Assembly: GCA_018857735.1 (NCBI GenBank) | Contig: JABMCL010000106.1 | Location: 926,001-990,000 of the forward strand | Source of the DNA: Alviniconcha marisindica | Lineage: Eukaryota > Mollusca > Gastropoda > Provannidae | DNA: 64,000 nucleotides | Reading direction: 5' to 3' | Part shown: in pieces, positions 1-64,000 of the stretch | Layout: each line of letters begins with the position of its first letter | How positions within the stretch are numbered: position 1 is the first letter of the stretch | Notes under the pieces: model-generated | Database searches by the model: none | What the model was told of the DNA's origin: nothing | The model's input: only the letters and a program-made list of their open reading frames with translations | Made by a program: the position numbers and the translations under genes

Positions 1-148
1 GCGCGCACACGCACACACACACACACAGTGGCAAAGACACACCCCCCCCCCCTCCCCCCACACAAACAAAACACACACGCACACACGCCACACACACACA
101 GAGTGGCAAAGACACCTCCCTCCACACACACACACACACACACAGAAA
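1..148. repeat. CA-rich simple repeat
   Basis: Interrupted (CA)n tracts with short runs of C and a repeated GAGTGGCAAAGACAC phrase. It lies in the last intron of CHMP1. No coding signal was seen. Confidence 0.9.
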
Positions 149-3100
149 AACTACTCACCGCCTGGACAAGTCATCCTCCCGCGCCTGGTCAGTGGTTTTG
201 GAGGTGGAGGCCACAGAGGCGGAGGGCGCATGCAGTTCCTTCAGCTGGTCGATGACCTCCAGCCCGTTTTCCTCCGCCACCTGCGTGATGAGGGCCTCCA
301 CCTGGTCTGTGGGCGCTGACAGCGTCATGGCCGCCCCCATCGACTGGTCCATCGTCTGGGGAAAGGCATCAATGTTGCCATCAGGACATGGGTCAATGTT
401 GCCATCAGAGCATGCATCAATTGTTGCCATCAGGATATATATATATATGCATCAATTGTTGCCATCAGGATATATATGCATCAACTGTTGCCATCAGGTC
501 ATGCATCAACGTTGCCATTAGGGCACCCAACAATATTGCTTCAGCACATGCATCAATGTTGCCGTCATGATACCAACTGATGTTGCCATCAGGATACTAA
601 CCGATGTTGCCCTCAGGGTACCCACCGATGTTGCCTTCAGGGTACCCATCAATGCTGCTATCAGGACATACATTAATGTTGCCATCAGGACCTGCATCAA
701 TGTTGCCAAATTGGGGCACTCATCAATCTTGCCATCAGGGCATGCAGGACTTGTTGCCATCAGGACCTGCATTAATGCTGTCATCAGGGCACCCATCAGT
801 GTGGCCATCAAGGGATGAGGTGGACTACCAGGGGTGGACTATCAAGGAGTGGATTATCGTGGTGTACTATCAGTATCAAGGGTTGGGCTATCAAGATACA
901 GACCCAAACGAGAGTATACAGAGTGCTTCTGCACACAGCAATACTCACCGCAGTCCTGACGTCTAGATCTTCAAACTGTTTCTCAAACTTGGACATGATC
1001 TGCTCCACCTGCAAATGAACCCGAGGAGTAAGTCATAAAAAAAACTAATAACAGTAGAGCATTCATGGCACCCCATCTTGTAAGAGCCTGGAGTACTTAC
1101 AAAGACACAAGGATATATTCATTTTATTACACACACACTACAAAGACATGCACGATGGGTTGGCAGAATGAGAAGAAAGAAAATGACAGATCAGTGAGCT
1201 GAAGAGAAGAGATGGGTTTTCAGTTTTGACTTAGAAGAAGAAAGTGAAGACAAATGCCTGAAAGAGAGCGGAAGAGAATTCCAGATTTCAGGCCCAATGT
1301 CTTGGCAAGATCTCTTCCCCAGGGTCCTCCTGCCCATCATAGGAACAGGGAACATCCAAGTATTCAAGGCTGGGTGAAGAGAGCAAGGAGGAGAGTAGGG
1401 CTGAAACAACTCAGAGAGGCATGGAGGAGAGTAGGGCTGAAACAACTCAGAGAGGCATGGAGGAGAGTAGGGCTGAAACAACTCAGAGAGGCATGGAGGA
1501 GAGGAGAGCTGAAACAACTCAGAGAGGCATGGAGGAGAGGAGGCTGAAACAACTCAGAGAGGCATGGAGGAGAGGAGAGCTGAAACAACTCAGAGAGGCA
1601 TGGAGGAGAGTAGGGCTGAAACAACTCAGAGAGGCATGGAGGAGAGTAGGCTGAAACAACTCAGAGAGGCATGGAGGAGAGTAGGGCTGAAACAACTCAG
1701 AGAGGCATGGAGGAGAGGAGAGCTGAAACAACTCAGAGAGGCATGGAGGAGAGTAGAACTGAAACAACTCAGAGAGGCATGGAGGAGAGGAGGCTGAAAC
1801 AACTCAGAGAGGCATGGAGGAGAGTAGGGCTGAAACAACTCAGAGAGGCATGGAGGAGAGGTAGAGCTGAAACAACTCAGAGAGGCATGGAGGAGAGAGG
1901 GCTGAAACAACTCAGAGAGGCATGGAGGAGAGTAGGGCTGAAACAACTCAGAGAGGCATGGAGGAGAGTAGGGCTGAAACAACTCAGAGAGGCATGGAGG
2001 AGAGAGAGCTGAAACAACTCAGAGAGGCATGGAGGAGAGTAGGGCTGAAACAACTCAGAGAGGCATGGAGGAGAGAGAGCTGAAACAACTCAGAGAGGCA
2101 TGGAGGAGAGAGAGCTGAAACAACTCAGAGAGGCATGGAGGAGAGGAGAGCTGAAACAACTCAGAGAGGCATGGAGGAGAGTAGGGCTGAAACAACTCGA
2201 GAGGCATGGAGGAGAGTAGGGCTGAAACAACTCAGAGAGGCATGGAGGAGAGAGGGCTGAAACAACTCAGAGAGGCATGGAGGAGAGTAGGGCTGAAACA
2301 ACTCAGAGAGGCATGGAGGAGAGAGAGCTGAAACAACTCAGAGAGGCATGAGGAGAGGAGGCTGAAACAACTCAGAGAGGCATGGAGGAGAGAGGGCTGA
2401 AACAACTCAGAGAGGCATGGAGGAGAGTAGGGCTGAAACAACTCAGAGAGGCATGGAGGAGAGTAGGGCTGAAACAACTCAGAGAGGCATGGAGGAGAGT
2501 AGGGCTGAAACAACTCAGAGAGGCATGGAGGAGAGTAGGGCTGAAACAACTCAGAGAGGCATGGAGGAGAGTAGGGCTGAAACAACTCAGAGAGGCATGG
2601 AGGAGAGTAGGGCTGAAACAACTCAGAGAGGCATGGAGGAGAGTAGGGCTGAAACAACTCAGAGAGGCATGGAGGAGAGTAGGGCTGAAACAACTCAGAG
2701 AGGCATGGAGGAGAGAGAGCTGAAACAACTCAGAGAGGCATGGAGGAGAGAGAGCTGAAACAACTCAGAGAGGCATGGAGGAGAGTAGGGCTGAAACAAC
2801 TCAGAGAGGCATGGAGGAGAGAGAGCTGAAACAACTCAGAGAGGCATGGAGGAGAGAGGCTGAAACAACTCAAAAAGAGGCTACTGAGAGGCATGAGAGA
2901 GAGGCTGAAACAACTCAGAGAGGCATGGAGGAGAGTAGGGCTGAAACAACTCAGAGAGGCATGGAGGAGAGAGAGCTGAAACAACTCAGAGAGGCATGGA
3001 GGAGAGGAGAGCTGAAACAACTCAGAGAGGCATGGAGGAGAGTAGGCTGAAACAACTCAGAGAGGCATGGAGGAGAGTAGGGCTGAAACAACTCAGAGAG

Positions 3101-6100
3101 GCATGGAGGAGAGAGGCTGAAACAACTCAGAGAGGCATGGAGGAGAGTAGGGCTGAAACAACTCAGAGAGGCATGGAGGAGAGAGAGCTGAAACAACTCA
3201 GAGAGGCATGGAGGAGAGTAGGGCTGAAACAACTCAGAGAGGCATGGAGGAGAGTAGGCTGAAACAACTCAGAGAGGCATGAGGAGAGGAGAGCTGAAAC
3301 AACTAGGAGGCAGGAGGAGAGTAGGGCTTGAAAACAAACTCAGAGAGGCATGGAGGAGAGTAGGGCTGAAACAACTCAGAGAGGCATGGAGGAGAGTAGG
3401 GCTGAACAATCAGAGAGGCAGGGGAGAGAGGCAAACTGAGAGGCAGGAGGAGAGTAGGCTGAAACAACTCAGAGAGGCATGGAGGAGAGAGAGCTGAAAC
3501 AACTCAGAGAGGCATGGAGGAGAGTAGGGCTGAAACAACTCAGAGAGGCATGGAGGAGAGAGAGCTGAAACAACTCAGAGAGGCATGGAGGAGAGAGGGC
3601 TGAAACAACTCAGAGAGGCATGGAGGAGAGTAGGGCTGAAACAACTCAGAGAGGCATGGAGGAGAGAGGCTGAAACAACTCAGAGAGGCATGGAGGAGAG
3701 TAGGGCTGAAACAACTCAGAGAGGCATGGAGGAGAGTAGGGCTGAAACAACTCAGAGAGGCATGGAGGAGAGAGGGCTGAAACAACTCAGAGAGGCATGG
3801 AGGAGAGTAGGGCTGAAACAACTCAGAGAGGCATGGAGGAGAGTAGAGCTGAAACAACTCAGAGAGGCATGGAGGAGAGAGGCTGAAACAACTCAGAGAG
3901 GCAAGGAGGAGAGTAGGCTGAAACAACTCAGAGAGGCATGGAGGAGAGTAGGAGCTGAAACAACTCAGAGAGGCATGGAGGAGCAGAGGCTGTCAACTCA
4001 GGAGCAGAGGACAATGGTTGCTGAAACAGTCAGTAGAGGACAATGGAGAGATAGGGTCGTAAAAACAACTGGTCATTCGAGCAGTGAAACATAGGTGTAT
4101 TAGAGCTACAACAGTTCAGAGTTGGTAAACATGTAGGACAAAAGCCTGTTGCTAATCAAGTCAAGCAACTGGTTGTGTAAGTCAGTACAACGACTGGCTG
4201 TGTACAAGTCAGTACAAACAACTGGTTGTTCAAGTAGGTACAAACAACTGGTTGCTTCAAGTCAGAAAGCACTGGTTGTGTCAAGTCAGTACAAGCACAC
4301 TGGTTGTGACTAAGTCAGTACAAACAACTGGTGTGTCAAGTCAGTACAAACAACTGGTTGTGTCAGTCAGTACAAACAACTGGTCATGTCAAGTCAGTAC
4401 AACAACTGGTTTGTCAAGTCAGTACAAACAACTGGTTGTGATCAAGTCGTACAAACAGCTGGTGTTCAAGTCAGTACAAAACACTGCTTGCCAAGTCAGT
4501 ACAAGCAACTGGTTGTGTCAAGTCAGTACAAACAACTGGTGTGTCAAGTCAGTACAAACAATTGGTTGCTTCAAGTAGGTACAAAACAACTGCTTGCTTC
4601 AAGTCCACAACCTGTTGTGTCAAGTCAGTACAAACACCTGGTTGTGACAAGTCAGTACAAACAAGCTGGTGGTGTCATCAGTACAAACAACTGGTAGTGT
4701 CATCAGTACATACCCATTGTTGCAAAATGAATTTAGTAAATTTAGTGAGAAATTATGTTTGTGAGCATTTACTATAAACCTAGCTTGTTAATGCTCAGTA
4801 CAATGAAACTTATGATCAGTACATACCCTTGTTGCAGAAATGTAAATAAATTTAGTAAATATGTTGTGAGCATTTACTATAAGCCTAGCTTGTTTAATGC
4901 TCATACAATGATTTTGATTGTCCATATTTTCATGAATGTAAATAAACTTTGTTTAAACCAACTGGCTGTGTCAAGTCAGTACACATAACTGGCTGTGACA
5001 AGGCAATAATTTAAGCATTACCAGTTGTGATAAGTTGGTGAAAGTCGGTACAAACAACTGGTAGTGTCAAGTCAGTAAAAATGACTGGTTGTGTCAAGTC
5101 AACTTAAGCATTACCAGTTGTGACAAGTCGGTACAAACAACTGGTTACGACAAGGCAGTAACTTAAACATTACAAGTTGTGACAAGTCGGTGCAAACAAC
5201 TGGTTGTGTCAAGTCGGTGCAAACGACTGGTTGTGTCAAGTCGGTGCAAACGACTGGTTGTGTCAAGTCGGTGCAAACAACTGGTTGTGTCAAGTCGGTG
5301 CAAACGACTGGTTGTGTCAAGTCGGTGCAAACAACTGGTTGTGTCAAGTCGGTGCAAACGACTGGTTGTGTCAAGTCGGTGCAAACGACTGGTTGTGTCA
5401 AGTCGGTGCAAACGACTGGTTGTGTCAAGTCGGTGCAAACGACTGGCTGTGTCAATTACCTCTCATCTGCAGCTGATACAATACCCAAGTGAAACCAACC
5501 TCACAGCTGTAGTGACTGTCAGTGATTAACACTAACTCTGCCAAACGTGTACACACCTTTGTTAAGTCCATGGAAGCCAGTGCTTTGTCCAGTGACTTGC
5601 ACACACCTTGGATGTCTTTAGCTACCTGCAGCAGATCAGACCTATATTATTACACTATGGTCAAGATTAACAAAAAAATCAACAGTTGATGCTGCATGAA
5701 AAGTATATTTAAAAAAATATAAAAAATACCATCAAAATTTCAAAGATGATAATTAATACTGAAATCAGACTTGCACAGTGCCAAACAATAACACCATCAC
5801 TATGAGCCTGACACAGAAAGACACAGTCACCCACACCCACTCCCACACACGTCACATGATACATCCACACACACATGCACAGACTCTCTCTCTCTCTCAC
5901 GCACACACATATATATTTTATCCAAACACACTTACACATGATACACCCACACATAGACTCTCTCTCTCTCTCCCTCACACACACACACACACACACACAT
6001 GATATACCCAATCACACACATGCACAGTCTCTCTGTCTCTCTCTCTCTCTCACACACAAGCACACCCGCCAACCCACCCACCCACATACACACTCTAATC

Positions 6101-6608
6101 TCTTACACAGAAAAGCACACATACATGTTTCATGGTGACAGCAGTCTGGACTTTAGAGGCAACAGCATCCACTCTGGCAGCGAAACGAAGATAGTTTAGA
6201 CCCTCATTTTTCTTTCGTATGCATTCTCTGCATAAATTTTGGCTCCCTCCACGTTCTTCTGCTGTAAAGCCTGCACAGAGAGGGGAACGGTCTTTTAATT
6301 AAAAAAATAAAGGGAAAAAATCTAACAATGTTAACTGTTAGCACTCTGAAATAAGATCCAAACACACAAAAGGTTAAAAAAGAAAGCTGATCTTAACAGG
6401 ACAATAATTGGGCAACAATAGGACAGAACAAAACATGTGCACATTTTTAGGCTAAACCCCTTTTTCCAAGCAATAGACAGGCAGATAAACAATAAATAAA
6501 AACTGTCTTTTGGGACAGTCTCCATTGCCAGATTTGATATTCAAAGATAGTTGCATCTTTAAAATCATCTTTGAAATCTCATCTCTTCAAGCTGTCTGAC
6601 TGACTCTC

Positions 6609-6642
<34 letters not shown>

Positions 6643-9600
6643 CGTGAGTGCGTGCATGTGTATGTGCATGTTCCCAGATATTTGTTTTGTTCTTTGCTTT
6701 GTAATGGGCTGTGCTCTACTTTGGACAAATAGCACACATGTCATGTATAAGAGTGCATTATTATTATTATCTTATTATCATCATCCTGTTTCAGTCACTG
6801 GTATTGGAGTGTCTGGATTACAAACATTACTCCAGCCCCAATAACTGAAACAGGATAAGCAATTTTCTTTTAGCATCATTTTTCTGTCTATTGCTTGAAA
6901 AGGGGGCTTACCATGAAAATCCGTGCACGTTTTGTGTGAGGAGAAAAAAAGAAGTGAAGAGTTTGTTTGGTTATTAAAGACTTTAGGAGACACTACATAA
7001 AAATGAAATGACACTGTAACAGAAGTAAGACAATTTCCGGAAATAACAAGCAAAGATAATTTGACAGTGTTTTCTTACTCCAGGAGAGTGAAGTCCCCTG
7101 AATGGAGGCGACAGCTAAGAAGTGCCAATCTGCGACAGTTTTAGAGCTTCAGGCATGGACCTATTATAATTTATACTAGACTACCAGCTGGGGGAACCTA
7201 CTATCCGATCTGCATGTTCCCCACGAACAGTGAGCGCTTGATCGGCATTTCTGATGCCTTTTCTGCCTTTGTTTATCGGTTATCCGTCATCTTGCCCACG
7301 TGCTCACTGTACCCCCAACAAAAGCGTGCCTACTCTGCGCTACACCCACAGGCCTGGACCTGTATATACAGGCCATGCCTGTAGGCACTTACCGAGTGCA
7401 GTCCCCTGGATTTCCGAAGATTGTCTGTTACCTGCTGGCAATGTACCAATTTTTAAATCTCACAAGTTATCCACAAAAACAAACAAAAAAATCAGCGAAG
7501 GAATAAACACCACAAAGTTTCGGTTGATACTGCATTTGCAACTCTGATAGTAAGCAAGCTCAACACACAGGGGAGTTAATTAGCACTCAAAAGCAGTCAC
7601 ACAAGCACAACAACAAAGACCTGAGTCACCTACAGTAACTCTCACCTGGCATGCATGTAAATACAAGGTGCATAAACTCTGATCTATAGGCAAGATTACG
7701 AGAGTATTCTGAGGACAGATCAGATCAGGTTCTTTAAACACTGTATTTTCCAATACGGAAAGCATCTAAGATGCTGGTCTTGATCATTTTCAACCAAACA
7801 AGCGTAATGTACCTCACCTGACCTCAACAGGGCCAGCAAAGTGCCTTAAGTTACCTTTTTCACTTTGGCTTGTTGTTGCTTCTGTTCCTTCTCCGCCTTT
7901 GCAGCCAGGCGCTCCAGCTGACGTGTAGTGAACTTGAGTTGAAACAATGTGTCTGAAAGAGTCATGCTTTAGTTGAAACAGTGTGTCTGAAAGTGTCATG
8001 CTTTAGTTGAAACAGTGTGTCCGAAAGAGTCATGCTTTAGTTGAAACAGTGTGTCTGAAAGTGTCATGCTTTAGTTGAAACAGTGTGTCTGAAAGAGTCA
8101 TGCTTTAGTTGAAACAGTGTGTCTGAAAGAGTCATGCTTTAGTTGAAACAGTGTGTCTGAAAGTGTCATGCTTTAGTTGAAACAGTGTGTCTGAAAGAGT
8201 CATGCTTTAGGTGAAACAGTGTGTCTGAAAGAGTCATGCTTTAGTTGAAACAGTGTGTCTGAAAGAGTCATGCTTTATTTGAAAGTGTGTCTGAAAGAGT
8301 CACGCTTTAGTTGAAACAGTGTGTCTGAAAGAGTCACGCTTTAGTTGAAACAGTGTGTCTGAAAGAGTCATGCTTTAGTTGAAACAGTGTGTCTGAAAGA
8401 GTCATGCTTTAGTTGAAACAGTGTGTCTGAAAGAGTCATGCTTTAGTTGAAACGTGTGTCTGAAAGAGTCATGCTTTAGTTGAAACAGTGTGTCTGAAAG
8501 AGTCATGCTTTAGTTGAAACAGTGTGTCTGAAAGAGTCATGCTTTAGTTGAAACAGTGTGTCTGAAAGAGTCATGCTTTAGTTGAAACAGTGTGTCTGAA
8601 AGAGTCATGCTTTAGTTGAAACAGTGTGTCTGAAAGAGTCATGCTTTAGTTGAAACAGTGTGTCTGAAAGAGTCATGCTTTAGTTGAAACAGTGTGTCGA
8701 AAAGTCTGCTTTAGTTGAAACAGTGTGTCTAAAGAGTTATGCTTTAGTTGAAACAGTGTGTCTGAAACTGTGAAAGAGTCATGCTTTAGCTGAAACAGTG
8801 TGTCTGAAAGAGTCATGCTTTAGTTGAAACAGTGTGTCTGAAAGTGTCAAACTTTAGTGGAAACGGTAGGCCTGAAATATCAAACTTTAGTGAAAACAGT
8901 GTCTTTGAAAGTGTCAAACGTAAGTGGAAACGGTGTCTTTGAAAGTGTCAAACTTAAGTGGAAACAGTGTCTTTGAAAGTGTCAAACTTAAGTGGAAACA
9001 GTGTCTTTGAAAGTGTCAAACTTAAGTGGAAACAATGTGTTTGGAAGTGGCAAATTTATGTTGAAGCAGTGTGTCTGAAAGTGTCAAACTTTAGCAGAAA
9101 GTGTTTCTGAAATCAAACTTTAGCAGAAATGGTGTCTTTGAAAGTGTCAAACTTCAGTGGAAACAGTGTCTTTGAAAGTGTCAACTTCTGTGGAAAGTGT
9201 GTCTGAAAGTGTCATGCTTTAGTTGAAACAGTGTGTGTGAAAGCGTCATGCTTTAGTTGAAACAGTGTGTCTGAAAGTATCAAACTTCAGCGGAAACAGT
9301 GTGTTTGAAAGTGCCAACTTCAGAAATTTGACATTTTCAGACACAGTGTTTCTACTGAAGTTTGATTTTCTACTGAAGTTTGACAATTTCTACACACACA
9401 CACATACACACCATGTGTCATACAGGTGTGTTTTTATTTTTATTTTTAGAACTGGTAAGACAAAATAACAGCCGGCATGTCTGAATGACTGCTGATTGTT
9501 TTCCAGGTATATGCTGATCTTAACCAGTAAAATGCTGGAAATTACCGGTTAATGTGAACCCTGGAGAAGCAATGGCCTAAACAAAGAAATAGGATCTGTG

Positions 9601-9799
9601 CAGAATGATGCATGGATGACAGTGTCAGTGTCTGTTTTGAACAAAATAGCATTATGTACAGCAAGAAGGCTGAACAGGAAGAGCCACATCAAATTATATA
9701 TATTTAAGACAATATCATTCACAACTGACAAGATTAAGAATATTTCTGGCCAAAATAGTTAAAACTGGTGTTTATAAATTTTATACACTATAGTCATAA

Positions 9800-9850
<51 letters not shown>

Positions 9851-10220
9851 AATTCCTGATGTCACCACTTTCTTTTCTAAGATCTGTCACAACTTTCTTT
9901 TCTGAGATCATTGGTTGCAAAGACTGAAACTCTACCTTCAAGAAAAAATATCCCATTGCTACAATATGAAAGATTACACTATTCATACTGTATGACAGGC
10001 ATTTGTCTTTGTCATATATTTATCAGTTTGTAGGATATATCCTTCCAAGAACTGACATCTGAATGTGGTATGAAAATAAAATCAACCACTTCCCGATTTG
10101 ACTAACGACGAACGTCAACCCAAAAATGAGCCTACTATAGTACTAATTACTATAAGTAGAACAGACTGAAAAAAATGGAAGAATAAAAAACATTGAAAAA
10201 AGCACATTCTTACCGTCCAT
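1..10220 (-). CDS. CHMP1A: CHMP1 gene (ESCRT-III subunit), 3' end beyond window
   Basis: Six exons on the minus strand (10214-10220, 7855-7952, 6125-6270, 5557-5625, 949-1008, 159-355) join with matching phases and GT-AG borders. They give a protein that aligns end to end with charged multivesicular body protein 1, including [17 protein letters not shown] near the N-terminus, [18 protein letters not shown] in the middle and AEENGLEV near the C-terminus. The last of these favours CHMP1A over CHMP1B. CHMP1 polymerises with other ESCRT-III subunits on endosomal and midbody membranes and recruits VPS4, spastin and related MIT-domain proteins through a C-terminal helix. About 192 residues lie here, against about 196 for the human protein, so the missing terminal exon should encode only the end of the MIT-interacting motif. 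Exon 3 has a one-base deletion relative to the family. The introns hold four large minisatellites. Confidence 0.93.
159..355 (-). CDS. CHMP1A: CHMP1 coding exon 6
   Basis: 197 nt, acceptor TTTCCCCAG and donor GTGAGT. It encodes [20 protein letters not shown], then the [12 protein letters not shown] segment, a Ser/Thr-rich linker and EDDLSR, the start of the C-terminal MIT-interacting motif. It ends in phase 2, so one more short exon with the final Leu/Arg residues and the stop is expected left of position 1. Confidence 0.93.
361..805. repeat. Degenerate minisatellite in CHMP1 intron 5
   Basis: About fifteen to twenty variable copies of a phrase like CATCAATGTTGCCATCAGGA, with TA-dinucleotide insertions near 440 and 470. 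It starts within ten bases of the exon 6 acceptor. I could not show that exon sequence is part of the unit, so this array is adjacent to an exon edge but not clearly derived from it. Confidence 0.88.
949..1008 (-). CDS. CHMP1A: CHMP1 coding exon 5
   Basis: 60 nt, phase 0 to phase 0, acceptor TTTGCAG and donor GTGAGT. It encodes [20 protein letters not shown], the conserved helix 4 segment of CHMP1 proteins. Confidence 0.94.
1191..1330 (-). pseudogene. LINE reverse-transcriptase C-terminal remnant
   Basis: The minus strand reads [20 protein letters not shown] and then a Lys-rich KTHLF ending and stop. This is the characteristic last segment of many invertebrate LINE polyproteins (an 'xWNSLP..R...S...FK..LKT.LF' pattern). 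No other RT domain is attached, so it is a 5'-truncated copy inside CHMP1 intron 4. The 36-bp array starts just beyond it. Confidence 0.6.
1377..3990. repeat. 36-bp minisatellite, about 70 copies
   Basis: Unit close to GAGAGGCATGGAGGAGAGTA plus GGGCTGAAACAACTCA, with 33-36 bp variants in which the GTAGG segment is shortened. Order degrades towards 3280-3450 and 3990. It lies in CHMP1 intron 4. Because 36 is divisible by three, long repetitive reading frames appear on both strands. They are by-products of the repeat and not genes. Confidence 0.97.
4150..5455. repeat. 27-bp minisatellite in CHMP1 intron 4
   Basis: Unit like CAAGTCGGTGCAAACGACTG plus GTTGTGT. The right half (5185-5455) is nearly homogeneous and the left half degenerate. 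The array is broken at about 4720-4960 by two copies of an AT-rich phrase around GAGCATTTACTATAA. Exon 4 ends about 100 bp to the right. Confidence 0.95.
5557..5625 (-). CDS. CHMP1A: CHMP1 coding exon 4
   Basis: 69 nt, phase 0 to phase 0, acceptor CTGCAG and donor GTGTGT. It encodes [20 protein letters not shown] then LTK, matching the helix 3 region of CHMP1 (compare the VTKALDKAL stretch of human CHMP1A). Confidence 0.93.
5820..6060. repeat. CA/CT-rich low-complexity block
   Basis: Alternating CACACA and CTCTCT tracts with repeated CATGATACA phrases in CHMP1 intron 3. The apparent reading frames in it are compositional. Confidence 0.85.
6125..6270 (-). CDS. CHMP1A: CHMP1 coding exon 3, with a one-base deletion
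   Basis: Acceptor CTCTGTGCAG, donor GTATGT. It encodes [15 protein letters not shown], then shifts frame between 6220 and 6221, and resumes as [20 protein letters not shown] to TAVTMKH. Without the missing base a stop follows within nine codons. The exon is 146 nt where 147 are needed for phase. Flanking coding sequence is well conserved on both sides, so a consensus error in the assembly is more likely than a dead gene, but a real allele cannot be excluded. Confidence 0.88.
6310..6475. repeat. Dispersed repeat B, copy 1
   Basis: Contains GATCCAAACACACAAAAGGTT and a nearby GGACAATA. Related sequence occurs at 10545-10690, and in inverted orientation inside 40780-40910. Family unknown; short and diverged. 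Confidence 0.4.
6545..6780 (+). pseudogene. LINE 3' end remnant
   Basis: The plus strand reads [15 protein letters not shown] then a stop, followed by a GT tract, about 120 bp of untranslated sequence and a terminal (ATT)n. This is the layout of L2/CR1-like LINE 3' ends. It is similar in plan to the copy at 31393-31675. Confidence 0.55.
7855..7952 (-). CDS. CHMP1A: CHMP1 coding exon 2
   Basis: 98 nt, acceptor TCTTTCAG and donor GTAACT. It encodes the basic first helix ([17 protein letters not shown], then a Gln-rich turn and AKVKK) that contacts membrane in ESCRT-III proteins. The acceptor and first bases of this exon are the template for the large 34-bp array immediately upstream in the transcript. 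Confidence 0.93.
7953..9340 (-). repeat. 34-bp minisatellite templated on the CHMP1 exon 2 acceptor
   Basis: On the transcribed strand the unit is TCTTTCAGACACACTGTTTC followed by AACTAAAGCATGAC. The true acceptor and exon start read TCTTTCAGACACATTGTTTC then AACTCAAG, so each unit repeats the last bases of the intron and about 17-20 bases of the exon. Roughly 40 copies are present. Those nearest the exon are homogeneous, and those beyond 8840 are diverged (TTTGAAAGTGTCAAACTTAA type on the plus strand). Most near copies keep TTTCAG. Confidence 0.95.
9385..9557. repeat. Dispersed repeat A, partial copy
   Basis: A CA tract is followed by AACTGGTAAGACAAAATAAC, then CTGATCTTAACCAGTAAAAT and ATTACCGGTTAATG. 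The same order of phrases ends the longer copies at 30413-30750 and 50747-51048. Family unknown. Confidence 0.7.
9802..9848. repeat. (GT)n microsatellite
   Basis: About 23 uninterrupted GT units in CHMP1 intron 1. Confidence 0.97.
10214..10220 (-). CDS. CHMP1A: CHMP1 coding exon 1 (start codon)
   Basis: Seven coding bases, ATG GAC G, are followed by a GTAAG donor. With the first two bases of exon 2 they give Met-Asp-Asp, the usual start of CHMP1A. The ATG was chosen because the phase (1) matches exon 2 exactly and the family begins the same way. Confidence 0.82.
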
Positions 10221-10790
10221 ACCGCCTGACTGAGATGCTCCTATTTTGGTTTAAAAAAGATCGTATCTGCTGAGAACGACAATTCGTAGACTGTGAATGT
10301 GATTGTGAAATTCTACTAAGCTTGATGAGCAACCATCATAGGATCTGACGTCAGAACAGGGGAGTCATTCCCAATCGTTTATTTGCATCATTTCCCTTGA
10401 CCATCCTTGTCGTCTGCTAGGTTTCTTCTACATCTGAATCGTACATTGTAGTATTGTGGAAATACCTGTTGTCAGAGGGATATTCCACAATGTCTGCATG
10501 TGTGGGCTGAACGGGTATAAGGGCAGACTGATTGTTAAAAAAGGGAGAGAGAAAAAATCTGAAACAAAGATGACTACTAGCGTTCTAAACCAAGATCCAA
10601 ACAGGTAAACGGTTAAAAGGAACGCAAATTTAGTATGACAATGCAAAACAAGTGCCAATTTGGGGTATGCTTCTTTTTTTAAAACTCGACAGAACAGTTA
10701 AACGGTGATAAATGAAAACGTGTTTATCCGGTTGTGATATGTTTAATGCCTGGAGTGTTTGGAAGAATGCTGAGTCACGTCAGGCTTTTA
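10221..10790. other. CHMP1 upstream region
   Basis: Expected 5'UTR and promoter side of CHMP1. I see no TATA element at a convincing distance. A diverged copy of dispersed repeat B lies at about 10545-10690 (AAGATCCAAACAGGTAAACGG). No gene seen. Confidence 0.4.
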
Positions 10791-10799
10791 AACACTCTT

Positions 10800-11330
10800 G
10801 GCTTACACACCTAAACGCAGTAAACATGCCGGATCCGATCCGGAGGCGGTTTGGTTACGGCCATTCAGGCCAGCGTGCAGCCAGAATTGGGCAGAATAGC
10901 ATATGCCGGATCCGACTTCCCACATCCGTTTCCGCTGTTTTTTCCCCAAAGAAGGCATGGATCATATTGTGCAAAACTGACCTGGATTTTGTCTAGATGG
11001 CCTGGTCAAGGTTTGGCAAGCTGGTGTGCAGGAATCATCTGGCCCAGTTTGTTTCTGGCAGGAGGCAACTGGCAACTGGCCCACTACCAGTTTCCGACTC
11101 AGTTATCTTTTTCCACAGACGTCCCTGATAATATTGTGCAAAACCAGCCCGGATCCGATTTAGTTCTGGCTGATTGTGTCAGGTTTTGGCCAAACGGATC
11201 CGATCTGGAAGCAAGCTGGTGTGCAAGAATGGTCCAGCCTGCTTCCCAGCCAATCTGGACAAGATGTGAACCAGATCCGGCAAGTTTACTTGGAAAGCAG
11301 CTCTTAGTGAAGGGAGACGTGAAGACGTGT
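10800..11330. repeat. Degenerate tandem duplication rich in GGATCCGATC
   Basis: GGATCCGA motifs recur (10831, 10909, 11152, 11197). Two ~165-bp segments share phrases such as ATATTGTGCAAAAC and AAGCTGGTGTGCA, one near 10909-11030 and one near 11090-11235. A 182-codon plus-strand frame covers it, but the repeat structure and lack of any recognisable domain argue against a gene. Confidence 0.6.
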
Positions 11331-11339
11331 GAATTTCTC

Positions 11340-14300
11340 GAAGATAGGAGTGCATTTCAGCTCATGGCGAGGAATACGTTTGGTTGCGGTGCCAAGTAGG
11401 ACAGTGACCCAACCTAGAGAGTATCACTTGCTAGAGTACTTGAATCAAAATAACAATTATTATGTGCACACCGTCTTACTGAATGTGCACTGACCATTGT
11501 TTATTGTCTTGTAAAATGTAATGAGTGTTTGGGTACCGACGTGTGCGCGTGCAGGTGGGTCTGTAATTGCTTGCTGGTGTTGACTTAATGGAACTTTTAA
11601 GAGTGTGCACTATTTTCATTGATCATTCATTATTGTCTTCATACATGCAGTTGTATAGTGTTTTTCTGCAAACGTTTTTAACTTGTGACTGGCATTGTAA
11701 ATTATAAAATCTGTGGGGTAGGGAGGGATGTGGCAGAGAGTGAGAGAGAGAGAGCATTTTAAATAATCTAATACTATAATAGTGCAAATTTTCATCTGTA
11801 TGGGATAAACATTTTTCAAAAAACACATTTTAATTTTCAACTTGGTGATGGTGACTTTGAAACTGGGTCCTGACTGCAGAAACTACTTCATGTATGTACC
11901 ATCATGCAAACTTTGAAAGATCTCACTTTAACCATGTCTCAGAAAATGACAGTTGTAAAGACCAGTTCGAATTCATCACACTTTACAGTTGTAAAGACCA
12001 GTTTGAACTCATCACACTTTTACATCGATCAAGTTACTTACACAGGCAAAGAAAGACATACAAGATCAACACAAGTAGTAAAAACTCATATTTTATTCTC
12101 TTGTTGTTGGAAAGAGCTCCTGTACGCCACTGAATCAGGTAGATATTGCATTTGTGGACAATACATATTAAGAAAAATGCAGTTTTGTATGCCCAACATG
12201 TCCTGTACAGAACAAGTCGCTTACACACACACCAGAACCCACACTTCCCACCATTCAACAGCACACACAGCATCAGTTAAAACGTGGCTTAAAGCAGATA
12301 CGTACCCATGACTAACCAATAAATAACCAAGTTCATCATTACCACTGAGCACAAGTCATGCCCAGCTTTCCCATAATTACGGTATCATTTGGAACTCTCA
12401 TTCATGTTCAGCAAATTCTCTCTCACAAGGACACAAAAAATGTTTGAAGATCATCTGCCATGTTGCCCAAAGACGTTCATTTTCCAAGACTTTGCATAAT
12501 GACTGACGCAGCCTCACATAACACAGAGGACAATACTATATGTACAGAATCCAGGTTACATCAAGATACATCATATATGACCATAAATACTTATGAACAT
12601 TTTCGTTTCATTTCTTTTTTTGACACGTTTCAGTGTTTTCACCTGCATTCCATGTTAAGGCACAATAGACAAATAAATAGATCACAACAAAAAACATTGC
12701 ACGAGGATAAATAAATGACATATAAGACACTGCAACAGACAGACGTGACCAGCAACGGATGGGAACAGTACCAGTTGAGACAGAAACAGAACAAGGCCTA
12801 CAAGACAAGTTTCAAAGCAGTGTCAGGTGACGCAGAGGGGGTGGTAGTGTCATGACGTGGATGGGTGGCAGTGTCATGACATGCATGGGTGGCAATGTTG
12901 TGATGTGGTATATCATTATTGTTTGAAATATGTCAGCCTAAACTACTAGTACTAAACATGCATACACAAATGTTTAACAAAACATTTTGAGGAGTGAGTT
13001 AATCACTTGTTGCAAGGAAACAGAAACATGTAAGGCACAGACACACTGGTGTCACCAACCTTTCCATCTATGAATACCAGAAATGTTTTTTTAATGCACA
13101 TAAAAAGGAATGGACAGAAACAATAAACACTTTAAAGATATTACATATACACATGATGGCAAATATCAGTCTCGTGGATATACCACTTGACCAATTAGCA
13201 TCCCCTAAGCTAACCATGTACAAAACAAAAACCATATCAAAAACAAACAAAACAAAAAACAAAAAAGAGCCCATGAAAAATATGGAAAGTTCTCTGTGAG
13301 AAAAAAGTCAGGAGGCTGACCCATGTTTCCCAACCAGACAACAACAAAATAACAAGTGTACAGAACAGGCCAGTACAGAGGCAGAGAGAGACGGAGCAGC
13401 CTGTGATTTTCCACCCTTCTGTAAACCAGCACCTACAGAAGCCACATACAAAAAAACAATAACCACACACAAAAAGCCACACCCAAACAATTACTGTGCT
13501 TAACTTAAGGGATCTGAGATAATTATTTTACTGAAATATGGGCAGCACAGATGGGTGGACCGCAGTTGGGGCGTTACATGACTTAACACCTACAAGGTCC
13601 CCTACACCCTTTCATAAGCAACACAGACCAAACACAGCAAGGTAGATACCTTTCTTGGTATTTGCTTAAAAAAATGACCCCCCCCAAAAAAAGAACTGTA
13701 TGTAAAGAAGAACAAAAAAAAACTTAACTGTCAACTCCCCATGCATCCTAACTGTAGAAGTTTTTGTTTGTTTAAATACCAGAAAAATGTAAATGCCGCT
13801 TCTTTTTTCTCTCCTTTTAGTTTTTTTTTTACGACCTCAAACTGACAGTTCAAAATAGGTCAGGTCAAACAAGTATACAAACATCTGCAGTCACACAGTT
13901 TAAAAGCACTTATTGGAACCATGACACAGTCACTTTAAGCCCAAGTACTAGTTGTGGAATGGCACTGTATGGAAGTGTTTCAGTATTACTGCAGTACTGG
14001 TGCTTTTCCAAATCTGAAGCACGTGCCTCAGATGGAAAGTCACTTAGCATGCCCAGGTCAAGAAAACTCATCGACACCACCATCTGAACCTGTATTATAT
14101 TCACCACATCACATGGAATAAATGGGAAACTAACAAGAAAACCCAGCTTTTAATTCCACCATCCTGACAAGACCCCATGAATTAGGTCAATGGCATGAAC
14201 AGCAGGGGTTACTCAGCAGTATATTAGGATTGTACGAAGTTTTGAAGATCTCCCCTCGCAAAGTTCCATAAAAATGCCAACATTATGGCATTTTCTAAGG

Positions 14301-15486
14301 GGGTGGGGGTCCCTCAGCCCCCCCGATGTTTTGATCCTGGTGTATAGAACAACCAGGTCATTGGTGGGATGAGAAAATGATACAACTCTGAACTGAAGAT
14401 GAGAAAGGAAGTGTCACAAAAAGGGAGCGAAAAACAACAACGAAAAGGCTCTCAACATTCCACTCGACAAAAAGCACTGTCATTCATGCTTCATGTACCA
14501 ACGGGGAGGAACACAGTGATTGCGAGTGTGCTAAACTACACACATCAACAGGCTTTACGTGTAACCTTAGTACACAAATCAGACTGAACACATCTGGTGG
14601 TTGTGCTGCTTGTTACCCCCCCAAAAAAATAATAATAATAATAAAACAAATTGATGAGCACAAACAGGAAACAAGGCAATGTCATTTTTGGCAGTACAGG
14701 CTCAAAACATTTTATGACAAAACTTTGTGATGCTGGAGAAATATGAAGTTTGGCGTGGACATGGCATACATATTTTAACATACATGTACTGGGGTAGCTG
14801 CGTTAGGATGAAAGAGACGGAACAGATATGAGAACAGCGATAGCACAAACAAAACAAATTGCAATCTGATAACATCCCTAGGAACCCACTGTAACAGTAT
14901 GATTTTGTAGGCCACACGCAAAATTAAAACACTGACTGCACACCCCAGTACCTGAGACGTAAGGGCGGTTAGTTAAATGATCATATTACAGTTGGGGTCA
15001 CGCAAGTCTAGAACTGAAGCACTGATCTTTTTCTCCGTAGTCCAGCTATTGAGTGTGTGCGCACAAAAGTTAGAACACTGTCATGTGGAAGAAGTACATC
15101 AAACACATAACGACAAAAACAGTACTGAAGAAACAATCTGGAGATTGTGATGCATCTTCGAGCATCACTTACACAAAATCCTTTCTGTCTAATCACCGTT
15201 TCCTTTCAAATAAGACAATTAAATGTAAATTTCATACAAAATCTTAAAATAGCAACATAAAACCACATCAGAATGTCAATAAAAAATCCCACCCTCGAAC
15301 AATGTGGGCTCTAGCCTCAGGAGAAAACATGCTTTGGACAAGACAAACTTGCAATGACTGTCTCTTCTCATGATAGGACAACTCTTTGCAGAGCATGTTT
15401 ATTCTCCAGAAGGCCAACCGAACTACTCAGTACTGTGATGCTGTGGCATGAATCACACAAGTAAACAGAACAGTGAGGTTCAGATT

Positions 15487-15568
<82 letters not shown>

Positions 15569-15597
15569 ACCGGGAATAGGGGAAAATGTGAGTTGAT

Positions 15598-15639
<42 letters not shown>

Positions 15640-16560
15640 GAGGAAAGAGAGGAGAGAGAGGGAGAATCAGAGAGAGAGAGGGCAACAGGCCATTCAATTT
15701 TAAACCATTTTAACTATCTGAACTTGCTAAGCTACACATATACATCCAAAATTAATTATGAATGACATACACAAACACAACGCTCTAAGAGACAAAGACA
15801 AATCCCTAACCCCCCACTCCCCCTTTGACTCAAACAATGTAATGTAGACTGCTCTTTACCTTGCTAATAGCCATTTCATGGAGTCTGTGAGTATTTGCCA
15901 AATATGCCTGCATTCTGTTCCAACAATGGTATCTATGCTTTCGGAAAAACCCATATGCACTCCACCTCATCCCTCAAAAGTTTCCCTAATGACACCTTTG
16001 AAACAGTTCCAATTTGCCTGTTCAACAGTTCAAATACAGGAATAAATCATAACAAACCCACACCCTCCTGACTGTATGGGAATCAGATGAACACAAAACA
16101 GAGAAGGCAGGATGAGAAGCTGAACAGATACTCAAAGATGGGGAATGTGTGTCCCACTAAACTTGAATCTTACAAACAATCCCCTGCCCCTTTGCGCTAG
16201 CAACTGTAAATGCAACGTAGCAAACTGCATGAACAGTAAGTAACATGAATGATTACATTATGACTAGAAAATATACATAACTTGTACAAGTCTAAATATA
16301 TATAGTTTTAAGTATTAACAAAGGATGGGACTGGGGTATAACAACTGGTTCAACTCAAAAGGCATGGATCTATGGGTGGTGAAAGGTATGGATTTGTACA
16401 AGCGGTGAATTGCACAGATGAGCGGTGAATTATGGTGGTGAAAGGCATGGACTTGGGAGCGGTCAACCATGGTAGATATACAGATGGTTAGTTTGTCAGT
16501 GGCATGATCTTGGCAGCTAGGATAGCAAGGAATAAACAGCCAAGTCACCAGAACTAAAAG
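11340..16560. other. Intergenic stretch between CHMP1 and cyclin E, no gene seen
   Basis: AT-rich sequence with many short frames but no coding signature. It contains small local duplications (the phrase GTTGTAAAGACCAGTT at about 11952 and 11989; TGGGTGGCA units at 12845-12900) and a GA block at 15485-15690. Part could be long 3'UTR of cyclin E, whose stop codon is at 20025 and which reads in this direction, but I cannot place its poly(A) site. Confidence 0.5.
15485..15690. repeat. (GA)n microsatellites
   Basis: Two GA tracts, about 80 bp and about 35 bp, are separated by a unique 35-bp segment and followed by broken GA-rich sequence. Confidence 0.97.
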
Positions 16561-16569
16561 GTGGGGAGT

Positions 16570-16605
16570 GGTGGTGGTGGGGTGGGGTGGGGGTGGGGGG
16601 GTGGC
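16570..16605. repeat. GGT/GGGGT-rich simple repeat
   Basis: A short purine-rich tract (GTGGTGGTGGGGTGGGGTGG) that could form a G-quadruplex. No gene context. Confidence 0.8.
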
Positions 16606-16739
16606 AGCGGCGAATCTGCATCATTTTCCTTGCTTGGTCCATTCACAGTAAATCGGCCACAATCTTCTGGACTTTCCTCTGTATGTGCTTGGAACCGGAT
16701 TGTACCTTTTGCAAGGATCTAAACAATTGTGTGTGAACA

Positions 16740-16835
16740 AGCACCCCTGAAACTGAGTCATCATCATCATAAATATTAATTAACAAGCACCCCTGAAACT
16801 GACAGTCATCATCATTATAAATATCAATTAACATT
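16740..16835. repeat. Two-copy tandem repeat, ~56 bp
   Basis: The phrase AACAAGCACCCCTGAAACTG followed by TCATCATCAT and ATTAATTAAC occurs twice in direct orientation. Confidence 0.85.
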
Positions 16836-16951
16836 TTCAGCAGACAAAAGGAAGAACACCTCAACTTAGCAAAAGCACAAAACGGCCAATATGTAACGCT
16901 GGATGCTACAGACGGAGAAGGCACAGTGTGGTAGTCAGAAGTCAGTAAATT

Positions 16952-17495
16952 AGTTACTGGGTGTTAATGTTCCATCAGCTGAACAGGGTCGCCTCATGAC
17001 GATCAAAACTGCAGTCGCTGATTTCACTGTTATTGGATGTTAATGTTCCGTCAGCCACACATGGTTACCTCAGGATGATCAAAACTGCAGTCGCTGATTT
17101 CATTGTTATTGGATGTTAATGTTCCGTCAGCCACACATGGTTACCTCAGGATGATCAAAACTGCAGTCGCTGATTTCATTGTTATTGGATGTTAATGTTC
17201 CGTCAGCCACACATGGTTACCTCAGGATGACCAAACTGCAGTCGCTGATTTCATTGTTATTGGATGTTAATGTTCCCAGTTTTAGCCCAGGCACAAAAGT
17301 AGTTTACACCTCAGGATGATCAAAACTGCAGTCGCTGATTTCATTGTTATTGGATGTTAATGTTCCGTCAGCCACACATGGTTACCTCAGGATGATCAAA
17401 ACTGCAGTCGCTGATTTCATTGTTATTGGATGTTAATGTTCCGTCAGCCACACATGGTTACCTCAGGATGACCAAAACTGCAGTCGCTGATTTCT
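16952..17495. repeat. 76-bp minisatellite, about seven copies
   Basis: Unit contains TGTTATTGGATGTTAATGTT, CCGTCAGCCACACATGGTTA and GATCAAAACTGCAGTCGCTG. The central copies are almost identical and the first is diverged. One copy carries a replacement segment at about 17275-17310. No exon edge is known here. Confidence 0.95.
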
Positions 17496-17714
17496 CTGAG
17501 ACTCAAAGCCAGCGCAGGAAGCATACACTGACACAGAACCAGGCATGGACCAGCTGTACGGACAGAGCACAGTGCATTTCTATTTCAAGGAAATCATCTT
17601 GGTTCATAAAACTGAACACAGCTTCTGACCCAGTCTTCCATACCTATAAAAAACACACTGCCTTGCTGGTTCTACGGCGGCATAGACTGATATTTTGTCA
17701 TCTTCTGACCTACT

Positions 17715-17975
17715 TGACCAAGGTGACCCGCACCATCACCTCTGGAGGTCACCTGGTATACATATGAAACTAGACTGACAAATGCGTTCTGCAGGGAACC
17801 AATTTAAAAGAACTGTATTACCCCGCAGCAAAATGTCTCAACTCTTTGGTGGATTTTATCTCCATTTCTGAACCACCTGACCTGCACCATCACCTTTGGA
17901 AGTCAGCTGGTATACATATAAAACTACACTGACAAATGCATTCCACAGAGAGCCAATTAAAAAAAACAATTACTC
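17715..17975. repeat. Two-copy repeat, ~160 bp apart
   Basis: Segments at about 17728-17810 and 17887-17965 share GCACCATCACCT, CTGGTATACATAT and ACACTGACAAATGC-like phrases. Diverged tandem duplication, no coding signal. Confidence 0.75.
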
Positions 17976-19600
17976 CACCACATGGACAGCCACACTCTAA
18001 CTCTTTGGAGGATTTCATCTCCACTTCTGGAAGACGGATACTGTTGTTATGCAAGAAACTCATATCCTCTCATAACTAGGCAGTGCAGAACATTTTAATG
18101 TAGCCTTGGTCTTCTTGCGGGTGTCAGTGTGTTGTGACCCAGTCGAAGCCAGCGCGTAACATTTTAATATAGCCTTGGTGTTCTAGGTAGTACCAATGTG
18201 CTGTGACAGATGAAAGGTGATAATGACAAACAGCTACTACAGCGCTGATTCCACTGCCCAAGTCCAACACCACAACAATAAATATTAATGCAGGTACAAC
18301 AGAACACAGGGGGCAATATCAACATTGGATTCATTTTGAACCATACACGAAATGTCTCCAATAAATCCCTCAACCAAGAGACAGCTAATGCAGTGTTCAT
18401 CTACATGTTTAATATCTACACTCAGAAAGCACAGACAAGAAAACTGATGAAACAAATAAAGGTTTGGAACACAGTACATATAAACTGTAATGACATCAAG
18501 AATTGGAGGAAGACCCATTTTCACCCCAACAACCAGATAACAGGCACAATAAATGAAGACTGAACTGCAACTTAGGTTGGCACTGCTCGAGTACATGTCA
18601 ACAAAGTTCAGTTTGCAAGTGAAGAGCAATAACTTATGAATTACAAGTAAACACAGGACACAAGAATAATAAAGATTCAGGTAAGTAAACTCTCCTTAAG
18701 GTTCTAAGTCTCGCTGTCCACGTATGCATTCAACCAACCCATCTAATTATGCGCACCTATTTACCAAAGCACATGCACGCACACTGGTTCATCAGCATAC
18801 ACACTTGTACACCAACACACACACCTGTTCCACTCACGAACACACACCTGCCTCACCTCCTCCCTCTTTCAACCCATGTTTATGACAGGCATGGGAATTG
18901 ATCTGAAGGAAAAACTCTGAAATCTAGGGAACTGCAAATTAACAAAACAGCAGCCACGCTGATGCGTTCCAGGCTGCTTTATCTCCTCACAGACTTTCAC
19001 TTCCAGCTCAACTGCGTTTTCGCTGACAATTCCCATGCCTGTTGTGATCTCATCAGCCTTCCCCTCAGCTTCATTTTTTTTTTTACACACACATACATAT
19101 TTAAGCCACAACCCTGGCTGCGAGAGCGACAACTGAATCCCTATCCAGCAGCCAATGAGAGACAAACGAGGAAAAAAGCAACTCAACACAAGGCTAGATC
19201 TGGAAACAAAACATCCAGTTTGAGCAGCCAGTAAGTATTAACGGAAACAACGCAGCTTGTGCCAATGTACGCTTTCACTGTCCACAATCAAAACAATTGC
19301 TCACTTCAGATAAGGCACTTTTGATGTGGAAAGCAAAAACTGCTGATTCAATTCAAAAACTTTGTAAAAAAGTTTATGGTATGACAGGATGACTGGGTGA
19401 TGAAAAAAATTAAAAAAATGCTCTGACTTTAGGACACAATACATGTCATTATCTAGACTTTGCATTCTGGATGAGAGGAAAGAAGTGGTGACAATGATGA
19501 CACCAAAGAACCTGACAAAAGGTTCAAAGTTTAGCTACTGATCACACGCAGCCAGCGACACCCCCAGAAAGGTGGCAGCACGGAATCCTTGTCTGAAGTC
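17976..19600. other. Non-coding stretch downstream of cyclin E
   Basis: I see no gene. Because cyclin E is transcribed towards lower coordinates and stops at 20025, part of this stretch is probably its 3'UTR. Short duplicated phrases occur at 18095-18180 (CAGCGCGTAACATTTTAATA type). Confidence 0.4.
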
Positions 19601-19604
19601 TGTG

Positions 19605-20045
19605 CTGACCCACTGCTGCAGTTCGCCGGCCCGCTATTGCAATGTGCCAATCTGATACTGCTGTGTGTCGATCCAGTATTGCAGTGTGCCTGTCCCCTAT
19701 TGCAGTGTGCCAATCCAGTATTGCAGTGTGCTGGTCCCCTGTTACAGTCCCCTACTGCAATGTGCCGGTCCACTATTGTAGTGTTCTGGTCCCCTACTGC
19801 AATGCACTGGCTCCCTCCTGCAATGTGCCGGTCCACTATTGCAGTGGTCCAGTCCCCTACTGCAATGTGTCGGTCCACTATTGTAGTGTGCCAATCCCCT
19901 ATTGCAATGTGCCGGTCCACTATTGCAGTGTACCGGACCACTACTGCAATGTGCCGGTTCACTATTGCAGCGTACCAGTCTATTATGGCAATGTGCCAGT
20001 CCACTATTGCAATGTGCCGGACCCCTACTGCCGCGTGCTGGTGGT
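19605..20045 (-). repeat. 21-bp minisatellite templated on the cyclin E stop codon
   Basis: On the transcribed strand the unit is CACATTGCAATAGTGGACCG (plus G), about 20 copies. The end of the coding region reads CACGCGGCAGTAGGGGTCCG (plus G), which aligns to the unit over its whole length with the stop codon TAG in register. The array lies wholly in the predicted 3'UTR apart from the copy that holds the true stop. Confidence 0.9.
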
Positions 20046-20204
20046 GGGTGAAACCTTTTTGCTGCTGCGAGGCGGGGTGATGAAGATGGGGGTGGGCGAG
20101 GCGGGACTGGGGCACTCCTGCTGCCGGTGCTGAATAGCCTCTGCCAGCAGCGCTAGACTGGAGCGGGCATGGAAGTAGCTCTCCGATCTCCGTAGGGCCT
20201 CCTC
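20025..20204 (-). CDS. CCNE: Cyclin E terminal coding exon 11
   Basis: 180 nt, acceptor CTGTGCCCAG, TAG stop at 20025-20027. It encodes EEALRRSESYFHARSSLALL and a C-terminal tail with SPTPIFITPPRSSKK. TPP followed by Ser four residues after the Thr is the conserved phosphodegron of cyclin E recognised by SCF-FBXW7. Confidence 0.93.
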   Translation of the reverse strand, partial: EEALRRSESYFHARSSLALLAEAIQHRQQECPSPASPTPIFITPPRSSKKVSPTTSTRQ

Positions 20205-23200
20205 CTGGGCACAGACATCACAACGCGTCAACATGCAGTGTAACAACTAGGACAGAACTTGTGAACACACAGCACAACTGGGATAGAACGTGTCAACACA
20301 CAGCACAGTAATAACGGACAGAATGTGACAACACACAATAATAACTGGGACAGAATGTAACACACAGCACAATAATAACTGGGACAGAACGTGTCAACAC
20401 ACAGCACAATAACTGGGACAGAATGTGACAACACACAGCATAATAATAACTGGGACAGAACATATCAATACACAGCACAGTAATAACTGGGACAGAACAT
20501 ACCAATACACAGCACAGTAATAACTGGGACAGAACATATCAATACACAGCACAATAATAACTGGGACAGAACATATCAATACACAACACAGTAATAACTG
20601 GGACAAAACATGTCAACACACAGTGCAACAACAACTGGGACAAAACATGTCAACACACAGTGCAACAACAACTGGGACAGAACATGTCAACACACAGCAC
20701 AGTAACTGGGACAGAACATGTCAACACACAGTATAACTGGGACAGAACTTGTGAACACAGAGCAACAACTGGGACAGAACATGTCAACACACTGTGTGAC
20801 AACAATTTGGACATAGTGTGTCAACACACAGTGCGACAACTGGGACAGAACATGTCAACACACAACTTGGACAGAACATGTCAACACACAGAGCAACAAT
20901 AACTAAGATACAGCATGTAAACTAAGATACAGCATGTAAAACACAATAACTGGGACAGCTCAAAAGAAACAAATGCTAATTTTAATTCGACAATACAAAA
21001 CACAAATTTTTGAAAAACGTGTTCACTGAAAGTTTGAGCATGTCTGAATTTGTCGAACTAGCCCTTTTGAGTGTTTTGATCTTGTTTCTGGCACTCAGTT
21101 TTGTTTCAGATTATTTTGAGGGAAGGAGGGGCGAATAGTTCACAGACATGCATACCCACAGCTTTACAGGTGGGCCCTACCTAACCCATCTCTGTTAAGG
21201 TCTAGGCCCAGTACTAGTCTTAGACTTCACTGGACATAAACTGTTTTCTCTCACTCACAGGGAGCGGGGATAGCTCAGTGGTTAGAGCACTGGGCTCGTG
21301 ATCAAAAGGCTGTGGGTTCAAATCCCTGCAGGAGCGGTGGTAGAATTTGCTTCTGCAGGGTCAACTTTCTGTTTTGACTCTTATTTCGGTATCCATTCCA
21401 TCCCCGTGTTACCGCAGTAGCACATAAAAGACCCAGGTCATGCTGCCAAAAGTGCGGGTGGCAGGTTACAGCTAAATACACATGCACCTTACGTATGTGG
21501 CTTTGCATGGTGCATGGTGCATGGTTGTATGGTGTACACAGAACGTGCCAAGATGGCAGCAGTTTCATGTGGCACTTGCCATGCCAGTGCTGTAAGTACA
21601 CATCGGAGGATAGTCAAAAGCGCGCTATAAAAAGCTATTCACTTATGCAGAATCACATACGAGCGCAGTGAGTCTGCTTGAGAGCGGAGAATAGTGCTAC
21701 ATAAAAGTGATCAACAACAACTTTCTTTTTCTCTGCAGTAGTGTCCAAGCCCCTGCGCTGGTTTCAGAGGCATTGCTCATCCACTGCGACACATCTCTCA
21801 CTCACCCACATATCCTTGCTAACAGTGTGATACTGAATCTTGTGCGCCTCTGCCTCGCTGACGTTCTCAAAAGTCTTCAGCCCAGCGGGGCAGGGACGAA
21901 ATTTGATGATGATGTCCTTGTGATTCTTCATCCACATGATGCATGGCTCCAATTCTTCCCACGTCAGGCCTGCAATTGACAAATTGTCTGTTGAGTGATG
22001 ATGATAATGATGCATCGCAAAGTCGCACACTACAAACTACGGTGGTAGGTCTGGGCAGTGCTGCTCTTGCAGCAGCTGTAGCCTTACGCTGGTAAGTATA
22101 TATTTAGAAATATTTACAACTGTATTTTTAACTTCTTTTTGTTGTATTTTTGTATCCTGAAAATTTAGGCATACAAAATATGCCCAAAATTGTAGAAGCA
22201 AACAGGTCTGTACATATTTAAGTTGCTTCAGTGCCTGTGGCACTGTATCTTGCTACACTAAATAGGGACCAAAACAAGTACATTAGTTTGGGCAGAGGAC
22301 AGATGGAAAAATCCCATGAGAGAGAGAGAGAGAATCATTGGCGGGAGCTGATATAATTATCATTTTTGTTGCGACAAATATGTCGTACTTTTGTCGTGAC
22401 AAAACATTTGCCACAACAAAAATAATTTTGTTGTGGGCAAGCATACTTTTGTTGCAACAAAAGATGTGTTTTGTCATGCCAAAAATGATACCTGTGGCAG
22501 CTCCTGCCAGTGATAAGAGAGAGAGAGAGTGTTAATTGCAAAGCTTACATGCGATTTGACAGATGTCTTCGATGTCTGTTGCATGGTAAACAGCCGCAGC
22601 GGCCAAAACACTGTACTTGAACTGAAGACTGTGGCTGTCCAACACGACCAGGTCTATCAACTGCAACAGAGCAAGCATCAAACTGAGAACCACCTACAAT
22701 GAAAGGCAATGTCCACTTTTAGCCCTGTCGGTTCGCTGTTCTCAAATGGTATGAGGATGCGTGTGTATACACGCATAGCATGGAATTAACAAGATCCAAA
22801 GTTAAATCAACTCTTCATTCTTTACTACCTTTCAATGTGTTCAAAATGGCAGATCATTTCCCTGAAACTTTCTGACTTTTGAGTCTTGACAGAGACAGTA
22901 GCAATCATGTCCAAATGACTGTTTTGTATCTGTCAATTATTTGAGCACAAATATGATAGACACCTCCTGGTGGGTTTGCGTATGCCGTAAATAAAAAAGT
23001 TGAAAAAAAATGGTTACACACTGACAATGATACATCACCACCTTGCTGAATATTCAGTGAACCTCAGAGCTGTCAAAAAAACACTTAACTGCAACTGACA
23101 GAGAGCAGCTGCTGGAAAAAAAGGGGGTAACAGTACTGCTTAAGATTCTCAGTGAAACAAAACCAACCTGCCACTGAGAAGAAAAAAACAGCAACACATG

Positions 23201-26200
23201 TAACCGCGTCCTAAGCAACTGCGTTCAAAACCCAGATAGACCTGCTGATCTGTTGCGGCATACCTGGGAGACTTGGAGGTAGACGTGTGGGGAGTAAAAT
23301 GGGTGGACAATGTTCTGCTCCACTATGGCTTTCTGCTCCTCCGTCACATCCATGTCATCGCCGCTGTCGGTCTCAGACCCTCCGTCCTCTGCAGAGGGCT
23401 CGTACTCTTCCTCGCCTCCATCACCATCACCATCTTCTGCGTGTGCAGCCCCGGCCAGGTCCATGCCACTAGCACACACCACGAGCTCTGAGACGCCAGA
23501 GTTCCTGGAAGTGTCAAGGGTGCAGGCAGAGTATGCGGAAATGTCAAGGTCACGGGAAGAGCTCGGTACCAGAGTGTCAAGGTCACAAGGTGAGCAGCTG
23601 GAAATGTGATGCTCGTGATGAGAGTGGGCCACAGTGTCCGGGTCACTGGCAGAACTGGCTGAAGTGTCAAGGTCACAAGGGGAGTTTGCCGAAGTGTCAA
23701 GGTCACAGGGGGACTTTGCCCGCATGGTGCAGGGGCTTGGCGAGGATTTGGACGTGGCCTGCTGGGCGGCCCTCTCCTGCGATGCTGCAATCTGAAGGTA
23801 GAGCTGAATCCAAGAGTTCAACGTCATCGGGGAGAGATGCCAGTTCAGTGCCTGAAGGAAAACAACCAATACAATCAAAGAAAAAAGAGAGAAAAAAAGC
23901 ACCCACCCATCAACATATTTGAGCAATAAATACAGTCATACTTGCAGCTACCTTCCTTGCCTAGTTCTGTAAGTTTTCTGCACCTAACTCAGTCCGTACA
24001 GATTTTTTTTTAGGACAGACAGATACCAATTTTTTTAATGCCCAGCCAAACAAGATTTGTATGATGCTGAAGAATCTTTGAAGAGTGAATGACAGCGCTC
24101 CTCATCCTACATTTCAATAACCCCAAAAGAAAAACAAAACAAATGAAATCAGTGCAACTTTCATGGACCTATGATTGTATGAATGGCCCTTTGACGCAGT
24201 GTCTTATTCCCTTCATGCGCTGTAAACATAGATAACCCCTTATACTGCTTTAACCCCGTAGTATAACCTTCAACAGAAATACTGAAGTATTCTAGTACAT
24301 TTGTCACGTAAGTTCTCAATACAGCTTTAAATAATGACACTTGAAAGATCACACTCCACACTTGAATGATCTATATTTTACCCAGGATTAAAAAACAACC
24401 TCCATTCTGCCCAGAAATAGCTGTACTTCAGTACCTTCAACATAATCAGCTCAAACTCGTGGATGTCGGGCACCTCAAAAGCGCCGTCTGCCACGTACGC
24501 AAACTCTGTGGATTTGGGTGGGTAGATTTCCTGCAAAGACATGATGGCAAACCCACTACAGTGTGAACACAAGAACCTTTGGGGACTGGTGTACTCTTCT
24601 CGCTCACTCAGCAAGGGGGCATCCAAAAGTTCTAAAATGCATGCCATGCAAAGCCTGACTTCCTGACAAAAGAAAGCAAACACAAACATACAGTAGAATT
24701 CCGCAAGAGTGACCATCCCCATGAAAGACCACCCTCATCATGCTATTCCATTTTTCAGTAACATCTTTTAAGATCACCCTAAAAATCAACAGAAGTGGTC
24801 TTAAATTTTGATTTGTTTATGCTGCAGGAGAAGTGGTTTTAAATTTTGATTCTTTGATATTGTGGGAGAAGTGGCTTTCAATTTTGATTCTTTGATACTG
24901 CAGGAGAAGTGGCACTCCACCTGGCTTTTCAGTGGGACGGTCTACCAACTTAACTACTGCCACCCCTCACGACAGTGACCAAAAGATCAGCCACCACAAT
25001 ACCAACAATGACAAAAAAGGTCATAATAAACAACTACAGCAGCATATTTCTCTGGTACTGTCCAGCCCTTTGCACCATGCAGCTCTAACACCACACTATC
25101 ATTTTACCCACCTCAATCTTCGATGCCATGAACAATGCTGTCACCCCAACTAGCTGGAGCTTTGACGTCTTGATCTTCTCCGTGGCAAGCAAGAACCGGT
25201 CGATGAAATTTACCGCCAGATAGTAGGTCTCCTTGTGCAGCTTGTACACCTCACAAACCTGCAAACAGGTGTCACAAATAGTTTTTGGCCTGTTCAAAAC
25301 CTGCACACAGGTGTCACAAATGGTTTTTGACCTGTTCAAACCCAGCACACAAGTGTAACAAATGGTTTCTGCCCTGTTCAAAACCTGCACACATGTGTAA
25401 CAAATAGTTTCTGCCCTGTTCAAAACCTGTACACAAGTGTTACAAATGGCTTCTGCCCTGTTCAAAACTGCCACATAAGTGCCATGAAAGATTTTTTTTT
25501 CTTCTGTTCAACACCCCCATACAAGTGCCATTACTGGAGTTACAAATGGTTTCTGTCATACTCATATCCAAAACCTGCTCACAAGTGTCACTATCGGCTT
25601 CCCTTCCGTCCAAAGGCAATGTAAATATTAAGCCCGTGAGAGAGTGCCTCAGTTTCCAATTAGACACATATTGTCACACTGAGGATCTGAAAAAAATGAA
25701 GGTGAAAGGACTGGGAAGGTAGAAATTAGGAAGAAGTAACTGGCAGTGGGTGAAGCATACATGGCTACATTCTGACCTACCCCAGGCTTCAAACTTACAG
25801 GGGGAGCTTTTGTCAGCTCTGGGTTCTAAACAGAGAAGACCCCAATTTCTCTCAGGACTATCCATAAATCTGTTTTCCAAATTTGCAAGCATACAGTCAA
25901 AAACCATGAAACTCGACTTGTATTGTCAATTATGAACAGTGGTTTTTTTTGTGAAATTAAAAGAGACTTGTTGCAGGGTTTCTGTGTCATTTTTATATGT
26001 GGATTTTTGCTGGTTTGTCATGACATTACAAGTATCTAGAGCTCTGAAGTATTCACATACAGACCTGCCTACCCCAAATTTCCTATTTGTGTACTCCAGT
26101 GACCCAAACTGCGTACTTTGCACACACACAAAAATGGACAGAAGATATACAGTGTCTTTACTCCCCCCAGTCAAAGTGTCAGCAATAGTTTGCTTTAACA

Positions 26201-29200
26201 CCACATTATATTTCGTCATTATATTTCGGCCTGGGAAGTGGAAGACCTTGTCTCTGAAGTAGAAGGGAAAAAAAGAAGACCTACGCTCTTCATAAAGAAC
26301 AAAGAACTTACTGGGTGCATAATCTCACCCCGCTCTGGACCCAAATCCAATTTTCTGTGATGAGAAGAGACAAAACCTACCTCAGTCAGCCAGGTAAAGA
26401 GGACAGCCCGCATGTTGGTTTTGATGTCAGGATGTTGCAGAAACATGTTCATGGAGTGGGTGTACTTGGCCTCCTTCTGCTTCATGGCCTCCCACACCTC
26501 CTGCGAGTCTGCCCATTCCAGACAGGGCAGGGGGTTCAAAGAGGTTGCGCCGTACACTCCCCTCTGAAAATGATTCTGTGGAATGACAAACACCTTTTGT
26601 CACAAGCTGGGTTCAAAGAGGTTGCGCCGCACACTCCCCTCTGAAAATGATTTTGCGGAACGACAAACACCCATTGTCACAAGCTGGGTTGAAAAAGGCA
26701 TTGCTGTGCACCACTCAGAAAAGGCTTTTGTGGAACGACAAACACCACTCACCACAGATTGGGTTAAAGAATCCTCAAATCCCTCTTCTGCAGATTGTGT
26801 TGACAGTTATAAAATTCCCACAAATTTCTCGAAATTCCAAGGCAGAAAATACCACCTTCCCCAAAGCTGCCAAGCCTTCAAAAGGCACCTTCCTGTTTTA
26901 GTTTTTTTACGACATAAGGTATAACTTTTCAGCTATACTGTTAATTGTATCAGAATGTACTGACTTTATCCCAATAACCAGTGACTAAGTGATTCACATG
27001 ACGATTGCAACAGTGCATAGAACTGACAAAACAAGCCACAGGTCTGTAAAATTAATACTATTACTAACCCAGGCATGGGACAAGGTATGAGAGGAATAAA
27101 CGCTTACGCTGAATCGGAACAACTGTCGCTGTTGGAGAGGTGTGGTGAATACGCGCACAACCTCCTCGTCTTCCCAGCTGCCACCTGCGCTGGCTGGCTG
27201 AGGCAGGGGCAGCGACTCTGGGCAGGCCAGCGAGTCTGTCTCATCCGAAGGGACAATCATGGAGGTTGTGATGGCATGTGTTTGTGAAATTGGTAGTCGA
27301 TTATTCTGGAAACAAAAGAGAAAAGCATAAAATGATAGTCATCACTGACACTGTCCCAAGTCTTAGTGTATACAAAATTACAAAGGTGGATTTTTTTTTT
27401 TAAGTGCAAGAACTTGACAAAAAGGACTGCAAGCTATCAAAACTGGAGGATAGGTGGGAGTGGGGAGGAATGACCTCAACTCCTATTTATAAATGCTTTG
27501 GGGAACAAAGATAGCTCAGTGGCAGCTCACTGAAATTGTGACTGAATTTGAAAGGCCACAGGTTCAATTCCCAGCAGGAGAATTTTCTCCTCCAGGTCAA
27601 CTTTCTGTGCTGAATCTCTATCTGGGTGTCTGTTCCACCCCATGTGTTACCACAGTAGCATGCAAATTAAAAGATCTAAGTCATTATGCCCAAAGCAAGG
27701 TTACAGCTAAACACAAAAGCAATGCATCCTTTATAGCATGTATGTGGCTTTAAAATGAAGTGACACTGTAAACTGGTACATGGTGATATGGTGTACACAG
27801 AATGTGCACCGAGATGGCAGCATTCACAGCATCGACCATTAAGAACCAAAACAGCGCTGAAACTCAGTGTGAGTGCATCACTTAGGCGGATGTTCAAAAA
27901 ATGCTGTGCAACGCTAGTTACTGATTAGAGGTGGATAATGGTTAAAGCACAGTGGGTCTCCTCTGAAGCAAAGAACAGCACTGCATGGTTCCAACTGTGA
28001 ACCACTTGAACTCATCTTAAGATGAGGTGCTCAACAAGTGTTATATAAATAGCTTGAGTGGCTACCTTCAAAGACAAATCTGTGATAGTTTTTGCTAACT
28101 TATGGCTGGTCGTGTGAAGTGAATATGTTTGTAATGTTTTGGTAGGACTGGGCTCTACACGAGTACAGAATATCATATTTGGGTTAATATGTATCATGTG
28201 AGCGCCCAGGGCGTTGATGGGCACATGATAAATGTACATTATTATTATTATTGTCTTTGCTTTGAATGATGATGACAGCATGTTTGTAGCGTCTTTTTGT
28301 GTGTGTGAAAAAAAATCATAAGTGGGATTGGAAAGTACATTAAAATGTATGGCTGTTTGTAGTCTATGTGATGTTTCTGGTGTTAGTGAAGATGAATACT
28401 GCCTGATCCACTGAAATGTGTCCTCATTAAAAAAATATTTAAGCTAAATTCACAGGTCACAAGGACTGCCTATAGAATATCTTTGGAGATATTAAGAGTA
28501 AGAACACCAAACTTTTTAAATGGCACTCAATCTACTAAGATTTGGTTCAACAGCTCACAAATTGTCAAATCAGATACAACTGCATTTTTCACAGAAATAG
28601 CATTTCAAAGTTTTGTGTGGATCAGATTCAAATGATCAGCTGGGGAAGACCCCCATCTTTCCTCCCAATTTCTGAGTTTACCCCACTTTTCCATATCAAA
28701 CCATTTGAACAAGAGAGCCAGTACTTATACAAGATTTAAAAAAGCACAATCAATTTTCCTTAACACATCAAGTTACTCACAGACATGCACTTTGATGTGC
28801 TCTCAAGTCACTGTATAAAAAGTTTAAACTGGACCAAATAAGAACTTGCCAAGAAAATTCATGTGCAGTTTTATCTTTTTGACACAGTGACACTGAAATA
28901 AGGTCATAGTCATAAAATTGGTTGTCTGGTATGAAATGGTAGAACTCAATTTTAACTAATTTTATAATAATGAATAGCGCTGAAATAAAAAATATGCAAA
29001 AGTTGTGTCTCTCCCGAAAACTAGGCCGGGAGAGGAACAACAACAACAAAACAAAGCAAACAATTGTTTTGTGGAGACAGGAAATGTGTTCTCTTGCATA
29101 CAGTAAAAGCATTGTATAAAAAGTAAAAGCGGTTTTCTTTTTGGACCGTGGACAACTCAACAACAATACAAAGTTTGAATTTGACTGAGTAAGCAACAGA

Positions 29201-32200
29201 AGTCTCAACTGTTCAACACCACTGCTGCCTTGAAATGTAGTCACAGTTACTCAAACCGTAGCATGGTTAAAGCTCAAAATATTGTACAACCGCTGTGCAA
29301 ACTTGGGCATTTTATCACACAAAGGAAACCACAACATTTAAGTTTTTGCCACGCATGGCTGATCAGCTCAACACCCAGCGAATAGCCAGTCATTCTGCGG
29401 AAGGTACACAATCGTGCCCCCCTCCCTCCTCCTCCCTCGGGCCCTCAAAGCGACCCTCACAAGGCCTGCCGTGCTTACCGCCGTGCTGCGAACAGCTTGG
29501 CAGCCGGTGTAGTCAAGCCAGCAAACGCAAGGAAATCTGGTGAAGGGGCACTGGGGGGACTGACCGTTGCATAATCTAATTATACAGCTCGCCTGGTACA
29601 ACGTGGTGTTCCTGTCTTGTCTCTGTATCCACGAAAACCCGAACCCAATAAACTCTTAGTGGTAAGGATGGGAGTTTTTTTTTAATGGTTCATTGTAACC
29701 CGTTCAACTAACCCACGCTGTCTACGGATGAGAAAAATGCGCAGGCAAAATGTAAAGCAAAGAATGAAAAAACGGTCTTGGAATATTTTGACAACGACTG
29801 AAAACTGACGGCCAGAGTCCATGCACGTCAACTGTGTAGAATACATTATAAAAAAGAAACAAACAAAAAAGAAATAAAGGGCACCACACACAACTTGGTC
29901 TTGTTCAACAAAAATATGAGTTACTGTTCACAACAAACCATTTCAATCTGATGTTTGCTGATTACTAACAAAATTTTAATGAATTACCCCCCCCCCCCCC
30001 CCAATTACAAAGGCTGATTTCCCGGCAGTTCAAACATGCAAAGCCATCATATAATAGAACCCAGGCTTAAAACAACAACATTTGAAAGCTTTGCATTAGG
30101 GGTTTGTGTCTGTGGTGCTGAGATTTGGGGTGAGACAAAGTACTGGATTGTAATGACCTGTGAATCATGAATGTCATAAGTAAACACACATTAAAACTTC
30201 TCTAAAACATAAACTATACCAAAGTGAGACCGAGAGTACGTCCAAACACAAATATGACATGGGAAATCCCGCAAGCCAGAAATGCTGCATTCCTTGATCA
30301 TTTTATCAAGCCATAGGAAAATCAAGAACCCAAGAGCACAACCAGTCCACCAGCCACCATTCCTTGGCAAATTGTTGGGAGAAAGGAAAACGAATAGTAA
30401 CAAGTATTACCAGTGATTGCACTAGACATTTTTCAAACAGGAATGTCATCTACAAGGTAGCGAAAGTGAACCACAGAAACCAGTTAATCACTGTAAGTGT
30501 AACCAGCCAGATACACTGCCATCTATAGATACTAGTAGAGCTCTACTACTACTGTATTAGCAAACACCCTGTTCCCTTCCCTGTCTAGAAAACACACACA
30601 CACCCTATGCACTCACAATCTGTGTGCTACGTTTATGTTTTGAGAACTGGTCAAACAAAGCAACAGTATGACTGATTGCTGACTTTGTTTCTTGTATTTG
30701 CTGATCTTATTTTAACCAGTAAAATACTGGAAGTTACTGGTTAATGCAAAATATGGTATACAGAGCCAGTTCCTGGATTACAAACGTAAACTTATTCTTT
30801 AAAAGCAATAAAATGATCAAGAAATTTATACCCCCAATGTAAAACACATCACATTCATAGTCCTTAACCACCTGTACTTGATTCTTGAAGCCTATTTTAG
30901 TATTTATATTCAGCATCACTTAATGAAAAACTGATGTGTCTTTCTGAGCTCTCCATCTATTTCAATGTTTAACTGTTGCTTAAGTGTCATTTTGCTGCTT
31001 GATAAAGAGGTTACCATAAAAATTTGCATGTTGTGTTTTGTCCTAATAAATAATAACATCAATTTTCTATAGCGCTATTTCTGGCTGAGCGAGCTCAACA
31101 TGCTTGTTCACATACATGTACATAATATATACCATTTATATTTACACATTAAATAGTGCTCTTTGAACCTTTTATGTGTTTGGATCCTGTATATATTCCA
31201 TAGCCATAGGCTCACACCGTCAGAACCTACTTCAGTTTTCATGCCCACACCACAGCTAGGAACACGCACTTGCCTCACCTAATGTTTTCCCCAGATGGTA
31301 CGTGATTGTATTACACCAAGGCATTATTTCTCAGCGAATAGCAATGCTAGTAATAAATACCTCATCATTGTTAAAATTTAAATATACCCAACTAAATCTG
31401 GAACCAACTCCCTGTTTCTGTCTGCCATTCTACCTCTGTCAGCTCTTTTAAATCTTCCTTGAAAACATTTCTCTTTTCAAAAACCTTTTCTTCAGTCTCA
31501 TTCGAGTCATTGCCCTGATATGCGACTGGTGTGTGTGTGTATGTGTGCGAGTCTGTGTGTGCATTCATGTTGTATGCATTGAATTCTGACAATATGTATT
31601 TGTAAAGAATGTGTAAGCACTTAGAGCCTGTGCAGGTTAGGCACTCTAAGTATTCATTATTATTATTATTAAATACTACATTACCTGATTAGTTTACATC
31701 AAGGTCAAATGTGCTGAGTTTATTTCCCAGCTAAAGTATTATTTTCAGACCAAGACTCACAGTATTTATTTCCTTTTTTTATGGTATTAAATGTATTATT
31801 ACATGAAGTAATCAAGACCCAATGCATTTATTTGATTATTATATTACAGTTGTGACAAAGCCAAAGTTCTTGATTTCCCAGCGAGTACATCATCACCATA
31901 CCAAGCCTGAAAGTGTTTTTTTAAATGAGCTCACAAACACAAATCAATATATGCCACTGACAGTACACAGAAGGGGGAGAAAAAAGTATATATATATATA
32001 TATACACACACAAAGGAACAAAGCAAAAAAGCCAGCCACAGTAAATGTACATGCATCTAAATAATTATATGAATAAATCATTAAATGATTAAAATGTATG
32101 TGCATAACCTTTTCATAATTATAATATGAGAAGCAGCAACATTCTTCTTTGTTTATAAAAAAGATCAAAATCCAATTGATTAAATAGGTAAATAGCATTA

Positions 32201-33775
32201 AGCAAACATAATCATGCTTTATTTCCATGGTCATTACTTCAGAATGTTAAAATTTATGTACAAAAAGGATGAACAGGTGTAATGTTTGGCATCTGGCTTA
32301 TAAATAAAACACCTTTCAATTTTATATCAGGCATATTTTCACTTTATAAAATCCTGCAAACCATTAAACTGAAAAGATTGGAACTACACTTAACTTTCCC
32401 ATGCATTAGAATAGAAGGTTGGGTACTCTACCCCCCCCCCCCCCCCCATCTATTTAAGTGAATCAATCATTCATTGTCAGGATTGTGTTTTATCAAACAT
32501 AAACTGCTAGTGAGAAGAAACGGGTTTGACATTATATATTATATATCGACAAATATCTTTTCCGAGATGCGCGACTTTCTTTGGAGGAAAAAAGTGTAAA
32601 GAAGCTGTTAGAAAGCGTTACTTTTTAAGCAGTGAAGCACACGTGCAAAACCAGATGGGAAACACACAAACTTTGTAAATTATGGATCAACTCCATCCCC
32701 AGAACTTCCAAACAAAACCCGCATTCTCAATTTTTGGACCTTTTGTACCGTAACTGTTCGATCCCGAGCGGAAGGCATCTGTGCCGAAAATGTCCACGGC
32801 TTTTTCCCCCCTTCTTATCATCTGAACTTTTTGAGCGTTTGAAACTGATAATTTATCCATGAAGAACATTAATGTTTTAGTACAGTTAACTTTTCACCTG
32901 CGAATGTGTATGTCTTGCCTACTGGAACGGGTAGAGGGTCGTGGGAAACCGGGGCAATTTTGGGGGGGTCTTTGTTGTTGTGTTGCAGTTTTGGCGGAAA
33001 AAATCCGCTGATTGGTCAGAAGCTCGGCGTATACCATGCATATTCATTTCCAATATGGACGGTTGAAAGTGAAATGAATGAATGAACCGAGAAAAAAAAT
33101 CTGGAAAAATACATATCAAACCACACAGCATCAAAAATGCATGCATATACATTCAAATACACTACATGTATTCGTCTACACAGTCAAACCTGCACGGAAA
33201 CGCGCAATACAGTCCAAGCTCCAATAATTTTTTACGCGGGGGTTTGCACCTGTATCATGGCGCGAAGCTCGACTCGAACAACGAGTGGGTTGAAAACGAA
33301 GATAATTCAATAAAACTCCTACCTGAATTCTGAAATGTTGCCTCCCGTTCGCAACAAAGAAATTTCCCTGTTCGACCTGCACAATCAACAAAAATGCTGA
33401 AGAAGCATACTTTAGAGAGGGGTCACGAAATTCCAACCGAGGCAAGACATACCACAAAGAAACTCGACAAAACTGATCAGTCAACGTGATATCACAATCC
33501 AAGAAATGCTACATTGGAAACAAGTTGCACACTTACATCTGCCATTCTCCGTCGTTTGTGTAGAAAGTCATCTGAGTTTGTACTTTGCGGCTGTACTTTG
33601 GTTTTGGACAGGAGCCGAGCGCTGAAAAAGATGAAAGTCATTCGTACTTTTTGCGGTGCTCGGTGTCAACGCCTTCGGCTAAAAAGGAGCACGTTGTTGA
33701 ATTTGCTCATTATTTGTTTAATGTAATAAACGCAAGGATTATTTAAAGGTCTGCTTACCTCTTCCTTGGCATCAT
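20025..33775 (-). CDS. CCNE: Cyclin E gene, complete coding region in eleven exons
   Basis: Coding exons: 33759-33775, 33323-33376, 29479-29536, 27108-27305, 26381-26575, 25112-25258, 24435-24530, 23264-23851, 22549-22660, 21806-21969, 20025-20204. Phases fit throughout and sum to 603 codons with stop, about 602 residues (human CCNE1 is 410). Diagnostic segments are MRAVLFTWLTE then VCEVYKLHKETYYLA (cyclin box helix 1), EIYPPKSTEFAYVADGA, ALNWHLSPMTLNSWIQLYLQ and LKTFENVSEAEAHKIQ. Near the C-terminus FITPPRSSKK matches the TPPxS phosphodegron read by FBXW7. Cyclin E activates CDK2 at G1/S. The extra length is mainly an acidic, repeat-bearing insertion in the second cyclin fold. The first three exons encode a poorly conserved N-terminus and are the least certain. 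Confidence 0.93.
20228..20960 (-). repeat. ~36-bp minisatellite before cyclin E exon 11
   Basis: On the transcribed strand the unit is close to GTGTTGACATGTTCTGTCCC then AGTTATTATTGTGCT. The true acceptor tract reads GTTGACGCGTT, ten extra bases, then CTGTGCCCAG. The units resemble a shortened version of the real 3' splice site, but exon bases are not included. Confidence 0.88.
21261..21715 (+). mobile_element. tRNA-derived SINE, copy 1
   Basis: The head is tRNA-like, with an A-box TAGCTCAGTGGTTAGAGCAC and a B-box GGTTCAAATCC about 40 bp apart. The body of ~350 bp has no coding content, and the tail is GCGCTATAAAAAGCTA-like. The same head and body phrases (GTACACAGAA.GTGC, GATGGCAGCA) recur at 27499-27990. 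It lies in a cyclin E intron in antisense orientation. Confidence 0.82.
21806..21969 (-). CDS. CCNE: Cyclin E coding exon 10
   Basis: 164 nt, acceptor AATTGCAG and donor GTGAGT. It encodes LTWEELEPCIMWMKNHKDII, then LKTFENVSEAEAHKIQYHTV. This corresponds to the last cyclin-fold helices and the 'EDAHNIQTH' signature of cyclin E. Confidence 0.95.
22334..22514. mobile_element. MITE-like foldback element flanked by GA tracts
   Basis: 181 bp with imperfect terminal inverted repeats ATCATTGGCGGGAGCTG and CAGCTCCTGCCAGTGAT. The interior is self-complementary and built of TTTTGTTGCAACAAAAG and TTTTGTCGTGACAAAA type phrases. (GA)n tracts lie directly outside both ends, so the target site was a GA microsatellite or was duplicated from one. 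Lies in cyclin E intron 9. Confidence 0.78.
22549..22660 (-). CDS. CCNE: Cyclin E coding exon 9
   Basis: 112 nt, acceptor CTGTTGCAG and donor GTAAGC. It encodes LIDLVVLDSHSLQFKYSVLA and AAAVYHATDIEDICQIA, matching the LLDLCVLD....F.YGILAASALYHF segment of cyclin E. Confidence 0.95.
23264..23851 (-). CDS. CCNE: Cyclin E coding exon 8, with an internal repeat insertion
   Basis: 588 nt, acceptor CCTTCAG and donor GTATGC. It starts ALNWHLSPMTLNSWIQLYLQ and ends QNIVHPFYSPHVYLQVSQ, both recognisable cyclin E. Between them lie about 135 extra residues. The first part is about seven copies of a degenerate ten-residue unit (SPCDLDTSAN type), the second a strongly acidic stretch (DGDGDGGEEEYEPSAEDGG). 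The frame is open throughout. The insertion falls in a loop of the second cyclin fold, where it could sit on the surface. Confidence 0.95.
24435..24530 (-). CDS. CCNE: Cyclin E coding exon 7
   Basis: 96 nt, acceptor CTTTGCAG and donor GTACTG. It encodes EIYPPKSTEFAYVADGAFEV, then PDIHEFELIMLK: cyclin-box helices 4-5, near identical in layout to vertebrate cyclin E. Confidence 0.97.
24785..24920. repeat. Three-copy ~43-bp tandem repeat
   Basis: Unit like GGAGAAGTGGTTTTAAATTT followed by TGATTCTTTGATACTGCA. In cyclin E intron 6, not at an exon edge. Confidence 0.85.
25112..25258 (-). CDS. CCNE: Cyclin E coding exon 6
   Basis: 147 nt, acceptor CTGTTTGCAG and donor GTGGGT. It encodes VCEVYKLHKETYYLAVNFID, then RFLLATE and LQLVGVTALFMASKIE: cyclin-box helices 1-3 with the conserved Lys and Glu that contact CDK2. 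The preceding 42-bp array stays open in this frame. Confidence 0.97.
25259..25560 (-). repeat. 42-bp minisatellite at the cyclin E exon 6 acceptor
   Basis: On the transcribed strand the unit ends CACCTGTGTGCAG and continues GTTTTGAACAGG. The true junction is CACCTGTTTGCAG then GTTTGTGAGG. About five clear copies plus diverged ones. In the phase of exon 6 the array reads VLNRPKTICDTCLQ-like 14-residue units with no stop, so an upstream acceptor would add whole units in frame. Confidence 0.88.
26381..26575 (-). CDS. CCNE: Cyclin E coding exon 5
   Basis: 195 nt, acceptor ATTCCACAG and donor GTAGGT. It encodes NPLPCLEWADSQEVWEAMKQ, then a helix and NMRAVLFTWLTE. These match the linker and first cyclin-box helix of cyclin E (PLP.L.WA...EVW and MRAILLDWL in vertebrates). 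MRAVL is the family's hydrophobic patch that docks RxL substrates. The first 42 nt are duplicated upstream in the intron. Confidence 0.96.
26534..26763 (-). repeat. 77-bp triplication of the cyclin E exon 5 acceptor
   Basis: Three direct units of about 77 bp. The first (26534-26610) contains 42 nt of true exon 5 and 35 nt of intron; the other two are intronic copies of the same segment. Copy 2 keeps the exon part almost unchanged. The acceptor dinucleotide is AG in the true copy but AA in both extra copies (CCGCAA and CCACAA for CCACAG). Confidence 0.95.
27108..27305 (-). CDS. CCNE: Cyclin E coding exon 4
   Basis: 198 nt, phase 0 to phase 0, acceptor TTTCCAG and donor GTAAGC. It encodes a disordered acidic, Ser/Pro-rich N-terminal segment (SDETDSLACPESLPLPQPAS, then WEDEEVVRVF). 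This segment is poorly conserved among cyclin E proteins; it is assigned by position, phase and open frame. Confidence 0.8.
27499..27990 (+). mobile_element. tRNA-derived SINE, copy 2
   Basis: Head GATAGCTCAGTGG then B-box GGTTCAATTCC at about 27561. The body has CAACTTTCTGTGCTGAATCT, GTGTTACCACAGTAGCA and GTACACAGAATGTGC, parallel to the copy at 21261-21715. Both are antisense to cyclin E. Some decay of the A-box region. Confidence 0.78.
28000..29470. other. Cyclin E intron 3, no exon seen
   Basis: Contains a probable repeat tail at about 28190-28255 (GAGCGCCCAGGGCGTTGATG then an (ATT)n run), similar to LINE/SINE ends elsewhere in the window. The rest is AT-rich sequence without coding signal. 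Confidence 0.4.
29479..29536 (-). CDS. CCNE: Cyclin E coding exon 3 (tentative)
   Basis: 58 nt, acceptor CCTTCACCAG and donor GTAAGC. The chained frame reads FPCVCWLDYTGCQAVRSTA and enters exon 4 in phase 0. The unusual Cys/Trp content and lack of homology leave some doubt. Confidence 0.42.
30413..30750. repeat. Dispersed repeat A, full-length copy 1
   Basis: Begins GATTGCACTAGACATTTTTC and ends CTGGAAGTTACTGGTTAATG, with a CA tract in the middle. The copy at 50747-51048 shares the same order of phrases over its whole length, so the element is about 300-340 bp. It has no coding capacity and I do not recognise the family. Confidence 0.82.
31393..31675 (+). pseudogene. LINE 3' end with RT C-terminus
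   Basis: The plus strand reads IWNQLPVSVCHSTSVSSFKS then SLKTFLF, the common C-terminal pattern of invertebrate LINE reverse transcriptases. A GT-rich 3'UTR and a terminal (ATT)n follow. 5'-truncated. Lies in cyclin E intron 2, antisense. Confidence 0.65.
31680..33320. other. Cyclin E intron 2, mostly featureless
   Basis: AT-rich, with a C-run at about 32431-32449 and a TA/CA tract at about 31988-32015. At 32989-33000 TTTTGGCGGAAA fits the E2F consensus, and an inverted CCAAT box (ATTGG) lies at 33011. These would sit just downstream of the cyclin E first exons. Confidence 0.4.
33323..33376 (-). CDS. CCNE: Cyclin E coding exon 2 (tentative)
   Basis: 54 nt, acceptor GATTGTGCAG and donor GTAGGA. 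In the chained frame it reads SNREISLLRTGGNISEF. Splice sites are good; homology is not visible. Confidence 0.5.
33759..33775 (-). CDS. CCNE: Cyclin E coding exon 1 (tentative)
   Basis: ATGATGCCAAGGAAGAG followed by donor GTAAGC: Met-Met-Pro-Arg-Lys-Arg. It was chosen because its phase (2) chains openly through exons 2 and 3 into exon 4. A rival start, ATGGCAGAT with donor GTAAGT at about 33540-33555, leads to a stop in exon 3. The basic start resembles vertebrate CCNE1, but conservation is too weak to be decisive. Confidence 0.5.
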
Positions 33776-34965
33776 TTGTTGAGGCTGCCCGGGAATTGCT
33801 GCAAAATTAATGCGATACGTGAAGTTCCACATCCATCATGGCCCCGCAACGCAAGGCTGATTGCACACGATCTAGCTACACGACGCGATTTCACGTGATA
33901 AGGAAAACCTACCAGCTCAACATTGCACATGCAGTTTTAAAACTGGCAAATCTGATTTTAAAGGTCTTGGAAGTTTAGCATTCGACCAAAAACAAAAACC
34001 GGGTGCATCTTTTCAAAGTAAATTGCAGTTTACTGCACCGGTACCGTTATCCAAAAGATTACCATTCATATTTCCTCCATACAATCCGTCTAATCGGATA
34101 CGAAGATAAGATTGCAAAATGCTTTAAAATGAAATCTCAGCACAACCTTGCCGGGTAATAATGTGTTGAAAAATCATTCCATGAACAGGAGTGAAAAATT
34201 TCCCCCCGGTCTACACCCTTCGCGCGTCTCGCACAGAATGAACTGCACAGTAAGCGTAACAACGCCTCCCGCCAAGTTGCTTGGTCGGGCACAGCTGGCT
34301 TTGCGGAAGGCTCGATGCACTAGGTTTCAGCTTCCAGCATATTTTTTTACCGTTTTTAGTTTTTTCTATTAAATAACGATTGACAATTAGTGTTTAAATA
34401 GTTACCGTACATGAAAAACGCAAAAGAATACAAAACAAGTTTTTTCGCTTTTTACCACCGACGCTTTCACTGAACACTTCCGAACGTCACGGCGCGAAAC
34501 ACGAATAATCACTGTAGAATCAGTTACTGTATGAAACAAAAGCGTCTTCTGATGTTACCAAAGGGTGTCCCAGTCAACATAAAATGCCTTTTCTGCTGTG
34601 TCTGGTAAAATTTTGTAGATTTATGTGCGTTCACAAGCTCCACGTGAGGGGTGCAAAACGTAAACATTGCCACTTTCAACATGTTTCACATGCGTTATCA
34701 ATGAAAAGTATAGCAAATCACGGCAAGATTGGTCTTGTTTGAAAGAGAATCGGTTGTAGAAACGCGTAAGCTATATGAATTGCGTAAGCGGTATTATAAT
34801 ACTCGATTAATCAAGGAAAAACAAAACATAAACAAGCTGTACTGACTGGTTCGACCGCTGCCATTTTCATTGCCAATGCGCATGTGTGACGTTCACCTGC
34901 ATTTTGATTGGCTAGATTAGACACCGCCTCCAGATGTCAAGGTCAAAGTTCGACCAGCTGTCATC
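33776..34965. promoter_or_regulatory. Divergent promoter region, cyclin E and BtpA gene
   Basis: About 1.2 kb between the two start codons. GGCGCGAAAC at 34491-34500 is, on the minus strand, a canonical TTTCGCGCC E2F site, which fits G1/S control of cyclin E. Other candidates are an E-box CACGTG at 33892-33897, an NRF1-like TGCGCATG at 34877-34884 and an inverted CCAAT (ATTGG) at 34907-34911, about 55 bp from the BtpA start codon. Transcription starts are not identifiable from sequence. CG dinucleotides are denser here than in neighbouring introns. Confidence 0.5.
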
Positions 34966-35071
34966 ATGGCGTCTGCAAGGAGCGTTGCTACTACTTTGGA
35001 GCGCTTTTCCAAATTATTCAAGCATGATTTGGGAAATGTCATAGGCGTGATACATGTTCCTGCGTTGCCAG
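34966..35071 (+). CDS. BtpA-family coding exon 1
   Basis: 106 nt ending in phase 1 before donor GTAATG. It encodes the putative targeting peptide and GNVIGVIHVPALP. The ATG is the first in an open frame and gives the family's usual spacing to the first beta strand. Confidence 0.93.
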
Positions 35072-38000
35072 GTAATGTCCACAGGTGGTGTGAATTTTAC
35101 AAGCCTCCAATTTTTAATTTTAGGCAAAGCGTATCATGTTTGTCCTGATATTGGTTTTTGAGCGAGTCGAAAGTAGGACAAGGATGTTAGTAGATATTGG
35201 TAAGAAAGCATTAGCCCTTTCAGAGTTTCACCAAACACACGTTCGCCTTCTATTTTTATTGTGTGTGTTTTAAGGGGCATGTGTCTTATGTTGTTTGCAT
35301 CAGGTGCTTGCATTAGGAACGACCGTGTTGCTGAAGATGCATGCTGATGAGTGGCCTTTCACAGTTGAAGGTTGCGTGCATTCTCCTGGGGTTGCCTTAT
35401 GCAATTTTGATGAGAGGCAGCCAAGGCAAGGCGTGCTTGTTGCTAAGACACGAAATGATCGCCCGTAGGCTTGAACGATAGACAGAGCAGACAGTTAATT
35501 GTCAGTGCTTGTGGGGAATTGCATGGCTTTGCCCACGACTACAGTTGCAGCATTTTACACTGAAAGAATGTCAGATTTTACTGGCACACAGCCATGGACA
35601 GGTCCACGCACACAGCTGTGTGATACATAGTTCAGGAGCTGTGTGAGAGTTGAGGTGGCCGTCCTGGGCTTTCTGTCCTAACAAGCCTAGCTTATGGCTT
35701 CCATGGACATAAAGCAATATTAAACCATGCCCACGCATTGGTCTCAGCTTGTCCCTAATATGTCAACCAACATCCAAGGACATTAAGCAACACTGGAAGG
35801 AAGGAAGGAAGCTGTGTGATTATAATTTAAGAAACAAAATTAAACAGGACCTTGATGAACAGCTTTAAACTTGTGAGAGATAGGTGATACAGAGATGAGA
35901 GATTCAGGTTTTGCTAAGCTTTTATGCTATGTGCTGATTCAAGACTTGCGCTGAATGAAGCCGGTGCATAATGATTTGAGATCTTCAGCTGTATTTTTGC
36001 ATGCACCAGTTCAAATCCCCAAAGGCTTAATTTGGTTCAGCCCATCCAGACATGGAGCAACTGGTACTCTTGTGCCAATTTAAAGGCACACATGTGACAT
36101 GGCACCCCTCCCCTCCCCCCACCACACACACACATACACATAGGAACTCCATGCAAATAGTGATAAATTTCAGGTGTTCTATGCTAAAATGGTGACATTC
36201 CATGCTGTAATAGTCATACATTTCACTTTTTCAGGCACTACATGCTATCACAGTGATAAATTTCAGACACCATGCAGTAATAGTAATAAGTTTAGGCAGT
36301 CCACGCAGTAACAGTAATAAATTTCTGCTTTCCATGCAGTAACAGTGATAAATCCAAGGCGTGTGTGTGTGCGTGCAGGTGTGTGGATGTAGGGGTGTAT
36401 GTTGTTTTGGTCACAATTGGTGGTGCAGATGGGTGTATACTTTTAACTATGCTTGTTGATGTATCATATTGTATGTTAGTGTTGTTTGCTTATGTTTGTA
36501 TGCTTACCACTTTTGAGACACTTTCCTTGTAAAACTTGGTGAATAAAGAATCTGAATCTGAAAAGTGCAGCATTCCATGCAGCAGCAGTGATAAATTTCT
36601 GCATTCCATGGAGTAATGGTGATAAATTTCTGCATTCCATGCAGTAACGGTGATAAAGTTCTGCATTCCATGCAGTAACAGTGATACATTTCCAGCATTC
36701 CCTGCAGTAACAGAGATAAATGTCTGCATTCCATGGAGTAACAGTGATAAATTTCTGCATTCCATGCAGTAACAGTGATACATTTCCAGCATTCCCTGCA
36801 GTAACAGTGATAAATGTCTGCATTCCATGCAGTAACAGTGATAATCTGCATCCATGAGTAACAGTGATAATTTCCAGTCTATGCAGTAACAGTGATACAT
36901 TTCCAGCATTCCCTGCAGTAACAGTGATAAATTTCTGCATTCCATGCAATAACAGTGATAAATTTCTGCATTCCATGCAGTAACAGTGATACATTTCTGC
37001 ATTCCCTGCAGTAACACTAACAGTGATACATTTCTGCATTCCATGCAGTAACAGTGATACATTTCCAGCATTCCCTGCAATAACAGTGACAAATTTCTGC
37101 ATTCCATGCAGTGACAGTCATACATTTCTGCACTCCATGCAGTAACAGTGATAAATTTCCAGCAGTCCATGCAGTAACAGTGATAAGTTTCCAGCAGTCC
37201 ATGCAGTAACAGTGATACATTTCAGCACTCCATGCAGTGACATCATACATTTCTGCATTCAAAGCAGTAACAGGATAAAATTTCAGCAGTCCATGCAATA
37301 ACAGTGACAGAATTTCAGCACTTTCCCTGCAGTGACAGTCATACATTTCTGCACTACCATGCAGTAACAGTGATAAATTTCCCGGGAGTCCATGCAATAA
37401 CAGTGATCAGTGTTCCCGCACTCCATGCAGTAACAGTGAAACATTTCAGCACTCCATGGGAAAAACATCAAAGTAACAGAGATAAAATTTCAGGCAGTCC
37501 ATGCAATAACAGTGATCAGTGTCAGCACTCAAGGCTGTAACAGTGAAAGATTTCAGGCACACAGTGGGAAAAACAACAAATAACAGTGATACATTTCAGG
37601 CAGTCCATGCAATAACACACTTAACAGTGCAGTGTCAGTACTCAAGGCTGTAACAGTGAAAGATTTCAGACACACAGTGCAGTAACAGTGTGAAATTTCA
37701 GGCAGTCCATGCAATAACACATTAACAGTGCAGTGTCAGCACTCAAGGCTGTAACAGTGAAAGATTTCAGGCACACAGTGCGGTAACAGTGTAAATTTAA
37801 GGCAGTCCAGCAATAACAGTGATCAATGTCAGCACTTCATGGTGTAACAGTGAAATATTTCAGGTACACAATGTAGTAACAGTGATACATTTCCAGCAGT
37901 CCAGGCAGTAAGTGAGAACTTCCAGGCAGTAACAGTGATCAGTGTCAGCACTCAAGGCTGTAACAATGAAATATTTCAGGCACACAGTGCAGTAACAGTG

Positions 38001-41000
38001 ATACATTTCAGGCAGTCCAGGAAGTCAGTGATACATTTCAGGCAGTCCATGCAATAACACACTTAACAGTGCAGTGTCAGTACTCAAGGCTGTAACAGTG
38101 AAAGATTTCAGGCACACAGTGGAAAACAACAACTACTAACAGTGAGAAATTTCAGGCAGTCCATGCAATAACACACTTAACAGTGCAGTGTCAGTACTCA
38201 AGGCTGTAACAGTGAAAGATTTCACACACACAGTGCGGTAACAGTGTGAAATTTAAGGCAGTCCATGCAATAACAGTGATCAATATCAGCACTTCATGGT
38301 GTAACAGTGAAAGATTTCAGGTACACAATGTAGTAACAGTGATACATTTCCAGCAGTCCAGGCAGTAAGTGAGAACTTTCAGGCAGTCCAGGCACTGGGC
38401 AGTAACAGTGATCAGTGTCAGCACTCAAGGCTGTAACAATGAAATATTTCAGGCACACAGTGCAGTAACAGTGATACATTTCAGGCAGTCCAGGAAGTAA
38501 GTGATACATTTCAGGCAGTCCATGCAATAACAGTGATCAGTGTCAGCACTCAAGGCTGTAACAGTGATCAGTGTCAGCACTCAAGGCTGTAACAGTGATC
38601 AGTGTCAGCACTCAAGGCTGTAACAGTTAAAGATTTCAGGCACACAGTGGCCAGTGCAGCAACACTACAGTGAGAAATTTCAGACAGCCCGGGCAGTAAG
38701 TGAGAAATTTCAGGCAGTCTATGCAATAACAATAATACATTTCAAGCAGTCTGTGCAGTGATCAGTGTCAGCACCCCATGCTGTAACAGTGAAAGATTTC
38801 AGGCACACAATACAGTAACAGTGGTAAATTTCAGCACTCCAAGCAGTAACAGCGATGACTTACACAGTCTAATTGATGCAGTAAAACTAGAAGTGATAAG
38901 TTTCAGACAGTTTTGCAGTAATGGTAATAAATTTCAGGTACTTTATGCAGTACTAGTGATGATCTGCAGACAAGCAATGGTGATGAACATTAGACAATCA
39001 GTGCAATAACAGTGATAAATTTGAGGCATTTTATGCCCTTTATAATAATAGTACAATTTTGGGCCCCTTATGCTCTAACTGTAGTAAATTTCAGGCATTC
39101 TGTGCAGTGACGTTAATGGACTTCAGGCACTCCATGCAGTGACGTTAATGGATTTCAGGCACTCCATGCAGTGATGTTACCTTCATGGATTTCAGGCACT
39201 CCATGCAGTGATGTTGATGAATTTCAGGCACTAACTCTGTGCAATGATGTTGATGAATTTTAGGAACTTGCAGTGATATTGATGGATTTCAGGCACTCCA
39301 TGCAATGATGTTGATGAATTTCAGACACTGATTCTGTGCAATGATGTTGATAAATTTTAGGAACTTGCAGTGATGTTGATGGATTTCAGGCACTCCATGC
39401 AATGATGCTGATGAATTTCAGACACTAATTCTGTGCAATGATGTTGATGAATTTTAGGAACTTGCAGTGATGTAGATGGATTTCAGGCACTCCATGTAAT
39501 GGTGTTGATAAATTTCAGGAACTCCATGCAGTAACAATGATGCAAACAAGATTATTGACGAGGCATGCCGGGAGGCTGTCATCTACAAGGACTTGGGAGT
39601 GGTGAGCTTTGTGACCTGTCTTAAAAAGTAAAGAACAGTGTCTGTTTGTGCAGTGCTGTCGACACCATGAATGATTTGGTGCTCGAACCGCTAACCCACT
39701 GAAACTGTAGAGATGAAACCTGGTGTGAAGATTCCTGAGGGCATGACTGCGGCCCTGCTTGTCGGGTAGTGCCATGGTGTAATGGTTAGCGCTCTGGACT
39801 GTCCCACCAGCAACCACAAGTTCAAATCTGAATGGAACCTATTTTTTCTCTCTAACATCCCCCACGCGATTAAAAAAAATTAAAAAAAAAATCAGTTACT
39901 GCAACACCAGTATGAAAATGTACTACCTTTCTTTGCTGTGTTTGTCTCTGTGTCAGCATGTGCATCATCAAAAATAGATTCAGTGCTTCCATTTAGGTGG
40001 AAGAGATGGCCAAAGTGGGTACTTTGCTGGTATATTTATAAAGCACACACAGCTGTGTCTAAATTTGAATCTCGCCATCCCCCATCTTCTTCTTTTTCTT
40101 CTTTGCATAGAATTTAACTGCAGAGAAATCTCAGGGTGGGCGCAAAGCCTAGCACATTACGGTCACCCATCCATTTGGTGACCATGCTCGACCATGCTTA
40201 ACTTTGGCTTTCGAGAGTGAGTGTTCTTGCTTTGCACCACTGACTCTTTCATCTGAAATAGTGCTTTGCCCTGATATTACTTAAACAGTTGTCTGAGGTT
40301 AAAAATGTTGTGTCCTCTCTTTTGTTTTGTTTGTCTCTCTCTCTCTGCCTGAGTGTCTCTATCTCTCTCATTCCCATCAAATTTGGGAAGTTTCACAGTC
40401 TCAGAGACTGAATGTTGTTCAGCTTTTCATATGAATAAATATTAACTCATTCACTGATTGAGTGATCCACAGGAAATGTTCATCTTATTTTATTGTTTAA
40501 GGGAGGCAATTGATGCACTTCCTGTTTTGGCAAAAACTTTATTTGTCATTTAAAAAATTTTTTGCAGTTTTCAGATCTTTTAAACTCTACAGCATGAAAA
40601 TCTATGTTGAGCTTGACATATTCATGCCATTTATTGTCAACCATTGTCAAAGTCACTTGGGCTTTGAAAAATAAAGACAGTGTGTGTGTGTGTGTGTGTG
40701 TGTGTTAATTTTGAATGTCATCCATATAAGGTTTTGCTGATCTATTTAAAAAATAAAAAGAAGCAGCCTGAAACATGGTTAACTACTAGTGTTCTAAAAC
40801 AAAATATAAAAATATTACCCTGAAAAAGTGCACACCTTTTGTATTGTCCGATTAAGATTAGCTTATCTTTTTAACAGTTTGTGGGTTAGTTTGGATTTTG
40901 TTTCTTAGTTCTGATATAACCCTATGCGATTGACTGGGCTCAAAACACCAACTATCTTAACTAACTAATAATCATCTTGTTTCCAGGACGGCGTCATTGT

Positions 41001-44000
41001 GGAGAACATGCATGATGTCCCCTACATGCAGTCTGACAGCGTGGGGCCAGAGGTCACGGCCATGATGACAGCCATCTGCATTCACGTCAAGCGACTGCTG
41101 AAGCCCAGTCCTGTGGGCGTTCAAGTGCTGGCAGGGGCCAACAAACAGGCTATGGCCGTTGCCAAGGCTGCAGGTAGGTGTTGGGTCATGGCTGTTGTCA
41201 AGGTTGCAGGTCGATGGTGGGATCATGGCTGTTGCCAAGGTTGCCGGTGGGTGGTGGGGTCATGGCCGTTGCCAAGGTGGGTAGTGGGGTCATGGCCGTT
41301 GCCAAGGCTGCAGGTGGGTGGTGGGGTCATGGCTGATGCAAAGGCTGCAGGTGGGTGGTGGGGTTATGGCCACTGCCAAGGCTGCAGGTGGGTGGTGGGG
41401 TCATGGCCATTGTCAAGGCTGCAGGTGGGTGGTGGGGTCATGGCCACTGCCAAGGCTGCAGGTGGCTGGTGGGGTCATGGCTGTTGTCAAGGCTGCAGGT
41501 GGGTGGTGGGGTCATGGTTGTTGCCAAGGCTGCAGGTGGCTGGTGGGTCATGGCCACTGCCAAGGCTGCAGGTGGGTGGTAGGTCATGGCTGTTGCCAAG
41601 GCTACAGGTGGGTGTTGGGGTCATGGCTGTTGCCAAGGCTGCAGGTCAGTAGTGGGGTCATGGCTGTTGTCAAGGCTGTGGGTGGGTGTTGGGGTCATGG
41701 CCATTGCCATGGCAGTGTGTGGGTGGTGGGGTCATGGCCATAGCCAAGGCTGCAGGTCAATGGTGGTGGGGTTATGGCCTTTGCCAAGGCTGCAAGTGGG
41801 TGGTGGCAGGGTCATGGCTGTTGCCAAGGCTAAGAGATCCTAAGAGGATGCACCTCTGGTAGAGTTTATGTACCATGTATTTACATGCATGCCAGGTGAG
41901 AGTTACCGTAGGTGACTCAGGTCTTTGTTGGTGTTGTGTTACATATTTCGAGTGCTAATTAACTCCCTTGTGTGTTGATTCTGCACAAGTGCTCTGGGCC
42001 TCGTTCTGTTTCAGATTTTAGATCTGCGAAATCCATCATGGCAGATTGTTCTTGTTCTGGTCTGTGTGATAAACACTGTGGGCAGATGTTCAGATTCATG
42101 AGGTATTTGATGGACTAATACACAGAGGGGCCTGGGTACAAACTTGGAGAATGATGGTAACATGTTAAATTTGATCAGATAAATGAAATGTTGCTAGCTG
42201 CTTGAATAAATGCCTTATTATTAATTATATGTCCTCAGCATGGTATTTGCAGAAATATGTTTTGTAAATAGGTACATCAAGAGTTGAATTGATTGATCCT
42301 TGAATGAAGAATCCTTGTCCTTGATTTCTACCAGTAATTTTTCATAAGTTTGACTTTGTGAGTGGTGTGTGTGTGTGTTGTGCAGACCTGGAGTTCATTC
42401 GTGCGGAGGGATTTGTGTTTTCACATGTGGCTGACGAGGGCTTGATGAATGCCTGTGCGGGAGATCTCATGCGCTACCGACACAGCATCGGTGCAGATAA
42501 TATTATGGTGTTTGCTGATGTCAAGAAAAAACACAGGTACAGGATTGTTTTCATCTTGACCTTTTTGACTTTAATCCATTCTATAGACTTGGAGTAAGCC
42601 TAAATCAACAGTGATGGTGTTACTGAAACGGTGAAACAGCTATTAACATCCAGTTGCGTTTTGAAAACTGTCTGTATACTACATAATGATACGCTAATAC
42701 TTGAGTGAAAACATTTTCTGAAGATTTTTGAATGCAGCAAATTTGACTGAGAGAAAAATATTCTGTTGAGGACTGAAGGCATCATTAGCTGAGTTGCATA
42801 TAATTCAGCTTGTAAGCTCCCCAGGTTGTTTTGAGATGAGGCGCCATAAATACTTGTTATTATTAGCTTTCTCAAGCAGTGGTGCAATCAGACTATAAAG
42901 GAGGGAGAGAGAGAAAGAGGAATCGTGAGAGTCGAGGTGGCCGTCCTGGGCTGTCCGTCCTAACGAGCCTTCTGGTTTCCGTGGACGTAAAGCTATATTG
43001 AACCATGCTTTGGCATTGGTCTCAGCTTGTCCCTAATATGTCAGCCGACATCCGAGGACATTAAGCAACACAACTGTACTGAAAGAGGAATAAAGTGAGC
43101 TCAGGATCTGTGTGAACAGGGAGGTGGGCCTGGGCTCTCGTTCCCTATCCCGTTCTTCTCCTGTCCATAATAAGGCTCATGGAGTAATGGTTGCTGTTGA
43201 TGTAAAGCACCATAAAAGAAATGAAGAAAAACAAAAACCTGTTGAGATTCTGCTTTCATACTGTTTGTGCTGAACCCTCATGGTAGAAATGATGAGCGCA
43301 TGTGAAACAAAGCGACAGGTGAAGAGGAAGGACTGGTGGGTCATAGTGTTGTGGAAATAGTGACTCTCATGCATTGTTTGATACCTATAGAACTCTCATG
43401 CATTGTTTGATGTCTTCAGAACTCCCAGGCACTCTCTGATGTCTTTAGAAGTCACAGGCATTGTTTGATGTCTTCAAGAACTCTCATGCATTGTTTGATG
43501 TCTTCAGAACTCTCGTGCATTGTTTGATGTCTTCAGAACTCTCATGCATTGCTTGGTGTCTGCAGAACTCTCGTGCATTGTTTGATGTCTTCAGAACTCT
43601 CATGCATTGTTTGAATTGTTCACAGTTCTCATGCAATCACAGCGGATGTGGACATTGTCGAAACGGCACAGGCTGCCAAGTTCTTCCTGGCTGACGGAGT
43701 TATTGTTACTGGCCCCGCTACAGGACAGGTGGCTAGCGTAAAGGAGATCAGAGGTCAGTGAGTGGAAGGCCACTCATTATTCCCAGTCCGACAATGTTTA
43801 CGACACATAATGATAATCTAGTGCGCTGAATCCCTCTCTACGATACATGTGTGAGGCTCCAAAGTGCTGTACATGAAATATTACACATGCGCACACGCAT
43901 ACAATCTCTCAACCCCTCACCTCCACTTCCCTCTCTACATAATCAATGTATGTGCTGTTGTCTGGTTGTACTGTGCTTGGAAATGTTGATGTATGTGCTG

Positions 44001-47000
44001 TAGTCTGGTTGTACCGTGGATGAGTATGTTTATATATGTGTACTGTAGTCTGGCTGTACTGTGTATGAGAATGTTTATGTGTTTGTACTGTAGTCTGGCT
44101 GGATTGTGCATGAGAATGTTTATATGTGTTCTGTAGTCTGGTTGTACTGTGCATAAAAATGTTTATGTATGTGCTGTAGTCTAGTTGTACTGTGCATGGA
44201 AATGTTTATGTGTGTACTGTAGTATGGTTGTATTGTGCATGAAACTTTATGTGTGTGCTTTAGTCTGGTTGTACTGTGCATGAAAATGTTTATATGTGTG
44301 CTGTCATCTGGTTGTACTGTGCATGGAAATGTGTATGTGTGTCCTGTAGTCTGGTTGTACTGTGCTTGGAAATGTTTATGTATGTGCTGTAGTCTAGTTG
44401 TACTGTGCATGAAAATGTTTACATGTGTACTGTAGTCTGGTTGTACTGTGCATGAAACTGTTTATGTGTGTACTGTAGTCTGGTTGTACTGTGCATAAAA
44501 ATGTTTATGTATGTGCTGTAGTTTAGTTGTACCATGCATGGAAATGTTTATGGGTGTGCAGTAGTCAGGTTGTACTGTGCATGAAACTGTTTATGTGTGT
44601 GCTTTAGTCTGGTTGTACTGTGCTTGAAAATGTTTATGGGTGTGCAGTAGTCAGGTTGTACTGTGCATGAAAATGTTTATGTGTTTGCTTTAGTCTGGTT
44701 GTACTGTGCATGAAAATGTTTATATGTGTGCTGTAGTCTGGTTGTACTGTGTATGAAACTGTTTATGTGTGTGCTTTAGTCTGGTTATACTGTGCATGAA
44801 TTTTTTTATGGGTGTGCTGTAGTCAGGTTGTACTGTGCATGAAAATGTTTATGTGTGTGCTTTAGTCTGGTTATACTGTGCATGAAAATGTTTATTTGTG
44901 TGCTGTAGTCTGGTTGTATTGTGCATGAAAATGTTTGTGTGCTGTAGTCTGGTTGTACTGTGCATGAAAATGTTTATGTGTGTGCTCATGTCTGGTTGTA
45001 CTGTGATAATGTTTATAATGTGTGTACTGTTGACTGGTTGTACTGTGCACGGGAATGTTCATATTAATTATAATGTGTGTACTGCACTGGTTGTTTTGTT
45101 CATGGGAATGTTTATGTGTGTACTGCAGTCTGGTTGTACTGTGCATGGGAATGTTTATGTGTGTACTGTAGTCTGGTTGTACTGTGCAGATTGTATTGTG
45201 TTTTTATTTTACTTTTGTATTGTTTAATCTGTTTCCCCTTTTTTTTTATCTTTGCATTTGTCCTTCCCTTTTATCTTTGTGTTTGTCCTGTTTGTATTCA
45301 TTATTTAATCTGTCCATTTTTCACTTGACGTTTGCATTAATAATTCTTTTCTTACTGTTGTACCTGGCGAAGCAGCTGCCAAAATTCTGACGTGTTGATA
45401 ACTTTGTGTTTATATACTGTTGGTTATGGATAGCATTACAATATTGTCTTTGAATTGTCAAGGCCTTGGCAATACTAGAAAGAGAAGAGACGTTTTCCAT
45501 TATCTGAAGCAAAAATCTTGCTCGATATACTGTTTGCAAGACACGCATTTCAGTACCAAATTAGAAACATACGTCAAAGCTGAATGGGGATATAATTGCT
45601 TCTTTGCATCTTACAGCTCTAATTCAAGGGGAGTAGCAGTAATGTTTATGAACAATTTTGAATTCAAAATCAACGATGTAAAGCGAGATAGGAACGGAAA
45701 TTTCATTCTTGTTTCCTTCTTAATGAAGGATAAAGATATTTTGCTTGTCAATGTTTACGGACCGAACCGGGATACACCAGCTTTTTATGAAGAGCTAACG
45801 GAAATGGTTAAAGAATACCAAAACCATAATATAATTATAGTAGGCGACGGGAATTTAGTGTTAGACCCCCAGTTAGACAGTTATAATTATAAACATATAA
45901 ACAACCCAAAAGCCAAAGAGTCCGTTGAAAATATGATGTTAGAACTAGGTTTAACTGACATTTGGAAAGAAGCTAATCCTGACTGCAAACGTTATACGTG
46001 GAGAAAAACGAAACCACTTAAGCAAAGTAGGCTTGATTATTTTCTACTCTCTGACTACTTAGTCTCCAGTTTTGAAGATACAGACATTCTTCCTGGATAT
46101 CGGTCTGACCATTCAATGGTTACCCTTAAGCTTCGCTTTGGAAAAGAAATGAAACGAAACACCTTTTGGAAATTTAATTGCTCACTACTGAAAGATAAAA
46201 AATACATTGATGAAATAAATGATGAAATAAATAATGTTATAGAACAATATGCAGCCCCCCACTACGATAAAGCAAGTATCTCGGGCATTGCCAAATCTGA
46301 CCTTGAACTTACAGTTTCTGACAAGGTTTTTCTAGATTTTTTGCTCATGAAAATAAGATCACGAACAATCTCTTATGCGACAATGAAGAAGAAAAAAACA
46401 TGAGAGAAAGAAGAAAGTTTGTTAAGAGATATTAAATTATTTGAAGAGAAAGAAAGTAAAACAGATGGATATTAAGCATATTGCAGAGAAAAATAAAGAA
46501 CTAGTTTCACTACGGAAGAAAACAATGGAGGGTGTACTACTGCTATCAAAAGCGAGGTGGGTGGCAGAAGGAGAAAAGATATCAAAATACTTTTGTAACC
46601 TGGAGAAAAGGCACTATGTTAGTAAACAAATGATAAAACTAATTGACGCAAAAGGTGAGGAAATTAAAGAACCACTTGACATAAATAAAGAAGTTAACAA
46701 TTTTTATAGTAATTTGTATAAAGCCAAGGACCTAGAAGAGTGTGAGATTGAACAACTGGTAACGGAAATTCCAAAACTATCTGAGGAGGAACCAAGACCA
46801 TTAGAAGGGAAAATAACAATAGAGGAGGCAGGAACAGCGTTGAAAAATATGAAACATGGAGAAAGCCCTGGTACGGATGGTTTTGGGGCAGAATTTTTCA
46901 AGTGCTTTTGGAAGCAGCTTGGACCATTTGTAGTTAGAGCTTTAAATAAGGCATTTGATGATGGCGAGCTATCCACCACTCAAAAGGAAGGCATTATTAC

Positions 47001-49899
47001 TTGTATTCCCAAGGGCGACAGACCTAGAGATAACATTAAAAACTGGAGACCAATCTCTCTCCTTAATGTCATATACAAAATTGGATCTTCCTGTATCGCT
47101 AACGGAATTAAAAGAGTACTACCATCATTAATTGATGATGATCAGACAGGTTTCATTTCCAACAGATACATGGGTGATAACGTTCGGTTGATTTATGACT
47201 TGATAAACTATCTGAATACAAAAAATAATCCTGGATTATTGCTATGCCTCGACTTTGAGAAAGTATTTGACTCTCTTGATTGGCGGTTCATGTTTAGGGC
47301 TCTTCAAGCATTTGGTTTTGGAAAAGACCTTTGTAGATGGATAGATACTTTTTATAAAAACATAAAATCAACAGTAATAGTGAATGGACAGACAACCCAG
47401 TGGTTTACAGTAGAGCGTGGGTGCCGACAGCGCGACCCGATATCACCATACATATTTATTTTTTGTGTTGAAATTTTAGCAATCATGATTCGAGAGGATA
47501 GTGATATCAAGGGAATCTGGATAAACAAAGTAGAACACAAAATATCTCAATTCGCAGATGACACACAACTAATGAACAATGGAGAGAAAATCATGAAAAA
47601 TCAATAGATGCAATTAATAAATTTGGAAAAGTATCTGGCCTGTTTTTGAATGCGGACAAAACACAGGCCATATGGTTAGGTAGCAAAAAATATTCAAGAG
47701 TAAAATATATGCCACATTTGAAAATGGTATGGAATCCAACTATGTTTAAGATCCTTGGCATATGGTTTACCCAGGATTTAAAAGAGTGTGCAGCAATAAA
47801 CTACAATAAAAATTTCGATGAAGTTAAAATCGTTTCAAAATTTGGTCACTTAGGACTATTACCCCGCTAGGAAGAGTTGCTATACTGAAGTCACTGATTC
47901 TGTCAAAACTGATCCATTTGTGGATTTTGCTGCCTGACCCCCCTGATAACTTTGTGAAAGATCTTCAAAAAATATGTTTTCAATTTGTTTGGAATGGAAA
48001 ACAAGACAGAATTGCCAGAAAGACGACAATAAAAGATGTAAAAAGTGGAGGTCTAAATATTCCAGGTATTAAAACGTATATTCTAGCTCTAAAACTCACA
48101 TGGATAAAAAAATTAAAGATATCAAACCATAAATGGAGAAATGTTCCGATGGAGTTGTATCCATTTCTTCATCAATTAGAGTGCTACGGCCCTTGCTTTT
48201 TCAACCAAACTGTCAAAAATAATTCCTTCTGGTCAGACGTCTTCAAAGCTTATGGAATTTTCTTTAGTAAAGTGAAACCAAACTCGACATCTCAACTTCT
48301 TTCTGAACCTGTTTTTTATAACAAAAATATGATGATCGGAAACAAGATGATCAAATACACACAGTGGGTTGACAATGGAGTGTACTGTATCGCTCATTTT
48401 ATAAAAGAAAATGGGCGGTTTCACACTCTTGCAGAATTTAATACAAAGTTTGGCATGACGGTTGATTTCTTGACTTTTAATAGTTGCACCAGTTCAATAA
48501 AACATTATATCAAGACGTCTACGATACTTATCGGTAATAACATGGCAAATGAGGTAAATATCTCGCTGAGTACAATCTACTCTGCACCAAAGGGTACAAG
48601 GCTCTATTACAACATTCTCGTAAATGACAACTGTATTCCAAATTGTTGCTTGAAATGGAATGAAAAACTGAAGTCAAATATTTCTTGGAATACAGTTTTC
48701 ATAAAAGTACAAAAAATTAAAGATGTAAAACTTAAATGGTTACAAATGCGCATTATACATAGAATAATAGCTACTAACATAGTATTAAACAAAATGGGAG
48801 TCACTGCTAACACTCAGTGTGGCTTCTGCAATGACCAAAAAGATAGCATTGAACATATGTTTTGGAGATGTGCTTGTATCAGACATTTTTGGACTTCGCT
48901 GGAAACGACATTGAAAGAAAAATGTGAGACAGCGCTAAATGTAAAATTTACACAAAATCTTGTATTGTTTGGAACAGAAATAGACATCAAAACTGACACA
49001 GTCTTTGACTTAGTGATACTTCAAGCTAAGCAATTTATATACAAATGCAAACTCGACAAGTGCTTGCCAACTCTCTCCTGCTTCCTTCAACAACTGATGC
49101 TGAAATACAAAATAGATGAATACAATGCAAAGATCAGCGGCGAACTGCCCACCTTTATCTTGAACTGGCTCTGTTATAAGCCTATTTTGAAAACAGAAAA
49201 CTGATAACCTCAGGGCATATGTAGTTATTTTAGATTTAGAATATATACACATGTGACAGGCAGTCAGTCACTCATTGTGCAGGCAAATATCTGTCTATGA
49301 AGTACTTTGTCCAACTCTTTGTCTGTATGGATGTATCTTTTTGTCTATTATGTATAACATGTGCATATATATTTGTATACATTATCCACTGTTGGAACGG
49401 GTGTACTCTTATGTTCTATAATTGTGTTATATTCGTTATATTGAATTAAAAAAGAAAATAAAAATTTTCATTTTCTGTTGCATGTTTATTTGCTAATTTT
49501 TATGTTTGGACTATTAAATCTGTCTTTTTTAAATTTATTTAGTCATTCTTTAGTCTTTTAGTCACTTATTTTTTAGTCATTCAAAAAATCTGTGCACTTA
49601 TTTAAAAAAAATTGTTTGTGTTTGATTGCATGTTTGCATTCCATTTTGCGTTTAACATGCTGTTTGGTCGGTCTGTTGCAGCGGTGCTTCAGAATGCACA
49701 ACTGCCAGTTCTGGTGGGGTCAGGGCTGACAGCAGAAAATTACGACCAGTACCGGATCGCTCATGCTGTGATCGTGGGGTCGGCAATGAAGGAGGGTGGC
49801 CACTGGGCCAACAGACTGGATGCCCGCCGAGTGAAGCAGTTCATGGAGAGAGTGAAGGAAGTGCGGAAGAAGCATGTTGATGCCACCATGATCATATGA
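34966..49899 (+). CDS. BtpA-family TIM-barrel protein gene, six exons
   Basis: Exons 34966-35071, 39519-39601, 40987-41173, 42386-42536, 43626-43753 and 49682-49899 join in consistent phase to 291 codons including stop. Family signatures appear in order: VIGVIHVPALPGTP (first strand), DGVIVENMHDVPY, VGVQVLAGANKQAMAVAKAA, LEFIRAEGFVFSHVADEGLM, MVFADVKKKHSSHAI, ADGVIVTGPATG, PVLVGSGLTAEN and AVIVGSAMKEGGHW. This is the BtpA/SgcQ family (PF03437), named for a cyanobacterial photosystem I biogenesis factor; animal members such as C. elegans F13E9.13 have no established reaction. The N-terminus (MASARSVATTLERFSKLFK) is basic and Ser/Thr-rich, compatible with mitochondrial import. Length is normal for the family. 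Three introns and the 3'UTR carry exon-edge repeats. Confidence 0.95.
35640..35795. repeat. Dispersed repeat C, copy 1
   Basis: Starts AGGAGCTGTGTGAGAGTTGA, continues GGTGGCCGTCCTGGGCT, and ends with GGTCTCAGCTTGTCCCTAAT and GGACATTAAGCAACAC. The copy at 42930-43075 matches over the same length. Related pieces occur at 60385-60515 (same orientation), and at 57485-57515 and 57825-57865 (inverted). Unknown family, about 150 bp. Confidence 0.82.
36160..39518 (+). repeat. 31-32-bp minisatellite templated on the BtpA exon 2 acceptor
   Basis: About 90 degenerate copies of GATAAATTTCAG then GCACTCCATGCAGTAACAGT. The true junction reads GATAAATTTCAG then GAACTCCATGCAGTAACAAT, so the unit carries the splice acceptor plus about 24 nt of coding sequence. 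Copies in 36560-37300 mostly have TTTCTG or TTTCCAG where nearer copies keep TTTCAG. A unique 190-bp segment interrupts at about 36355-36550. It fills most of intron 1. Confidence 0.94.
39519..39601 (+). CDS. BtpA-family coding exon 2
   Basis: 83 nt, acceptor AAATTTCAG and donor GTGAGC. It encodes GTPCSNNDANKIIDEACREA then VIYKDLGV. The first ~24 coding nt are the same sequence that is repeated throughout the intron upstream. Confidence 0.93.
39768..39840 (+). tRNA. tRNA-Gln-like pseudogene or SINE head
   Basis: GCCATGGTGTAATGGTTAGC, CTCTGGACT and AGTTCAAATCT...TGGAACC match tRNA-Gln at the D arm, T arm and 3' acceptor strand. The anticodon stem-loop is replaced by GTCCCACC and no longer pairs, and the 5' acceptor strand is mismatched. 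It is not a functional gluceptor-type tRNA as written. Lies in BtpA intron 2 about 165 bp after exon 2. Confidence 0.6.
39860..40980. other. BtpA intron 2, no exon seen
   Basis: AT-rich sequence with a (GT)n tract at 40680-40704 and, at about 40780-40910, a segment partly complementary to dispersed repeat B (6310-6475). Confidence 0.4.
40987..41173 (+). CDS. BtpA-family coding exon 3
   Basis: 187 nt, acceptor GTTTCCAG and donor GTAGGT. It encodes DGVIVENMHDVPYMQSDSVG through the Ala-rich AMAVAKAAG end. The last 22 coding nt and the donor are repeated downstream. Confidence 0.97.
41174..41835 (+). repeat. 37-bp minisatellite templated on the BtpA exon 3 donor
   Basis: About 17 copies of GTCATGGCCGTTGCCAAGGC then TGCAGGTGGGTGGTGGG. 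The exon end reads CTATGGCCGTTGCCAAGGCT then GCAG and the donor GTAGGTG. Every unit thus repeats 22 coding nt and a donor-like GCAG-GTGGGT. It begins directly at the exon. The exon 3 frame stays open through the first ~480 bp of the array, to about 41650. Confidence 0.96.
41840..42385. other. BtpA intron 3, distal part
   Basis: No exon or repeat family recognised, apart from a short phrase ATGCATGCCAGGTGAGAGTTACCGTAGGTGA-like (41885-41920) whose reverse complement occurs at about 7625-7660 in CHMP1 intron 2. A GT tract precedes the exon 4 acceptor. Confidence 0.4.
42386..42536 (+). CDS. BtpA-family coding exon 4
   Basis: 151 nt, acceptor TTGTGCAG after a GT tract, donor GTACAG. It encodes LEFIRAEGFVFSHVADEGLM, an Asn-Ala-Cys-Ala-Gly segment, and DNIMVFADVKKKH. 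Confidence 0.97.
42925..43075. repeat. Dispersed repeat C, copy 2
   Basis: GAGTCGAGGTGGCCGTCCTG through TTGGTCTCAGCTTGTCCCTA and GAGGACATTAAGCAACAC. Aligns along its length with the copy at 35640-35795. In BtpA intron 4. Confidence 0.85.
43376..43625 (+). repeat. 29-bp minisatellite at the BtpA exon 5 acceptor
   Basis: About eight copies of TGTCTTCAG then AACTCTCATGCATTGTTTGA. The true junction is TTGTTCACAG then TTCTCATGCAATCACAG. They share the AG followed by CTCATGCA, in the last unit before the exon. Similarity to the exon is shorter than in the other edge arrays. Confidence 0.85.
43626..43753 (+). CDS. BtpA-family coding exon 5
   Basis: 128 nt, acceptor TTGTTCACAG and donor GTCAGT. It encodes SHAITADVDIVETAQAAKFF and ADGVIVTGPATGQVASVKEI, conserved strands and loops of the barrel. 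Confidence 0.97.
43940..45190. repeat. ~43-bp minisatellite in BtpA intron 5
   Basis: About 29 copies of CTGTAGTCTGGTTGTACTGT then GCATGAAAATGTTTATGTGTGTG, length-variable. Its right end at about 45187 abuts the presumed 5' end of the LINE. No exon sequence detected in the unit. Confidence 0.95.
45426..46403 (+). pseudogene. LINE ORF2 endonuclease part
   Basis: Opens MDSITILSLNCQGLGNTRKR and contains CLQDTHF, LLVNVYGPNRD, an IIVGDGN motif where the family has GDFN, RLDYFLLSDYL and GYRSDHSMV. These are the exonuclease-endonuclease-phosphatase motifs of L1-like elements: Asn, Glu/Gln-Asp, Tyr, Asp-x-Asn, Ser-Asp-His. The Phe to Gly change leaves the catalytic Asp and Asn. The frame is lost in an A-rich run at about 46385-46400, a typical place for an indel. 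Confidence 0.9.
46420..47607 (+). pseudogene. LINE ORF2 reverse transcriptase part
   Basis: Contains LSKARWVAEGEKISKYFCNL, SPGTDGFGAEFFKCFW, NWRPISLLNVIYKI, LLCLDFEKVFDSLDW, VERGCRQRDPISPYIF and the catalytic ISQFADDTQLM. These are RT motifs in normal order with the Asp-Asp pair intact. GCRQRDP differs slightly from the usual GCRQGDP. The frame ends shortly after the FADD box at a stop, then resumes in another frame. Confidence 0.92.
47640..49204 (+). pseudogene. LINE ORF2 C-terminal part
   Basis: Two frames (47646-47870, then 47918-49204) continue the polyprotein. The second contains KQDRIARKTTIKDVKSGGLN and the zinc-binding CGFCNDQKDSIEHMFWRC pattern (Cys-x2-Cys, His-x4-Cys), the zf-RVT domain of L1/Tx1 elements. 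It ends at TGA 49204 just before the A-rich tail. Confidence 0.9.
49682..49899 (+). CDS. BtpA-family terminal coding exon 6
   Basis: 218 nt, acceptor TCTGTTGCAG, TGA stop at 49897-49899. It encodes LPVLVGSGLTAENYDQYRIA and AVIVGSAMKEGGHWANRLDA, ending HVDATMII. The last coding codons and the stop are repeated in the 3'UTR. Confidence 0.97.
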
Positions 49900-50195
49900 A
49901 TAGAGACACTATGTATAGGTTGAAGCCTTTGATGCCACTGTGATCATGTAAATATTGACATTGTATAGGTTGACGCCTTTTGTGTCACCATGATCAGATG
50001 AATATCAACACTGTATAGGTTGATGCCTTTGGTGCCACCATGATCAGATGAATATTGACACTATGTGTAGGGTGACATCTTTGATGCCACCATGATCATA
50101 TAAATATTGACACGGTATAGGTTGACACCTTTGATGCCACTATGATCGTATAAATATTGACGCAACGATGACCATTAAAACGTCAATGCTATGTA
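49876..50195 (+). repeat. ~60-bp repeat templated on the BtpA stop codon region
   Basis: The last codons and stop read GTTGATGCCACCATGATCAT then ATGAATA. Five further diverged copies follow directly, such as GGTTGATGCCTTTGGTGCCA then CCATGATCAGATGAATATTG, each keeping the ATGATCA.ATGAATA core. The array lies in the 3'UTR. Confidence 0.88.
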
Positions 50196-50746
50196 TTGGG
50201 TGGTTCAGTAAAGCTGGTTTGCATGAGTGAATGCCCTTTGTAATCTTTCGCGCAAGAAGTCACAAGAGGTCGCAGCGTCACTTCCGGGCTGATTTCTGAG
50301 TAGGCGTTGCTTCACACTGTGTATAACAACTGAAGCTGAACCTAGAATGTGAAGCAATACAAATGCCACCACTGTTGCAGTTGCAAAAATTACCGGGGAA
50401 AGGGGATGGAGGGTGGAAAAAAAGTGACTTGGTGTCATTTTCTGGCTGACCAGAAGATCGCGAGTTTGTGAAAAAAATGCATTTTGGGGCATCCTATAGC
50501 ACGAGCAAGAAGTTATTGCTTGTTGCCAGACACATTCTGACTACGGGCCTGCAAAAATGCCTTTAAAGTTGGCAGTGTAAAAATTGCAAATTCACTGTCA
50601 CCGCCTTCCATTGTGAAGAAAATACACACTGCAAGTAAAAGCAGCCAAGGGACTTAAGCGATGCCGGGCCAAAATCAAGGTAGGTAACAACCCCGCTTGA
50701 ACTGCCCAATAAGTTCATGCCATGATGACCATATAAACATCAACTC

Positions 50747-51048
50747 ATGATTGTGCTAGACATTTTTCAAACCGGTGTGACATCTATAAGATGGCAAAAG
50801 TGGTGCACAGAAACTGGTCGGATACATGGCCGGCCGTCCATACAACTATCAGAGCTGTACTAGCAAACACCCAGCTCCCTTTCTTGCCTAACACACACAC
50901 ACACACACACTCTTCTGCTGCATTTTTTATTACTGTTTTTTAAAACTGGTCAAAATAATAGCCGGTATGTCTGATGGATTGCTGATTTTGTTTCTGGTAC
51001 ATGCTTATCTGGTAAAAGACTGGAAATTACCAGTTAACGCAAAACCTG
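50747..51048. repeat. Dispersed repeat A, full-length copy 2
   Basis: GATTGTGCTAGACATTTTTC at the start, a CA tract in the middle, AAAATAATAGCCGGTATGTC and GGAAATTACCAGTTAACGC at the end. Aligns with 30413-30750 and, for its 3' half, with 9385-9557. It interrupts the downstream repeat derived from the BtpA stop region. Confidence 0.82.
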
Positions 51049-51089
51049 ATCAACGCTATACATGTTTAAGTTCATGCCATGATGACCAC

Positions 51090-51720
51090 ATAAACACTTT
51101 TTACACGAAGACACTTTTCCTTAGCTGACACCACGATGACCAGACACACACCAACACTACGCAGAAATGAATGTTACAGCGATGATATCGATATCAGTAC
51201 TATGTATAAGCTGATGCAATAATGATCTTATGCATAATACATTCATCACTATGCATAAGCTGATGCAACAATGACAATAATTATGAATACCAACAATGAA
51301 TAGAAATAGATGCCATGATCATGATATGTAAAAAAACACCATACTTTATACTGTGTATAAGCTGATGCAAAGATGATCTTACGCATAATACATCAGCACT
51401 ATGCATAAGCTGATGCAACAATGACAATAATTATGAATACCAACAATGAGTACAAGTGGATGCCATCATCATCATTTATAAAAAACACACACCATACCTT
51501 GGTACTATGTGTAAGTTGACACAACAATGATCATGTACAAAATATAGATATCAACATCTTGTAGAAGCTGATGCCATGATGGTCATATAAAATAGTACCT
51601 CAGCATTATGTAGGTTGATCTCTAAGATGATGCCATGATGGTCATATAAAATAGTACATCAGCACTATGTAGGCTGGTACACTTTAAGACGATGCCATGA
51701 CGGTTAAGTAAAGTAATGTA
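51090..51720. repeat. Diverged downstream part of the BtpA 3' repeat
   Basis: Scattered phrases such as GCTGATGCCATGATGGTCAT, TATAAGCTGATGCAACAATG and CATCAGCACTATG. They resemble the 49876-50195 units but with large drift and secondary duplication (a ~155-bp segment at 51215-51330 recurs at 51345-51480). Confidence 0.65.
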
Positions 51721-52027
51721 GCAACACAGTTTATATTCACATGCTCTTCATTGAAACCAAGATTGATCTTCAAAATTAGTTTTTCATATATTGTGACGAA
51801 AAGAGCAGATGGATTGTTTATTTTTCAGCAACGTATATTTTGTTACAATATTCCAAGACTGTTGAATGTGACCAAAACACAAAATGCTAAAAAACACACC
51901 ACCACAACGACTTATTTTATTGAAACATTTGTCTAATTAAGTTAAACATTCTTTTTAACTTTTTGTGTGCTTTGATTTAGAATCAGAATGCTTGCAGTCC
52001 ACTTTGTTTCAGGTTTTACTTTTCCCT

Positions 52028-53050
52028 GTTGAAATTTTTTCACACATCACTTGGCTATACTTTGTGTTGGGTTGAACATTTTTCACACATCACTTGGCTG
52101 TACTTTGTGTTGTGTTGAACATTTTTCACACATCACTTGGCTGTACTTTATGTTGTGTCGAACATTTTTCACACATCACTTGGCTGTACTTTGTGTTGTG
52201 TTGAACATTTTTCACACATCACTTGGCTGTACTTTATGTTGTGTCGAACATTTTTCACACATCACTTGGCTGTACTTTGTGTTTAGTTGAACATTTTTCA
52301 CACATCACTTGGCTGTACTTTGTGTTGTGTGAACATTTTTCACACACTGCACTTGGCATCTGCTACTTTGTGTTTCGTAGAACATTTTTCACAATCACTT
52401 GGCTGTACTTTGTGTTGTGTTGAACATTTTTCACACATCACTTGGCTGTACTTTGTGTTGTGTAGAACATTTTTCACACATCACTTGCTGTACTTTGTGT
52501 TGTGTTGAACATTTTTCACACATCACTTGGCTGTACTTTGTGTTGTGTCGAACATTTTTCACACACCACTTGGCTGTACTTTGTGTTTCGTAGAACATTT
52601 TTCACAAATCACTTGGCTGTACTTTGTGTTGTGTTGAACATTTTTCACACACCACTTGGCTGTATTTTGTGTTTCATAGAACATTTTTCACACATCACTT
52701 GGCTGTACTTTGTGTTGTGTTGAAAAATTTTCACACATCACTTGGCTGTACTTTGTGTTGTGTTGAACAGTTTTCACACATTACTTGGCTGTACTTTGTG
52801 TTGTGTTGAAATTTTTTCACACATCACTTGGCTGTACTTTGTGTTGTGTTGAACATTTTTCACACATTACTTAGCTGTACTTTGTGTTGTGTTGAACATT
52901 TTTCACATATTACTTAGCTGTACTTTGTGTTGTGTTGAACATTTTTCACACATCACTTGGCTGTACTTTGTGTTGTGTTGAACATTTTTCACACATTACT
53001 TAGCTGTACTTTATGTTGTGTTGAACATTTTTCACACATCACTTGGCTGT
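52028..53050. repeat. 43-bp minisatellite, about 24 copies
   Basis: Unit close to TTGAACATTTTTCACACATC then ACTTGGCTGTACTTTGTGTTGTG. A related single sequence lies at 53564-53605 (TTGAATGTTTTTCAGACATC then TGGCTTTATTTCACGTGTTG). Confidence 0.96.
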
Positions 53051-53449
53051 ACCTCTTGTCACTGCATACCTGTCAACCCATACAGTTTACCGGTATAAAA
53101 TAAAAGTAATTCATTATTTGGGGGGGGGGGGATATGGCCATGTTAGAAAATGGATACAGGAAAACATAATTTTCATGAGACTTTGTTGTTTTAAACTGAG
53201 CAAAAAGACTGAAAAACTGTTGAACATGCAGCTGACACATGCCATTGCCAAATGCACACTGACTGGCCTGGTGCAATAGGCTAAGAAATCTTGTCAGAAG
53301 TGAGGTTTGAAGTCGCACATGTGTATTTTGCACAACATTGCTTCTTCCTTCCACTGCCACATGTGCCATTTGGAATTCAAAATGCCGCTGCCACCAGTGA
53401 AAAAACAAAAGACCCTGGCCTGCATAAGGGAAATACAGGTTCACAAACT

Positions 53450-53785
53450 CCGGACTACGTCACTGTATTGATGCTATGTAACTGTGTGAAGCTGTTGTTT
53501 GTTTCTAAGACTTGCATGTATAATGGAAATCATCTTTGTTTGATTTTTTTCCTTCTCCTTATTGAATGTTTTTCAGACATCTGGCTTTATTTCACGTGTT
53601 GCGTGCAGTACGCTGCTGTGTTGATGCTATGTAACTGTGAAGATGCTGGTTGTTTCACGGACTTGTATTTAAAATGGAAATCCACTGACGGGCTCACAGA
53701 GAGAGCTCTGACAGCAGTGAGGGAGGTGGCGAGCTCTTGCGGAGGGAGATGGATGTTCTCATTGTTGAGGCTTTGCTCCTGACAG
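53450..53785. other. Duplicated segment with an open plus-strand frame, possible unidentified exon
   Basis: 53452-53535 and 53608-53690 share TTGATGCTATGTAACTGTG and a following AAATGGAAATC. The second copy is preceded by an acceptor-like CCTTATTGAATGTTTTTCAG at 53576. From there the frame is open for 67 codons, ending TERALTAVREVASSCGGRWM and a stop at 53782. No homology recognised; coding status unproven. Confidence 0.3.
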
Positions 53786-54600
53786 TAATCATTGTTGAAG
53801 TCGTGAATTGATGCAAACATGGCTACCCACCTTTCTCCTTCATCTTCTGTATAGTAGCCACAATCAGTATGAACTGACCGGTAAGTGGCAGAGAGAATTT
53901 TGTGGCAGATCCGTTTCTGGATGGGAAGCCAATGAAGCTGTCTAAGCTGATACAGGGTTCTGCATGAGGTGAAAGTGAACTGTTGATGATGTTCGCATTG
54001 TTGACATGGTGGAAGTGTCTGTAGCTTGATTTCATGCTTGGTGACAGCACCAGATCTCTGCTGATTTTGTACAGCTTTAATGTTTATTGCTCGGGGGGAA
54101 GGTTAGTATAATAGTACCGAGGCAGTGTTACAGTGTCAGACAGACATAGGTACCCTACCCCCACCCCCCCTAATCAGCGGTATGTGGTTTCTGTGGAAAT
54201 ACGTTGAGCCTCATTGTCAGTCAGTCGGTGGTCTCACCCAGTTCAAACTGCAGTAGAGAATTCAGCTAAAAATAAGTAGAGGTGTTGCTTATTTTTGTTG
54301 CCGACTTTTTCAACAGCGTGAAAAAATGTGATTTTGATCTGTTTTTCACTCTCAGGCTCCAGATGCACGCGAGATGTGAAAACATGAGCAGAAGAGAGAA
54401 CTATTTTGTTATTCTGGTCCTGTTTGACTGCATTGGTGTTTATGTTGTAAACCTGGCGCATGAATCTGAAATAATGGATACCCTAGCTAGTTTGTCTGAT
54501 GTAAAATACTGGATTTTGCTTAAAATTCAGCTGGAGTATAATATATACTACACTGAATAATCTTGGCTGCAAATTTTTGTTTTGGGATTTTGAAACATTT
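53786..54600. other. Non-coding stretch
   Basis: No gene or clear repeat seen. A short C-run (CCCCACCCCCCC) lies near 54160. Confidence 0.4.
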
Positions 54601-54639
54601 TCAGAGGGGTCTGTGGGTCATATCATTTACAGGGATTAC

Positions 54640-55490
54640 ACAGTGATTCGGAGAAAGAAATACTTCGGCTAGTATTTCCAAGAATTTGCATTCACCCAGT
54701 CAACGCAAGTCCAGCAGTATTGCCAAGAGGGAAGGGAAACTACTGTGAATAAGCCATCTTTTTACGAGCGCGTGCGGTTATTTCCCTTGCGCTGCTTCTT
54801 GGACCTTCCCCGGGTTGCTGACCTCGCTCCAAGCCTCGCTTTCCGGCACCTTTCCTCCAGGGACGAAGGATGTCGTAAACCGATGCATAGAGTTTGCAAC
54901 TGACTCAGATATGGTTTCCTCCACTGCAGGGACCATTACTGGCCATTCCTGTGTACATTTAAATGTCGTTGGTGAATAAATATCCTTGTATTTGCGCATC
55001 GGAACTGGGAAAGTGTGCACAGTGCAAAATAACACTTTAAAAAGAGTGATCTGTACAGTTTGTTATTGTACAGGCCTTATTAAAAACTGGCTAAAAACAT
55101 TTTTGCTCTGCCTATGTGTGGTAGGCAACCCCTTGCAGCACTTTGCCTACTGCTGATGAAGAAAATACAGCAACCACAGTGTTTTTAGCTTGTTCCAGTC
55201 AGCAATAGTTTTTACAAGGAATGAGTTCTTGTACTGCTCAGTCTTGTTGTCCGGAATCTTGAAGCCACGGGTGTTGCAAATTTCGTGTCTGGCAATGGTG
55301 TTGTCAGAATCGCAAACCTTGAAGGTGGTCGGGCGGATTCTTCTGCGGTTTTTGTCTGCTGGCATCTGGAAGTTTTCTGGAGGCATGGCTGGGATGTGGC
55401 CCGTAACAAAATTATTTTGTAGAGAATTGTCAGCTGTTGTTGCTTCCTGAAGGACGTGCAACTGAAAACTTGGAGCAATAGGATGTCGTG
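54640..55490 (-). pseudogene. LINE fragment with RT C-terminus and 3'UTR
   Basis: On the minus strand, 55461-55147 reads RHEICNTRGFKIPDNKTEQY then KNSFLVKTIADWNKL. This is the common end of invertebrate LINE polyproteins (pattern 'T..YKNSFFP.TI.DWN.L'). Below it, 55140-55030 is a 3'UTR with GTTGCCTACCACACATAGGC and ACAAACTGTACAGATCACTC that is repeated on the plus strand at 59805-59990. 5'-truncated. Confidence 0.75.
54818..54897. repeat. Dispersed repeat D, copy 1
   Basis: CTCGCTCCAAGCCTCGCTTT, CCGGCACCTTTCCTCCAGGG and GGATGTCGTAAACCGATGCA. Also at 58926-59005, and split in inverted orientation at 60985-61400. Confidence 0.75.
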
Positions 55491-55619
55491 CTCATCCACA
55501 ATCTGCTATCAGATGTTTTGGTTGCATTTGTTGTTCCAGTGACTGGTTGATCACTGAAGAACCAAGAGTGTATACCGAAGTGGCAAAAATCACAAAAGAG
55601 GCTGATTTTTAAACAAAGT

Positions 55620-56310
55620 AGATGTACCTAGTTTTTTAATTTTTATGTGTGTGTGTGTGTGTGTGCATTCATTCTCTTTGCTGTGTACAAAATACCAACA
55701 GACGCAAGTTTTTTTAGTATTTTTTATCATTGGTGAGTCAGCTTGTCTTATTTACACAAAAAATGTTTAAAAACAAAAGATGTACAATTTGTGTATTGGG
55801 TAATTGTCAGTATTCAGGTTGACAACCTAATTAATACTGTTATCACCTTTGATCTAGCTGCTGGACAGCAAGAACGGCTTCTTTTTTGTGCTGTTGGTGT
55901 ATCTTTTTCTTCTTCAGCTTCATTTTATGGGTCAATTTTGTAGACATTTCTTTTGCTTTTGCATCATAGCAATTACCTCCCTCTTCCCCTCACCCACCCC
56001 CCCCAGAATAGGTTTTCACCATAATTTGTTTTTCTGTAGTAAAAGGAGTCTGGACACTTGTATGACGTTTTTATTATATTGTTGGCCCGTGTTATATTTA
56101 TGCTTTGCTTTATAATGCAGATGCATGAAATCATGAAGTGATGTAAGATCTGGGATTCTTGCATGTGTTCGATGACACATGAACAGTTTGTTGTGCATGA
56201 AGCAAAAAATAAACACATGTACAGTATTTTTGTTAATGTGTTCAAGCTCCTCTTTGTAAGGAGAAGGATGTTCACTGTGCATTGCATATGACTGACTGGA
56301 TGAATATTGC

Positions 56311-56349
<39 letters not shown>

Positions 56350-56720
56350 TGTGTAGAATTACATAAAAATAAATCAATTGACTTCTGCTCTTCATGGCAA
56401 AAATGTTATGGCTGATTTTTCTCCTGTAGCTATAGAAAGGACATAGTTCAAACTTTGAATGATAACAACTGCCACTGAGATTTTAATGAGTTGGGGCCAT
56501 GTTTTAAGGTCAGAGTGACTCCAGAAAGGTTAGACTGAAACTTTGTCATTATTAAATTCTGACCCAGTGATGTTGAAACGACAATGGTTTCTATATGTGG
56601 GGAAAGATCGTGCATTAAATGCTCGTCATGACATGGGCGTGTATTCAATATAAATGAATAATTAAAACATTTGTTGGCGTGCAGCAAGCTATAACAGAAA
56701 TCACACCTCAAACAACACTC
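55620..56720. other. Non-coding stretch with GT tracts
   Basis: GT tracts at about 55646-55664 and 56310-56334. No exon or repeat family recognised. Confidence 0.45.
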
Positions 56721-57330
56721 CTCACTCTACTCTTCACACTACTAATCACATGGCATTCAATACTCATTGCATGAAACTCACCACATGACATTCAACACAC
56801 CACACCCATCACATGACACACATCACACTGCATTCACCACATGACACCCACCACGCGAAACTCAACACCCATCAGATGATACTCCTCACCACACTGGTTA
56901 CACAATACCCAGCACACATCACCCATCACATGACACACTGCATGACACACTACACGTGACACTCATCACATAATGCTCATCACTCATCGCACAATACCCA
57001 GCACACATCACATGACACACTGCATGACACGCTACACATGACACTCATCACATAATGCTCATCACTCATCGCACAATACCCAGCACACATCACCCATCAC
57101 ACGACGCTCATCACTCGTCACACAATACCCAGCACACGACACACTGCATGACACGCTACACATGTCACTCATCACATAATGCTCATCACTCATCGCACAA
57201 TACCCAGCACCCATCACATGACACCCATCACACGACGCTCATCACTCGTCGCACAATACCCAGCACACATCACCCATCACATGACACCCATCACACAATA
57301 CTCGGTCATCACATACATCACACAACACTC
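56720..57330. repeat. CATCACATGACAC-type tandem repeat
   Basis: Nested repeats. Short CATCACA and ACATGACACTC phrases are organised into a higher-order unit of ~120 bp (ATAATGCTCATCACTCATCG then CACAATACCCAGCACACATC), seen three to four times between 56960 and 57280. Confidence 0.92.
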
Positions 57331-57384
57331 ACAGTCCAGTATATATAATATATATATATATAGGTCCATGCCTAAATGGGTCTT

Positions 57385-58195
57385 AAGTGGTTCCCTAATG
57401 GGTTGCCCAGTGAAGCCTGTATGGCTTGTTCGAGTTCAGTGTTACTTTATGTCCACAAAGACACGCATGGACTATTAGAGACGGGGGGCCTGGACGGCCA
57501 CCTCGACCTTCAAACAGCTCCTGAGCTCTGCTTATCGCCAACTGCCCAGCTGTGCCCCGTAAGGTGTTTGCTCACGTGTCACAGTATCCAAGTGGACTCC
57601 ATATTGGCATATGGTCTAATGATGTGGAGCATGTGGGACTGCCCATTTGGCCCACCCAAACCCAAGTGGGCCCTGAGTGGGTTGACCAGGTGGTCTCCAG
57701 ATGGGCCTTGCTCGTGGTATGTAAGTGGGCCACCTGGACTTTCACACAGCTCATGAGCTCTGAGATACTAGAGTTCAATGCTGCATTACGTCCACAGACA
57801 ATAACGGACTATTAGGGTCAGGGAGCCCAGGACGGCCACCTCGGCTTTCACACAGCTCCAGAGCTCTGGGTATCGCTTTCCCAGGTGGGCTCCATAAGAC
57901 GTTTGCTCATGGTGTCCAAGTGGGCCCCATACAGTTTATTGATGGGGGCATGTGGGATTGCCCATGTAGCCCACCCAAATCCATGTGTGGGCCCCCAGTA
58001 GGTCGACCAGGTGGTCTCCAGATGGGCCTTGAATGATATCCAAGTGGACCCCACATGGTTTACTGGTGCAGGCCACGCGGGCTTGCCCATGTGGCCCACC
58101 CATACCCATGTGGGCCCAGAGTGGGTTGACTAGGCAGCCCCCAGATGGGCCACGTTCACGGTATGTAGGTGGGCCCCGCATGGATTACTGATGGG
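57385..58195. repeat. Complex ~350-bp tandem repeat rich in GTGGGCCC
   Basis: Two long units (about 57430-57740 and 57780-58140) share CATGTGGGATTGCCCATGTA-like, GACCAGGTGGTCTCCAGATG and GGCCACCTCG phrases. Within them a shorter phrase of about 85 bp (TCCAAGTGGGCCCCATACAG type) recurs. Includes an inverted fragment of dispersed repeat C. Confidence 0.8.
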
Positions 58196-58224
58196 GGCCA
58201 TGTGGGCCCAAACATAAAACCCAC

Positions 58225-58790
58225 CAGTTACAACCCACCTGCTTTCCCATCTGAAACCCACCAGGTTCCCACTCAAGCCATTAGTTCCCACCTGAAACCC
58301 ATCCGGTCCCCACCCAATACCCGTAGGCCTAAGGTGCCCATCAGAAACCTGTAAGTTGCCCACCTGAAAACCACCGGTTCCTCATCTAAAACCTGCTTCC
58401 CATCTGAAACCCACCAGGTTCCCCACCTGCAACCCACGAGGTTCCCACCTGCTTCCCATCTGAAACCCACCAGGTTCCCACCTAAAACCTACCTGTGCTT
58501 CCTGTCTGAAACCCACCAGGTTCCCACCTAAAACCTACCTGCTTCCCATCTGAAACCCACCAGGTTCCCACCTAAAACCCACCTGCTTCCCATCTGAAAC
58601 CCACCAGGTTCCCACCTAAAACCTACCTGCTTCCATCTGAAACCCACCAGGTTCCCACCTAAAACCTACCTGCTTCCATCTGAAACCCACCAGGTTCCCA
58701 CCTAAAACCTACCTGCTTCCCATCTGAAACCCACCAGGTTCCCACCTAAAACCTACCTGCTTCCCATCTCAGCGAAACCCACCAGTTTAC
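58225..58790. repeat. ~44-bp minisatellite
   Basis: About eleven copies of CTGCTTCCCATCTGAAACCC then ACCAGGTTCCCACCTAAAACCTAC, with shorter variants at the left end. Confidence 0.95.
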
Positions 58791-58925
58791 CTGGTGAGAC
58801 CACCCAGCCGTCTGCCAGTAAGTAACTGATCTGTTTTTCGTTCAAAATCCTCCCTAACTTGTTACGACTTCTCACTGGTTTGCTCCCTGCAGTTCAGCTG
58901 ACTGATGACAGCGGTGTGCGCACGC

Positions 58926-59005
58926 TCCACGCCTCGCTTTCCGGCACCTTCCTCCAAATGAAAGAAGAAGGCGAGATGTCGTAAACCAGTGCTTGGAGTT
59001 TCGCT
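58926..59005. repeat. Dispersed repeat D, copy 2
   Basis: CTCCACGCCTCGCTTTCCGG, CACCTTCCTCCAAATG and GATGTCGTAAACCAGTGCTT. The uninterrupted version of the split copy at 60985-61400. Confidence 0.78.
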
Positions 59006-59075
59006 GTCAGCGTGAGGCCAGGAGAAATCGGGGAGAGAACTGCCGAACGAACATCTATTGCCTGCTCACCCAGTC

Positions 59076-59640
59076 CCGGCGTGGGTAAAATCCAAAGAGA
59101 CAGTCGGAAATTCCTAGACCGTTTTAAAAGTTATTTTGGGTCAAAAATATGATCACAATCATTAAATGAGATCCACATCTACCAATTACAGCCAGAATCC
59201 GCAACAAATGGTGATTTTTTTCATATATTTTTGTCTTTGATTGTCAGTTCCGAGTCGGCGCATGTTGCCCTTTGACGTTTGACCTAGTTTCCCAGTAACA
59301 ACAGTGCCGCTGTTGGCAAGACAATCGTACTCACGACTCAACGTTCTCTGATTGCAATTTTTTCCGTACATTTTCCGTGGTTTTTAATTGCCGTAGCTTG
59401 TTTAACGAGGCCGCTTACCTAGCAGCAGTTCGTCGGCTTCGTTCGCCATTTGCAATCCGTGACGCCAAATTGAAACAATTAAAGACAAAAATATATGAAA
59501 AAAATCACCTTTGTTGCGGATTTCGGCTGTAATTGGTACATATGGACCTCATTTAATGATTGTGATGATATTTGTGACCCAAAATAACTTTTAAAACTGT
59601 CCAGGAATTTCCGACCGTCTCCTTGGATTTTACCCGGCGC
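59076..59640. mobile_element. Foldback element with ~158-bp inverted arms
   Basis: Arms at about 59083-59241 and 59479-59637 are inverted complements. GTAAAATCCAAAGAGACAGT matches the complement of the region ending CTCCTTGGATTTTAC, and TCAATTACAGCC-type inner sequence pairs as well, with few mismatches. The spacer of ~237 bp has no recognised gene. Ends read CCGGCG.GGGTAAAATCC and GGATTTTACCCGGCG. A long-TIR MITE or foldback transposon. Confidence 0.85.
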
Positions 59641-59804
59641 CCTCAGCGCACTATTCAGAAACGACGTTCTCTGATTTCACGTCTATCTCGTGTGTAGCGA
59701 TACCGTGCTGATATTCTTCTGCTTCTTTCATTTTGTGTTCAGCTTCAATGTTATGAGATCTGAAACAGTAGGTTCTGTCAGTGTCACTGCATTCTCATCT
59801 GCAG

Positions 59805-59990
59805 TGGGCAGAGTACTACAAGGTGGGGCTGCCTCCCACACATAGGTAGTCAGAACAAAAACGTGTCAGTTTTAGCCAGTTTTTAAATAGAGTAAAATGA
59901 CAAACTGTACAGACCATTCCTTTTAAGTATAAGTTTTATTTGTATTGCGCTGTCCCAGCTCCATTGCAAAAATAGCCAAAATGGTCCCTG
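59805..59990 (+). mobile_element. LINE 3'UTR copy
   Basis: CTGCCTCCCACACATAGGTA, TTTTAGCCAGTTTTTAAATA and ACAAACTGTACAGACCATTC correspond to the 3'UTR of the minus-strand LINE at 54640-55490. No RT sequence is attached. Confidence 0.7.
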
Positions 59991-60287
59991 CAATGTATAA
60001 CTCTAGATCCAGATCCAGAACATGATGAAGACTCTTCTTTCCTTGAGTCTTACTCTTAGCATCTTCCACTTAAAGCTGATACGTATAGCAGGTTCTTTGC
60101 AAAATGTCCGCCCGCACCATGTCGACGAAAAGCGAAGAGGCGCGAGGCCTCTATTGAGAATATTGATCCGTATCGTCAGTAAAAACGTTGGATACGTTTG
60201 TTCGCTCGCTGTATTTGTTTAACGCCGAGTCAGTTGTCCCCGGAGAGGTAGTGGGCGGGGACCGAGATCCCGGAAAATGGGGTGTGT

Positions 60288-60289
60288 GT

Positions 60290-60328
<39 letters not shown>
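60288..60328. repeat. (G)n homopolymer run
   Basis: About 38 consecutive G after GTGTGTGT. Strong G-quadruplex potential, and length is unreliable in any assembly. Confidence 0.9.
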
Positions 60329-60329
<1 letters not shown>

Positions 60330-60384
60330 ACTATAGCCGACCTAACACTACACTACTGTCGCCATCAGACTGAGAATCCGAGCT

Positions 60385-60520
60385 CAGGAGCTGTGTGTGA
60401 AAGTCGAGGTGGCCGTCCTACTACTTGGTTCTTAATGTCCTCGGATGTCAGTAAAGTGGCCGTCCTGGGCTCCCGTCCCTAATAAGCCTACGGTTTCTGT
60501 GGACGTAAAGCAACACTCTA
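60385..60520. repeat. Dispersed repeat C, rearranged copy
   Basis: AGGAGCTGTGTGTGAAAGTC then GAGGTGGCCGTCC, an inverted scrap of the element's own distal end, then GTGGCCGTCCTGGGCTCCCG to GTGGACGTAAAGCAACAC. It looks like two partial insertions of the same family. Confidence 0.65.
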
Positions 60521-60984
60521 CCAACATCTGAGAATGATTCTGCATTATGATGCGGCACAGCGGTGAGAGCCATTTTAATGTTTCGGTAAAAAATAAAAAA
60601 AAAAAAAAAAAAAAATGTAAGGGGCAAAGTCACAAGACCGTGTTCATAAACCACAACGTTTATCCAAAGTAAATAAAAACAACAGTAACATCACATTGTG
60701 TTGACAATTTTCGGTTTTCTCGAAACCTTTCTCAGTGAACTGAGACTGAAGAATGCTGAGCGTCACAAAAACATACGTAAACCCATGCCTTTTAAAGACA
60801 AAGGTGAACTGAAACGTGGAATCGAATTCCCGTTGTCCCGGTGGCGCTATACTTACCAGCATGACGGCCTACCGCTAGGCCAAACCGGCTCACAGTTGAA
60901 CAGTCCTAACGCATTCCAGTTTAAAAACAACGACGTGCTGCATAACGGTTAATGTCAGCCGGTTTGGCCTGGCGGTAAGGCCTA

Positions 60985-61400
60985 AGGCCAAACTCCAAGC
61001 ACTAGTTTACGACATCCTTCCTTCAACCACTACCGTATTTAGTTACGCCATAGGGTCCAGAAAACTGTCAGCTATCGAGCAGTTTTTTGTTGGTGCTGAA
61101 ACAGTTGCAAGTTTGTTACAAACAACTCAAATACAACAAGGAGTGTCATTTATAGCCGCCAACAAAGTTTACACCAGCACAAACAAAACCACAATCGTTT
61201 GAATCGAGACGGAACTCTTTTTTGTACCCGGGGTGGATGCGTCTCGTGTTTACATGCGTGCTTGGGCGCTAGGTTGCTGACCGCGTCGCTGGACATCTGC
61301 GCGGAGAAAAAGAGTGCCCCTTCAGTGGCGTAACTAAATCTGGCAGAGTTTGGAGGAAGGTGCCGGAAAGCGATGCTCGGAGTGTGGCAAGCAGGAGGAC
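60985..61400. mobile_element. Dispersed repeat D copy split by a ~300-bp insertion
   Basis: On the minus strand 61400-61345 carries the first half of repeat D (CATCGCTTTCCGGCACCTTC), and 61025-60985 carries its second half (GGATGTCGTAAACTAGTGCT). The DNA between begins and ends with ATTTAGTTACGCCA and TGGCGTAACTAAAT, a perfect 14-bp inverted pair. This suggests a TIR element nested in repeat D. Confidence 0.7.
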
Positions 61401-61807
61401 CTCGGTGTGATTCCGTTTCGGCTCTCCTCTCTCTTCAAAAAGTTGTGGTCTGTGGACACTGGCTTGTGACTTCGTCCCTCATAGTGAATGAAACCTTAAA
61501 ACGGCTCTCATCGCTGCATATATTAATTCTCGGGTCATTCAGGTGGTGACAGGGTAGCGTTTGTCTGTCCCTTCCCCCACCTCCTGGGATCTCGGTCCCC
61601 GCCAGTACCTCTTCGGAGACAACTCGGTGTTAAACAAGTTTAACCAACCAAAACAAACAACAAACAGCAAACAAACAACAAACAAACAAAACAACACCAA
61701 AACAAGCAAAACAACTAAAAACAACACACACGAAAACAAAGAAACAAAACAAGAAAAAACACACCCTCAAACAAACAAAGAAACAAACAAAAAAGCACAA
61801 ACTACAA

Positions 61808-61816
<9 letters not shown>
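61400..61816. other. Non-coding stretch with AAC-rich tract
   Basis: 61640-61816 is A-rich with AAC/AAAC units (ACAAACAAACAAAACAACAC). The long frames are compositional. Confidence 0.55.

Positions 61817-61899
<83 letters not shown>
61817..61899. repeat. (CA)n microsatellite
   Basis: About 40 CA units, nearly uninterrupted, followed by AAC-rich sequence to 61990. Confidence 0.97.
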
Positions 61900-61999
61900 C
61901 CGGAAACAACAACGACAACAACAAAAACCAACCAACGAACCAAACAACAACAACAAAAACCCAACAACAAAACAAAACAAAAAACAAAAAAAGCCGGTT

Positions 62000-62400
62000 A
62001 ACCATACCCATCTCTGACCCGAATTTACTTTTCCAGTATCGTGGTGACACACTGACCTACAGCGGGTCTTCACAGCACCTTTAATTGAGCGCGAGCGCAG
62101 TGGCAGGTGTAACGGAAAAAAACTGTTGATTGTTTGCTGGCCTCCACATTGATTTTCGCTGCACCGTCCTACCGGCTTTAGCTTTACCGTGGTATACCAA
62201 TCTTGTACACCGGCAGATAACAGCACAATTATTGCCTTCCAGCACGAAGCTCCTGTCGGTGGGTTATTAGCATGATCGCAAAAAACGTGCAGAGCAGACT
62301 TTATGTGAGGATGTAATGAAGTTAGGTATAGACGAGATGTGCCAGGTAGCTGGCTGTACAGCTGAATAACTATGGTCCGTTTTATAGTCTAATAATGTGA
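62000..62400. other. Non-coding stretch
   Basis: Mixed-composition sequence with a minus-strand open frame but no recognised domain or splice-site pair. I see nothing that supports a gene. Confidence 0.4.
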
Positions 62401-62404
62401 GCGC

Positions 62405-62665
<261 letters not shown>

Positions 62666-62799
62666 CGAGCGCGCGCTGTTGGTGGAAGGGAGGGCGGGGG
62701 AGGGGAAGGGGGCGGGGGAGACTTTGTGCAAAGGTAAAACGAAACAAACTTTGTGTAAATCAAGTTCAGCACCAATAATGAAATAACATGTGCGCAACA

Positions 62800-62850
62800 C
62801 TTCATCACACACACACACACACACACACACACCACACACACACACACACA
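62800..62850. repeat. (CA)n microsatellite
   Basis: About 22 CA units with one break. Confidence 0.95.
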
Positions 62851-62859
62851 CAAACAAAC

Positions 62860-63440
62860 AAATGGCTGTTGTTTTTAGGCCGTTTTATTAAAAAGCAGCT
62901 GGCACATAAAAACATTCTGATCACTTATCTGGCATACACGAAAAAAAAAAAAAAAAGAGAACCAAAATATTTCAACTTGACACCATAAAAAATAAAATAA
63001 AAATAAAATAAAATCAGACGATAGTCAAAGATTCGCGGGTGTCAAGTACTCGTTCAGTGAAAGAAATCTCGCTGTTACCCGAGAAAACTTGGAGGGGGGG
63101 CGGGAGAGAGAGAGAGAGAGGTGGGGGGGGGGGGGGGGGGGGGGGCTGCGTCATTAAGATATATATATATATATAGGAATGCATGTCACAGTAATGACGT
63201 AAAGCTGAAGTTTTATTAATGCAGTGGGAAAAACAAGGACTGTCACTTTGCGTGACAACATACCCCAGGTGAGTGTGTGCCCAGATACTGTAACTCATTA
63301 ACTTATTGTCAGAATAGTTTCTGTATGTCCACTCTGTCTGTACTAGTTCTGGTTATCAGTAATAGTACATCAATACACCTAGCACGGTCGCTAAACTATC
63401 AGTGGTACAGAAAATATAGGATTCACAAGCATTCGATCAA
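62860..63440. other. Non-coding stretch with simple tracts
   Basis: Contains an A-run at about 62940, AATAAA repeats near 62990-63010, a GA tract at 63105-63120, a G-run of about 24 at 63122-63146 and a TA tract at 63160-63174. No gene seen. Confidence 0.5.
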
Positions 63441-64000
63441 GTTTTGAACAGTTACTGTGACCCTGACCTTGAACACCTTAATATTTTTACAAGACATTCC
63501 GGCTTATGAAAATATACCATTAAACTAAGTATGGCCGCAAAAGGTTATGCAATTTAGAAGAAATATTCATATTTTGGTAATATATATGCCCTCACTTTGA
63601 TCTTGACCTTGAAGAAAGCAACGCATTTTTTCGCATGTCACTCTGCCTTAAGACGATGCTTTACCATATCAAGTTTGGTTATAGAAAGTTCCGTGATTAA
63701 GAAGATATCGTTCTGACAAACATTAATTGAAATTTGGAACCATCGTTGTGATCTTGAACTTGAGCAGAGCAATCCAATATTTTCACTAGACATTTTGGCG
63801 TGACAATCTACCATCAAACTAAGTTTGCTAACAAAAATCGGCCTGATATAACCGTACTGGTTGACCGGGCGTGAAACATCAAGTTACTTACTTATTGGTT
63901 GCCAAAGAATTACCACTTCAGCGGATAGATTAGAAATCGTCCAGTCACAGTGACTTTGACCTTGAAAATAGCAACCCGCTGTTGTTGTTTTTGTTTTAGT
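63440..64000. repeat. TGACCTTGA-type degenerate tandem repeat
   Basis: TGACCTTGAA-like phrases recur at 63470, 63604, 63755 and 63955. Between them are similar segments such as TATTTTTACAAGACATTCCG, ACCATTAAACTAAGTATGG and TTTTCACTAGACATTTTGGC. Period is about 140 bp with heavy drift, continuing beyond the window. Confidence 0.7.

Follow-up and report, generated by a model that had tools for sequence, protein, structure and literature searches.

The window (the whole stretch of DNA analysed, 64,000 nucleotides) contains three modelled genes, the products of which carry the Pfam domains BtpA, Cyclin_N plus Cyclin_C, and Snf7. The closest solved structures were those of cyclin E1 (for cyclin E) and CHMP1A (for CHMP1), and the BtpA protein was 85%, 80% and 79% identical to those of Littorina saxatilis, Babylonia and Nucella, respectively, which makes the animal a caenogastropod other than these three. 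The models were as follows:

159..10220, minus strand: CHMP1 gene body, exons 1-6, with the gene end beyond the window
10214-10220, 7855-7952, 6125-6270, 5557-5625, 949-1008 and 159-355, minus strand: CHMP1 exons 1 to 6, in that order
20025..27305, minus strand: cyclin E, eight coding exons modelled, without 5' exons
34966..49899, plus strand: BtpA-family (F13E9.13-like) gene, six exons

Gene models were checked by splice dinucleotides and translation. GT and AG ends were present at every modelled intron of the three genes, and the reading frames were open in the cyclin E and BtpA models; in CHMP1 exon 3 a one-base frame shift, probably an assembly error, was seen near position 6220. The 20 modelled exons gave a set of 38 edges (18 acceptors, 18 donors and 2 stops). 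From homology, the cyclin E and BtpA models matching relatives, we infer that the innermost splice site would be the one used. The BtpA gene and cyclin E are arranged head to head, and in both Nucella (ACOMHN_039795/039796) and Pomacea (C0Q70_18836/18835) the locus tags of a cyclin E-like and a BtpA gene directly follow one another, so that this neighbourhood (20025-49899) seems to be old.

Minisatellite arrays and their position relative to exon edges

Arrays were defined as rows of Tandem Repeats Finder (TRF) with a period of at least 10 and a score of at least 100, leaving out a coding repeat (23633-23720) and all rows past 53,500. Merging of rows belonging to the same family resulted in 18 noncoding minisatellite loci, both the merging and the score cut-off of 100 being the analyst's decisions. 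The low-score rows left out within positions 1-53,500 (starting at 819, 9349, 9860, 12839, 13212, 16560, 18776, 26204, 29850, 32058, 46208 and 49538) all had 1.9 to 3.1 copies. Merging was backed by unit similarity for 4162-5455, by a common copy table for 36250-39532, and for 49877-51704 by a scan with the BtpA stop unit, in which 14 of 40 overlapping 60-base windows from position 50160 on matched at p <= 0.01. Altogether, 32.4% of the noncoding bases lay inside arrays.

A preliminary description of this DNA had placed arrays at exon edges in CHMP1, cyclin E and the BtpA-family gene, and TRF together with the gene models bore this out: 8 of the 18 loci spanned an edge (five acceptors, one donor and both stops), with the edge of the coding segment inside the array and an intact exon at one end. 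The six cases regarded there as clear are all among these eight, provided that its 'cyclin E exon 5' denotes the acceptor at 25258 or that at 26575 (the numbering is our guess). The edge-spanning arrays, with CHMP1 exon 2 and the outlying copies of the BtpA stop unit, were:

7933..9311, minus strand: 34-bp minisatellite, about 41 copies (TRF), with the edge at 7952/7953
7855..7952, minus strand: CHMP1 exon 2, the repeated part of which, together with exon 1, encodes DTLFQLK
19625..20031, minus strand: 21-bp array, about 19 copies, running outward from the cyclin E stop codon
25255..25481, minus strand: 42-bp unit in 5.4 copies, the array extending as far as the cyclin E acceptor at 25258
26532..26698, minus strand: 77-bp unit in 2.2 copies, the array running across the cyclin E acceptor at 26575
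36250..39532, plus strand: family of 31-bp arrays with about 90-97 copies, taking up most of BtpA intron 1
41152..41831, plus strand: 37-bp array, 18 copies, at the BtpA exon 3 donor
43363..43635, plus strand: 29-bp unit in about 10 copies, the array extending 10 bases into BtpA exon 5
49877..50161, plus strand: 50-bp array, 5-6 copies, at the BtpA stop
50680..51704, plus strand: additional copies, in a decayed state, of the unit at the BtpA stop (window scan; TRF 51198-51704)

The exon content of the eight arrays was strong in five, moderate in two and weak in one. The CHMP1 34-bp unit consisted of the 14 terminal intron bases (ending CAG) and the first 20 bases of exon 2, and the 77-bp unit at the cyclin E acceptor at 26575 contained 44 exon bases. 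At the BtpA exon 2 acceptor the TRF end lay 14 bases into the exon, bases 5-23 of which matched the 31-bp unit at 18 of 19 positions. The 37-bp unit of BtpA exon 3 was made up of 22 terminal exon bases, GT and 13 more intron bases, and the 50-bp unit at the BtpA stop of 20 terminal coding bases, the stop and 27 flank bases. Moderate matches were found in the BtpA exon 5 array (nine exact exon bases, p 0.05) and at the cyclin E stop, where the coding copy matched the 21-bp unit at 13 of 21 bases (p 0.03). The 42-bp array at 25258 held only four exon bases (GTTT), and its unit showed no match to the first 30 exon bases there (p 0.66). For all eight arrays the unit aligned better with its edge than with any of 1500 control windows, which is close to a restatement because the arrays already include the edge.

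Three further arrays lay near an edge:

366..817, minus strand: 24-bp array, beginning 10 bases upstream of the acceptor of CHMP1 exon 6
4162..5455, minus strand: pair of arrays with 26/27-bp units, 101 bases away from the donor of CHMP1 exon 4
20241..20940, minus strand: 37-bp array, at a distance of 36 bases from the last acceptor of cyclin E

The 24-bp array at CHMP1 exon 6 also beat the 1500 control windows, but through intron bases only, its exon match not being significant (p 0.21, uncorrected). The 27-bp array gave a suggestive match to the end of CHMP1 exon 4 in sequence comparison (exon side p 0.009, junction p 0.13, uncorrected). For the 37-bp array at 20241-20940 the match was weak on the intron side (p 0.03 and 0.08, uncorrected) and absent on the exon side. 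Two scores against more distant edges, namely the array at 43946 against the BtpA exon 6 acceptor, with a LINE between them (p 0.047), and the BtpA intron 1 array against the exon 1 donor (p 0.037), were put down to chance among 36 uncorrected tests. No edge was found at or near the arrays at 1378-4056, 11949-12020, 16736-16833, 16953-17494, 24791-24912, 43946-45188 and 52027-53052.

Several other repeats were observed. The array at 1378-4056 (36 bp, 73 copies) adjoins what by eye is a SINE-like element, and its unit seems to be a continuation of that element, not of an exon. The LINE in BtpA intron 5 (45402-49204) begins shortly after a 43-bp, 26-copy array, and its endonuclease, reverse transcriptase and zf-RVT pieces each lie in a frame of their own. 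No gene was modelled alongside the large minisatellites at 52027-53052 (43 bp x 24) and 56770-58769 (units of 42-131 bp). The cyclin E exon at 23633-23720 (minus strand) carries an in-frame 30-bp coding repeat (SPCDLDTSAN...), the motif of which is present once in the Littorina protein (SPCDLNIS) and several times here and in the relative P0123.

The arrays are not one family, as had been stated beforehand. A single mobile satellite family was rejected, the best unrelated pair of units scoring 32, against 74 for two pieces of one array, as a comparison of scores with no formal null.

Expected numbers, direction of copying and state of the copies

The number of edge-spanning arrays was compared with several null models. 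In the collapsed null, arrays were shrunk to one unit, units were placed at random on the array-collapsed sequence, and units falling wholly within exons were rejected. This gave a mean of 0.65 and a maximum of 5 in 100,000 trials, against the 8 observed, and in a 200,000-trial run none reached 8. When whole arrays were thrown into the noncoding gaps the mean was 0.50, and none of 4,000 trials reached 8. With a required overhang of at least 7 or at least 9 bases, 7 and 6 arrays remained, against null means of 0.53 and 0.46, respectively, and none of 200,000 trials reached these numbers. For introns only, with the LINE removed, 6 of 12 arrays spanned an edge against a mean of 0.93 (P 0.000125), and 4 of 10 against 0.47 (P 0.00075) when the 42-bp and the two-copy 77-bp arrays were also left out; these P values are optimistic, as they come from a single window that was picked for this feature.

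By base coverage there was no excess, with 8 of the 38 edges covered against 12.3 expected. Within the window, enrichment thus came out positive on the collapsed sequence and negative by coverage, the latter null being close to the one named in the preliminary description. Edge-spanning units in the window exceed the number expected from uniform birth, and the outcome depends on the null chosen. We take the collapsed-sequence null as the right one, an array being one founding unit plus new DNA, and hold the coverage null to be the wrong one because it includes copies that arose once the array already existed. Acceptors and donors (5 of 18 and 1 of 18 spanned) were not significantly different (Fisher p 0.18), and for the stops (2 of 2 spanned) the sample is too small to judge.

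Derivation of the arrays from exon edges, as proposed earlier, was upheld by the coding content of the repeated parts. In BtpA these encode, at its four edges, GTPCSNND, AMAVAKAA, HAIT and DATMII-stop, which are found again in Littorina and, in part, in other snails; the C-terminal RQ-stop of cyclin E is common to Littorina cyclin E; and DTLFQLK of CHMP1 is identical in a solved CHMP1A chain (13gm_C, which we take to be human), at the chain start. Since the repeated exon parts encode conserved residues, the coding use is older and the arrays were copied from the exons. At the cyclin E acceptors the direction from exon to array is less clear, the region being variable.

The description had further proposed that the boundary keeps being duplicated outward. 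Of six arrays tested, none of them at a cyclin E acceptor, one (CHMP1 exon 2) had copies that became less like the edge copy with distance (rho -0.68), and the other five showed no distance gradient (rho -0.28 to 0.16). In the BtpA exon 2 array, far copies were nearer to the consensus than near ones (rho 0.74). A steady outward march of duplications was consequently rejected, and internal turnover of the array once born would be enough. That the arrays point outward is no separate fact, as one intact exon is required and the spare copies necessarily fall outside it. A link to R-loops or chromatin, raised in the description as a perhaps, found no support in the present data.

The ladders of decoy splice sites announced for these arrays do exist, and their signals were not specially kept at acceptors. 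In the four acceptor arrays examined (the 2.2-copy array was left out), the decoy AG was kept in 30/40, 4/5, 44/100 and 8/10 copies, at or below the unit median. At the BtpA exon 3 donor the decoy GT was kept in 18/18 copies, above the unit median.

Explanations for the arrays

We consider it likely that the arrays are mirage-type minisatellites (named after the amphioxus arrays discussed below), formed by local edge-straddling duplication followed by ordinary growth under a filter of selection. The founding event would be one small local tandem duplication, brought about by polymerase slippage or end-joining repair, with a unit straddling a splice site or stop codon, and the spare copies would land in the intron or the 3' flank. 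Such a duplication would be close to harmless, because the copy touching the rest of the exon is still spliced, or read to the stop, normally. Later growth may have proceeded by ordinary slippage and unequal exchange, the decoy sites being unused. Duplications inside exons would be purged unless in frame, so that surviving exon-derived arrays sit at edges and point outward; the in-frame coding array inside the cyclin E exon (23633-23720) fits this filter. That more arrays span edges than random birth predicts suggests either a preference for edges as birthplaces or a longer survival of arrays there. A broader proposal, that coding edges (splice sites and stops) are preferred birthplaces of tandem duplications in at least two animal phyla and a general engine of intron and 3'-flank growth, is possible and rather doubtful.

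One alternative denies that edges are a hot spot: in a minisatellite-rich genome they would be hit like any other noncoding base, and selection would halt the arrays at exons. Arrays on 32% of the noncoding bases, and fewer edges seen than coverage predicts (8 against 12.3), agree with this, as does the finding that at least two nearby copies are present at 6 of the 38 edges (16%) and at 21% of all noncoding positions. Copies past the first are new DNA, however, so coverage overstates the chance of a founding unit; on the collapsed sequence 0.65 to 0.93 would be expected, and at least two copies are present at just 0.6% of random positions outside arrays. We regard this alternative as fairly unlikely.

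It is quite improbable that exon edges instead crept into older noncoding arrays through a shift of the splice site or stop codon. The edge copies of BtpA exon 5 (0.55) and the cyclin E stop (0.62) resemble their consensus poorly, so the order of events is least clear there, but the residues encoded by the exon sequence within the arrays are conserved in other snails, and those of CHMP1 in the solved CHMP1A. Retention for function, for example in the regulation of splicing or message decay, might be read from the intact GT in all 18 donor copies, and a C. elegans minisatellite near alternative exons has been linked to splicing choice (PMC4039745, going by the part available). AG retention at or below the unit median speaks against it, as do the unit lengths: five of the six at splice edges (34, 77, 31, 37 and 29) are not multiples of three, the sixth being 42, so that decoy use would mostly shift the frame. 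A function for the decoys is therefore unlikely, the donor array taken alone allowing one, and as an explanation of the arrays it is improbable. Exceedingly improbable is an assembly artefact built from exonic reads. The frame shift near 6220, in CHMP1 exon 3, may be a sign of base-level errors, and one amphioxus array was misassembled in a genome draft, its authors rebuilding it from traces (PMC3087553, available portion); yet the copies here differ mutually, with a mean match to the consensus of 0.80-0.92 in the seven edge arrays of 5 or more copies, unlike copied reads.

If the excess were to hold genome-wide, mirage-type arrays would be a sequence-level source, open to dating, of longer introns and duplicated splice signals. 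This would bear on intron gain and on the choice of one site among forty near copies by the spliceosome, and mirages would move from one lineage to two distant ones instead of being a cephalochordate oddity. Through the stop-codon cases, a cause tied to splicing could be told apart from a general effect of coding edges: if edges are preferred birthplaces, the involvement of stop codons would imply that splicing itself is not the cause, leaving a property of coding edges or selection anchoring one copy. A further value lies in the test, which can be run on any snail genome.

Comparison with known systems

The exon-edge expansion had been put forward as unknown as a recurrent feature, which does not hold, since amphioxus 'mirages' have already been described (PMC3087553, PMC3902484). 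In the part of PMC3087553 available, these are minisatellites at splice edges of Adh3 and of the globins BflGb6 and BflGb9, for which an intron-gain model was also published. Repeated AG or GT signals are common to mirages and to the present arrays, the units here being 29-77 bp at splice edges. As in mirages, the unit spans the intron-exon boundary in six splice-edge arrays (at 25258 with four exon bases only), either boundary can be duplicated (5 of 18 acceptors, 1 of 18 donors), and units are unrelated between genes (best unrelated pair 32, no formal null). The boundary is a splice site in the six, and not in the two stop-codon arrays.

Differences were also apparent. Mirages are from a chordate, whereas the present arrays are from a gastropod and include stop codons, which are not seen to be mentioned in the available text of PMC3087553. 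Splicing and length instability were examined for mirages in that paper, and the present arrays were treated at the sequence level only, with the numerical excess measured. The lancelet gene PGBD5 has repeats of 60 and 108 bp (PMC3902484, in the accessible part, which also mentions troponin C mirages). Like the present arrays they overlap splice sites, the authors concluding that accurate splicing is undisturbed; unlike them, they consist of few imperfect copies and belong to another phylum.

The gain of introns through tandem duplication at AGGT sites (the Rogers model, as given in the part of PMC3087553 available; PMC4974935 for a potato RdRp case) shares with the present arrays a local tandem duplication that includes splice signals, but makes a new intron, whereas the present arrays lengthen existing introns and a 3' flank. 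A 27-bp polymorphic minisatellite in intron 3 of an abalone TSSK1-like gene (PMC6905558) is likewise intronic in a gastropod gene, and in the available part of that paper an exon edge in the unit is not stated. Exon-edge arrays were not found in the accessible portions of PMC6905558, PMC12783039 (earthworm), PMC7931591 and PMC3862624, and in the open-licence literature, as far as the available texts go, mirages of this kind were found in lancelets only, with no mollusc case, which is no proof of absence.

Judged on sequence criteria, the six splice-edge arrays agree with mirages and appear to work like them. The two stop-codon arrays were not filed as mirages, since they fall outside the published description as far as it is available, although they seem to work alike. 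The feature is real and its kind already known; what is new is the phylum, the occurrence in three adjacent genes, the stop codons and the measured excess.
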